Below the pieces are notes generated by a model. The model worked only from the letters and a program-made list of their open reading frames with translations. It did no database searches and was not told where the DNA came from. The position numbers and the translations under genes were made by a program. DNA of 64,000 bases, taken from positions 21,985,740 to 22,049,739 of the forward strand of contig NC_077245.1 in NCBI RefSeq assembly GCF_947179165.1, written 5' to 3'. The first letter of the stretch is position 1, and each line of letters opens with the position of its first letter. This stretch comes from Solanum dulcamara (taxonomy: Eukaryota; Streptophyta; Magnoliopsida; Solanales; Solanaceae). Positions 1 to 64,000 of the stretch are shown here, in pieces.

Positions 1-900
1 ATTCAATAATCACATTCGACTCTAAATTAAGAAGTCGATAAGCTTTGCTATTTGATGCATAACCAATAAATGCACACTTGATTCCTCTAGGATCCAACTT
101 GGTTCAAGTCAGATCATTATTCTTGTAATATGCAAGACACCCCCACAGTTTAAAAATACTTTATACTAGGTTTTCTTCCCTTCCACAATTCATATGGAGT
201 AATATGATTTTTCTTCATATGAATCCTATTAAATATATGACATGTAGCAAGAAGTGCTTCGCTCCACAAATTAAATGGCAATTCAACATGTAGTAATAAA
301 GCATTAACCATTTCTAAATAAGTTCTATTTTTTCTTTATGCTAAATTATTTTGTTGAGGAGTATAAGGAGAAGAACATTCATGAATAATACCATTTTCTT
401 CACAAAACGTATCAAATTCTTGAGAAAAATATTCCCCTCCTCTATCATTTCTTAGAACTTTATTTTTTTTTACCTAATTGATTTTTCACTTCAACCTTAT
501 AATTCTTAAAAGTATTAAAAGCTTCATCTTTTTGTCTCAATAAATATACATAAATATATCTAGAATTATCATCAATAAATGTTATAAAATATCTATTGCC
601 TCCTCTTGTTAGCATGCCATTTAATTCACATATATCAGAATATATTAAATCTAACAAGTTAGTATTTCTTTCAACACTTTTAAAAGATTTCCTAGTTAAT
701 TTGAATTTAACACATAATTCACAAATTTTAAATTCATTAAGATCGCACAAAATTAATCTACTTTTAACCATTCGTTTCATAGTACTTAGGCCAACATATG
801 CTAATCTATAATGTCATAAAGAAAATGAATCCTACATATAAACAGAAGAATCATTCTCATTATTAATAAAATTACCAGTTACATACAACTTGACCATTTC
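1..900 (-). pseudogene. copia integrase remnant
   Basis: The open piece 460-780 reads CELCVKFKLTRKSF (the second half of the HHCC zinc-binding region) followed by DLIYSDICELNG and FITFIDDNSRYIYVYLL, the start of the rve integrase core with its first catalytic aspartates. Further homologous but stop-ridden sequence continues to base 1. Integrase inserts the cDNA into the chromosome; this copy cannot encode a functional one. The window starts inside it. Confidence 0.75.
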
Positions 901-1250
901 ATCAGTAGAATAGCTTTTTCCAACAAAGACACCATTTCAGGATAAAATTAATTTTTTCGATTCAATTACAGATTTAATACCCAATTTGCCCAAAAGTGCC
1001 CCACTAACAAGATTTCTATTCATATTAGGAACATGTAAGACATTGGTAAAAGTAACCATCTTGCCCGAAGTAAATGTAAGTTCAACATTTTCCTTGCCAA
1101 AAACTTTGGACTTTCCTTCATTTCCCATTTGAACCTCTTGCTCATCAATAACTTCTTTATAAGTCTTGAAGAGGGACTTGTCGTAGAAAATATGAACAGT
1201 GGCACATGTATCATACTACCAACCAGAAACTTTGCCTTTTATGGCGTAGA
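900..1250 (-). pseudogene. copia aspartic protease remnant
   Basis: Reading on the minus strand, a WYDTCATVHIF motif near 1190-1225 corresponds to the copia protease active site (normally D-S/T-G-A), here with cysteine in place of the glycine. Downstream, 937-1128 is open and holds LHVPNMNRNLVSG, the conserved C-terminal part of the copia protease (usually L-x-V-P-x-x-x-x-N-L-x-S). A frame change separates the two parts (1020-1214 against 937-1128). The product would have cleaved the gag-pol polyprotein. Confidence 0.7.
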
Positions 1251-1321
1251 TCTCACTCACAGTAACAATAATCTCTTCATTTTCTTTTGTTGAATTCACT
1301 TCTAGTTTTTGGATCTTTCTA

Positions 1322-2080
1322 AATCTGCATTCTCTAGCATAATGACCAAATTTTTCATACACAAAACAACCATATTGCTTGGACTTCTTGAATTTCTTTT
1401 AATCCTTTTTAGGACCAAGAGAATTTCATTTCTTTGATTTTTCTTTGTCAGATTTGTTTGAGGGTTTATTCAAAGCATTGGCCTTATATTGCCATTATAA
1501 GAATTTTCATTCTTATCTCTCTCCCTTGATTCTTCTTCGATTCGAAGGTGCTTTTGAATTTCTTCCAAAGAAAATTCTTTAGAATCATGGAGAATTTTCT
1601 TCCTATATCCTTTCCAAGATGTTGACAATTTTGTTATAATTGCTCCAACTTGAAAAGGCACAGGAAGTTCAATTCCTGCAATCCGTAATTGATTTACTAT
1701 AGCCTATAGTTCATGCACTTGTGCCAAATAGGCTTATCATCATTAAACTTAAACTCAAAATACTTAGAAACAAGAGACTTTTTGGTACCTTCCTCCTCGT
1801 CTTTGTATTTAAATTTCAAAGCATTCTAGATTTTATTTGCCAAAGGTTCAATAGTATAGAGATCATAAAGACGATCTGAAAGTGTGTTGAGAATGTGACC
1901 TCTACACATGATTTCATATTCCTCTCTCTTTTTTCTTTGTGCCTTAAGTTCTTGAGAATCATCATCCTTTGGTGAAGGAATCAGAGTAAGGTTTGAATCA
2001 AGCACATAAAATATCTTCAAAGCAGTTAACATAAACTTTAATTTATCCCTCCATCTTGTGAAATTTGCGCCATCAAATTA
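1322..2080 (-). pseudogene. copia gag remnant with damaged zinc knuckle
   Basis: Degenerate gag of a copia element (UBN2/DUF4219-like nucleocapsid precursor). Reading from 2080 downward the frame gives [15 protein letters not shown] and then a stretch with LTALKIFYVLDSNL, both typical of the N-terminus of plant copia gag. The piece 1826-2032 is open; further pieces lie at 1470-1661. A CCHC knuckle is recognisable at about 1331-1372 (CFVYEKFGHYARECR), but the second cysteine is a tyrosine, so zinc binding is probably lost. The first few codons and the ATG are missing at the 2080 junction. Confidence 0.75.
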
Positions 2081-2780
2081 ATCAAGACGGACAAAATCAT
2101 TTTTTGGGACATATTGTGTCAGCTAAAGGTGTGAAGGTGGATCCTGGTAAGATTTGTGCTATTGTTGAATGGAAACAGCCTAAAAGTTCAACTGAAGTAA
2201 GAAGTTTCTTGGGTTTAGCAGGATACTATAGAAGGTTTGTCAAAGGCTTATCCACTATAGCCTCTCCTTTGACCAAACTCTTAAGGAAGGATGTCAAGTT
2301 CATATGGGATGAAAAATGTCAAGAGAGCTTTGAAAAGCTTAAATCCTTATTGACACAAGCTCCTATACTCACTCTACCAACTGAAGGAAAAGAGTATGTG
2401 ATATATAGTGATGCTTTTCATCATGGTCTGGGTTGTGTCTTGATGAAAGAAGGGAAAGTGGTTTTGTATGCCTCCCGAAAATTGAAACCACATGAATTGA
2501 ACTATCCTACTCATGACCTGAGCTCGCTGCCGTAGTGTTTGCTTTAAAAATTTGGAGGCATTACTTATATGGAGAAAAGTGTCGCATATTTACTGATCAC
2601 AAGAGTTTAAAGTACTTGAATACTCAAAAAGAGTTGAATTTGAGACAACATAGATGGCTTGAACTTATTAAAAATTATGACTGTACCATTGATTATCATC
2701 TCGATAAAGCCAATGTGGTTGCAGATATTTTAAGTCACAAAGCCTTTGCTAGTTTATCTCTCAGTCCTTTGGCCTTATTT
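2081..2780 (+). pseudogene. gypsy-1 RT C-terminus and RNase H
   Basis: First recognisable residues are [15 protein letters not shown], the segment just after the RT thumb in plant chromoviruses, followed by [12 protein letters not shown] and the RNase H domain ([25 protein letters not shown], then [15 protein letters not shown] and [10 protein letters not shown]). A one-base deletion near 2518 splits the domain into two frames (2065-2535 and 2535-2876). The second frame then runs out of register near 2780. RNase H would have removed the RNA template during reverse transcription. Confidence 0.8.
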
Positions 2781-2799
2781 TTTGAATTACGAGCCATGA

Positions 2800-4290
2800 A
2801 TGCTTGTCTTGCATTTATTCTGATGGCTCTATTGTTTCTAGTTTGCAAGTCAAGCCAGATCTACTTAAACAGGTGAAAGAAGCACAGAAGTTAGATGAGA
2901 AGCTTGTAAAATTGATCAAAGGAGTTCAAACCGGAGGAAATCTTGATTTTAATTTAGGGGAGGATGGTGTTCTATTTTATCTAAATAGGTTATTTGTTCC
3001 AAAAGATGACAACTTGAGGAAAGAAATTTTGAATGAAACACATACTTCACCATATGAAATGCATCCTGGAGGTATCAAAATGTACCAAACCATCAAAGAA
3101 CACTACTGGTGGAATGGTATAAAGAAGGACATTGCGAAATATATTTCTAAATGCTTATCTTGTTAACAAATAAAGGCCGAGCATCAAGTTCCAATAGGGT
3201 TATTACAACCTTTATCGATACCTGAGTGGAAATGGGAAAGAATAATCATGGACTTTATTTCTGGGCTTCCATGCACTCAAAGAAATCATGATGCAATTTG
3301 GGTTATAGTTGATAGGCTAACCAAAAGTGCTCATTTCTTGTCCATCAGAATGGACTACCCACTTGAATATTTAGCAGAATTGTATGTTAATAAGATTGTG
3401 AGGCTACATGGAGTTCTTATTTCTATTGTATCTGACCGAGACCCAAAGTTTACATCTAGATTCTGGACTATCTTGCAAGAAGCTTTGGGAAATAGGTTGA
3501 ACTTTAGTACTTCTTTCCATCCTTAGACTGACGGCCAATCCGAGAGGTTGATTCAAATCTTGGAAGATATGCTTCGAGCTTGCATTATGAAATTTGAAGG
3601 TAGTTGGGACAGACACCTAGCCTTGATAGAATTCGCTTATAATAATAGCTACCAATTAAGTATTGGCATGCCTCCCTACGAAGCCTTATATGGGATAACG
3701 TGTAGAACTTCTCTTTGCTGGAGTGAAGTTGGTGAACGAAAACTGGTTGGTCCTGAGATTGTGCAACAAACTGAAGATAAGGTAAAAGTCATCAAAGATC
3801 ATCTAAAAATTGCTTCGGATAGACAAAATTCTTATGCTAATCTTAAGAGGTGTGAAATTGAGCATCAAGTGGGAGATAAGGTATTTTTACAGATTTCTCC
3901 ATGGAAGAAGATTATGATATTTGGCCAAAAAGGAAAACTTAGTCCTCGGTTTATTGGACCATATGAAGTGCTTGAGAGAGTTGGTCTAGTTGCATATAAA
4001 CTAGCTCTTCCACTGGAGTTAGATAGGATCCACAATGTCTTCCATGTTTCTATGCTTAGAAGATATCGCTCAGATCCATCTCATGTTCTTCCTATCTAAT
4101 CCATGGAGGTAAGTCCTGACTTGACATATGATGAGGAACCTATCCAAATCTTGGCCCATGTGATAAAATAGATTAGAAATAAGAAAGTTTCTTTAGTAAA
4201 AGTCCTTTGGAGAAGTCATTCTGGCAAAGAAGCAACCTGGGAGAAAGAAGAGGATATGCGAATTCAATATCCCCATTTGTTTCGAAACTA
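2800..4290 (+). pseudogene. gypsy-1 integrase and chromodomain
   Basis: Zinc-binding region, rve core and C-terminal domain in order. Visible landmarks are HPGGIKMYQTIKEHYWW and CLSC (HHCC zinc finger), MDFISGLP and VSDRDPKFTS (catalytic aspartates), the DGQSERLIQ segment around the catalytic glutamate, and GPYEVLERVG further on. The end reads EATWEKEEDMRIQYPHLF near 4220-4285, the chromodomain-like tail of the Tekay/Del type. Stops interrupt it at 3164-3166 (after CLSC), 3524-3526 and 4098-4100, so it is a pseudogene. Chromodomains are thought to guide chromoviruses to heterochromatin. Confidence 0.8.
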
Positions 4291-4321
4291 GCATCAGGTA
4301 AATTTAGGGATAAAATTTCTT

Positions 4322-4335
4322 AAGGGGAAGAGAGT
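4322..4335 (+). other. gypsy-1 polypurine tract
   Basis: AAGGGGAAGAGAG directly in front of the LTR start TGTAACACCCC. This is the expected plus-strand DNA primer and fixes both the orientation of the element and the left edge of its 3' LTR. Confidence 0.75.
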
Positions 4336-6638
4336 TGTAACACCCCAAAAGCGTTTAGCGAATACTTGAATTTTTGATATATCATATCTTGATAGTAAGG
4401 GCATATTTTACTTTGCACTTCCTGAATGTGAACTTGACGACATTTGAAACTTGTTTGAAGTGTTATGGTGTAGCTATATAAATTACTCCTACTATGGTTA
4501 TCTTATAAAATTTATTAAATGGATTAGATATTTATAAAAGTAGGCAGCCCCTTTTTTTATTTAATTATGTTCATCTTTATCTTACTAAGTTAGATATATA
4601 CCCTTGGTTCTTTTTCTCTCCACCACCCCTCCAATTTCATTTTCTCCAAGGAAGAAAGACACCAAAATCTCTATTCTCTTATAATATTTATTTACTAAAT
4701 CAATCATCAAGACTTTCCTTGGTTGAGCCCCAAATAACTTCACACGATTGAAGTAAGTTACAAACCCATTTTGGACTGGACTGCTATTACTTTTTTTTAG
4801 CATAATTCCTTTTATAAAGCTCCTCTTTAAGTGATTCAAGATGGTATAGAACTATATTTCATAGTACTACAACTTTAGTTCAGGCACCAAAATCCATTTT
4901 TTCTTATATCTACTCGAAAATGTGCGGGAAAGTAAAGGGAAGGTGCTGCCCAAAATTCTATTTTGCAAACCCTACATGTACTGCTGTTAGTATTTTAAGC
5001 ATATATTTTCTGTAAATAACTTCTATAGGGTGATTCTAATATCCATGAAACCTCAAAACATATATGTACAACTTTTATTAAGGCCACAAAGTCTATTTTT
5101 GTCGTTTATCCCTTTGAAATTGAGTGACGATACATGATAGTAGTACTATCTAAAATTTCTGTTTTAACAGTTTTGGTTGATTTTCACTGATTTTCCTATT
5201 TAGTTTTGATGTGCTGAACCATTGAACTTAAGTAGATATTTGATTGTGTATTTATGGTATGCTCTTGTACAAGCCTAGAAGAATTGTTTGGCGCAGATGA
5301 TTCAAACATTGCAAATTATGGTAGAACTTATGTTGTGATAAAACACCAAGGTTTGTGTATAAACTTGAACTTGAAATATCTTTATCTTCTGGAATTTTTA
5401 AAATAGCTTAATAGGTTGCTTCCTTACTCTTCATCTTGTAGCATTGTATGGTTATTATCTCAAGTATGGTAGAGTTTTTGCTAAATCACTCACTTGTACG
5501 AATTGCTTGATCATTTTACATTCTTGTTGGGACATTGTCCTTCTTGTTGCGGTGACTTATCATCTATATAGGCATACCTCTTGATTCGGATCTTTTCTAT
5601 CTTGACTTTGGATTTGCATTTCGTGTTGATGATGGACTTTTTTCCATTCTCGATTACAAGTGGGAAGCCACTTTCAACATGACTCGTGATCCTCTTGATT
5701 ATTGGGTGACAACCCTTCTTGCTTTGGGGCTTCAATCCTTCTTGATATGGGATTCGGTCCATCTTGATATTGATTATGCTTAATGTTATGGCATGACTTA
5801 CATATTGGGTGAAATTGGTTATTGGACAAACTCTCTTGAATTGATTTATAAGCTTTCTTGACACTTGAGCCTTCGAATATGGATATCAATATTTTGAAAC
5901 TCTTCAAGGTTTGATATTTGGTATTTTAATATACTTGGTTACTTGATTTTTTTTGTATCATTGATCTACCTACTATGGATAAGGGAATTGGAGAATCTAA
6001 TGGCTCCAAGTCCTAGGTTTATGCACCACTAAGCTTTATGCTTAGCGATAGTTATTTTCTATCGTAGATAATATTCAGGAAGAGAACTGAAGGTGGCCAT
6101 TTGGAGTAGCATTTTTGGGAGCTTTAGTGAAGATCACATTTGAATATACATCTAGGTCTTATAAAATTTTGGGGACTTATACATGATCCATATGTCACAC
6201 TTATGTATGAAATCCCGGAGGCTTGTTGAACACAAGACCATATGCTTGTAACTTGAACTTGGAGACATGTTTTACTATTTTAGAGTGTACTTTCAACCCA
6301 AGTCATGCCATGTACTGTGTTTATATTTTTTCTTGTAATTATGTACAACAAAAGATGCTAGTTTCTTTGATAATTGCAAGTTTGAGTTTCATGTTTCTTA
6401 TGGAACCAATAGTGGCATTGATTTGAAAATATAAATTCCTAAACAAAGTTCTTAAATGTGGACTACTTGAGAAAGGCATTACCATCTTAAATTGATACTC
6501 TAATAGTGTATTTCATCTAAGAAATTTTTTGGGGGATACAATGGAAAAAGAATATCTTTTGGCATAAATTCCTCCTAAACATTTTAAGTATTAAATTAGC
6601 TTTTGTTTTGTAAGTGGTATCCTCCCAATGGGATGCTA
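4336..6638 (+). repeat. gypsy-1 3' LTR
   Basis: Begins TGTAACACCCC right after the polypurine tract and ends GGGATGCTA at 6638, where the integrase frame of gypsy-2 begins. The right end is set by comparison with the visible tail of the 5' LTR at 63977-64000 (minus strand). Length about 2.3 kb. No convincing gene lies in it; small minus-strand open frames around 5511-5907 have the composition of low-complexity LTR sequence. The terminal CA expected of an LTR is TA here. Confidence 0.65.
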
Positions 6639-7617
6639 CGCGATATATTTTCTACTGGTTAAGACTTCTTATAGTGACGAAGATTATACTAAGTTGTATA
6701 TTCGTGAGTTGGTAAGACTTTATGGTGTCCTCGTGTATATTATATCGAATAGATGTAATCAATTCACCTCATATTTTTGGAAGTCATTTCAAAAAGGTCT
6801 TGGTACGAAAGTTAAGTTAAGTACCGCTTTTTACCCTCAAGCCGATGGCTAAGCAAAAAGAACAATTAAAACTTTCGAGGATATGTTGAGGGCATGTGTC
6901 ATTAATTTCACAAGAATTTGGGATGAGAATTTACCATTGATTGAGTTTTCCTATAACAATAGCTATCACTCAAGCATTAAAATGGCTCCTTTTGAAGCTT
7001 TATATAGGAGAAGATGTAGGTCCCCTGTGGGATGGTTTGAAGTGGGTGAGATGGCATTGATTGGTCTCTATTTGGTGATAGATGCTATGGAGAAAGTAAG
7101 GTTTAGAAGATAAAAATTAAAGACAGATCAAAGTCACCAAAACTCATATTCGGACATAAGAAGGAGAGACCTTGAATTTAAAGAGGATAATTGGGTCTAT
7201 TTAGAGGTTTTGCCCATGAAGGTTATAATGCGTTTTTGTAAGAAAGGAAAACTGAGTCCTAGGTATGTAGGACCTTAAAAGATCTTGAAGCGGGTTGGTA
7301 AAGTAGCATATGAGTTAGATTTGCCATTGGAGTCCGCTATGGTTCATCTGGTGTATCATGTATCAATGTTGAGGAAGTTTGTGGGTGATCCAAATTCTAT
7401 TGTGCTAATAGAAAGTGTGAGTGTTGAAGAGAACTTGACTTATGAGGAGGTTCCGGTTGAGATTTTAGACCGCCAAGTTAGAAAGTTGAGGAACAAGGAA
7501 GTTGCATCCGTTAAGGTCTTAAGGAGGAATCAAGAAGTTGAGAGCGCTAGAAGGAAAGCAGAAACGGACATGAGGAAATTATATCCTTACCTCTTTCCTT
7601 TTGATCCATCCTAAGGT
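6639..7617 (+). pseudogene. gypsy-2 integrase C-terminal part and chromodomain
   Basis: Second chromovirus, entered in the middle of the integrase core: FLLVKTSYSDEDYTKLYI, then IISNRCNQFTSYFWKSF (catalytic Asp region, degenerate) and AFYPQADG followed by a stop at 6850-6852. The frame resumes with LPLIEFSYNNSYHSSI and RRCRSPVGWFEVGE, shifts near 7110, and after a stop at 7276-7278 ends with VAYELDLPLESAMVHLVYHVSMLRKF-type sequence (7285-7614) and a chromodomain-like tail ending YPYLFPFDPS. The abrupt start is the insertion point of gypsy-1; its 5' half would lie beyond the right edge of the window if the inversion described in the findings is real. Confidence 0.75.
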
Positions 7618-7828
7618 ACTTAGTCATCTATACAGAAATCTTCCAAACCCCTATGTTTCAACTTCTCCGGGTCATGACATATACATGCATACCATGAAAA
7701 TGATTTTTAAATGATGTTGATATTTAGAAGTTGCATTGTTTCATTCATGTTGGGTTGTCATATAATCACTCTACTTTACCCAATCTAGCTTCCATCTCAT
7801 TCGAGAATGAATGTTTCCAAGGGGGCGA
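7618..7828 (+). other. gypsy-2 3' untranslated region and polypurine tract
   Basis: Short non-coding stretch between the end of pol and the LTR. It ends in CCAAGGGGGCGA, a polypurine tract just before the LTR start TGTTGTAATAC at 7829. Confidence 0.6.
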
Positions 7829-9437
7829 TGTTGTAATACTTCAAGTATGTGAAAGTTATAATATGATATGAGGAAATTAATTAACCTTGTTGAATTCATT
7901 GATGGGTCAAGGGTGATTTTAATTAAGGGCATTATAGACGTTTCCTTATTTTAAGTAGAGAATAAACCTAGACAATTTTGGGGCTAGGTTCCTAACCTAT
8001 TTAATCCCTAAAGCTCTAAAATTTCCTTATTCATTCACAATTCACCCATGATAAAATTCTCTCTCTACAAAAGACTCTCAAGACCTCTATTGAAAACCAA
8101 GCAAGGATTGTCTCAAATTCTCCATTAATCTTCAAGTTTTCTTCAAGATTCTTCAAAATTCTTATTAAACGTATACGAGTTTCATCCATGGGTACCCTTC
8201 ACCCATGGAGTTTCAAGAATTATTCAAACTTTCCATGAATTTTAATTACATCATAAATCTTCTCAATTTCAAATTTCAATTGCATGAACTATGATGTATT
8301 TTGTGAATTCAAATCTATTTTAGTATGGTGATAATAATAATTGCATGGAATTGATAGTTTTTTTCAACATATAATCACTACATTGCTATTTAGGGCATAG
8401 AATCTCATTGTGGGTGATGAGTACCTTTTGAAAAATGCTGAAAATCTGGAATTTAGTCGAAGAAATGCTAGGGCGGTGCGCCACCATCGTCCCAGGAACA
8501 ACCCCTAGTAGTTTAGGGGCTGGGGTGGCATGCCAGCAGTGCGCCAAGCCCTGGTCTCTAAAGTTTGAGACCTGGGGCTGCGCGCCAGCAGTGAGCCACC
8601 GCCCTGATTCTTCCCTACACTAATCATTTTATGTATTTGATCCATACCTTTCATCAACTACTCTTTCAAGTGCATGAATTACGTTTCAATAATGATTTAA
8701 TCTCTCTCATCTAAGTATGAATTACTACTAGATTGCATGATGTTAACTTGGTTTACAAAGACTCACTCATGATGTTACTTTCAAGTATGACTATGCAAGT
8801 ATGATTTATAAAGAGTTTGAATATGAATGAGATATGAGATATAATGAGTTTGAACCTGGATGTTCCAATGATGTTTTAAGAAGTTATTATGATATGATAA
8901 GGACAATTCTCACACAATCATGATTAAGCTGGTAATAAGTACAATTCTCACCAAAGTATATGGATTCTTATGAATCACTAAAGTTAATGAGCTACTCTAA
9001 TGATTATCTTCATGATGATATATTAATGTTTTTAATGAATTCCTTTGGGATACTGACTAAGCACCGAGATGACTATTAAGTGGGGTTTGGTCCGATAACG
9101 CATTAGTTACCCAAGGAAATCCTAGTAGCAACTTATAGTCCATATCTACGTTAGCTAGTGGATCCACACATAGTAAAGTTAAATTAGTGCCATGACGGAG
9201 TATACCCTGGCAAGGTCGCCTCCCCCTTCTTGATGTGGAGATCACCGGATTCTATGTTATAGCTCTCATGGTCTTAAATGTCAGTTAAAGGCCTTATCCC
9301 ACACAAGTTATATGAAATGATGTAACTTTTACTATGTAGTTTATGATGCGTTGACCTCATGCTTTCAATATGAATTCAAATGTTTTTAAATCTTATCCTT
9401 TCTTCTCATTATATTTGTGTCGTACATCATATTTTCA
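7829..9437 (+). repeat. gypsy-2 3' LTR, left part
   Basis: Begins TGTTGTAATACTTC after the polypurine tract. It carries a GC-rich cassette of short inverted repeats (about 8455-8605, core GCGCCA/TGGCGC). It is interrupted at 9437/9438 by the LARD-like minus-strand element and resumes at 21208. With both parts the LTR is about 2.1 kb. Confidence 0.7.
8455..8605. repeat. GC-rich inverted-repeat cassette in gypsy-2 LTR
   Basis: Against an AT-rich background this block repeats short self-complementary words (GGTGCGCCACC, TGGCATGCCA, TGCGCGCCA). It lies about 630-780 bases from the LTR start, comparable to similar cassettes in other LTRs of the window. Confidence 0.55.
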
Positions 9438-11907
9438 TGATCCAAAATTGGGTGTGATGACACTCACCTAACCCACCAAGACGAGTTAGTCTAAGAGTCC
9501 AATCACTCAAAATAAAATGCACTAAAAGCGGAGATATAAAGTCTAATACGACATAGATAAGGATAAGAAAAAAAAATAGATTCTAAACCACCCAAGACTT
9601 GGTATCACATATACAAGCACTATTTCAACATAAATGAAAAAGGTACAAGTCTATATGTCTCAGTCCTCAAGTAGAATAAAGTATAAAGTAAATAGGCGGC
9701 GAGAGTCTGCCGAAGAAAACAAGCTGCTACCTCTCACGCGTCCAGAAGTTCAGCCCAATCAACAGAAGTACTGATAGCAGGACATGCCAAGCTCAGATCT
9801 TAAATAGATGTAGAAGTAAGGGGTGAGCACCAATACGGTACTCAGCAAAATTGAAACTAAACCCTAAGTAAAGCAATGCGGAACACAGATACTCCTAACA
9901 TCCCAACCACAATCCTCCACAACTACATACTTGCACTCAGACTACCTAATCTATACAATTTATATCACAATTATACCAGAATATTAGACAGTCCACAAGT
10001 AGAATTTACATATACGTTCTTACCATCATACTCAGGAAATCACAAGAAATCTTAATTATAATCAAATAAAAGATGAAATAGATACAAATGCAATGTCAAT
10101 TAATCATGATGCATGTTTCTCATATGATACACATCCGCTGATAAACTCATACCGGAACCCATGGGGGCCTCATACAGACTATGTATTCACCGAAAGTGAC
10201 CTCAGGCAATATCTGCCGGAAGAGACCTCGGCCATAATATCCACCGAAAGAGACCTTGGCAATCGGAAAAGACCTCGGCAAATCACCTCGACTAGTAGAA
10301 ACCTCCGTCCCAAAATCCAGTACCTCACTCATATCATTTCTCAGTCATCACAGATAAGTATATTCACAAGTAATAAGTAAAACTAGAAAAATTCACATAA
10401 GATGTCATATAGTCCACAATGACATAATAAGTCAATGTATCGTAATTCACAACACTTAGAAAATTATCCATATCTAAATTCCACTATCATACTTCAAATC
10501 ATATAATTCAACTCAATCTAATAACCCAACACACCATAATTCCCTCATATAAGAAAATACAAGGTTCAACATGCTTAACAAAGGGTAGAATTCCACTTGC
10601 CTTAGCCAAAAATCACGAACAATTTGAACTTAAAGCTTTTTCTCTCTGATGATACTCCAACTTACCAATATCTAATCAAATATAGACTCATAATCATATT
10701 TTGAAACTATTGACACAAAAATCAAGCAATTCGGGTGAAAAGGGTAAAATGATCAAAAATCCTATATTGGAAAATGAACTCAAAATCTGGATATTTTTAG
10801 ATGAAAACATTCTTCAAGTAGTCAGAAATCTAATGGTGAAAACCATTTCAAAAATGAGGTTAAAATGAGTTCCAAATCCCCATTTCTCCTTCAAAAGTTC
10901 ATGTTCAAGAAAACTCAAAATCTCCAATTTGAAATCCACAATTTGAAGTTAAAATCCAAAAATATTCAATGAAAATTGAAGAAAAGTGTTAGAAATACAT
11001 TATCCAAGAGTTTTGTCGCAAGAAACTTTGAAGAAATCTCCTAAACCAAGATTGAAAATGTTAAAAATGGTGAAAATACCTTAAACCTCGTCTAAACCCT
11101 CTTAGATGTCGCTTAAGCGACTGAGTCTTCAGTTTTGCGGAGGTTCTCTTTCTCAAACCCCGCCTAAGTGAGCCTCTTCTCTTAAGCAATGGGTCGCTAA
11201 AAGTGAACCTGGTCTACTTAAGAGAACCCTGCACTAGCACTAGAAAATTTAACTTAGTTAAAACTCAAGCCTCCGATCGAACCATCGGGATTTGTATGGC
11301 ACCCAGTATACACAAACTAGATACACAACACCACTAAATTTGATGTTCTGGACTCAATAGAATTATCATATTTTGAATTCGAGGTCTTCTTAATACGAAA
11401 TTTGATAAACCGCAACTCAACTAGCTTCGACAGTTGAAATACTCAAAATACCCTCGGGACCTCTAAAATTACAATAACGCCATTTCTAGCATTAGAATCA
11501 TCCCAAAACTATTAGAACCATCAGAAATTCAATCTGAGCACGAACCCAAATGTTGACCAAAGTCAAACTTTGATCAAACGATAACTCAATTTCCAACTTC
11601 GAACCTAAAATCCACGTTTCAACTCCGAATTTGATTCTGACAACTCTCCTAGACCAATTTCCACATTTTAAAACTATTAGAATAAATTGAATTTGATTCT
11701 GAGACTCAAAAGTCCAAATGACTCCAAGACTCAAAATTTGACAACTTAAGCCTTTAAAACTCATTTCTTTAGTAAAACCTCAATTTTTCATAAGATTTTC
11801 AAAAATCAGCTTTCAAACCCAATCTAAAATAACTCGGGGCAACTTAAAAGAGGGGTAAAACTATAATTTTATCAAAAATATCAAAAATGATCTTTTGAGT
11901 CATTACA
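9438..11907 (-). repeat. LARD-like element, 3' LTR
   Basis: About 2.47 kb; homologous over its whole length to 18771-21207 with many substitutions and small indels. It contains the cassette of CGCTTAAGCG-type palindromes at about 11095-11235 and a 95-codon open frame (10093-10380, + strand) that is conserved in the other copy but antisense to the element. Confidence 0.8.
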
Positions 11908-11945
11908 TCATCCACCACTAAAAATTATGTTCGTCCTCGAACATA
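11908..11945 (-). other. LARD-like element, polypurine tract region
   Basis: On the minus strand the bases before the LTR read TTTTTAGTGGTGGATGA, preceded by CGAGGACGAACATAA, the usual context in front of the 3' LTR of plant gypsy-type elements. The tract has acquired pyrimidines. Confidence 0.55.
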
Positions 11946-14900
11946 AGTAAAAAAAGAAGGATACTCGACGCTACCAAGAGTCCGAGGCGTAACCTCCAAG
12001 TTCGATATTTTCTTTCCCCCAAGTGAACTCAGCCTTAAACCATATCATCAGGATCAACTATCAAAACTAAACTTCTGAATCAAAATTAAAAAATCTACAT
12101 ACCAGGAGTGATTACGAAGTGATGGGATAATCCATGAATCGAACCTGAATCTAAACTCTCTAAATCACATCACAACCATTGGGATGAACCTTTTTTCCCA
12201 CGTTACCATGAGAAGATGATTAACTACTACCTACTAAAACCCATAATGAATCCAGAACCAACCACCAAACATGCATAATGTATAAACCCATATCTAATCT
12301 TAGTTATATTTCCTTTTCTAAACCTAATATTTCCACAAGCTTTATTTATAAACACCTAATCTTTAGACAATGTATACTCTTCAAGGGAAAACCCAATTAA
12401 TTTGATCCAAAGAAAGAGATGATCAAGTAACCACCTGATGAACAATACATCCAAGAATACAAAACCTCTAATAACACCGCTGAAAAATTAAAACAATAGT
12501 TGTGATTGTAGTTAATTCCCAAAAGGAAGAACTAGGCCCAATGATCCTACAAGTATCAAATCACACTAGCTGAAAATGTCCTCAATGACAAGGTATAAAC
12601 CAAGATCGTCGAGAAACTGTAATATGTAAGGTAGCTCTTCTATAATTCTCTTAAGCAAGATGACACTTGCAGAATTTCTAAAAACCTTCAACTGCCACAA
12701 GGTAATGCCAAATCCGCCACGTCTGAACTAACTAAACCATCATCATCTTACCCTACCAAAAAGGTCATGGATTGGTAAATCCGATCCACTATTAGGAATC
12801 CATACACTAAATAAAAACACTCCATGAATCATAGACAGAAAATTATACGCTAAACCTGTCTGAAACAAGGTAGATGGTCACATAAGGATATATGGAATCA
12901 AAGTCGAATATCATAAGATATTCCTTCCATAGTGTCCATAACACACATTCCCATTCTCTCGACTCCACAATCAGCCATCCTGGTCTCATAACAATCATAG
13001 AAACACTCAATGTATCAACTTTCTCATTCTCTCTACAATACTCCAGTAAAGCTAACACTGCCAATACTACTAAACATCATAGTCACACCGATCAGTTACT
13101 TTACTTCTCAAACTGTCACTAGTATCAAGGTCCTCTTAGTAACACATTGTGATCTCTAAAAATTTGAACTATGAACCTCTCTCCTTCCATTTAAGCATCT
13201 TATGATAGGTACGGGTCTTAACTAATTGCTAAACTCCAAGTTTCAAATCTCATAGTACCCATCTATTAAGATAGAGCTATTAAAACACGACTAATATCAA
13301 TTCCACATAATCTTACACTTACCCAATTTCAACTACTATTCAACCATCTATACTTCATGCCAAAACTTAGAGAAATTCTTGGTCACCCCGATAGTTAGAA
13401 ATTCTTGGTCACCTCGACAGCTTCGCATATTATGAGCACGCAACCCCAATGTACCATCATGTGAATATGTATCGCATCACAATAATTTGTGTAGTCCCAT
13501 CAATTGAGTAGTATTAATCCAACTTGAAATCTTTAATAACCACAAAGAGATATAAGCCCTTCCTGCAGCGCGCCCATAAGTCGTATACAATAAGTTGAGC
13601 ATTCTAACCGCACATAAAATACAAAATATTCGATACCTTACTGTTTGTCACCCAATATAAAACCAAACCAAACCTTCAGAAAGTCGTTGATGACCCATCA
13701 TACATCCATGCTCAACCAGCCCACCTTACATTATCATATCTGAACTCATAGGCGAAAACCTATACAACCTTCAACTTTGAACCTAGGGATCTACACCTGA
13801 GGTCTTATTTCTTTGCTTGTATCTACCGCACATTACGACCAGCAAATTCAAACTCTTAACTCATACTCATGAACCAATACCAAATGCTTGAAATCTTTGA
13901 TGCACCAGACTGGTGTTCCTTTCCTTAACTCATTTATCATCAATATTTCTTAGCCAAACATCCACAACGTATTACCTCTTACCTTAAATCAAACTTATCA
14001 AATAAAGAATTCATCAAACTTTTTTACAACTGAAAGTAATAACTCCACACTCAAATCATGCACAAGTTGCTCTAACTGCTTAATAATTCCACAATCAATA
14101 ATTCCTTACCTTGCTAAGCCATACCTTAACAAAACCAACTACCACGAAGGTAGACATTATGATGCAAAACTTTAATTTTATCCCAACCATGCAAACCACT
14201 CCCTTTATCAGTCGACATTAGTCCATACCTTGAAGATTTTATATAATCGCACACTTTACCTATCATTAAACACTTATACGTCAATCTTGCCATGTCCCTC
14301 ATTAAGATGCCAAAATCATGCCAGTCATCAAACTCAATATCTCTATAAAATTTGCCACGATGCTAGAGCTGAGTGTCCGTAGACTCCACTCTCAAAGCAT
14401 ACTCAACCTGGCTGATGAACATCAGGTGCTATTTCGATAACTAGAACAAGGCAGATAAGGCCACACATTTCTAAACCCAACTCTCCAACTCCTCTAAGTT
14501 AAATCCTTGAACTTTGTGATCTTTGTAAGTATTGTTGTCCTTGCTTCATTCCAAAGGCCAAACTACATCCCTGAATTCCATTATAAGTTAAAAAAAATTT
14601 CAATTCTACTCGAGTAATCTCCAACACATCGTACCACCTTCCATATATCTACATTACTCATCAAGTAGTAGCAACCACGACGTTCGATACTCAAAGGTTG
14701 TTATTATCATACTGGACCCTGTTAACTAAAAGCCATTACTACATTGTTGCAACCTAATCATAGTCCATCTCGAACTCTATTACCATGCTTAACAGCTTTT
14801 GCCATCATCACAAAGTTAATACTATCGTCAGCGTGATATCTCAAACTCAAAGTACAGTCGAGTCCCATAAATTAACCAATTTTCATATGTACTTTCTCCT

Positions 14901-15409
14901 TGGTATACTTACTTGCCTTTCATACAGGTATACTCATTGGGACTTTTCATACCCATAAGCATGTCATTTCAATATCAGTCTACTCCTTTTGTCTTATCAT
15001 GAGGTCACCAGTCCCCAATTTAACCATGTCAACTCAAATATCACACCTTACCGAAAAGATGGAACAACATCGATTCATTCAATCCACCACTATAACTTTC
15101 CTTATAAATAATGCTTAATCCAAGAGTTCATAGTAATAACTACTTGATTTCTCAGCTGAGAATGCAATATTAACCTTGTTACCCGAGTAGGTAAAACAAC
15201 TGATAACTCCATAAATGTCTCTATTTCTATGAATCACTAGTATCACACCGTGAATATCTACTAAATTCACCACTATATCACATCATATCCATTGAGAAGG
15301 ACATACTCAACTAACCCGTATATTTATACCCATTGAATAGCTACAAAATATTATCAAAGCATTTCAGTCTCTAGCCAAAAGTGATATGCACCATTCCGTA
15401 AGCCAGGTC
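11908..15409 (-). other. LARD-like element interior, non-coding
   Basis: 3.5 kb of AT-rich sequence with stops in every frame. I looked for RT (YIDD-type), RNase H, integrase (zinc finger, D-D-E) and gag zinc-knuckle motifs and saw none. The longest frames (for example 12843-13064 and 14900-15118) have no recognisable domain. Presumed to be the packaged but non-coding body of a non-autonomous element. Confidence 0.55.
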
Positions 15410-17995
15410 TGTAACACCCCCTAAAATGTTATTGATTCATGGATCCTTTCATTCATGAAGTCCAAATGAATTATCAAAGTTTTTTATTTAATTCAAGCAT
15501 GAAAATTTATGGGGTTTTATATCATGACTCCAAATGCATAGACTATTAAATATTTGAAGTTTAATCAGCTATCTTATATTAGCTTATGTTGGCTCTTAAA
15601 TGCATTAAATTATTGATTTATCAAAGGTCCTTATATGAAGGCATGAAAAAGTTTTAAAGTATTTTAATCATAATTATATTCTCTCATACCTAAAGTATTT
15701 TGATTATATTATGTTCTCTCATGCCTAAGGTATTTTGATCATAATTATGTTCTTCCATGCCTAAAGTATTTTGATTATATTATGTTCTCTCATGCCTAAA
15801 GTATTTTGATTATATAAATTGTATTTATTTTCTTTAATCTTTACTCTAATGTATGTAAGACTTCAATGAGAGTATTCCTTCCTGTAACACCCTTTAAAAC
15901 GTTGTATGTGGTATTTCAATTCTCGACGAAAATGATACTGCTTCTATATTTTAGGCATAACTTTTCATAGAATAGTCCAAATTAGGTGATTCAAATTTCT
16001 AAATAACTCCAATGACACTACCTATAATTTCATGAATACCATATATCAAGATTCGGAGGATAAATAGGTTAAATAAATTAATTTTTGCAAGCCATAGATC
16101 TGTGATGAAATAGAGTGTTTGTAGAATAAAAATCATATCTCACGGTAGGATGCTCTAAATTGGTTGATTCTTGATTGATATGACACTAGACTTCTAGATC
16201 TACAATTATTATGAAGACACCAAATCCTAAGTAAGAATTTATCTTGTTCAAACGCAGCTACAAAAAAGAATATTCTGTTAAAAGAGAGCTCATCTCACCT
16301 ACCATGGAAAGATCTAGAACCATTTGACATCATCCATGACATCAAAATTCTCCATTGAATTTTGAAGATCATCCTTTGTAATTATTTTTATTTATTGTTA
16401 AGTCCCTCCTCCACACCTATAAATACCCACCTTATTTCCTCATTTTATTCATCAAGCTTTCTGAAGTAACTCTTTTCTCTATACACTTGTTTACTTATTT
16501 TCAAACATAGTTTTAGTTTTAGTAGTATAGAAATATTATTTCGGTGATTCTTATACTTTGGGTAGTACACAAAATGCTCTGGCCAGAAAAAAAGACTAGG
16601 AGTTTAAGAGTGTTCCAATTTAGAGTAAAGCTTTGGATTTCAGGTATGTAAGGCTATTCATAGAATTGGATTGAGTTCGTCCATGCACCCAATATTTAAA
16701 TTCATCGTAAATTGAGTTATAGTTAAGTTTTACCCTAATCTTGAATTCTAAATGAATTAATTCTTCTTCTATTGAGTTAGATATATTTATGCATTGAGAT
16801 TATTGTTATTTTTATCTCTTATATTATTGGAATTATTGTTCATGGCTACTTTCCCATGAACCCTAATTGATTTGATGTTCATAAATATTTCTACACGTAT
16901 TTTGAGTAAAGATATTGGCTTTTAATATTCATTGACAAAAAGAGTGATTTGAATTAATACTATATATGTATTTAATTGAGTTTTGAAAGAGCAAAAGAAT
17001 TAAGTTTAAATGAATTTGATTAAATGATGTTTAGAGCAAGATATTTTGATGAGATGCAAATGATGTTTTGAAGTGTAATAATTGATGAAGAGGTAATGAG
17101 ATGATTTTGATGTTTTAAATAAAATTCCAATAAGACTAGATGATGATATTAATATGAGCACATATTTTGGGAGTAGTATTGAGCACTGAGTTGGATAAGA
17201 GTTTAATTGATTCAAATCTCAAAACTCGTAGCCAGTATAGGATGGAGGCTATGCCTCTTAAGTACCAAAAAGAGAACTTTAATGATTGGATCCAAGATGG
17301 TGATGTCCTTTATCCTGGCAAGGTATTGGATGGATGTGGAAACGACATCACTTTGTTGTATCATCACTAGTTCATAAGTGATGGTTGTCGATTAGAGAAA
17401 CTCCCAACTGAGTAAGCATTTCTTATTTTTATTATTATTAAACTTGCATTACATATTGATGTTGAGTTCTGAGTTGAGTCTTCCTGAGAGGAGTTTTTTG
17501 ATATCTGTCCTTACTTTCCTGCCATTTTACATACTCGTACATTTCACGTACTGATGTCATTCGACCTGCATCATTTTATGATGTAGATACAGGTGCTAGA
17601 GATCCTTAACAGGCGCATCATTGAAAATTATTATTTTTCAGCTATTTGGTGAGTTCTTCTTATATTCGGAGGAACTCTTTATCCTTTTATTATTGTTGAG
17701 TATTATGTTTCTGTTGAGGTAGCCATGGCCATGTCATTGAGACCATCTGATAGTGTTAAAGGCTTCATAGACAAAATTTGATGATGTAATTGGAGTAGTT
17801 CTTCTTTGAAACTACTTCTAAGAATTTCTTTCTTTCATTTGATGTTGATGGTGGAGAGCCCACATAAGTATTCTTATTTTCACTTAAGTCTTCCACCGAT
17901 AAACGAATAAGTGATGAGACCAAGTGGTTCTCTCAGAGGCCAGAGATAGTTTCTGAGTGTCGGCCATGCCTAGGATACTCTCTCGGGGCGTGACA
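15410..17995 (+). repeat. solo LTR (chromovirus type), TSD AGGTC
   Basis: Starts TGTAACACCCCC and ends CTCGGGGCGTGACA. It is flanked by a perfect 5-bp duplication AGGTC at 15405-15409 and 17996-18000, so it is a single insertion reduced to one LTR by recombination between its two LTRs. A second LTR-start-like sequence TGTAACACCC occurs inside it at 15883, suggesting a composite or internally duplicated LTR. A small open frame at 17167-17370 has no recognised domain. Confidence 0.85.
15655..15830. repeat. tandem repeat, unit about 35 bp
   Basis: Four consecutive units built on CCTAAAGTATTTTGATTATA with spacer ATGTTCTCTCATG, period 35-36 bases, plus a diverged leading unit. It lies in the first 430 bases of the solo LTR, before the internal TGTAACACCC. 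Confidence 0.75.
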
Positions 17996-18000
17996 AGGTC

Positions 18001-18746
18001 GATAGCAAAAGCAACACAACCCATAACTTTACCTAATTAAACACAGGTATCTCGACAGTAGACATGTCATTAACTTTCCTGATATACACAAAATCCACTC
18101 TATAAAATTTCCATAGAAATTCTAGTGTCGATTGACATAACATCATCATCATCATCATACACCATGCAACCTATCCTTTTATGACGAATTTGATAGTCTG
18201 TAGTCCCCAAAGTCACAATGCTCACCGCATACTCATTCCCCTAATTATACCATTTTTTATTGTCAAACCACTTTAGACGTCGAATATGCTATACCCATGC
18301 TATTTTTCATTGCTGAATAATAACCATACAGGATGAGATGTTCATGAGTCTCTTAATAATTGTTCATCTTTCAATGCCATAACCTCGAAACATATCATTG
18401 AACCACAACCTTACTCATTCCTTTCGAGTCGTAGAGCATTCCAAGTCAGACCACACATCATTCCCATAATTATATCACTTCCACTTCAATGCTAGATCTG
18501 ACACTAACACCAAGCGACGACACCTTAATTGCTCACATGCAGGACCAAGTATGATTCATTGCTATAAGAGAGAGGGCGGAGTGAAATGATAGGAATTAGA
18601 TCGGATCAAGGACGCATAATAGAGAATCAAAAAGTGAAGGTATTTTCTAACATTCTTCATAGCCTCTCGAAGATAAGTACAGACATCTCCATACCGATTC
18701 TCGAAATTCTACTTATACTTGGCTTGTACATATTAGACATATGAAC
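18001..18746 (-). other. LARD-like element interior, 5' part
   Basis: Continuation of the element body between the solo LTR and the primer site. No domain recognised. It contains a short CAT triplet run near 18143-18158. Confidence 0.5.
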
Positions 18747-18764
18747 CTGGGCTCTGATATCAAT
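18747..18764 (-). other. primer binding site of the LARD-like element
   Basis: Minus strand reads TTGATATCAGAGCCCAGG six bases from the LTR end. This matches the plant initiator tRNA-Met primer site (TGGTATCAGAGC) with one change in the core. It sets the minus orientation. Confidence 0.75.
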
Positions 18765-18770
18765 TTTTTA

Positions 18771-21207
18771 TGATCCGAAATCGGGATTGATGGCACTCAC
18801 CTAACCCACCAAAATGAGTCAGCCTAAGAGTCCAAACACTTCAAAATAAAAGACAGTAAAAGTAGAAATGTAAAGTCTAATATGACATAAATAAGGATAA
18901 GAAAAAAACAGATTTTAAACCACCTAAGACTTGGTATCACATATACAAGCACTATTTTAACAGAAATGGAAAAAGTACAAGTCTATATGTCTCATTCCTC
19001 AAGTAAAACAAAGCATAAAGAAAATAGGCGGCGAGAGTCTGTCGAAGAAGCCCAACCAACAGAAGTACTGAGAGCAGAAAATATCGGGCTCAAATCCTAC
19101 ATAGATGTAGAAGTAAGGGGTGAGCACCAACAATACGGTACTCAGCAAAATGGAAACTAAATCCTAAGTAAAGCAATGCGAAATACAGATACTCCTAACA
19201 TCCCAACCATAATCCTCCACCACTACACACCTGCACTCAGACTATCCAATCTATACAGTTTATATCATAATTATATCAGAATATTAGATAGTCCATAAGT
19301 AGAATGTACATATACGTTCTTACCACTATACTCAGACAAACACAGAAAATCTTAATTATAATCAAACAAAAGATGAAATAGATACAAATGCAATGTCAAT
19401 TAATCATAATGCATATTTATCATACGATACACATCCGTTGATCACCTCAGACCGAAACCCATGGGGGACTCACATAGACCACGTATCAGCCGAAAGTGAC
19501 CTCAGCCAATATCTGCCGGAAGAGACCTCAACCATAATATCCACCAAAAAAGACCTTAGCCACCGAAAGAGACCTTGGCAAATTACCTCGACGGGTAGAA
19601 ACCTCCGTCACAATATCCAATACCTCACTCATATCATTTCACAGCCATCAACGATAAGTATATGCACAAGTAATGAGTGAAACATGATAAATATTCATAT
19701 AAGATGTCATATAGTCCACAATCACACAATAAGTCAATGTCTCGTAATTCACAATACTTAGACAATTATCCCTATCTGAATTCCACTATCACACTTCAAA
19801 TCATATAATTCAACTCAATCTAATAATCCAACACACCCTAATTCCCTCACATAGGAAAATACAAGGTTCAATATACTTAACAAAGATTAGAATTCCACTT
19901 GCCTTAGCCAAAAGCCACGAACAATCCAAACTCAAAGCTTTTCCTCTCCGACGATACTTCAAATTACCACAATCTAATCACATATAGACTCACAATCACA
20001 TTTTTAAACTATTGACAATAAAATCAAGCAACTCGGGTGAAAAGGATAAACTGGTTAACATAAAATGTCAAAAAATGAACTCAAAATCTGGATATTTTTA
20101 GATAAAAATATTCTTCAAGTAGTCAGTAATTTAATAGTGTAAACTATTTTTAAAACGAGATTAAAATTAGTTCAAAATCCCCATTTCTCCTTCAAAAATT
20201 CATGTTCAAGAAAAATCAAATTCTCCAATTTGAAATCCACAATTTAAAGTTAAAATCCGAAAATATTCAAAGGAAATTGAAGAAAATCTTAGAAATAAAT
20301 TATCCAAGAGTTTTTTTGCCGCAAAAAACCTCAAAGAAATCTCCTAAACCAAGCTTGGAAATGTTAAAAATGGTGAAAACACTTTAAACCTCGCCTAAAC
20401 CCTCTCAGATGTCGCTTAAGCGACTGGGTCTTTGCTTTTGCGGAGGTTCGTTTTCTCAAACCCCGCCTAAGTGAGCCACTTCGCTTAAGCGAAGCTTCGC
20501 TAAAAGCAAACCTGGTCCGCTTAAGCGGACCCTGCACCAGCACCAAAAAATTTAACTTAGTTAAAACTCAAGCCTCCGATCGGAGGCTCAAAATTTATTC
20601 GGGACCCCGTATACACATACTATTTATGCAAACCTACTAAATTCAACATTTCTGACTCAATGGAATCGTTGGATTTCGAATTTGAGGTCTCCTTGACCCG
20701 AAATCCGATAAGTCGCAACTCAACTAGTTTTGACACTTGAAATATCCAAAATACCCTCAAGAACTCTTAAAATTACAATGAAGCCATTTCTAGCTTTATA
20801 ATCACTTATCAAAGCATTAAAAACATCAAAAATCCAATATGAGCACATGAACCCCAAATGTTGACTAAAGTCAAACTCGTATCAAATTTTTAACTCAATT
20901 TCCAACTTTGAACCTAAAATCTACGTTTCAACTCTAAATCTGATTCCGACAACTCTCCTAGACCAATTTCCACATTTTAGAACTGTTGAAATTGACGAAA
21001 TTTCATTCCGAGACTTAAAACTCCAAATGACTCTAAGACTCAAAATTTGACAACTTAAGCCTTTAAACTCATTTCTTTAGTAAAACCTCAACTTTTCACA
21101 AGATTTTCAAAAATCAACTTTCAAACCCAATCTAAAATGACTCGGGGTAATTGACGAGAGGGGTAAAATGATAATTTTTATCAAAAATGACATTTTGGGT
21201 CATTACA
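18771..21207 (-). repeat. LARD-like element, 5' LTR
   Basis: Partner of 9438-11907, about 2.44 kb. The palindrome cassette at about 20395-20535 is better preserved here (CGCTTAAGCG, TTCGCTTAAGCGAAG, CCGCTTAAGCGG). It also carries the counterpart of the 95-codon open frame (19393-19680). Confidence 0.8.
20395..20535. repeat. CGCTTAAGCG palindrome cassette
   Basis: At least three near-perfect dyads centred on CTTAAG within 140 bases, in a locally GC-richer block 670-810 bases into the LTR. The counterpart in the other LTR (11095-11235) is more decayed. Confidence 0.6.
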
Positions 21208-21699
21208 CTTATGCACATATTGCTCATGTTCTTATTTCATTGGTCATGCATTTATCTCACATACTTAGTACATTCAAACTTACTAACACATATTTTGCCT
21301 ACATTGTATCTAAATGTAGGGGTCGAAGATCATATCCATCCTCCACGTGGTTAGAGTTGAGTTGCTATATTCCACTATTGGTGAGTCCTCATTTGTCGAG
21401 GACAAGGTTATGAGTTTCTTCATATCAAAGACTATATTTCTCATTGAGGGTGACCTAAGGACTTGTCTTAGCCCCCGGCCATATTGTCTATGTAGAGGCT
21501 TGTTGAATGTCTTGTATATTGGCTTATGTTGTCATTTTAACTTGACTGTGGTACTTCCACAAATTTCTTCTAGTCTAATTGAGTTGATGCTTACTATGCC
21601 TTGTATGTGTTTAAGTATGATACGTAAGATGTCTTGGTTGGAGTCCTTTGGGGTTTTGAATCGCCATGTCACGCATAGGCCCTAGTTTGGATCGTGACA
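21208..21699 (+). repeat. gypsy-2 3' LTR, right part
   Basis: Resumes after the LARD-like insertion and ends TTTGGATCGTGACA at 21699, a typical 3' terminus of this LTR class. Open frames here (21168-21413, 21347-21685) are incidental. Confidence 0.6.
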
Positions 21700-21700
21700 T

Positions 21701-22200
21701 GATGATATGATCGTTGATGAAAATGATGAATAATCGACTCAGAGTAATAATATTGCTTCGTCTTCTCAGTCATCTGATCTAGAAATTAAAGCTTGTCGGA
21801 AAGAATTTGTTCGTAGAATGTGGGAAGATTTTATAAAAGAATGATTTTTTATTATCTCCTTCGAAAGAATAGTTTGAGTGACAAGATTGGAAAAAAGAAT
21901 AATTTGCTTTAAATTCGATTAATGTAATGCTCTTGCCTATATTGTTATTTTATTGTTGTTGATTGTTATCAATTATGTTATAAGTTTTTTTTAATGGAAC
22001 ATGTTCCTTATAAAATAATAACACAAACTTATGGGTATTTTTAATAATTTTTAGAACTTACATGTAAAAAATAATATTTTTTGAAATTTCACCAAAACTT
22101 GAAAAAATTTGTGGCCAAACGCATGGTTAAACTTCATCAAAATTTCTCCCAAGAATAACTTGCTAAAAATATTTGTAAACCAGGGGTCAAACAACACCCA
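21701..22200 (+). mobile_element. probable PIF/Harbinger transposon tail
   Basis: Just outside the gypsy-2 LTR a reading frame gives DDMIVDENDE, a stop (21731-21733), then acidic/serine-rich sequence and CRKEFVRRMWEDFIKE ending at a stop at 21842-21844. This resembles the C-terminal tail of HARBI1-type nucleases. It is followed by AT-rich sequence ending near 22200 in CAAACAACACCCA, whose complement resembles the GGGTGTTTGG ends of Harbinger elements. The N-terminal part is missing, as expected if gypsy-2 inserted into it. The family call is tentative. Confidence 0.35.
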
Positions 22201-24486
22201 ATTCTTGGTATTTTATGTAACTATAGGTGTTATTATTCAATTTCACATGCTTGATATAAAAAAAAAATAGTTCAAATTTTATCTACCCATTATAAGTCCC
22301 CTGCGAGGTCTGTAACTAATGGTATGAGACTTGTTTGAGGTGATGAGATGGCATAAATTACTAAAATTGAATAAATAAAATATCTCTAGATCTACACACG
22401 AAGAGCCATATAACGCATGACCATTCTGTGGGATCAAAACATGATAATTCCAATGCTACGGTGCTATGATTATGCGTAGACAACACCTAAGAAAAATCCT
22501 GAATTAATTTGGCTCTATGATTATATATCACACAACATCTTGAGAAAATTGTCAGGTTTATCTAGTGCGCTTTCTGTGTGACGCATAATGTATTTCCAAA
22601 CCTAGATTTTTCAGAAATATATATAAAAAAAAAGACATTTTGTAGAAAGAGAATTCACATAATTCTATAACATATTATAGAGTTTTCGATGGGGAAAAGT
22701 TTTCTGGAGCTTCCCCAACCCAAAGTAAGAACGCAATCATACTAGGATTATTAATTTCAATGACGTGTGAGATGAAACCAATCACATTCATTTGACTTCC
22801 AATTTCTCCAAATTTAATCGTTCATTTGCAATTAAAATAGATTTCTAATTAGGCCATTAAAGAGTCACATTCTCCAAGTAATAACTATGAATATAATTGG
22901 AATATATTAATAATAAATATGTTGTCAATGTTACTGTTACTGAATTTTGTATTATGTTCTCACCAGGTGAAGATTGATGGTGAAAACGTAGAGCCGGACA
23001 AGCCGGCAAGGCTAAGTGACATCCATGACATAGTCGTCCACACAAGACCTTTCAACAAGTATTGTTTTCATTTATTAAATTTTAAAAATCTCTAAACAAG
23101 AAATGATGTTGAAGCTAAGTCACAAGGCTGTAATACATTATTTAGTCTGAGACAATATATATATTAACTTAGACATTTTGCTAGTGCATTTTTCAAGGAG
23201 GAATGCACTTCAAAAGCTGTTCTATTGACACTTGATAGACTGATGACTATCAATTTAGTAAAATTACTTGTATTGGTCAATTTATTCATATATTTGACAT
23301 TCCATCTTCTGATCCGAGTGCATTTACATATATGAATACCTGATTGTAGACAGAATATGCCAATTATCTTAAAAACATTTATATATAATCTAAACAAATA
23401 TTATGATAGATAGAATGGAGCTAGTTGGTGGGGGTGTCCTTCATTTCCGTCAATGTTTTTCTCCAATACAGAACACAACCTTAATATTTTTTCCATGTAG
23501 AATTTGTTATGCTGGTCTCTCGAACTTAGTAATACCATGGACCATCACCACAATCCATGGATCAATTTTAGAGATTGACTATGTGTCATTCACATGCCTG
23601 AGCATTTATGGCCAACGAAGCATATAGCTAGCTTCTTCTTATGCGTTTGTGTATCCAAACAACCTTTGACATGGTAAAGGTAGTAAGTCATGCCGCACAC
23701 TATCCCTCCGTCATTTTCATACTCATATCAACAAATTATTGACTTCGATATCAATGGTTAGACTAAGCCAATCCAAAAATATAATTAACATGGTATGATA
23801 TTGTTTGTTTTCAGCCAATTCTACACAATTTTTTCAAAAGTAATTCACTCTATTTAAAGTATTTTTGTACTTAGATATATAATTTCCTAATTTTTTTATT
23901 TACTAATGTGGGACATTATTAGCACTCCACCGAAATTATTTCTCAAGCTACCGTATCATCACAAGTGAAGTTTAAAGTGGGCTTAAATTATTATTCAAGG
24001 GCTTATAGACAATTTTTTACCTCATTTAGCTTTTCAAATAACATCTTGTAACTGAGCTTTCAAATTGATGATTTCCAAGGAAATTGGATCAAGCAATTAC
24101 TCTATTAAATTGTTGTTTTGTGCTATGTTTTATATCTCAAATTTGTCTTCCTTGCCTATAAATGTACACTGAGCTTAACTTTTCTTGTAAAATTTTAGTA
24201 TTTGGAAGAAGAACAGAACTCACGTTAATGTACAAATTAGAAAGAAGAAAAAGCTAAAGACAACGATTTGTAGTTCTAGTTGCTTCTGCAAGCTATGAGG
24301 AGCTTGGAACTTGGAAGCAATCAAACATGCTGGAAATAAATATAATGCTGTAAAAATAAATACATTGATAGAAAGAGTGAATAGTTAAAATCATCTTTAT
24401 ATATATATAAAAAAAGAATAGTTAAAAATCTTTGAACTAAACTCTGTTTTGCGAGTTCATATACCTAAGTAAATTATTGGGTATTT
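22201..24486. other. intergenic, no gene recognised
   Basis: AT-rich sequence with no intact gene. An isolated exon-like fragment lies at 22970-23062. The stretch 23880-24240 (with a TATAAATG near 24157) might be a solo LTR or old promoter-like sequence, but I could not define its ends. Confidence 0.5.
22970..23062 (+). pseudogene. orphan exon-like fragment of unknown gene
   Basis: A 31-codon stretch directly after a good splice-acceptor context (TTATGTTCTCACCAG) reads VKIDGENVEPDKPARLSD and ends TRPFNK. It is hydrophilic, has codon-like composition and is GC-richer than its surroundings. It does not continue into neighbouring exons that I can recognise and I cannot assign a family. It could be a captured or decayed exon, or chance. 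Confidence 0.3.
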
Positions 24487-24491
24487 GTTGC
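24487..24491. repeat. target-site duplication of the Tat element, left
   Basis: GTTGC directly before the 5' LTR; the right-hand copy at 36980-36984 is ATTGC (4 of 5 identical). Confidence 0.65.
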
Positions 24492-24593
24492 TGTAAATAT
24501 TAAAATTTTATTGTATTTAAATCCGTAAATTAATTTGGACTATATTAAATTCAAGAAAATTAAATGAGCCACTAAAAGCAAACCACGTGTCAA

Positions 24594-24789
24594 AAGTTAT
24601 ATGGCAATTCAAATCAAATTAAATGAGCCACTAAAATTACACCACGTGTCAAAGTTATATGATAATTCAAGTCAAATTAAATGAGCTATTAGAATCATGC
24701 AATGTGCCAAAATTATGTAGCAATCCACGTGTCAAAGTTATGAGGCAATCTAAGTCAAATTAAATGAGCCACTAGAATAATGTCACGTG
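24594..24789 (+). promoter_or_regulatory. four G-boxes in tandem U3 repeats
   Basis: CACGTG occurs at 24594, 24643, 24726 and 24784 within repeated units of about 50-80 bases, 110-305 bases upstream of the TATA box. G-boxes bind bHLH and bZIP factors in plants, so the array is a candidate enhancer of the LTR promoter. Only about two of the four are kept in the 3' LTR (near 36237 and 36352). Confidence 0.6.
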
Positions 24790-24898
24790 TATAAGTGACA
24801 TGTTTTGACCAATCAAATTAAAGCTCTTCACCAAAGGAATCTGATTGGTCAGTTCAAATCAACCAATCAAATCACACCCTCATACCACTCCCTACAAC

Positions 24899-24906
24899 TA
24901 TAAATA
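24899..24906 (+). promoter_or_regulatory. TATA box of the Tat LTR
   Basis: TATAAATA, downstream of the G-box array and upstream of the CTCATTATTCTCAGACGG segment. The same arrangement is present in the 3' LTR near 36525. Confidence 0.65.
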
Positions 24907-25356
24907 TGTGTCCTCATTATTCTCAGACGGAGGAGTTTTGAAGAACAAGAAGCAAGAAGAGAGCTCGTGAATTAAAGACCACAAATTCTCTACAAAGTTA
25001 TAAAGTTCAAGTAATCAAATTCAAGTTCAAATTCAAAATCAAGAACGAAGGAAAATATCAAGACGTTCAAGATCAAGTACTTGTTCATATTTATTATTCG
25101 TCATAACCATATAAGTGTTCATGACGAATAATTCAAATTTAAGTTTGAAGACGAAGATTCAAGATCAATCTATTCAAACCCTTGACTCTAAGTCAAATTC
25201 AAGTTCAACATATTCCATATTATTTCAAGAATCAGAGAATTATCATAGAGATTGTAACACGCACTATATTTTGAAATCAAATATTACACTTTGTTACTCC
25301 GATTTTTCCGTCTTGATTATTTATTTTTCTTGGCTCAAATAATTGTTGTTTACAAA

Positions 25357-25376
25357 TTTTGGCACGCCTAGTGGGA
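25357..25376 (+). other. primer binding site of the Tat element
   Basis: TTTTGGCACGCCTAGTGGGA begins two bases after the LTR end. This is the TGGCACGCCCAGTGGGAC type primer site seen in non-chromovirus plant gypsy elements. Confidence 0.75.
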
Positions 25377-25430
25377 CAATCTCTACCTCTCATCTCTTTA
25401 AATCGATCATCAAATTTCAAGAATACTAAT

Positions 25431-27428
25431 ATGGCATCTAAGAAGTTTGACTCCAGAACTATTATTGCTAAGGCTACTGATTCCAAGTTTTCCTCTGAGG
25501 TGGAGAACATACTGGATGCTACTATAGGAAGTTTGGGACCCATCGCTAGGAATAGGGCAAACTTGCTAGGATAACAAGCACTTCAAGTGTCGTCCGCATC
25601 GATTCCTATTTTTGATCTTTCATCTTCAAAAAAGGCAAGATTCTTTCTGAATGAATTGGAAGAATGAGAGAATATAGCTTATATTGTTGAAAAGATGTTG
25701 GCTCAACTTAGTCCCTTTAACACAAAGGATCGCACTATTCAAGATGACGATGTTGTCTTGATCACCATATCTTTCCAGTCACTCCACGTAACTTATTCCA
25801 AACAAATTTCAGTTTGAGGAAAAATCTGTGCTTTACTCCATCATCCATGACGTCCATTCAAGCGATGATGACTAACACCTCAACTGTTGAAGAACAACTG
25901 ACGAGTTTGAAAAAGGTAATAGAAGGTCTAACAAAATATGTACAAGATCAGGATAATTGAGTTGTCACGTTGACATATAGAGTTGAAAATATTATTGAGG
26001 AGGACTCAAGTCATGCACCTGAAAAATGTCCCATGGTACAAGAAAAGGAAGATTCAACTACAAAGCAAATACATGTGGGTGATGAACTGAGGTATCTATT
26101 GAAGGGGGAATTCTCATTCATCAACTAAAGGACTTCATTATTGGAACTATCAAAGATAAGTATGACCTGTCTTCAAAGTCATCATTTACGTATGCAAATC
26201 CATACACTTCAAGAATCGATATTTTGAAGATGCTTGCAGATTATCAACATCCAAAATTTTAACAATTTGACGGAAAGGAAAATCCAAAACAACACATCGC
26301 AAACTTTATTGAAACTTGCAATAATGCTGGAAAATATGGAGATTATCTGATTAAACAATTTGTGTGCTCCTTACAAGAAAATGTCTTTTACTGGTATACG
26401 AATCTTGACACTGGCTCTATTGATACATGAGAACAACTTGAGCATGAATTTCTCAATTGTTTCTATAGCACGAGGAGTACTGTGAGCATGGTTGAACTCA
26501 CAAATACATGTCAATGGAAAGATGAACATGTCATCGAGTTCATCAACCGATGGAGAAATACAAGCCTCAATTGTAAGGATAGACTTAGTGAAGTTTCCGG
26601 AATAGAAATGTGTATTCAAAGAATGCATTGGGGACTTCGTTATATCATACATGGTATTAAACCCAAATTATTTGAGGAACTAGTCACGCGTGCTCATGAT
26701 ATAGAGTTGAGCATGTCCATGAGAGGAATTGAAGAACCACCTATTTATTAGCCTCGCAAGAGAAAAGATAAAATGGAGGTAAAGAAAGGGGGAAATTGGC
26801 ACCCAAGTTTGGAAATAAGGAGTCGATGAACGTTAATGCCGTACCTTTGAAAGTGGCCAAAAATCTAAGCAAGAATCAAAGGGTGAAAATCATGACTTTT
26901 CAGAATAACGCTGGTAGAAAGCTGACTTTGAAGGAAATGCAGGCAAAAGAGTATCCATTCTTGGACTCAGATGAATCCAACAATTTTTGAAGAGCTTCTA
27001 GCATCAAATCTCTTTGACTACGTAAAATGAAGCGTCCAGATGAGGCTGGGAGGACTAATGATCCAAATTATTGCAAATATCATCGTTTGATGGGATGTTC
27101 TATTGAAAAGTATTTTATCCTTAAGGGAAAGATTACAGACTTGTCCCGCGAAGGAAAGATATTGCTTGAAGACGAGAAAAAGAGTTCAAATCAAGTCTCT
27201 GTCACTTTTGGTTTACTCGATCCCATAGTTCTTTGCAATTTTTTCAAAGTACATGATTGTGGCGATGTCCTAGCCACAACACCACCAAAAATAATTAAAT
27301 TTGGTGACTTTGAACCGATTGATGTTAACGCATTATTTTTCATCCCTTTGATGATTGAAGTAATAGGGGAAGATAAAACTCTAGAGGAAAATCAATCTTG
27401 CGGTGCTTATACTAATGATGAAGGATAG
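25431..27428 (+). pseudogene. Tat element gag
   Basis: The ATG at 25431 opens MASKKFDSRTIIAKATDS and stops at 25572-25574. The retrotransposon gag core is recognisable at about 26270-26750 (FDGKENPKQHIANFIETCNN, then VSMVELTNTCQWKDE and GLRYIIHGIKPK). A relic of the zinc-binding segment follows near 27060-27115 (NYCKYHRLMGCSIEKYF), where the usual GHP and final cysteine are changed. Stops near 25965 and 26428 and several shifts make it non-functional. Gag forms the particle that packages the element RNA. Confidence 0.75.
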
Positions 27429-27779
27429 ATTTTGGTAACACGGTGAAGACGTTGTAAAACGAGCTTGTAAAGAGAACCAAGTAAGCAAGTGACAAGAGGA
27501 AAGATGAAGAAACTACCTAAAACTCAAAGGGTAAAGAAGAATGTAGAGAAGTCAAGAGTTGGGGGGAATTACTATCAAAAGCAACGTTCTCCGGTGACAT
27601 TAAAGGAATTCTTGCCAAGTTGGTTTCATGAAAAGATTTCTCATTGTAACACCACGGCCTCGTGTTGTAACATTGATAAAGAAGAGACAATGGAAGAAGA
27701 CTCATCACCATCATTACTTCCATCACATGAAGGCCCTATCAAGTCTCACTCTGAAGAAGTGGACACTTGTGATGTGAAG

Positions 27780-28110
27780 TTCACATTCACTAATGATGAT
27801 CTTTTATTAGGTCAAATATTGCATAATCATTCTTTATATATGGTAGGTTTTGTGCGTGGACATAAAGTAAATGGAATCATGGTGGATGATGGATTTTGGG
27901 TCAATATTCTCCCTATTTGCACTGTGAAAAAATTTGAAATCCCGATAAATGAACTATCTGAAAGTCGTTTGATGATTCAGAGATTTAACCAAGGGGCAGA
28001 GAGTTGTTGGCGCTGTCAAATTAGATATAACAATAAGAGATATGCGTTCGAGTACATGAATTCATGTTATTGACTCAAAGACCTCGTATAATATCTTGTT
28101 AGGAAGTCCA
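27780..28110 (+). pseudogene. Tat element aspartic protease
   Basis: Open piece 27489-28073 ends with GHKVNGIMVDDGFWVNILP, the active-site region of the Tat protease (normally IDDGSxVN; the residue after DDG is changed here). It continues into KKFEIPINELSESRL and then a shifted YNILLG-like segment after 28073. The upstream part of this frame (27489-27780) is acidic linker without a domain. Confidence 0.7.
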
Positions 28111-28549
28111 TAGATATATGAGAACAAAGTGGTACCGTCCACCTACCATCAATGTTTTAAATACTTTGAAGATGGGGTTCAAAAGAAGATAGTTGCTGAT
28201 GATGAACCTTTCACCGAGATAGAAGCGCACTTTGCAGATGTAAAATTCTACTTAAATAATCATATCTCAACAAAAATCAAAGTTGATAACGTGATGCCAA
28301 TCAGAAAGGCTAATATCACAAAGAGGGTTGATGTAGTGCCTGATAATGCAGGGGTTATGATTGAAAAGAATAAAGCACTTTCATATATGAGCAAAATATC
28401 TAAGACAAGTGAGTCATCTTCAAGTAAGAGAGTGATTTCTATTTCTCACTATGTCCCAAAGGTAGAAAAGGTCAAGATCCCACCCTCTGAGTTGCAGAGT
28501 AGCAAGTTGACATTTCCTATCAAGCAACTTGATGCAATCAAATCACCTT

Positions 28550-30300
28550 AAAAAATGATAGAAGGATTTGTCAGACCATCAAACCATTATTCATATGAAT
28601 CACTTCCTAAAAAGTGTACAAATGAGAGTTTTGACCCAAATGCTTATAAGGTGTTGGTGAAAATAGGGTACAATCCCAATGAAGCTTTTAAAGTAGGGAA
28701 TCTTCCAAACAAAGTTATTAAAAAGGCAAATCATGACCTAAATCTTACTCAAAGGATGATGATAGAGAGAGGGTATGTTGTCAAGAAATCAAGTGAAGGC
28801 TTAGGTTATAAAAAACCGTCACCAGTTCGAATCTTTATAAAAAAAAAATAAGCATCAACTACACTACCCTGTGGAAGAGCCTATGATGTTAAACAAGAAA
28901 CCTTTCATGTTTGATCGACTTAGTGGCATGACTCCTAATATTTATGCATTTGATCGTCTTATCGAATCAATTCCAAAAACTTCAGTGTTTGATCGGTTGG
29001 GACCAATAAAGAAGAAATACAAGCGCCAAGGAAATTATAGAACAATAGAAGAACAGGTCATGCTCTAGAGCATAATTCACCCAAGAATTACCACAGTTTG
29101 ATTTCTTCTACAATGAGGTGAGAAAAAAACTTGCAGTTTTATGTGAAAATATCCTGAGAGCAAGAACTCATACCATAATTCACACTAGGAAGCGAGATAA
29201 AGATAAAGAAAGTATGGGATCATCAAATCACATCACAATTTGTCACGAGAAAAGTACTTTACTATATGCAAAAATTGAGGATGTGTTTATTGATATTCAT
29301 GTATGTCATCACATATCTTATAATGATAGTGATCCTCAAGAAGATGAGGATGCTGAAGATGCGTCACCTGAACTCGAGGAAGGGGTACAAAATATTGTTG
29401 ATGCATTAAAAGAAGTAAATCTTGGGGTTGATGATGATATAAGGCCTACATATGTAAGTGCTTTACTGAATGATGATGAAGAGAAGAAATATATTGAGCT
29501 ACTTATGGAGTTTAGGAATGTATTTGCTTGGAGTTACAAAGAGATGCCAGGATTATACTCTAGAGTTGCAGATTATCGTCTTTCTATGAAATGAGATAGT
29601 CCTGTTAAACAAGCTCATCGCCGCTTTAGACCTGAACTCGTTTCTTTGATCGAAACTGAAGTTAATAAGTTCATTGAAATAGGTTTTATTTGTGAAGTCA
29701 AATATCCTACATAGATTTCAAGCATTATACCCGTAAGAAAGAAGAATGAACAAATTCAAGTTTGTGTTGACTTTAGAAATATTAATAATGCATGCCCTAA
29801 GGATGAATTTTCTCTTTCAATCCCTGAGCTTATGATTGATGCAACGACAGGATATGAGACAATGTCTTTCATGGATGGTTCATTTGGATACAATCAAATC
29901 TGCATGTCACCAAGAAATGAAGAACCTACTGCATTTCTCACTCCTAAAGGTATATATTGCTACCAAGTAATGCCTTTTGGTTTAAAAATGATGGGGCTAC
30001 TAATTAATGAGTCATGCAGAATATTTTTGATGACATGATTCATAAAACTATTGAGTTCTATATTGATGACTTAGTGTCAAAATCAAGGAAGAATGATGAC
30101 TACTTGCAAGATTTAAGAATAGTGTTCGAACGACTTCGAAGATACCAACTCAAAATAAACCCTTTAAAATGTGCCTTTGGAGTAACTGCGGGAAAATTTC
30201 TTGGTTTTATTGTTCAACATAGAGGGATCAAGATTGAACAAGACAAGATAGATGCTATTTTGAAGATGCCTGAGAAAAAAATATTCATAAGTTAAAAAGC
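28550..30300 (+). pseudogene. Tat element reverse transcriptase
   Basis: The linker 28555-29068 is followed by FRNVFAWSYKEMPGL (about 29510-29560), then RRKKN- and VDFRNINNACPKDEF-type RT motifs, MDGSFGYNQICMSP, and TPKGIYCYQVMPFGLK up to 30000. The frame then shifts into QNIFDDMIHKTIEFYIDD, the catalytic YIDD box near 30060, and ends AGKFLGFIVQHRGIKI. In-frame stops lie at 29592-29594 and 29713-29715, and a shift follows near 30020. RT copied the genomic RNA; this copy is inactive. Confidence 0.8.
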
Positions 30301-30828
30301 TTGTAGAGAAAATTGGCATACCTTAGAAGGTTTATCTGAAATCTAGCTGAGAGATGTCAACCATTCAGCCGCCTCATGAAGAAAGATGTTCCTTTTGAAT
30401 GGGACCAAGCTTTTACCAATTTTTTTGAGAACATAAAGTCTTATTTGATGAAGCTTCTAGTACTTGTAGCTCCTATATCTAAAAAATTATTGATTTTTTA
30501 CATTGCAGCACAAGAAAGGTTAGTAGGATCACTTCTGACACAAAAAAATAATGAAGGGAAAGAAAATGCCCTGTATTACTTGAGTAGGATGATGATACAA
30601 AAGGAGATAAAGTATTCACCTATTAAGAAGTTATGTATGGCACTCATATTCTCAATTTAAAAGATAAAGAATTACTTCTAGGATCATGTTGTATGACTTG
30701 TCTCTAAAGCGAATCCTATCAAATTTGTCACGCCCAAGCCTATCTTAAGTGATCGACTAGCAAAGTGGTACCTCTAATTTTAATAATTTAAAATTATGTA
30801 TATACCTTAAAACACAGTAAAAAGACAA
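30301..30828 (+). pseudogene. Tat element RNase H (first)
   Basis: The piece 30376-30660 holds KKDVPFEWDQAFTNFFENIK, LLIFYIAAQERLVGSLLTQ and ALYYLSRMM, the RNase H region that follows RT. The first catalytic aspartate position is changed (YIAAQ in place of Y-x-A/D). Sequence up to 30828 (LSDRLAKWY) continues the domain with stops. Confidence 0.7.
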
Positions 30829-31380
30829 GTGCTAGCAGATTTTTTGGCCAATCATCCAATTTTGAATGATTGGGAGTTATCTAATGAATTACCTGATGAA
30901 GACGCAATGATAGTGAAAATTCAACCACCTTGGAAAACGTATTTTGATGATGTTGCGCATCATAAAGGAGCCGGTGTTGGAGTGGTGTTTGGCACTTCCT
31001 ATGGAGAAGTCTTGTCATATTTCTTCGCTCTAACCCAACAGTGCCCCAATAATGTTGCCGAATATCAAGCACTCTTACTTGGACTTGTGATATGAAATAA
31101 TTTCAACTACAAGTTTTTGGGGAATCCAAGTTGGTGATCAATCAAATCTTGGGTAATTGTAAAGTAAAGAATCCTGAGTTACTCCCATACTGCAATTATT
31201 CTCAAAAGATGATAGGTTGGCTTGGAGAGGTGACTATGCAACATGTCCCTAGAAAGGAAAATAAGAAGGCTGATGCCTTGGCACCTTTAGCTTCTTTATT
31301 AGTATCGCATGATCAAATGCAAGTTGTGGTTTTCCAGAGATGGATAACTCTGCCTCCAGATGAGTATGAAAAATAATTTC
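30829..31380 (+). pseudogene. Tat element second (archaeal-type) RNase H
   Basis: LADFLANHPI leads into WKTYFDDVAHHKGAGVGVVF and NNVAEYQALLLGL, the typical start of the extra RNase H in Tat elements (WxLYFDGA...GAGxGVVL). The FDGA box is FDDV here. A stop at 31093-31095 precedes the next piece 31131-31376, which ends VPRKENKKADALA, the C-terminal motif of the domain. The presence of two RNase H regions places the element in the Tat/Ogre lineage. Confidence 0.75.
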
Positions 31381-32400
31381 AATAAGTTATCGCCACTTCG
31401 AAGGCTAAAATTGAAGATTGGCGACAACCAATAATTGATTACTTGTGTTATGGAATATTGCCAAAAAATCTTCGAAGAAGGAAAGAAATCCGACGATGAG
31501 ACCTTCATTTTCTTTATTACAAAAATACACTTTATAGGTGATCATTCGATGGAGTTCTCTTATGATGTTTGGGGGCATATGAATCTACTCAAGCTATGCA
31601 AGAAACACATTCTAGAATATGTGGAGCACATCAATCTGGGCCAAAAATATATTTTCACATAAAAAGGATGGAACATTATTGGTAAATCATGGTGAAAGAT
31701 TGTCTGGATTACGTCCGAAGATGTAAACATTGCCAATTCCATGCGAATTTTATACATCAACCCCCAGAAGTATTGCACCCAACTATTGCCTTATGGCCAT
31801 TTGAAGCTTGGGGTTTGGATGTTGTTGGACCATTGCCTAAGTCCTCTGGTGGACATTTATACATCCTGGCTGCAATTGACTACTCCTCAAAATGGGCAGA
31901 AGTTGTTTCTCTTAGAAAAGTGAAGAAAGAGAATGTCGCTAACTTCATTCGAGTCAATATTATCTACCGTTTCAGCATTCCTCGATAAATATTAACAGAC
32001 AATGGCAAGCCATTTGATAACAAGTTAATGGAAAAGATATGTGATCTTTTTGGTTTCAAGCAACGCAATTTCTATATGTATTATGCTGCAGCTAATGGCC
32101 TCGCTGAAGCATTTAACAAAACACTCTGCAATTTGTTGAAGAAAGTTATTTCCAAGTCTAAGAGAGATTGGCATGAAATAATAGAAGAAGTTGTTTGGGC
32201 ATATAGGACTATGTATCGCACGCCAACACAGGCGACTCCCTATTCTCTTGTTTATGGAGTTGAAACAGTCCTTCTACTTGAGCGTCAAATCTCATCATTG
32301 CGTCTTGCTATTCAAGAAGGACTCACTGATGAAGAAAATGCTTGGTTATGCCTTGAAGAATTAGAGGCTCTTGATGAAAAAAGATGAGAGGCTTAACAAA
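31381..32400 (+). pseudogene. Tat element integrase
   Basis: CKHCQ (end of the zinc finger), then PFEAWGLDVVGPLP and ILAAIDYSSKWAEV, a stop at 31986-31988, LTDNGKPF and the LAEAFNKTL segment with the catalytic glutamate: a complete D-D-E set. The histidine part of the zinc finger lies in shifted frames at 31435-31662. The final open part (32028-32387) ends in LTDEENAWLCLEELEALDE, the region before the C-terminal domain. Confidence 0.8.
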
Positions 32401-32690
32401 GTCTAGAATGTTATCAAGCCCGTCTAGCTCGATCTTTTAATAAGAAGGTTCGTCTTAGATGCTTCCAAGTGGGTGATCAAGTTCTTATTGTAAGAAGGCC
32501 CATTATACTTCTCGTCGGTCTGAAAGTAAGTTCTCCGCTAAATAGGATGGACCATATGTGATACAAGAACTATACTCAAATGGTGCTTACAAACTGGTTG
32601 ACTCAAAAGGATTGCGCGTTGGCCCCGTTAATGGAAAGTTCATACAGAGATACTATCCTTGAAGAAAAGAAGCATACTCCTGGCCCGCAA
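32401..32690 (+). pseudogene. Tat element polyprotein C-terminus
   Basis: Shifted frames give ECYQARLARSFNKKVR and FQVGDQVLI and later NGAYKLVDSKG-like sequence, the usual end of the Tat integrase. It terminates near 32690. Confidence 0.6.
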
Positions 32691-34924
32691 AAGTATAAAT
32701 TGTGCATAATATCCAAAAAATAAAAATAAAAAAATAAATAATGTCCGCTAGGTTGAAAATCTTAAAAGAGGCGGCTGAGGAAAATATTAGAACACAAAAT
32801 ATAATTAAAAAAATTACTCCTTCAGAACTACGTTATGTGTTGATCCTCTTCACTGAGGTACGTAGGCGCTTGTAATTACATTCTAAGTTTAGTTGCATGA
32901 GTGTCCATATAGTCTCACTTGACCCTCTTCACCGAGGTCTGTGGTGCTTAGAGTTACATCCTAAGTTTAGTATCATAAGTTCAAAAGAAATGGGGCACGC
33001 TATTATTTTAGCATCATAATATTCTTGTAGATTATCATATATAACATGTAAATTAGAGAGAGCCAATCAAGATAGAATTTGAGCTGAATTCAAAGAAATA
33101 TTCATACAAATTCGTAAAGCTATTAGCTGTGATTATTGTACAGGTTATAGTTCTATGAATGTTCTTTTCAATGGATCAAAAAATATATTATCATTTCGGC
33201 TTCTCTACGTTGAGATATGAGTATTTTTAATAAGATCATGCAAATATGAAACTGTCAGCTTTTCTGCATGTGAAATTCATTTTTGAAGTTGGCATAGAAC
33301 GATCCTAAGGGAATTAATCTATAAATTTTGGATATGTATATATTAAGAAGTTTGATTTTTGATAAATTAAGTGTCTCTCATGTCTTTGGTGCTCTCATAC
33401 AATGATATGTCTCTCGTACTATCGAAACACATAAGGTGACAAACAATGATATTTTGGGGAAAGTCCAAGCTTAATGCTATTATGTCAATGCATCAATATG
33501 AGTAAATAACTCCGCAAGATCAAACATAAAAGAAATACTTAAAGAAATGTGCAATATAATGCAATCAAAAGGATTTCTAAAAGAGTGACAACTAATCAAT
33601 CAGAATGCTAAAAAAATGAATAGCTCATAATAAGCTAGTCTAAAATTGTGTAATGAGTCTTGAAGTAATAGGCCAACCAACCATACACATAATGAATAAG
33701 AAAATAAGTTTGGATGAGATCAAGTCGTCAGCATCTTAAAATTGTGTTTAGACCTTTGTAAATACTTGCTAAGACTGGAACTGCAAGACTAACTCTTCGA
33801 CCACATACCAAATGACAGTTGATTCTAAAGACGCCTGGATGAATAAATCCATCCTCTTTTGTAGGAAGCACAAATACACACAACGAGGAAGATAAAAAAG
33901 TTGTCAAGTATGTTTCATTTTTCTTGTTACTCTTAACTTCTAACTTGTAAAACAAAGCTTCTTCAGCAGGAGATCAATTTATAGACTCGCTAATTACGCC
34001 AGTTGGGTTATGAGATGACTTGAGACGGACGAACTTCTTTTGTCTTCTTGCGAGGATTGTCCATACTTTGCATCTTTCTTACACCAAAACTCTATCTATC
34101 TTTCCACAGAAATATTTGGGTCATCATTATTCTCTACTCGAATATGGTGAAAGGCATCAAATAAATGCTCACAAGAGTGAGGAAGAAATCTTTTTCCCTT
34201 ATCAAATGTGCCTAAAAGTTCTGCAACGTTTGGCACGACCTCCTCGTAAAGACTTCCTGTTATGGGTAGATCATCAATTACGTGTAAATCCTAAAGTGAT
34301 ATAGACAGTTCTCCGACTAAGGTAAGCAGTTTATTTGTAACAGGACACCAAGCTTCACAGAAGGCTTGCAAGATGTTAGTGTTATGATCATAAGTAAAAA
34401 GCGAATCATACACAACATCGAATATTTTTGTGTCTTTCAAAGACTGGCGACTCCTACTAAGCATATCTTCAGCCCACTCCCAATAGATTGGAATGTAGTG
34501 AAACTCTCCATCAAGTGTGAAAGTATCATCCCATCGAGTTTCTCCATTTATGATTCATCGCTCCAAACATGGAAAATAAGTTGCAATATTTTTGGTACGA
34601 TGATTAGAGTGCAAAGTACCCACGTCTTGGGAGGACGACTGTTATATTCAAGAGTCCAATCATCTAAACTAGGAAGTTCTTCCAAAGATGGCCATGGAGC
34701 AGCATATTGGCCAGCTAATGGCGTACCTACAAGAAATTTGGTCTATACCTCACTGTCCTTATGATATGATATTATAAGGTATCGCGACTCTGAAGAAGAG
34801 GGCGTCAAATCTCTAAACTAAACCATGATTCAATCTGCAAAAAAATATTTTATTAGCGTTTAAATTAATAATTCAATAATCATGGTCATGAATCTCAATT
34901 ATGAACTATTATATTCTTTGAGAG
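32691..34924 (+). other. Tat element 3' untranslated region
   Basis: Non-coding 3' region. It includes two related segments (about 32850-32890 and 32920-32970, both with CCTCTTCACYGAGGT and TTACATYCTAAGTTTAG). Open frames at 34020-34304 and 34366-34764 have no recognised domain and I do not call them genes. Confidence 0.55.
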
Positions 34925-35500
34925 TGAACTATGCCTAATCTAGATGATGTAAAGTCTTTATCGATCAGGTAAAGTCTTTGCTTTAGACGGTGTAAGATCT
35001 TTAGCTCAAATGATGTGATGCCTTAGGTTTTAAATCATGTAAGGTCTTTGTCTTAGACGGTATAAAGTCTTTGGCTCAGACAACATGATACCTTCATCTT
35101 AAAGCATGTAAAGTCTTTGTCTTAGACAGTGTAAAGTCTTTGGCTTGGACTAGTGATGCCTTTGACTCAGACGGTATAAAGTATTTGCCACAAATCATGT
35201 AAAGTCTTTACCTTAGATGGTGTAAAGTCTTTGGCTTGGACTATGTGATGTCTTTGACTCAGACGGTGTAAAGTCTTTGCTACAAATCATGTAAAGTCTT
35301 TGCTACAAATCATGTAAAGTCTTTGCCTTAGATGGTGTAAAATCTTTGGGTTGAACTATGTGATGCCTTTGACTCAGACGGTGTAAAATTCTTTGCTACA
35401 AATCATGTAAAATCTTTGTCTTAGACGGTGTAAAGTCTTTTCCTCGAACAATGTGTCACCTTCGGATCACATGGTGTAAAATCTTTACCAAGAATAAGGA
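34925..35500 (+). repeat. tandem repeats in the Tat 3' UTR
   Basis: More than fifteen degenerate copies of a word close to GTGTAAAGTCTTTG alternating with linkers such as CTTAGACG and CAAATCAT, in units of about 25-35 bases. Tat and Ogre elements are known to carry such arrays in their 3' UTR. Confidence 0.8.
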
Positions 35501-36094
35501 AAAACTGTTGATTCAGGCAGAGTAAAAACTTGAGTCTCAACACCATATTAAGACCATCTCATCGCTTAAATATTTTTCTCTCACAAAACAAAATAAAATA
35601 AAATAAAAACAACGACAAAAGGTAAAAGAAGAAATTCTTACCTAGTGTTATCCTTCTCGTTGTAGATCCTAAACTGAACTTGGTGTTAAACTAATGAAAG
35701 TTATGTGTCTATTTATAGATGCCCAGAGAATTTGTAATTTGTCTCAAATAAGGACTCTATTATGTAGTCCGTGTCCAAGTTAAAGTCAAATTGTGGTGAC
35801 ATGGCAAGATAAGAATGCAAATATTACTATAAAAAATGAGGTAAATAAGGTAAGGGGTCAAATCAGATGCATGCATACATATATATCTCATATTATGACC
35901 CAAATTGAGCTTTCCTAGGTTAAATTTAATTACTCTCTCGCAAAAGGATCCAAATCCTTCTTAAATTACACCACTGCTGCGTAAAAAAAAGGGAATTAAA
36001 ATAAAAAAAATTCGACCCAATCATTAATTAGTCCAAGATTAGATAATACTTCAAGACAAGTCTCTGGAGTTTAACCAGCCAACACTTTGACAAG

Positions 36095-36113
36095 TCTTGA
36101 AATAGGAGGCATT
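36095..36113 (+). other. Tat element polypurine tract region
   Basis: TGAAATAGGAGGCATT directly before the 3' LTR start TGTAAGCG at 36114; a purine-rich run with the usual GGAGGC core. Confidence 0.55.
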
Positions 36114-36979
36114 TGTAAGCGTTAAAATTTTATTGGATTTAAATCTGTAAATTAATTTGGACTATATTAAATTCAAGAAAATAGTCCAAATAATGTGGCA
36201 TTCCAAATCAAATTAAATGAGCCATTAAAATTACACCACGTGTTAAAGTTATATAGCAATCCAAGTTAAATTGAATGAGCCATTAAAATCATGTCATGTG
36301 CCAAAATTATGTGGCAATCCAAGTCAAATTAAATAAGCTACTAAAATCATGCCACGTGTCGAAGTTATAAGGCAATCTAACTCAAATTAAATGAGCCGCT
36401 AGAATAATGTCAAGTGTATATGTGACATGTTTTGACCAATCAAATTAAAGTTCTTCACCAAAGAAATCTAATTGGTCAGTTCAAACCAATCAATCAAATC
36501 ACACCCTCATACCACTCCCTACAATTATAAATATGGGTCCTCGTTATTCTCAGACGGAGCAGTTTTGAAGAACAAGAAGAAAGAAGAGAGCTCGTGAATC
36601 AAAGATTGCAAATTCTCTACAACGCTACAAAGTTTAAGTAATCAAATTCAAGTTCAAGTTCAAAATCAAGAATGAAGGAAAATATCAAGACGTTCAAGAT
36701 CAAGTACTTGTTCATATTTATTATTCGTCATAACCATACAAGTGTTCGTGATGAATAATTCAAATCTAAGTTTGAAGACGAAGATTCAAGATCAAGTTAT
36801 TCAAGCCTTGACTCTAAATCAAATTCAAGTTCAACATATTTCATATTATTTGAAGAATCATAGGATTATCGTAGAGATTGTAAACACACTATATTTTGAA
36901 ATCAAATATTACATTTTATTACTTCAATTTTTCGGTCTTGATTATTTATTTTTCTCTGCTAAAAAATTTAGTGTTTACA
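36114..36979 (+). repeat. Tat element 3' LTR
   Basis: 866 bases, homologous to 24492-25354 along its full length, starting TGTAAGCGTTAAAATT and ending GTGTTTACA. It differs from the 5' LTR by many substitutions and small indels in the U3 repeats, indicating that the insertion is not recent. Confidence 0.85.
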
Positions 36980-36984
36980 ATTGC

Positions 36985-38224
36985 ATCCTTCTGAACTATC
37001 ATGATCACATACTAAAATACCTCATCAATGAATTTTACATATTACGTGAACATCACACTCCAAAAGCTTCATTTGAAAGAGTTTCAAGTGGCGGTATACA
37101 TGTTTTTTATTTGTTTTAAGTGAAGATAAAATCTCTTAAATTATTACTTTTTTGCGAGTTTAAGACCTATATTATTAGGTGTTCACCAAAGCCCCCTACT
37201 ATACCATAAACTTATTGTGGTGGTGGATTTATTTTTACGACTATTGTTCATCTCATATCCGTCTCTCAATAAGATATTTTAAATATTTTTCCACATATTC
37301 AATTATGAGTTTTTTAATTTAAAGAAAGTTATAATTTAAAAAGATAAAGAGAAATATCTAATAGTTTAGATACGCGACTCGCAAGTCGCAATACTATGAA
37401 TCTATGAGGATAGTTTATAAGATGATAGTACTGCACGGTCGGCTGGTTGTATTAAGGTGATGATTTGAGTTTATTTATTTATTTACTTTTACGAGATCTC
37501 AAATGTATTTGGTTAATTTAATCTTTTACATCTCAGAATAATTATAAAAAAGAATGCATTCCACCTGATGACTGACAAGAACAGTAAAAGCAATAGTATA
37601 AGTTTTGGATTTTTGGTACAGCATAGATAGGTCATGACACCCACACTATTACAGTTACTTATAGTAATTTCTAATACTCATTTCCTTAAAAACACTATAT
37701 TAACCAAGCTCATTTCATCTATCCCAGTTTTGCGAGTTCAATATCTATGATACTATAATATTTTTAAGAAAATGGTATAATGAGATTTATTCTTGAAAGA
37801 TTAAATTACAAATTGTTACTATAAATTTTGATAATAAGAATTAAATTTGTGTCTAACTTAATTTCAAAAGTTAATTGAATTACTCAATGAAAATTATCCA
37901 AATCGATCCTATAACGAAACCAAATAACCATCACTAACTGATATGGGACTCAGCACTGTCTTACAAACTTCTATACTTTCTTTTCATTCTTCCCTAAGAA
38001 ATTACGGCAACCAAAATACTATGTACAATAATTATTTTATTGAAAAAATATGCACATTCCACACTTAAAAATGATTTTGTTAAATCATTCTTTTCTCATA
38101 CATGAAAATCACAACGAGCAGAATTATTTGATATTTATGTTTATTTGAAATACTCCTAGTAGATATTAGATGGAATAATTTAGGTACTAAAAACAAGCCC
38201 AAACACTAAATGTTATAAGAAAAT
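36985..38224. other. upstream flank of the GRAS gene, no gene seen
   Basis: AT-rich sequence. The first 200 bases (GAACTATCATGATCACATAC and onward) look like a dispersed 'ctgaactat' repeat split by the Tat insertion. Related GCGAGTT words occur at 24452, 37155 and 37731. No coding signal. Confidence 0.45.
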
Positions 38225-38234
38225 ATATGGTATA

Positions 38235-39552
38235 AGTTAGATAAATTCATAATGTTAAGAGTTAATTACATTATTTTTTTACTATTTTTTAAATTATAAA
38301 AATTCTTTAAATTTTATGAATTTCGGATACATCACAGGACTTTCGGATATATCAGCATACATTCGGATACATAAATGAGAGATGTACCAGAGAGGGGAAA
38401 AGACATCCAGATACATAGGATAGGGGTGTGCATTATTTGGATTAAACCGGAAAACCAAACCAAATTAAACCGAATTTCAATTTGGATTGTTTTTTTGGTT
38501 TGGTTTTGAATTAAAAATTTACTTTTTTTTGATTTTTTTGTTTGGTTTCGGATTTAGAAAAATAAAATCCGAAAAACCGAAAAAACGATATATATAATAT
38601 TTAGGTTAAGAATTAAAGTTATAATTAACCACTTTCATCCCCTCTTTTTTAGCAAGATGATTTTTATTAGGGTTAGTAATTTACCGTACTAGGACTAAGC
38701 ATAATTCCCTTGCCATTCTTATTTTCCTAAATTATAGGTATTAGGTTATAATATGTTTAAACTAGAGTTAATTTTATTAAAAGTTTCATTATGATTTAGT
38801 TTAGATTTTATGTTTGGACATCTATTGGTATAATTTAAGTTGTTGTATTTTAAAGTTTTACTCATGACTTATATTAGAAAGTATATTTAAAAGATTAAAT
38901 ATTATTACTTCTTCCTGTATGTAATTTTTTTAGCATGCAAATATAACTTTGATTAAGCTATTAATTATTGACAAAATCGAATAGCCGAACCGAAGAAAAC
39001 CAAATCGAAAAGAGAAAAACCGAACCAAACTAATTTTTTTTGTTTAAATTGGATTACACTTTTTCAAAACCAAAAATCGAAAAATGGAAATCGAATAACA
39101 CAAAACCGAATGGAAAAATCAAATGCACAGTCCTAACATAGGGGAGGGATGTATCCGAGAGTGGGATGTGGATATATCAGCGCGAGAGGAGTGATGTATC
39201 CGAGAGGGGATTTTTGATTTTTTTTTAAAGGGTAAGGAATTTAGAGGTTATGGTAAAATAAGATGGTAGGGAGTGTGTATTTCCTACCATTTAAAAAAAA
39301 TAATTAAAAATCCCCTATTAGATACATCACTTCTATCTCACTGATATATCTTTATCCTCCTTTCGAATACATCCCTACCCTTTCTGATACATCTCTCCTC
39401 TATGTATCAGGGTGTATACTGATGTATCAAAAAGTCCAGTGATGTATTCGAAATTTACAAATTTTTTTAAAAAATTATAATTTAAAAAAATAAGAAAAAA
39501 TACAATTATCTCTTAATATTATGAGATTTATGTAGATTATATATAAGCGTAG
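38235..39552. repeat. long inverted repeat (foldback element) upstream of NSP2
   Basis: The left arm (38235-38420 continuing at 39136-39260) and right arm (about 39285-39550) are inverted copies. ATAATGTTAAGAG at the left matches CTCTTAATATTAT at the right. The arms share runs of GGATACAT/ATGTATCC words such as TTTCGGATACATCA versus TGATGTATTCGAAA. The arms flank a short centre and would give a hairpin if transcribed. The left arm is interrupted by a hAT-type MITE. The structure ends about 640 bases before the NSP2 start codon. Confidence 0.7.
38421..39135. mobile_element. hAT-type MITE with 8-bp TSD
   Basis: 715 bases; ends TAGGGGTGTGCATT and (complement) TAGGACTGTGCATT. It is flanked by ACATAGGA (38413-38420) and ACATAGGG (39136-39143), an 8-bp duplication with one change, the size used by hAT transposons. 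The inside is rich in AAACCGAA and TTCGGTTT words in both orientations and encodes nothing. Confidence 0.75.
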
Positions 39553-39611
39553 CCTACGGTCGGACCACATATGAGAACAATTTTTGAAGTGACTTGTTAT
39601 CTCTTTTCATA

Positions 39612-39632
39612 TATATATATATATATATATAT
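39612..39632. repeat. AT microsatellite
   Basis: About ten AT dinucleotides in the distal promoter of the GRAS gene. Confidence 0.8.
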
Positions 39633-40123
39633 TGGTACATGGAGACTTCTTTAACAGATCTTTTTACCTAAATTATACAACATGACATGGATGGCACATA
39701 CTTGTTGAATAAACTAATGTACAAAAATAATGCACTGTGTTTGTCTGAAGCCTCACACATCAAAATATAATATATCCCCACTTTTACAAGGTTCTTGCAA
39801 TCTGAAAATGTGTGATATACCTCAAAATTTCCGACCTTCTAGTTGGTAGAGGACCATATTAATAAACAAAACAAAAAATCATTGGAGCAAAAATCTTATA
39901 TTAAGATAATATCTGGGGCAAAAGAGTAAATTAACCAATGCATGATTAATCAGCTTTGATGACATCTTTTTATGGGATAATTTAAACCAGATCAAACTAT
40001 AGAACAAGGAACACTGTATTTATTAGAGTACTAATCCCTTTTTTATTAAAACGCTTTAATTAATCTCAATCAGCTTTCTAGCTACACTGTCTCTTGTTTC
40101 AGCTCCTTCTTTACTTTGCCGTT

Positions 40124-40130
40124 TATAAAT
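40124..40130 (+). promoter_or_regulatory. probable TATA box of NSP2
   Basis: TATAAAT 71 bases before the chosen ATG, followed by a CA-dinucleotide run (40131-40142). This spacing leaves a 5' leader of roughly 30-45 bases. It is the best TATA-like word in this position; transcription start was not tested. Confidence 0.55.
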
Positions 40131-40194
40131 CACACACACACAATCTTTGAGTAAGGCATAACAACAAACACTTGAAGTGCAAAAACTGTTAGCT

Positions 40195-41685
40195 ATGGCG
40201 ATGATGATGGTTGATGAAACCATCCCAGATTTTGATTATTATGGTAGTTTAAGCACACCCACTACAACAACAACCTCCTCTTCTTCTGATGATGGTTGTA
40301 CATGGAATGACTGGTCGCCGGTTTTCGATTGGGATGCGTTTTCTGGTGGTGATAATTTCCAAGATCTAATTGAATCTATGATCCAGGGGAACAATTCCGC
40401 CTCAGGAGGGATATCTGCTAATTACTTTTACAACTCCGAGGATTCTGCTGGGATCATGATGGAGGAAGAAGAATCAGGAGACTCTAATAGCAACCAATCG
40501 GAAGATATCAACGGGCTGAAGCTTGTACACCTCCTCATGGCGGCAGCCGAGGCGTTAACCGGCGTGAACAAAAGCCGTGAGTTGGCTCGAGTGATATTGG
40601 TTCGGCTCAAGGAATTGGCGTCCCCAAACGGCGCCACCAATATGGAGAGATTGGCCGCGCATTTCACTGACGCCTTGCAGGCGTTGCTCGACGGCTCCTC
40701 TTCAGGAAACTTGCACGCTAAGCACATGTTTTCCCCAAATTACAAGGATGACCAGCATCAGGGAGATGTTCTAGCAGCTTTTCAGCTATTGCAGGACATG
40801 TCTCCTTTTGTTAAGTTTGGGCATTTCACAGCAAATCAAGCTATATTGGAATCTGTGGCCCATGATAGGAGAGTCCATATTGTGGACTACGATATAATGG
40901 AAGGAATTCAATGGGCCTCCTTAATGCAGGCATTGGTCTCCAGGAAAGATGGACCCCCAACTCCCCACCTTCGGATCACAGCATTGTCAAGGAGTGGCAG
41001 CGGCCGTCGCTCTTTCGGGACGGTCCAAGAGACCGGCCGTCGGTTAACAGCTTTCGCTGCATCCATCTGTCAGCCATTTTCGTTTCATCACTGCAGATTG
41101 GACTCGGACGCAATATTTAAGCCAACAAATCTCAAGTTGGTTAAAGGAGAAGCTCTAATTATAAATTGCATGCTTCACTTGCCTCATTTTAGCTATCGGG
41201 CCTCGGATTCAGTGGCTTCGTTCTTATCCGGATCCAAGACCCTGAATCCAAGACTCGTGACCCTAGTCGAAGAGGAATTAAGGCCCATAGGAGAAGAGGA
41301 AGGGTTCGTGGTTCGGTTCATGGACACTTTACACCACTACTCAGCACTCTTTGATTCTCTTGAGGCGGGATTCCCTTTGCAAAGTCGAGCTCGGGCATTG
41401 GTGGAGCGAGTATTCCTTGGGCCTCGAATAACCGGGTCATTGGCCCGGATCTACCGGACCCGAGGAGAGGACGAAAGGTTCTCATGGGGGGAGTGGTTGG
41501 GTGCAGTGGGGTTCAATGAGAGTAATATAAGCTTTGCAAATCATTGTCAAGCAAAGTTGTTGTTGGGGCTATTCAATGATGGGTATATGGTGGAGGAAAT
41601 TGGGACCAATAAGCTGGTTTTAGGATGGAAGTCCCGGCGCCTACTTTCTGCTTCTATTTGGACCACAATGGATTCTGACTTTTAA
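40195..41685 (+). CDS. NSP2: GRAS transcription factor, NSP2 type
   Basis: Intact single-exon gene, 496 codons. I take the ATG at 40195 (GCTATGG context, G at -3 and +4); an in-frame GTG at 40177 is not a likely plant start, and ATGs at 40201-40207 are alternatives. The N-terminus has a serine/threonine run and CTWNDWSPVFDWDAFSG, a conserved NSP2 signature. The GRAS domain follows: leucine-rich part I (about residues 105-144, LVHLLMAAAEALTG), the VHIID box as VHIVDYDIMEGIQW (227-240), leucine-rich part II, the PFYRE region (about 371-391, RFMDTLHHYSALFDSLEA) and the C-terminal SAW motif ending RRLLSASIW (481-489). In legumes NSP2 works with NSP1 in Nod-factor signalling. In other plants it acts in arbuscular mycorrhiza and strigolactone biosynthesis genes under phosphate starvation. 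Length fits the family. No damage seen; neighbours are all transposons. Confidence 0.93.
   Translation: MAMMMVDETIPDFDYYGSLSTPTTTTTSSSSDDGCTWNDWSPVFDWDAFSGGDNFQDLIESMIQGNNSASGGISANYFYNSEDSAGIMMEEEESGDSNSNQSEDINGLKLVHLLMAAAEALTGVNKSRELARVILVRLKELASPNGATNMERLAAHFTDALQALLDGSSSGNLHAKHMFSPNYKDDQHQGDVLAAFQLLQDMSPFVKFGHFTANQAILESVAHDRRVHIVDYDIMEGIQWASLMQALVSRKDGPPTPHLRITALSRSGSGRRSFGTVQETGRRLTAFAASICQPFSFHHCRLDSDAIFKPTNLKLVKGEALIINCMLHLPHFSYRASDSVASFLSGSKTLNPRLVTLVEEELRPIGEEEGFVVRFMDTLHHYSALFDSLEAGFPLQSRARALVERVFLGPRITGSLARIYRTRGEDERFSWGEWLGAVGFNESNISFANHCQAKLLLGLFNDGYMVEEIGTNKLVLGWKSRRLLSASIWTTMDSDF
40589..40609 (+). promoter_or_regulatory. miR171-type target site in NSP2
   Basis: The 21 bases start GAGTGATATTGG and end TTCGGCTCA. 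They are complementary to the miR171h class, which is known to target NSP2 in Medicago; against the sequence of that microRNA as I recall it, only two positions differ and one would be a wobble. It lies in codons 132-139 (RVILVRLK) inside leucine-rich region I, the same place as in legume NSP2. The classical HAM/SCL6 site has a different centre (GGCGCGGC). Confidence 0.8.
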
Positions 41686-41920
41686 TAACAAAATGTATAT
41701 TATTCTTGTAAGTGTGACCCCCCAACCCCACCCCAAGTTTTTATCTACTAATGCGTGTATTGTTTAAGTCCTTTTCTGTTGGTGTTATTTTGGTTTAAAA
41801 CTATTGTTTTTGTGAGGCTTTTCTTCGATTCCTATGCCAAGTTGCTACTATGAATATTGTTTAGTCCCTTTCTTGTATTATTTTGTTTTTGAAACTAATC
41901 TTTTCTTTTAATACGTTTTA
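41686..41920 (+). other. NSP2 3' untranslated region
   Basis: T-rich sequence after the stop codon. No clean AATAAA is seen, which is common in plants. From about 41920 the sequence turns into retroelement-like repeat. Confidence 0.5.
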
Positions 41921-44005
41921 TGTTACTGCCTCGTTAAAAGTCTTGTTTGAAAAACCCACTTGAGATAAAAAACAATCATGAAAAGAAGAGTGCAGAACCC
42001 AAGAAATTGAATGACAGAGCTGTGATGGATCTTATCACCGCCAAAGACCATTCGGGTTGGAGAAGAATTATTTGCATCCAGATCACTAGAAGAAAGACCC
42101 TGAAGGAAGCTTGGAGCAGTATTAAGGACCAGAACAATTGTTCCTCCCGAAGAATGTTTCTTCTATACACTTAGTTGTCTAAGCTTTCGATGATCTATGT
42201 GGTTATCTCTTTTGATTTTTGCTATATGTAGTCCAAGGCCTTTTCATGCCCTTGGTAATTTGATGAAACTCAACCTTATACATAACACTTAGAATTATTT
42301 CCAGTGTTTCTAAATAGCTAAGCCTTAGAGATCTCGGCCACCAGATATGAATCAAGGTTAGAAAGATTTGAAATGTTATTTAACTTTGTCGATTCGCAAA
42401 GCTACCTTGGATTTTTTGTTTATTCGGAACTTTTAGTTTTTGAGTTTTGCTTGTAATTCTCTTCATCATAAATGCTTAAATTATTCTTTTGTGCTTTTCG
42501 AAGTTTGAATCTTAGAGCGACTGATTTTATAATTTTTAAGTTTCGCCCATAATTTCATTTTATTTTGAACACTTTACATTCTCTAAAATCTTAAAGCGAC
42601 TCAGAGGGTTTTACCAAGGATACTGACTTAGTGCCCGGCTCAACAATATTAAATTTTTTGGAGAAATATGTCTCATGGAAGATAATATAAATTGATTATA
42701 TTATAAATTTTTTAAAAATCTTAAAATAAATCAATTATATAAAAGTTATTAATAATTTTTTAAGTTTAAGACCTCCGTTTTAATTTTAGTTTTAATTTAG
42801 GCCATTAATGTGTTTGAGCCGTCCCTGTACTGTGGATCAGTAATTTCAACCTCTAATTTTGGTCAAGTCTGAAAATTTGTGCATCCGGTTATGATAACGG
42901 GGAATCAAAGCATATGGCATTTAGCCATGGCTCTATAAGAGAGAGCCCTTTTATTTTTAAAAGGAAGTCTCCCGTTCATTTGGGAACGATTGTTTGAATT
43001 CATCATCTTTACATGTTTTCAGGTATTTGAAGTCATTTGAGAAAATCAAATGGGTTTGTTCATTTGGACATATACAAAAATGTTTGAAAGATACAAGTTT
43101 TATTTTACTTCATTTCTTGAACGTACACAAGTGTTTAAAACTTTGTATATACAACACTTTATTGGAAATGAAGAAAAATACATTGTAAAAGAGTTATGGA
43201 CATGCTGACATTATTAATTGAACCTAGCCGGTTCTTGTGACCGTATTGACAAACAGTGAGTCTAGTCGTCTTTTAACTCCGATTTCTTCTATTTTCTCAG
43301 GGCTGATTTGACAGTCTCATATTCTTTTCTTGGAACGATTTTCAGTGTTTTAAGCCTATTTTTGGATATGATGTTATACCTCGATACACTTTATGGCAGT
43401 CTTTGATATCTCTATACTCCCAGTTATGATGTATAATGATTCATATACTGCTTCAATGTGAAGTTTGAGGATCTGGGCATCGTGTTTTCCTTCATCTCCA
43501 TTATGTAACCATTTTATGACATTTTCGTTATCTTTGATCGAACACGAAGTATGAGGATTCAGGCATAATGCCTTCCTTCATATCCATTCTGGAGCCATTT
43601 TAAGACTTTCTCGGTGCTTGTATGTGGCGATCCCTTGTGTCATCATGCTTCTATTGCATCATAGGCTAATCCCAAGTGTCTAATTGTGAAATGTGAGGAT
43701 TCAAATCTTGTTGTCTTCTGTTCATTCTTCCTGCTACGAAGAAGTGATATACATAATCATAGTAATATGCTTTACGTTGTTGCCTCGTTAATATCTTGGT
43801 AGAAAAATTCATTTGGGGCAAAACATTGGTCAAAGAAAAGAGGTGTACAACACGTATTTTCATGTTTGTGTCCATGTGCTTCCCTTCTGGAGTGCTCATA
43901 GATATTACGATTTATATGCCCACAAAATAATGCAAGGTGAATTAAATAATTAATTAACTTGAGATAGTATGGACTTACCTTAACAATAATGATGTTTCAA
44001 GTAGT
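41920..44005 (-). other. retroelement 3' region fragments
   Basis: No gene. Two direct copies of a segment typical of plant retroelement 3' regions are present (TGCCTCGTTAAAAGTCTTG at 41927 and TGCCTCGTTAATATCTTGG near 43780, each followed by an aaacccact/aaattcatt and gagtgca/aggtgta context). Between them lie AT-rich sequence and a tandem duplication (43460-43640). This may be the 3' side of the minus-strand element whose gag lies at 58070-59400, cut in two by gypsy-3. Confidence 0.4.
43460..43640. repeat. tandem duplication, period 86
   Basis: GAAGTTTGAGGATCTGGGC at 43460 recurs as GAAGTATGAGGATTCAGGC at 43546, and TTCCTTCAT recurs at the same distance. A third, partial copy starts at 43689. 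Such repeats are usual in retroelement 3' regions. Confidence 0.65.
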
Positions 44006-44010
44006 TGACT
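44006..44010. repeat. gypsy-3 target-site duplication, left
   Basis: TTGAC, repeated exactly at 58065-58069 on the other side of the element. Confidence 0.85.
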
Positions 44011-44479
44011 GTCACGATCCGAGTCTATACTCTAGTCGAGACATAGTACCTGAACTATTAGTGATTTCAGGCTAATCCTTGGAACAACATATCTAAGCAA
44101 TACTCACGAATACTAAATCGAAAGATGAAACACATGTTTAACAAGGATTAAATAATGAAAATCAAAAGATCCATGAGACTACATTACTGATGTCTGAATA
44201 AAACCTCTACTAATTAGAATGATGGAATAAGTCTAGCGGGACATAGCCCCCAGATACCTAAAAGTCAAATGACAAACTAAATGAAAGTATAATAAAGTGA
44301 ATCCATGGAGATCCCAAATGACGAGGACTCATCAAATGCTGGCTGGAGTGCTGCAATTTCATTAATCACGAGTCTGACAACTAGCATCAGAATCTACATC
44401 ATAAAAGGATGCAGTGCAGAGAAAGTATATGTGGTCGGTACATGGAATGATTGATTAAGTAAGGGACACTAGCATAATT

Positions 44480-46704
44480 TATCACACCCCGAGAAGGTAC
44501 CCTAGGTGTGGCCAGCACTCTGAGACCATTGTTGGCCCCAATCAATCTACTTGGTCTAATTACTCATTCAATCACATCAACGGAAGACTTAAAATAACTC
44601 AAAAGAGACGATTTAGTGGGCTAACAGCTCAATACTCAATAAATATGAAAATCTTAAAATCAACAATCTCAATTAGACCAACTCAATCTCATAAAATAGA
44701 GTTTTTGAGGAAAACAACAACTCAAGAGACTTCAACTCAATCTACTCAAGTTATGTCTAAGAAGCCTCTATTAACTGTCAAGAGGGTGCCGAGACAAGCT
44801 CACGGCTACCCAAAAGAAAATACTCAAAAGAAATAACTAAAAATAAATATGGTCCCTCCGGAAGCAAAGATGTCTCACCACTATCAGGAAGGAAAGGATC
44901 TTCAACGAAGCTCCTATTGATGAACTCTAGCACCTGCATCTGCATCATAAAACGATGCAGGTTAAATGGCATCAACACAGGAAATGTACGAGGATGTAAA
45001 ATAGCTGAAGGAAACACAATTCAACAACTCAACATCAAGGGAACTCAACTCAAAGACTCAATTCAAGAAACTCAACTCCAAGAACTCAACTCAAAAGACT
45101 CAACTCTGAAATCAACTCAACTCAATAAGTATGCAGTTTAAAAATAAATATTTCTTTGAAAATAAACTCAATAATATGAAATTCAACCACATCAAATTAA
45201 ATCATTTTAGGGAGTTTCTCTAACCGACAATCATCAATTATGAGCTAGTGATAATACAACCTTTGCACTGCCATTGATGTAGCCAACCAATACCTTGTCA
45301 GGGTAAGGGAAGATTAACCTCATTGAATCCACAATCAATCAACGTCCATTATTTTGGGACTTGAGAGGCATAGCTCTTATCCTACACTAGCTTCGTAGTT
45401 TATGGAATACGAGATATTAACTACTCTTACCCAAATCAGTGCTTAATACTACTCTCAAAAGACTCAATATGCTCATATACTCAATCAAGTAATTTAGTCT
45501 CATTGGACTCTTATCAATCTCAACTCATCTCAATCATCAAACTCTTTTGTGTCAAAGCATGCATTCAACTCATTCATAACTCCTCAAGACTCTCTCTCAA
45601 ATCAACCATGTAACTCAATGCTCAACTCATTTAGACTCAATGCTCGTTCTCTTTCAAACCTTAATAAAATATCCATGGACTCAGTTTAAAAGTCATAATA
45701 TGTTAAATGCAAAAAAATCATTCTCCTCATCTCAAAACAAATACATATATTGTAAAAATCATCAACTCGGCAAGGGTTCATGGGAATGAAATCATGAACA
45801 GTCAATTAAGAACTTCAATCATAAGAATCAATATATATATAGAACTCGATAATGAATTACATAAATAACTTATGAACTCAATCAAACAAGATTTGAACTT
45901 AAACTCTATCTCAATTTTGACGAAACGAATAAGTAGGACACAAGGATGAACTCAGTCCAGCATTGTGATTAGCCTTACATACCTGTAATTCAAAGAAATG
46001 ATCGAAACTCGAAGGGATTGCTTGAAGACCTTGAACCCTAACTTTTTTTCTTCTCTCCAATAGCTCCTCTCAAGAAAATACAAGTGTGAATGAGAGGAAA
46101 ACCCTAATGGATATTTTTAAAAGATTGATTTTTAGTCCTAAGACATGCAAGTTTCAATTGGGAAAGGGTTGAAAAAGACTGGGATGCCCTTCATTAAAAC
46201 TAAGTCGGGCACCTTCACGGACATCCACTACGGACCATGAAGCTCACCACGATGTGTGGTATGTGACCGTGGTCCTGAACATGAACTCATGTTGGGGGGT
46301 CGGCTTCACAGAGGTCACCACGGTCTGTGGTGGTCACTATGGTACCTGGAAGCCCTCGTGAGATTGATCCATCCCAAGGCTCTTGGGGTTAGGCTTCACA
46401 GATCCTTTCACAGTCTATGAAAGACCATTACGGGTCGTGGACCCCTCTTGTGGTCGACTCCAGACTTGGGGGTTTTGGGAATTAAGTCCACAGACGGATT
46501 CACGGTATGAGGTATGCACCATAGGCCGTAGACCCCTCCGTGATCCCTTTCTCTTCCTTCCCGTAATCTCAGTCGTCTTCATGGACCCTTTCCACGAGCC
46601 GTGGAGAGGACTATAATCCATGAAGGGGTCTCATGGTTAGTATCTCCTGCAACTTCTCTGACTTTTTAGAGTCATTTCAGGTTAGGGACTTCAGAAGTGT
46701 TACA
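44480..46704 (-). repeat. solo LTR in the gypsy-3 3' LTR
   Basis: Starts TATCACACCCCGAG (expected TGTCACACCCC) and ends AGTGTTACA, reading TGTAACACTTC on the minus strand. Flanks are TAATT (44475-44479) and TAATC (46705-46709). The partner LTR of gypsy-3 near 56950 shows the empty site GCATAATCATATG, confirming the insertion. Its start is homologous to the solo LTR at 50491. It carries a cassette of CCACGG/CCGTGG dyads (46195-46625). Confidence 0.82.
46195..46625. repeat. CCACGG/CCGTGG inverted-repeat cassette
   Basis: Repeated short dyads such as CACCACGGTCTGTGGTGG and CACGAGCCGTGG in a GC-rich block, 80-510 bases from the LTR start on the minus strand. The open frames here (46383-46616 +, 46415-46621 -) are a by-product of the dyads. 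Confidence 0.65.
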
Positions 46705-47200
46705 TAATCATATGAAATAGCATATACAAGGACAGTAACATAAGATTTCCAAGATCATACACATAGTGAAAGGACAGAAAAGAAAATAGTTGAATTTCAT
46801 GCATAAGTATCATTTAAAATCTTCTTTCAAAAGTATATATAGGGTTGAGCCTAATCCAGTAGTCATGTGTAATCGTATACATAAAATAACATACTAAAAA
46901 ATAAACCATATAAAGTTAAGAGCATATTGTAAGATGGTGCATAAACTATGGAGTTTCTTATAACCGACAAACACCATGTGAGCTCATTAGTCCAACTTAC
47001 AATCCAAGTTGGAAGGGTTTCCCTATACCTTGCCAGAGTATATGAACTATCTATCTACGTGGATCTACTAATCTGAGCCTCTCAGGGACAACAACCGACA
47101 AAGTGGTGAAACATAATCCTACGGTGGCAAGTAGTTATGAAATTTGAATTTTCTAAACTTGTGTACTCTTGGTACTAAATAGTCCTCTCAAAATAACATA

Positions 47201-48103
47201 TTACTATATAGTAGAAGCCGCTACAAGCACACATGTCAACATGTGTGCTTTGTAGAATTTAAATTACATTAAAGGTTATTTTGGTCATTTAAATATTAAA
47301 TTATTAAATAAATTTTTAATAATTTATATGTTTAAAAATTAGGTAAAATATATTATAAACAAGCACGCATGTCATGGTCTATGCTTTGTAGAATTTAAAT
47401 TACATTAAAGGTTATTAGGTCATTTACATATTAAACTATTAAATAAATTTTTAATAATTTATATTTAAAATTAGGTAAAATATATTATAAAGCACAATAA
47501 TTAACAACTTAAAATATTTTTAAAAATTATATAAAAAAATTATGGTCAAATAAAAAGTTGACATGACTCTACATATTTTATCCATACTACATAAGTTGAG
47601 ACAAAGAGTAAAAAAAAATTCAATAATTAAAAAGATATTTTCAATAATTTATATAATTACAAATAGCGATTAAAAAACTATAAATCATAATAATTAACAA
47701 ATAGTAATGAAAAAAATGAAAAAATTATGATCAAAGAAATTTTTTATTGACTCTCCAAATTTTATTTGTGGCACATAAATTGGGATAAAGGAGAAGTAAC
47801 ATATATTGAACTCGTGACATATAAATTTTTTTACAGTCGACGAAAAATTTGATTAACTTTCCAAATTTTATATGTGCAACATAAATTGGAATATAGAAAG
47901 TAAACACATTTTTGAATAATTTATATGTTGATAAATTACGTCAAAAATATTTTGAATTACAATAAGTAACAACTTAATTGGTTTTAAAAATTATGATCAA
48001 AGAAAATATTTGATTAACTTTTAAAATTCTATTTGTGTTACATAAATTCAAATAAAAAAGGTAATATATATCGGGTCATGCTGGCATGGGCTCCAATATC
48101 TAG
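47201..48103 (-). mobile_element. Helitron-like non-autonomous element
   Basis: About 900 AT-rich bases between A (47200) and T (48104). The end reads a 5-bp stem hairpin CATGC-TG-GCATG (48077-48088), 11 bases, then CTAG|T, the Helitron 3' signature; the start TTACTATATAGTAG would be TC in a fresh copy. The homologous LTR at 57440-57460 gives the empty site, and joining the flanks at A|T aligns to it without a gap and without a target duplication. Strand is not certain (the + strand carries the 3' signature). Contains a 136-base tandem duplication. Confidence 0.65.
47225..47495. repeat. tandem duplication inside the Helitron-like element
   Basis: AAGCACACATGTC at 47225 and AAGCACGCATGTC at 47361 start two copies of about 136 bases that share GCTTTGTAGAATTTAAATTAC and the TAAATAAATTTTTAATAATT run. 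Confidence 0.8.
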
Positions 48104-48639
48104 TATTCATATAAATGCTCGTAAGTATGAAAACCATCTATTTACCAGAATAATATGTGAGAGTAAGCTTAAAAGTCAAATCCAAAAGAGCCTGTGCTAG
48201 GGTTGTAATTCATATCATGCTAGTTTTCATCCTTAAAAGTCATAAGGGTTTGAATAACCATAAAAATCATGCTAAATCAGTATAATAAGGTTTTTAGACT
48301 AAAGTGGAACAATGAAAACATGAATTAATGAGGAAAGATTTACTTCTAACAATTTTGTAAAAGTCTTAAAATCAAAATAGTTTAAGCACGAGAGTGAATG
48401 AATACTCTCATTGAAATCTTATATACCTGAGAGAACAGGACTTAGAAAGAAGAACTTATTTTGGTGCCTTGAAACCCTAGCTTTTGCCTTACTTACGGTG
48501 GTTTTTGAACTTTGATGTAGTTGAGAGCATGGAGACTAAGTTCTTGAAAGAGAAAGACCCTTATTAAAATGCCAAAATGCCATGGCTTAGGCTTAAAATA
48601 ATGAAAAAAGACAAAAAAAATCTTGACTTAAAAACTGTT

Positions 48640-49080
48640 CAACAGCTTCCATGGGCACCATTTATGGTTTGTAGTTTGGTTTACATACCATAAGTTCCAC
48701 GTGTAAAACTCGGGCTTAAAAAATAGAGTTTCTGGATATTGATCTATGAATTGACAAGATGAACCATAAATGGATTTACGATCCATAGAAGGGTTTGTGA
48801 AAACCAAGCTTAACAGTAAACTTTCTAAAGTTTATTCGACTATTTATAAAAAGTTCTACGACTTGTAAATAGGTCCATAGAAATCAAGCCTCATATCAAG
48901 TTGCGGTACACTAACCTATGAGCCAACAGGACACTCTGTAGAATGATTTACAAACCGTAAAGTGAGTTCGTAAACCTTATATTAGAATTTTCCCTATATT
49001 TAGAGTTTGATTTACAAACCCCATCTGCAGTCCGTATAAGCATCTATAGACCTTAAAAGGCGTCCATAAATTTCAAACTT
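48640..49080. repeat. AT-richer inverted-repeat cassette in the gypsy-3 3' LTR
   Basis: Many short dyads built on GGTTTACAAACC, ATGGTTTGTAG, TTTACGATCCATAGA. It occupies the first 80-520 bases of the LTR on the minus strand and is absent from the 5' LTR of the same element. Confidence 0.6.
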
Positions 49081-49157
49081 CAACAGACTTAGAATTTCAA
49101 AAGTTTACTCAGTTTCCCGTGACTTGATCTAGAATTAGAAATTTCTAAGGTGTTACA

Positions 49158-49180
49158 ATATCCTCCTTTGGGATCATTCG
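49158..49180 (-). other. gypsy-3 polypurine tract
   Basis: Minus strand reads CCCAAAGGAGGATAT directly before the LTR start TGTAACACC. Confidence 0.65.
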
Positions 49181-49329
49181 CCCTCGAATAAAGATTAAGA
49201 TATTTAAATCAAACCAAGCAAGGACTACTATCAAAATTACGCTTACATAGGAAAGGCACGAGGAAAGAATGTAGAAACTAAGTCAGTTAAACATAAAGCA
49301 TGGGGATTGAATTTGAAATAGTGCAAATG

Positions 49330-50490
49330 TTATTACCTTCGGCATCTTCATCTTGAGGAATGAACAACTCTGGGTATCTAATTTTCATATCTTCTTCGAA
49401 TTTCCACGTAGCCTCTTCGACGAACTGATTTCTCCATAAAACTTTCACTGGCTCTACTTCTTTGATTCTTATATTGCGAAGCTGTCAATCAAAAATCTGG
49501 ACTAGTACCTCTTCAAAATATAACCTATCCTTCACCCTAAATATATCTAATGAAACAATGAGCGATGGATTGCCAATACACCTCTTTAATTAACACGGAG
49601 ACTTGAAACACAGGGTGCATGGCTGCCAACTCCATAGGCAACTCTAACTCATAGGCTACTTTCCCAGACTTGCTCAGAATACAGTAAGGAACAACATAAG
49701 TTTTCCTTTATTACCAAAACACATTACTCCCTTCATGGGAGATACCTTCAAGAACACCTAATCATCTATCTCAAACTCAAAGTCTCTCCTTCTCACATTA
49801 GAATAAGATATCTTCCAGCTTTGAGCAATTTTCAATCGCTCTCTAATCAAAGCAATTTTCTTCATGGCTTGGTGGAATAAGTCTAGTCCTATAAAAGTAG
49901 CCTCACCTACATCGTACCAATCAATAAGAGACTTACACCTCCTCTCATACAGTGCTTCAAATGGAGCCATCTGAATATTGAAATAATAACTATTATTATA
50001 GGCGAACTCAATAAGAGACACGTGATCATCCTAATTAACTTTGAAGTCAATTGCGCTAGCCCTCATTATATCCTCTAGAGTCTGAATGGTACGCTTTGCC
50101 TGACCATCAATTTGCAAATGAAAAGTTGTATTGAAGTCCACATGAGTGCCTAAACCCTTCTATAAAGACTTCCAAAATGCAACATGAATTGATTACCTCT
50201 ATCAGATATGATGGAAAAATAAACCCCATGAAATTTGATTATCTCTTGAATATACATTCTGGCATAATCTTTAGTAGAATCTGAAATCTTAACAAGTAAG
50301 AAGGGAGTTGACTTAGTCATCCGATCTACAATTTCCCAAATAGAACCATACTACCAGCAAGTGCGAGGTAGACCTATGATAAAGTCCATATTAATCATTT
50401 CCCACTTCCACATAGAAATACTTATATTTTGAGCCTTACCATCTAGTCTTTGATACTTAACTTTCACTTACTGATAGTTATGACACTTTG
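49330..50490 (-). pseudogene. gypsy-3 integrase core and chromodomain
   Basis: Minus-strand order from 50490 down: integrase core relics, then the open piece 49758-50021 (SLIEFAYNNSYYFNIQMAPF, RRCKSLIDWYDVGEATFIG, RRDFEFEIDD). The tail at about 49355-49470 reads VKVLWRNQFVEEATWKFEED and IRYPELF, a chromodomain-like end. Many stops. The zinc finger of the same integrase lies on the other side of the solo LTR at 50491-52919. Confidence 0.75.
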
Positions 50491-52038
50491 TGTCATGCCC
50501 CGGGAGTGTACCCTAGGTATGACCGATACTCAAAAGCCATTTTTGGCCCCCAAGTAAACCACCTGGTTCAGTCACACATTCAATCAAACACATTCTCTCA
50601 GTGGAAGACTCAATTAATGAAATACTATTCATAAATTTGGGTCGAAGGACAAACAACTATCTAATCAACAACAGTTATGGGAGAACTACTCAAAAGAACA
50701 ACCCAACATTTCTACACTCCGGTCTATGAAGCCTCTATCAACAATCTAAGAGGTGCCAATGACAAGCCCATGACTACCAACAATCAAAATAAAGGAAACA
50801 ACACAAAACTATACAAGAAGCTCAACATCCTTCGGAAACTAGGAGGACTCACCAACTAACTGGGAGTGTGTGGATCTTCAACGGTGCGCCAATTGATGAT
50901 CTCTAGTACCTGTCTCTGCATTATGAAACGATGCAGGACAATTGGCGTCAGTACATGGAATGTACGAGTATGTAAAATGGCCAAAAGAAACAACATCAGA
51001 AGGAATCAAATCAACTCGAGAATCTCAACTCAGAAAGAAATAAAACTCAACAAACATCCTAAGTATAAGCAAGAATATAGTTTAGACAGGAAAAAATCAT
51101 ATACAAATCAACTCAATCCGACTCAGAGTACTACTAGGACCTATGTGGGAGTTTCTCTTATCCGACAACCATTACTTATGAGCCAGTGAAAGTACAACAA
51201 ACTGACGTTATTTCCGCATCCGTTCATACTTTGTCAGGGTATGAACGAATCAACCAATCATGGATCCAATCCAACCAAGTCCTATAATATCAGGACAATA
51301 ATTTTGGGGAAGCATCCGTCTTTAACAGTTCAATCCCCTCCTACGTTTGGAGATGTAGTTATTGGGTTCGAGTATGGACTATACTCTTGCCCAATTCGGT
51401 GCTCGATACTCCTCCCAAGACTCAATGCTCATAAAAATCCATCCAATCAACTCAATCAAATCATATTGACAAGTCTCATTTCAACCTTGTCAACTCATCA
51501 ACTCTATCACAATTACACATCTGATAATCATATCTTTCAAGAGTAATTTAAATGCACATTTATAGCAATATATAGACATAACCAATCATTTCCTCTATAC
51601 AACTGATTAATCTTTGAGACTCATCACAACTTCAAGGCTTTAAATCGACACTTCAAAATAAGCAACATTTTAAAGAAAAATAACATCCTTTATCATAATC
51701 TACATTGTTAAGAAGATCAATAAAACATATTTAACAACTCATATTCATCAACTCATACTCACATAAAGGCTCTTCTTAGAAGTTTCTTGACTCAACCTCA
51801 TCAACATAGCAAGAATCAATTTAATATATGACAAGACTCATTTGAACATAACCCTAGCAAGAAACTCCATTCCTATGGACATTTATTCTCAAAGAAGGTA
51901 TAGGGAACATGGGTGGACTCAACTCATGCTTTAGATAAACTTACATACCTTAGTAAAGATTTGAAGAAAATTCAATGTTGGGTCTTCAATGGGAAGCTTG
52001 AATATTGCATCTCTTGGAATAATTCCCTATTGGAAATG

Positions 52039-52081
52039 GAGAAGGAGAAGAAGAAGAAGAAAAAGAGAGAGAGAGAGAGAG
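52039..52081. repeat. GAA/GA microsatellite
   Basis: GAAGAAGAAG run followed by about nine GA dinucleotides. Confidence 0.8.
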
Positions 52082-52224
52082 ACTTCTAGGGCTTTTAGAG
52101 AGAGACAGGGGCTGAAAAATATGTTCCCAAAATGTTCAAGGATGATACATATATAATTTGGGATAATTCCTAAATTGCCCCTTCTCAAAAGTTCTGAAAA
52201 ATAGGCTAAAACGCTCCTGGAGTG

Positions 52225-52505
52225 ATAGTGGCGCATCGCGCCATTGCAGCGCCAGGTCGATTAGGCCTAAAACCTGTACATCTTTTAGTGGAGCGCTGCG
52301 CCAAAGACCAAACTACTGAGGCATGTTCTTGGTGCGATAGTGGCGCATCGCGCCCTTACGACGCCAAGGCTATATTTTCTGAGTTTTGGAAAATAGGCTT
52401 GAAAACCCTGCACACCTCGTAGTGGCGCACCGCACCAGGGACCAAACTACTGAGGCATGTTCCTGGAGCGATAGTGGTGCATCGCGCCACTGCGGCGCCA
52501 AGCCT
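52225..52505. repeat. TGGCGC/GCGCCA inverted-repeat cassette
   Basis: Four spaced blocks of TAGTGGCGCATCGCGCC type, separated by a repeated spacer (AAACTACTGAGGCATGTTC) at about 85-135-base intervals, 410-700 bases from the LTR start on the minus strand. Confidence 0.7.
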
Positions 52506-52924
52506 AGATTCCCAGCAGTTGCAGCCCAGGCCTAAAATTTCTGTCATGCTAGTTCGTCTTAGGATCATCATATCTTTTGACTCCGAACTCCAAAAATTTA
52601 CATTCTTAGTGGCGTTGGAAAGAAGACTCGACGACCTTAAATTTAATAGGTCGTGGGTCACCCAGATTGTCGTCTTTCAAAAGATAGGGTCGTTAGAAGT
52701 CGACCCCTTAACGAACTCATCCAAAAACTTAGCCACGACGAACCTTTTGGAGTTAGCTTGGTCCTAGGGATCCTTTGTGATCCCACATCGCCTCCAACAC
52801 TCTTCAATTACTCAGGGTCTCATCTTAACTCAAGCATATACTTCACAATAAATGAGCTCGACCTTACACGTATACAAAAAAGGTATGAATCTTAGGGAAA
52901 TATTTTGGGGGGCGTTACACTTTG

Positions 52925-54540
52925 CTACAAAATCAGCAATGTTTTTTTTCATGTCATTCCACCAAAATACATTTTTCAAGTTGCACACATCTTGGTGGAA
53001 ATAGGATGAATGGAGTATTTAGAGCTATGAGCCTGTGTTAAATTCTGGTCTTTCAACTTATCTACACCAGGAATACACAACCAATCTTGATACAAAAGAA
53101 TTCTTGTTTCCATAATTGAGAAAATCTAAACCTTCTGGAGTAATATGAGATCACTATCTTATTTCTCCTTTACCTCAATTACTAATGAAGAGAACCATTC
53201 TGAAATATCATACCGCCTCATCGAAGTCTGTGAGACAAACTCCTAACCATGCAAGTCGATGAACCTCCTTCACAAGTTCTTTCTTACCCTTTTCTACATG
53301 CGTAACACTCCCCATAGACAACCTCTTAAAAATATCTCCAATAATATTTGCTTTACCTAGGTGGTAGAGCACACTTTTGTCATAATCTTTGAAGAGCTCA
53401 AGTCACCTTCTATATCGAAGATTCAACTTCTTCTGGCAGAAGACATAATGCAAAATCTTATAATTTGTGAAAGCATCGACATGTAATCCATTGAGGTAAT
53501 GATGCCAAATTTTCAAAGCAAGCACCATAATAGCTAACTCCAGGTCATGAGTGAGATAGTTGTTCTTATTAACCTTAAGTTATCTACAAGAATAAGCTAT
53601 GACCTTATCGTTCTGCATCAAAACAAAGCCAAGACAAACTCTAAAGGTATCGCAATAAACCACAATATTGTCTGTATCCTTTGGCAAAGTAAAAATTGGA
53701 GAAGAAATCAGTCAAGACTTTAGGTCATGAAAGCTTTTCTCACAACTCTCCAACCATTAAAATTTGACCTTTTTCTACATTAGTCCAGTCAATGGGGAAA
53801 AGTAGATGAGAACCCCTCAACAAACCTTTTATAATAATCGGGTCAACCTAGAAAGCTCCTAATGTCAGTCGGAGTGATGGGATAAGGCCAGCTTTTTACT
53901 GCATCAATCTTCTGATCATCAACTTGAACGCCCTCACTGGAAACAACATCGCCTAGAAATCCAACTGACCATAACCAAAATTCACACATATAAAATTTAG
54001 GCAACAACTATCTATCCCCAAGAGTCTAAAGAATAATCATGAGGTTACTAGAATGTTCCTCTTCACTATCAGGATATCATCAATTAATACAATAACGAAT
54101 ATATTGAGGTATTTCTTGAATACCCTATTCATGAGGTCCATAAAAGCTATCATAGCATTGGTTATCCAAAATGACATAACAAGAATCTCATAGTGACCAC
54201 ATCGAGTTTGAAAAGCAGTCTTCGAAATATCACACTCTCTAACCTTCAACTTATGATACTTGGATTTGAGGTCTATTTTAGAGAAATAAGTGGCTCTCTG
54301 AAGGGTGGTCAAATAATTCATCAATTCTGGGAAGGGGATAATTATTCTTAATGTAGTTGATACACATTAGGAGAAATCCATATTTCTTACACACAAAAAA
54401 GACTGGAGCACCCTATGGGGAAACACTAGGTCTAATAAATCCCCTCTCTAGAAGGTCTTTCAATTGTTCCTTTAGCTCTTTTAAGTCTAGTGGGCCATTC
54501 AATACAATGGAATAAAGATAGGTTATGTATCAGGAAGAGT
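52925..54540 (-). pseudogene. gypsy-3 RT, RNase H and integrase zinc finger
   Basis: On the minus strand the open piece 54037-54324 shows RT motifs: [52 protein letters not shown] (catalytic box LIDD in place of F/YIDD). RNase H relics follow at about 53900-53380. At about 53000-52930 comes sequence matching the start of the integrase zinc region (WWN-D-M/K-K-x-I-A-D-F-V-A-K type). All frames broken. Confidence 0.72.
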
Positions 54541-56400
54541 ATTTATTCCAAATTCTATCTCTTTATTGGAAGGAACTCTAGAAGGATTGTTGGGAAAGAC
54601 TTCTGAAAACTCACACACTTAGGAACAGATAGAAGAGATGGGGTCTCGAGATTTGAATACTTGACCCAAACTATATGGTAGAGATATACCTTAGACATCA
54701 TCTTCCTGGCTTTAAAATATGAAATAAATGTAAGGTAAGGTAGAACTACCCTTCCACTCTAAGACTAGCTTATTAAGAAATTGAAACTTTATAACTCTGG
54801 TTCTGTAGTCAACTAAGGCATAGATTAAATGTAACCAGTCCACGCCTAGAATAACATCAAAGTCTACCATATCTAACTCTACTAGGTTAGTTATAGATTC
54901 TTCATGAAGGATTGAGATAGTGCAATTCCTATATTCATTCAGCTAAGACTAATTCTTCGACGGGAGTAGAAATAGAAAAGGTTTCTAAGAGTTATTTTGG
55001 ACTGAAACCAAAATTAACAGCAACATACGGAGCCATAAAATACAAGGTACCATCAGGGTCTAACAAAATAAAAACTTCAATAGAGAAGACTTTTAACATA
55101 CCGGCAACAATATTGCAAGAGAATACTTTCACCTCATATTGATAGGAACACAGAGCATAAAAATGGTTTTGGCTACCATTTGCACCAAAAGTGGTGCATT
55201 TCTGAAAGCCCGGACCTATTGAAGCTAATGATGTAGTAGACTTAGCTCTGCTATATCTATTGCCCTTCCTTATTGAGGGGCAATCTTTGAGTCTGTGACT
55301 TGGTTGGATGCACCTATAACACCCATTCATACCATAGATACATTCATCGAAATGATTTTTTCCACACTTTTACAACCAAGATAAGTTATTTACCCCTTTG
55401 ACAATATTATCCTGAGACTGAGAGTCATACTCTCTTCCTTTATGATCATTCCTAGATCTGAGTGTGGGTGCACTGGTTGAAGATCGAGTCGGTCCAGATG
55501 ACCTTTGCTGATAGGATGATTGATTTCTATTTCTGATTCTCTGCAGGACAAACTCATAGTTTGATGTCCTGACTCTCTCATTTCAAAACTCATCCCTATC
55601 CTTCAACTTCTCCTACTCAAACTATGGCACATGGATCACTAGTCTAACTATATCCATATCTCTAATCAACATAGTCGTGTTTAGGCAGGAGATTCCTGCC
55701 ACAAATAGACTCATCCTGCTCCTCATATTATCTACCATCTCTGGAGCATAGTGAGACAGTTGTGTGAACTTGAGACTATACTTCTTCAGCTCATAGAATC
55801 TTATTTCAGGTTAAGGAACTCCCTTACCTTTGCCCACCTATCTCTTGAGGAAAGAAATACCCCATGAAGGTATCTTTGAACAAAACCCAACTTAGGAGTG
55901 GTGTATTTTCTCCCCTAGTAATCATTCACTAGTCGTACCATATCCTTGCAACACCCTTAAGCTGATATGAAGCTAGCTCAACACACTCTGCATCACCAAC
56001 ATGTATTACTTGAAATACCTTCTGAATCTTATCCATAAATTTTTCTGGATCCTTATTGAGTGTTGACCCTATGAACTCAGGTGGGTTCATCCTTAGAAAT
56101 TCATAAATCCTTGATGTGTTTGGAATATCCTAATGGCCTGCAGGTCCTACTCCCTGACGGTCAATAAGTTATCATAGCCTGAGCCAATATCTGAATGGCA
56201 TTGCAAAACTCTGCTCTAGCAACTTTAGCCTGAGGTAGTTGTATAGTTAGTGCATTGGAACCTCGTGGTTTGGCGGCAATCTACAACTCTTGAGGGTTTT
56301 CATTCCGTCTAGCGGGACATCCTCTATTTATAGTTTGCATCCGATGACTACATTCTTTTCTTGGAGGCATGATCTTAAATATGCATAAGTATGAATTATA
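54541..56400 (-). pseudogene. gypsy-3 gag and protease
   Basis: The piece 54992-55330 begins MNGCYRCIQPSHRLKDCPSI, an intact-looking CCHC zinc knuckle (C-x2-C-x4-H-x4-C). It ends with the protease start LLDPDGTLYFMAPYVAVNFG, where the usual DPGAT is DPDGT. Upstream (55390-56340) are shifted gag relics including the retrotrans_gag core near 55700-56100. Gag packages RNA; the protease would mature it. Not functional. Confidence 0.65.
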
Positions 56401-56565
56401 GGAGCTAAATAAAGTTAAACTCTATTGCAAGAACAAGAATAAGAAATAAGGGGATTATTTCCGTAACGTCTTGTAGCCGCCACCTTATAAGTGTGGCACA
56501 CTTCGAATCCATAAAAAAACTCTACTATATGCGTCTTTTCAGACGTCCTATGATACCTGAACCTA

Positions 56566-56578
56566 GTGTCTAATACCA
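56566..56578 (-). other. gypsy-3 primer binding site
   Basis: Minus strand TGGTATTAGACAC four bases from the LTR end; a decayed form of the tRNA-Met type TGGTATCAGAGC. Confidence 0.6.
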
Positions 56579-56582
56579 AGTT

Positions 56583-58064
56583 TGTCATAATCCGAGTATA
56601 CACCCTAGCCAAGATACGATATCTAGAACCATAAGTGACCCAAGCTAACTCTTGGCATAACATATCTAAGCAATACTCATGAAAATTAAAGCAAAACCTA
56701 AAACACATGTGTAACATAAGACTAAATAATGAAAATCAAGAGATCTATGAGACTATATTATAAATGTCTAAATAAAGTCTCTACTAATTAGAATGAAGAC
56801 TCACCAAATGTTGACTGGAAGTGTTGAAACCTGACTAGCCACAAGTCTGAGAACAGGTACCGAAATATACACCATAAAATGATGTAGCACAGAGAAAATA
56901 TATGCGGTTAGGATGTGGAATGTACTGAGTAAGTAAGAGACACTAGCATAATCATATGACATAGCATATACAAGGACAGTGAAATAAGATTTCCAAGATC
57001 ATTACATAGTGAAAGAACTAAAATGAAAATAGTTGGAGTTCATGAATAAGTATCATTTAAAATTTTCTTTCAGAAACATATATAGGGTTGAGTCTAATTC
57101 AATAGTATTGTGTAATCATATACATAAAATAGCATACTTAAATGATCATATAAAGTTAAGAGAATATCGTAAGAAGGTCCATAAAGTGTAGAGTTTCTTA
57201 TAACTAACATATATTATATAAGCTCATGATGTCCAACTTATAATCCCACTTGGAAGGGATGCCCTATACCTTGCCAGAGTATAGGACCTATCTATCTATG
57301 TGGATCCACTAATCTGAGTCTCTCAGGGCCAAATGGTCAGCCAACAAAGCGGTAAAACATTATCTTACAGTGACACGTAGTTATGAGATTTAGATTTTCT
57401 AAACCCATATCCTCTCGGTGCTAAATAGTTCTTCCAAAATAATATGTATTCATATAAATGCTCATAAGTATAAAAACCATCTATTTATCTAAATTATATA
57501 TGAGACAATGCTCAAAAGTCATATTCAAAATAGCCTGTGTTGGGGTTGTAATTTATATCATGCTAGTTTTCATCTTTAAAAGTCATAAGGGTTTGAATAA
57601 CCATAAAAATCATGCTAAATCGGTACAATAAGGTTTTAAAACTAAAGTGGAACAATGAAAACACGAATTAATGAGGAAAGATCATAAATTTCATAAGAGC
57701 CCTAACTTTGCTTCTAATAATCTTGTAAAAGTCTTGAAATTAAAATAATTTAGGCGCTAGAGTGAAGGGATACTCACATTGAAATCTTACATACCTGAGA
57801 GAATGAGACTTAGAAAGAAGAACTTGCTTTGGTGCCTTGGAACCCTAGCTTTTGCCTTGCTTATAATGGTTTCTGAACTTTGAGGAAGTTAAGAGCGTAG
57901 AGACTAAGTTTTTATTTTTAAGAGAAAGACCCTTTTTAGAATGCTAAAACGTCATGGCTTAGGCTTCAGAATAATGGAAAAATACAAAAGAAACCCTGAC
58001 TTAAAAATTGTTTCCTTAGTTTCATGTGACTTGATCTAGACTTTGGAATTTCTAAGGCGTTACA
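56583..58064 (-). repeat. gypsy-3 5' LTR
   Basis: 1482 bases, TGTCATAATCCGAG to GGCGTTACA (+ strand). It is the uninterrupted partner of 44011-49157 and provides the empty sites for two of the nested insertions. It lacks the inverted-repeat cassette of its partner. Confidence 0.82.
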
Positions 58065-58069
58065 TTGAC
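58065..58069. repeat. gypsy-3 target-site duplication, right
   Basis: TTGAC, identical to 44006-44010. Confidence 0.85.
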
Positions 58070-59400
58070 ATTTCATCCATTTCATGCAAGGCACTTTCTG
58101 GTGACTCTATCTAGTCTTCCCCAATGTAGGACTGGCTTGGCCTATGATAAATTCGTGGTTCTGAAGATGATGGGTAAGGTTCAGAATTGACTCCTAGAAG
58201 GTCTTCGGTTGAAGTCCAGCTAACTTCGATTTCAGGCCGCGGAAGATGTCAATAGGTTTATTTAATCATCCTCTACACATATTTTTGATGTATATCAGTT
58301 GTGAACATTTTTCCATGCTATTATCGAGAACTTCGACAAACTTTTCTTCAATTTCTATGAGGCGTCTGAACTTGATGAATTGAGACAAATCGTGAAAGCC
58401 TCTTCTTCTTTACTCATTAGGTACTGACGACAATATCATCCTTTTCCTTTGGAACCGTGCCACATACTCTCTCATCAGTTCCGTGTTGTCCTACTTCATT
58501 TAGAAAATGTTTAATTTTTAGGTTTACACTTTACGAGCTCCGGCATCGGCTTTAATGATGTGTTTACAAGCATCACAAAAAATAAACAAAATGTTCAGAA
58601 AAATTAGAGTGCTCTGTCAGTCAAGGCTCCTTTCATGAGAATTTTCCAAATTATTTTAGTAAGACCGACTTGATCTCATTTTGTGCTAAATCATTTACTT
58701 TGACAGCGGAGGTATACGCCAGTATATTCTTCTATTGATCTGCGGTCCCGTTATATTTAGAATATTTGGTATTGTGAACCTTTTTGGGATTAACATTGGC
58801 GTGGTAGACAATTTATATGACAACTAAGTAGTATATTTCTTTAAATCTCTCCCTTTAAGGATCAGAGGTTTTCCTAGGATTTGGTCCATTCATGAGTGAA
58901 TTTCTTTATCACAGTTTAATTTATAAACTCGTCCCAGAAAGGATTTATTCGACTGTTTCCGCTTCTAGGTCCCCGAGGGGTTTTGAGTGTTATCCAGGGT
59001 TCTATTGGTCGGAACAGAAGTGGTATGTGGTACTGAAATTATCAAAATTAGCATTATTGGAGCTGGGTCATCATCTTTCAATGACGTGATAGGTGTGACA
59101 TTATCTCCTTTTGTTGTGACATGGGGATTTTTACTAATTCCACCATAGTCGATCCATTATCCCAAGTGTGATCATCAATATCTCTTTCATCCTCGGCCAA
59201 AGTAGTGGGTCAGTTCTTTGAAACTTATTATTCATGCCCGTGCTTAAGAGTTGGGGTCACGTCTCCATCTCATTTCTAGGTTTGGTTACCGATATGCTGA
59301 TTTACACTAAAATTGGGCGACACGTCCATTTCCTTGTCCAACATTACTTTAGTTACCAACGGGTAGCACATTTCTCTTATTAGGAGCCATGGTTGATGCT
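58070..59400 (-). pseudogene. gag region of a further minus-strand LTR element
   Basis: From a likely start ATGGCTCCTAATAAGAG near 59391 (minus strand) downwards, relics of a gag are seen. Around 58430-58475 the frame gives MREYVARFQRKRM, a common plant gypsy gag motif, followed by a degenerate helix-rich stretch. No pol is seen before the sequence is cut by gypsy-3 at 58065. The element may continue at 44005 downwards, which would make it a gag-only derivative. Confidence 0.5.
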
Positions 59401-59475
59401 TTTTCCTGCAAAAGAGAGAAAAAAAAAGCAAGTTAGTAGTGAATCAATTGATCAAAACAACACCACAATTGTCAT

Positions 59476-59498
59476 GTCCCAGTAATGGGCACCAAACT
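59476..59498 (-). other. primer binding site of that element
   Basis: Minus strand TTTGGTGCCCATTACTGGGA next to the LTR end, resembling the TGGCGCCGTTGCCGGGGA type primer sites of plant Athila/Tat-like elements. Confidence 0.55.
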
Positions 59499-60350
59499 GT
59501 TTTTCTTACTAAGTAATGAACAAGATAGAAGAAACGATGAATATGGAACTAAACCACAATTGTAAAGTAAAAGAATAAAATTGGCCTAAGGTTTGGTGCT
59601 GATGACCGATAGCGTCATCAAACAGAGTTTGGTCTTATTAATATCACTTAGATCAACAAAGTGTAGAACATAAGAACTTAAGAATACAAGAGAGTAGTAT
59701 ATTGCTTTGTGAGTAAATGACAATTTGATGACTTACAAAAAATAAATGAAGACTATTTAGAGCTAAATCACAGGGAGCAGCATTCGAGAATCTCTTTGCA
59801 CGTTACTTCAGTTAAGTAATGATTGGCAAGATCCCGAACCCTCTCGCAATGGCTGGTCCCTTGAGCTTATCTCGACTTTATTTTTTTCTGGTCACAGCCC
59901 AGTGTCCTATCTCATACTTTTGGAGCTAGGTGGCCTTTGCTGATAAGACTTCTGACTGTCTTGACTTTGGATTTCTCATGGATAGGAATACCCTTAATGG
60001 TACGATAGCATTTGGTGTTATCTTTGTTGAGTCACTTTTGACTCTAGTTTCTTGATTCTGTCAAGTTTTAAAAAACTGACTTTTACCACCTACACCTTTG
60101 CTGCTATTTTAAATTGACCAACTAGCGACATTGTTTAATTTTCTTGAGAAAAGGTGTTAAAAAAATGTTTTGGCCAAAAGATATATTTGACAAAAGCTTA
60201 AGCCAAATCCAAATGATGACGACGTGACAGGCGCTTGCCATTTTTTGTCAGCTTTACGTACGATGACTCTGGAAATACAATTTTCGTTAATTTCTTCAAT
60301 AATGCTACTTATTACTCTTTTAATTTTATATTTGTCTATTATCGATAACA
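59499..60350 (-). repeat. probable 5' LTR of that element
   Basis: TGTTTTTCTTAC at the primer-site edge and ATTATCGATAACA at the far edge give TG...CA ends of an LTR of about 850 bases. No second copy was found in the window, so the outer boundary is tentative. Confidence 0.4.
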
Positions 60351-60399
60351 TCCAAAATCGTATTAATACTTTTTTGATCTAAACGTATTGTATTTTGTT

Positions 60400-61324
60400 T
60401 CTTTTGTTTTAACACAATCACTGGACCACACTAATCAAAAGTCAGATCAGTATGTGAGAAAAGGAGTGTGTTACCTTTGTTGATTTTCAGGCTTACTCAG
60501 AAAAATTTCATGGGGAATTAATGAGTCACGTAAAAAAAAAAAAAAGCTTTGTGTTTAGCCTTAAATTTGTGATTAGAATAACAATTGAATTTATTTTAGT
60601 GCTTCAAGGGCACGTGGATTATAGTGATGAAATAATACGTTCTTGCTGCTAAATTACTTGTTAATGAGTAGCCAAAGCGATAATTAATAACAACAGACAC
60701 TAAAGAAATGAATAAAATGTATTAAACTAACTCCAGCGCAATCGTTTCAACTATATATGCGTTCAAATTTTGTTTAAATTAAATTATTAATATAAGTTTT
60801 CTTAAATGAAAAAGTATATTTTTTCATTCTTTAGTTGGTGTCTTTTAATGAAAGAGTGTATCTTTTAATTCTTTAGTTGGTGTTTTTTAAATGAAAGAGT
60901 CTTTTACAGAAAACATTTTCTTTACAACATTCTCCAAAGAAATATTTTCTTCTACAAAAGATCAAGTCTTCAAGTTCTTGCTTTTCAATAGGATTTCTTC
61001 ACTATTTGCTTAATGCAGAAATTCATAGGGTTGACATATCCACTAAAACTATTTGCATACAATCCCATAGCAATCTCTTGGAGGAGAGGGAGCAAATATC
61101 ATTTTTAGGAAAGTGTTTTGCACGTGTTTGAAGTCTACAATTTTGCATTCTTTGTTCATATTATCAAACCTTCATCTTCGTGTTCTTCTTCATATAAATT
61201 TGTGTCCTTGATATATATTTTCCAATAATCTAAAAACAATATTTGCCTTTTGGTTTAAGTGCATTCAACACCTTTCTAAAGCTGAACAATTATTTCATTT
61301 GATTTGATAGTTATATTTTTTGTC
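60400..61324 (+). repeat. copia-like 5' LTR and leader
   Basis: AT-rich, with a TATA-like CTATATATG near 60754 and repeats of TTCTTTAGTTGGTGTCTTTT and AATGAAAGAGT (about 60830-60905), a layout seen in copia LTRs of Solanaceae. It leads on the + strand into a start codon at 61325. I could not fix the LTR ends or a primer site. Confidence 0.45.
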
Positions 61325-61350
61325 ATGGATTTTGACACTATCAAAATCAT
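61325..61350 (+). pseudogene. first codons of a copia-type gag, cut off
   Basis: The ATG at 61325 opens MDFDTIKIM and then stops making sense at 61350, where minus-strand gypsy RT begins. The copia gag at the left end of the window lacks exactly its first codons. Taken together they look like the two sides of one broken gene. Confidence 0.55.
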
Positions 61351-61916
61351 GCTTCACCCAGCCAAAATTCACATTTGGAGAGCTTAGCATAAAGCCTGTT
61401 CTCTTCCAAAATTTGCAAAACAATCTGGAGATGCTTTTCATGATCTTCACTATTCTTGGAATATATTAAAATGTCATCTATAAAGACCACCATAAATTGA
61501 TCAAGATAAGGCTTAAACACACGATTCATCAGATCCATGAATGCCGCAATAGCATTTGTCAACCTGAATGGCATCACCAAGAATTCATAATGATCATATC
61601 GAGTCCTAAAGGCAGTTTTAGGGATATCTTGTTCACATACCTGATGTTGGTAATACCCAAACCTCAAGTCAGTTTTTGAGAACAACCTAGCACCCTTTAG
61701 CTGGTCAAATAAATCATCAATCCTAGACAGTGGATATCTATTTTTAATTGTCACCTTTTTCAATAGCCGGTAATCAATATAGAGTCTAAGAGTGTCATCT
61801 TTCTTTTGCATGAACAAAATAGGAGCTCTCCAAGGAGAAACACTTGGGCGAATAAAACCTTTCTTAAGAAGTTCTTGTAATTGAATTTTCAACTCCTTTA
61901 ATTCCATTGGAGCCAT
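61347..61916 (-). pseudogene. gypsy-1 reverse transcriptase
   Basis: Well-preserved [79 protein letters not shown] and the catalytic [10 protein letters not shown] near 61455-61490. The open frame runs 190 codons and ends in KCEFWLGEA, two or three residues short of the next conserved block. Upstream it is out of frame with the protease piece (shift near 61930-62050). It is less damaged than other elements in the window. Confidence 0.85.
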
Positions 61917-62746
61917 TCAGTAAGGAGTTATAGAAATAGGTAATGCCGGGGATAACTTCTATAGAAAATTCAACTTCCCTTTCCGGGGGCAATCCAGGAA
62001 GATTTTTAGGGAAGACATTAGAAAATTCACATAAAACTGGTATATCCTTAAGGCTTGGACATTCCAGATTGTGTATCAAATATATGAGCAAGATAAGCTT
62101 CACAACCATGACTAACCATCTTTCTTGCCACAACTGCGGAGATAATATTTGAGGTCAATGATCTTTTGCCTTGAACAATAATGTGTGAAAATGAAGGAGC
62201 TCTAAAAGTCACACACTTCGATCTACAATCCACTACCGCATGGTATCTATGAAGCCAATCCATACCAGTAATGACATCATAGTCTTGAAAAGATATTTTA
62301 ATCAAATCATCAAGGTATACTAGATTTTGAATCACTAAGGGACAACCTTGATAGATTTGATTACAAATAACCCGTTGACCCAAGGGACTTTGGACAAGCA
62401 CATCACAATCAGGTCTCATAGATTTCACATCTTTAGGAAAAACTAATGATGAGCAAACGTAGGAATGTGTAGAACTAGGATCAAATAATGTAACAACATA
62501 TACGCCAAATAAGTGAAATTTATCAACAACCATATCCTCTCCATCTTGGTCATCCCTCTGTCTCATAGCATAAACTCGTGTTGTAGCTCTTGTCCCACTA
62601 GCTTGATTGACTCTACCTATACTCGTTGCTTGTGTGTTTCTAGATCTTGCACCTTTATTACCTTGAAAAAGAATGGTAGTAGGTTTTTGAACTGAGCCTT
62701 TCATACGCGGAGAAGAAGTAGGGTTAGAATTAGGACAATCCTTCAC
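61917..62746 (-). pseudogene. gypsy-1 aspartic protease and linker
   Basis: 62048-62746 is open and holds the retroviral-like protease fold: VTLFDPSSTHSYVCSSLV (active site normally DPGST, glycine changed to serine), then DVITGMDWLHRYHAVVDC and KCVTF. The linker 61864-62133 in another frame reads [20 protein letters not shown], the conserved segment before RT. A frameshift joins them. Confidence 0.78.
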
Positions 62747-63761
62747 TTTATGATCAAGGCTCCCACAATTAAAACAAGTACCATAAGCTCTCCTACAAGT
62801 ACCAGAGTGATTCTTTCAACATTGAGCGCAAATGGATATATGAGTCTTGCCTTGTACATAGCTTGGAGTGCTAGCAGTAGAGAAATTTGATCTACGTTGC
62901 TTGTGCCAGGATGACTTGTGAACATTGCCAGCTTTGGAATTATCAAACCTTCCCCTTTTAGATGGACCTCCCGAATCTGCATCAGCTTTTCTAAACTTAT
63001 TTTAATTTCTACTAGCTTGTTCCTTGTTGATCCTTTCCCAAGTAAGAGCAACTCTAACTAATTTACAAAAGTTCTCATGTTGTAGGACCGCCACAGATTT
63101 TCTGATGGAATTATTCAAATCGTCTTCGAATCGTCTACACTTATCTTTTTTGCTATTAATAATAACACCAACATAAGAAGAAAGCCTGAGAAACTTCGGT
63201 TGATATCCAGCAATAGACATACTCCCTTGCTCTAGATTCAAGAACTCCTTTTTCTTTGCATCATGATTAGCAGGTGAGACATACTTCATGTAAAATTCTT
63301 TTACAAAATCATTCCAAGTAAGAACAAGAGATTTTGCCTTGGCATTTGGTACACTTACCCACCAGTCATAAGAATGTTTTTGTAATAATGAAACAACATA
63401 CTTAAATTTGGCACCGTCTGAACACTCAAGTTGCTCAAACACTCTTTCCATGCACTCCAACCACTGCTCAGCATGCGTATGATAAACCGTGCCTTCAAAC
63501 TCAACTCACCTATTTTTTTATTTTCTCAAAGTTTATTTTATTAGGATCGGGCATTCTTCTAGCCATGTGACAAAAGCAATTAGCCATTTGTTGAAAAAGA
63601 GGATCAACAACAGGAGTACCATGACTCATTTGAGGATGTGGCCCATCTATTGCACCCTGATTATTTCTCACTTCAGACCCACTAGTACGAGGAAGATTAG
63701 AATAAGAGAGATGTTTTCCAACCCCTTCTTGTAAGTGAGGTTGGGCATTAGAGTTATTCAA
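62720..63761 (-). pseudogene. gypsy-1 gag with zinc knuckle
   Basis: 63510-63761 is the N-terminal part (MNNSNAQPHLQEGVGKHLSY). 63002-63460 is the retrotrans_gag core (VFEQLECSDGAKFKYVVSLL, VLTWNDFVKEFYMKYVSP, YQPKFLRLSSYV). At about 62730-62775 comes the zinc knuckle CFNCGSLDHKVKDC, complete with C-C-H-C. Shifts at about 63000, 63490 and 62800 break the frame. Confidence 0.78.
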
Positions 63762-63957
63762 ATCCCCTCAAGCGGCTTTCATAGGTCTATTAGAGAAACA
63801 AGAGTCCATGACTTAATTCCTATATAAGGAAAGATCACATTGCATTAGGGACGTGTACATGATGCATATGCGCAATACACTCAACAAAACATGCAAAAAA
63901 GAAAAAGGAACAAGTATATCAACAAGTCACAACAAAAGTCCTAGAATCACAAACCTA

Positions 63958-63970
63958 GGCTTTGATACCA
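63958..63970 (-). other. gypsy-1 primer binding site
   Basis: Minus strand TGGTATCAAAGCC, the tRNA-Met type primer site, six bases from the LTR end. Confidence 0.75.
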
Positions 63971-63976
63971 AACTTT

Positions 63977-64000
63977 TAGCATCCCCTTGGGAGGATATCA
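63977..64000 (-). repeat. tail of the gypsy-1 5' LTR
   Basis: Minus strand ends GGGGATGCTA; 22 of 24 visible bases match the end of the 3' LTR at 6615-6638. The rest is beyond the window. Confidence 0.7.

Follow-up and report, generated by a model that had tools for sequence, protein, structure and literature searches.

Inversions in plants can arise by two described routes, breakage followed by non-homologous end joining and recombination between repeats; both are given in the excerpts used here of a review on plant inversions (PMC7093584). Between human and chimpanzee, 49 of 252 inversions are bounded on both sides by elements of the same kind in opposite orientation, which recombined with each other, as far as the excerpt of that study goes (PMC2603318). 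Inversions are also common in Solanaceae: the parts drawn on of the tomato and eggplant pangenome papers report them in both crops, including 1,320 below 1 Mb in 12 tomato accessions (PMC10181942, PMC13039718).

We analysed a stretch of 64,000 nucleotides of the Solanum dulcamara genome (the window). Two retrotransposons, one copia and one gypsy, are each found in two pieces at opposite ends of the window, and this arrangement was probably produced by a real inversion of about 59.25 kb (about 2099 to 61351) through end joining. The features used in the argument are as follows.

1..2098, minus strand: copia body, from just after the gag start to before the reverse transcriptase (RT), running on past the left edge of the window.
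2098..2100, no strand: left junction, placed by the reading frames on either side and by relatives.
2100..4335, plus strand: gypsy 3' coding half with RNase H, integrase zinc finger and SH3-like tail (PF17919, PF17917, PF24626, PF17921).
4336..6638, plus strand: gypsy 3' LTR of about 2.3 kb, its outer end approximate; polypurine tract before TGTAAC at 4336, tail matching the right edge of the window.
40195..41685, plus strand: NSP2 (GRAS protein), complete reading frame in the inverted segment, identified by the GRAS domain PF03514 and Solanaceae NSP2 relatives; first ATG at 40195.
61325..61351, plus strand: copia gag start, first nine codons, all nine residues equal to residues 1-9 of the relative P0123; leader upstream.
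61349..61352, no strand: right junction, placed by reading frames and relatives.
61352..63958, minus strand: gypsy 5' half with gag, protease and RT (PF03732, PF19259, PF08284, PF00078).
63959..63970, minus strand: gypsy primer-binding site, one mismatch to the initiator-methionine type.
63977..64000, minus strand: gypsy 5' LTR tail, cut off by the window edge, equal to 6615-6638 at 22 of 24 positions.

At the left junction, the minus-strand copia extends up to 2098 and the plus-strand gypsy begins from 2100, and base 2099 is assignable to neither. The copia gag, read on the minus strand from its start at 2098, meets a stop after six codons and carries further damage, and the gypsy polyprotein at 2100 opens in the middle of the protein. 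An earlier note on this DNA had described this join of the two elements as we found it but put it at about 2080, a position that we correct to 2098/2100. At the right junction, the ATG at 61325 opens nine plus-strand copia codons with the last base at 61351, and the minus-strand gypsy RT, certain from 61352, is broken off abruptly. Bases 61349-61351 are compatible with either copia or gypsy; the join of a plus-strand copia start with a minus-strand gypsy half, claimed at about 61350, is therefore kept and its exact placing refined to 61349-61352. A short tandem repeat (60802-60900, unit of 42 bases, 2.3 copies) was also detected in what is presumably the LTR or leader region of copia.

Through the Pfam scan of the pieces, each gypsy domain was found on one side only: the right side has gag, protease and RT, and the left side has RNase H, the integrase zinc finger and the SH3-like tail. 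The integrase-core piece of the left half had no match above the Pfam threshold. For the right half, a query of 189 aa (P0001) gave 7992 relatives, which are all those scored, and the best 120 were listed. The two halves were compared separately with these 120 listed relatives, and the alignment ends were extended to the ends of the halves. Both halves were matched by 81 of the 120, and in 79 of the 81 exactly one residue lies between the halves; the remaining two show a spacing of -25. In the 37 relatives that extend far enough into both halves, the mean identity was 71% for the right half and 64% for the left, values that compare different domains, and the identities of left and right halves showed a weak rank correlation (0.36, p 0.03).

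The outer parts of the gypsy element were also compared. The LTR tail at the right edge (63977-64000) corresponds to 6615-6638 as claimed before, and nothing else in the window comes within five mismatches of it. The primer-binding site at 63970-63959 was recognised by its motif of the initiator-methionine type. Considering the tail match, this site and the polypurine tract together, the right edge very likely holds the beginning of the element that has its end at 2100-6638. The two halves together thus supply gag, protease, RT, RNase H, the integrase zinc finger and the SH3 tail, along with the primer-binding site, one LTR and the tail of its partner. Elsewhere in the window, gypsy RT sequence also occurs at about 54.5-53.5 kb and 29.6-30.6 kb, but with only 26-53% identity to the right half, so these stretches belong to other gypsy families. 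In viral contigs, a pattern search with the two gypsy halves and the gag alignment matched 4, 4 and 47 stretches, respectively, none of which was confirmed.

Right after the gypsy LTR there is a second gypsy-like integrase region (6639-7333, plus strand), which has 65% identity to 50298-49629 on the minus strand. The first gypsy may have been inserted into this region, which predicts that the other part of the region is located past the right edge.

For copia, a search with the gag piece next to the left junction found 248 relatives. Among the best 120, which were listed, P0123 is the top match of the left copia half. The copia body shows 86% identity with the P0123 gag over 125 aa and 89% in another stretch of 37 aa, and it contains a Pol_BBD domain (PF22936, E 3.9e-19); a gag_pre-integrs match (E 1.2e-4) is under Pfam's cut-off. 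The window's own gag pieces had no match in the Pfam scan, and PF14223 is carried by most of the listed gag relatives (best 120 of 248). Gag (its relatives mostly PF14223, UBN2 type) and Pol_BBD are thus inside the window, and the copia RT and 3' LTR are outside it. No copia primer-binding site was recognised, the best candidate having three mismatches.

The start of P0123 consists of nine residues identical to the nine at the right junction, then two more, and then the stretch where the left junction opens. Among the best 120 listed relatives, 82 have a recognisable start motif, and the exact nine-residue start is present in one of them, which is P0123. At the two positions between the copia halves, an N-Q or N-H pair is found in 91 of the 102 relatives that reach far enough upstream (again among the best 120 listed). 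Since the nine-residue start and the top match of the left half are both P0123, two window pieces 59 kb apart point to one family member.

It had been proposed that copia and gypsy are split reciprocally with nothing obviously duplicated or lost. The reciprocal split is borne out, since each junction carries the other's missing part in opposite orientation, as indicated by the gypsy spacing in 79 of 81 relatives and by P0123. The absence of loss holds nearly: by the protein alignments, about six copia bases and a few gypsy bases seem to be absent compared with relatives.

The word CAAAATCAT, which had been noticed at both junctions, does exist at 2092 and 61342. It is also found at four more sites in the window, two on the plus strand and two on the minus strand, and sharing a word of at least nine bases is mildly unusual, as 18 of 3000 pairs of random 35-base stretches do so. 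As homology between the breakpoints this word was ruled out: at either junction, its first seven bases come from copia. These seven bases make up a small inverted repeat with the copia break inside it: the complementary arms, CAAAATC at the right junction and GATTTTG at the left, would flank the break about nine bases apart, judging from P0123, and 63 of 4000 random window positions are equally near such a 7-base stem. That a hairpin or cruciform at the copia gag start was the fragile point of the inversion is a doubtful suggestion, to which we give little weight; if true, it would account for the same word at both junctions. Between the 1-kb flanks of the breakpoints, no match was better than 15 bases at 93% (E 0.12) or 25 bases at 84% (E 0.43). 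Within the window, the two ends are not connected by any inverted repeat of at least 60 bases.

One inversion, broken within the copia gag start and where the gypsy RT ends, had been suggested in the earlier note, which allowed for a real as well as an assembly-made one; our analysis supports a single inversion, and it covers the junctions, the domain split and the right-edge LTR tail. Reversing the segment of about 59.25 kb would restore both elements on one strand, less the few bases mentioned above. In the ancestral order, copia and gypsy would each have been uninterrupted, with about 59 kb between them, and both would have been on the strand that is now minus. Two double-strand breaks would have occurred, the first right behind the copia gag start and the second where the gypsy RT domain ends, and the middle segment would have been rejoined turned round by end joining, with roughly ten bases lost in all. 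Both elements would be passive targets in this process. As there is no long homology in the breakpoint flanks, break-and-rejoin fits better than repeat recombination. The present order would be the derived one, given that it leaves both elements broken. By a rough estimate, using assumed lengths of about 5 and 10 kb and independent cut points, agreement within about six bases would arise by chance with a probability of about 1e-5 to 1e-6. The junctions, the fit of the halves and the lack of long homology between the breakpoint flanks were observed; the two breaks, the end joining, the direction of change and the presence of the inversion in the plant rather than in the assembly only are what we infer from them.

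An assembly artefact could give the same picture, if a contig some 59 kb long, ending in a retrotransposon on either side, had been misoriented and joined without a gap. Contig ends often lie within repeats, which would suit this explanation. Misorientation is moreover a recognised fault of Hi-C scaffolding and becomes more frequent as contigs shorten, according to the part used of a study on the method (PMC6719893). However, the window contains no N at all, nearly base-exact cuts would be required at both ends, and the sequences at the two breaks are unrelated and offer no long inverted repeat to confuse an assembler. Only about ten bases are missing in all, whereas a flipped contig might be expected to lose or repeat more. 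On the sequence at hand, the near base-exact reciprocity at both ends, the unrelated sequence at the breaks and the lack of N would favour a real inversion over an artefact, which we regard as unlikely.

The same reciprocity bears on the idea that the four halves stem from separate copies, or that one element was inserted inside another. Several other retrotransposon remains exist in the window, which could supply such copies; yet both elements are complementary within a few residues, both copia halves pick P0123, the low identity of the other gypsy RT stretches to the right half speaks against a chance meeting of copies, and a nested insertion would leave the halves in the same orientation instead of the opposite one found here. 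Coincidence or nesting could thus be considered very improbable. Ectopic recombination between inverted repeats is a known inversion route in plants and animals, as the excerpts cited at the start describe (PMC7093584, PMC2603318), but here the breaks are in different elements (copia gag and gypsy RT), and the 1-kb flanks share only short matches at chance level. Without inverted homologous repeats at both breaks, recombination between repeats was ruled out, and we give this route practically no probability.

The inverted segment had been said to carry NSP2, and the complete frame at 40195-41685 is indeed located inside it. The GRAS domain PF03514 is whole (profile positions 1-374 of 374), and the aligned identity is 92.2% with potato, 91.0% with Lycium, 90.2% with tomato isoform X2, 90.1% with Capsicum and 89.2% with tobacco. 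By these values, the plant would very likely be placed in Solanaceae, perhaps in Solanum but apart from potato and tomato. Since the gene is intact and the breaks are about 38 kb and about 20 kb away, the effect of the inversion on NSP2 is probably small. That the inversion is young and polymorphic and changes the surroundings of NSP2 is a suggestion of low probability. Just upstream of the gene, two inverted repeat arms (38231-38396 and 39378-39541, 79% identity, about 1 kb apart) were found, possibly a small DNA transposon. A tandem array at 34964-35504 has a basic unit of 23 bases with higher-order units of 69, 92 and 115 bases.

Three pairs of long direct repeats with 83-85% identity were also detected (9426-11907 and 18759-21207; 24492-25355 and 36114-36980; 46703-48639 and 56947-58012), which are probably the paired LTRs of old elements. 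In each case, both members are wholly inside the inverted segment and in one orientation, so no further inversion break is indicated between them.

A single sequence can thus reveal an inversion, its breakpoints near to the base and its direction when both breaks hit mobile elements. The two junctions are ready for PCR, by which an inverted segment with a symbiosis-signalling regulator could be checked as true, fixed or polymorphic. In the portions consulted of the papers cited here, where NSP2 was not among the search terms, we met no description of this inversion.

Compared with the plant inversions made by end joining, in so far as the review excerpts characterise them (PMC7093584), the present locus shows the same breaks in unrelated sequence and, by the reading given above, would share a small loss and a segment turned round; it differs in that the evidence comes from two split mobile elements in one sequence instead of from a comparison genome. 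With the human-chimpanzee inversions made by retrotransposon recombination, as the cited excerpt presents them (PMC2603318), it shares retrotransposons at both breakpoints and exchanged halves, but the elements here are unrelated, and no homologous recombination took place between them. Like the inversions in the portions used of the tomato and eggplant pangenome papers (PMC10181942, PMC13039718), it would be an inversion within Solanaceae. The kind of event is well known, and this case is a neat one, as the split elements give the breakpoints and the direction without a second genome.
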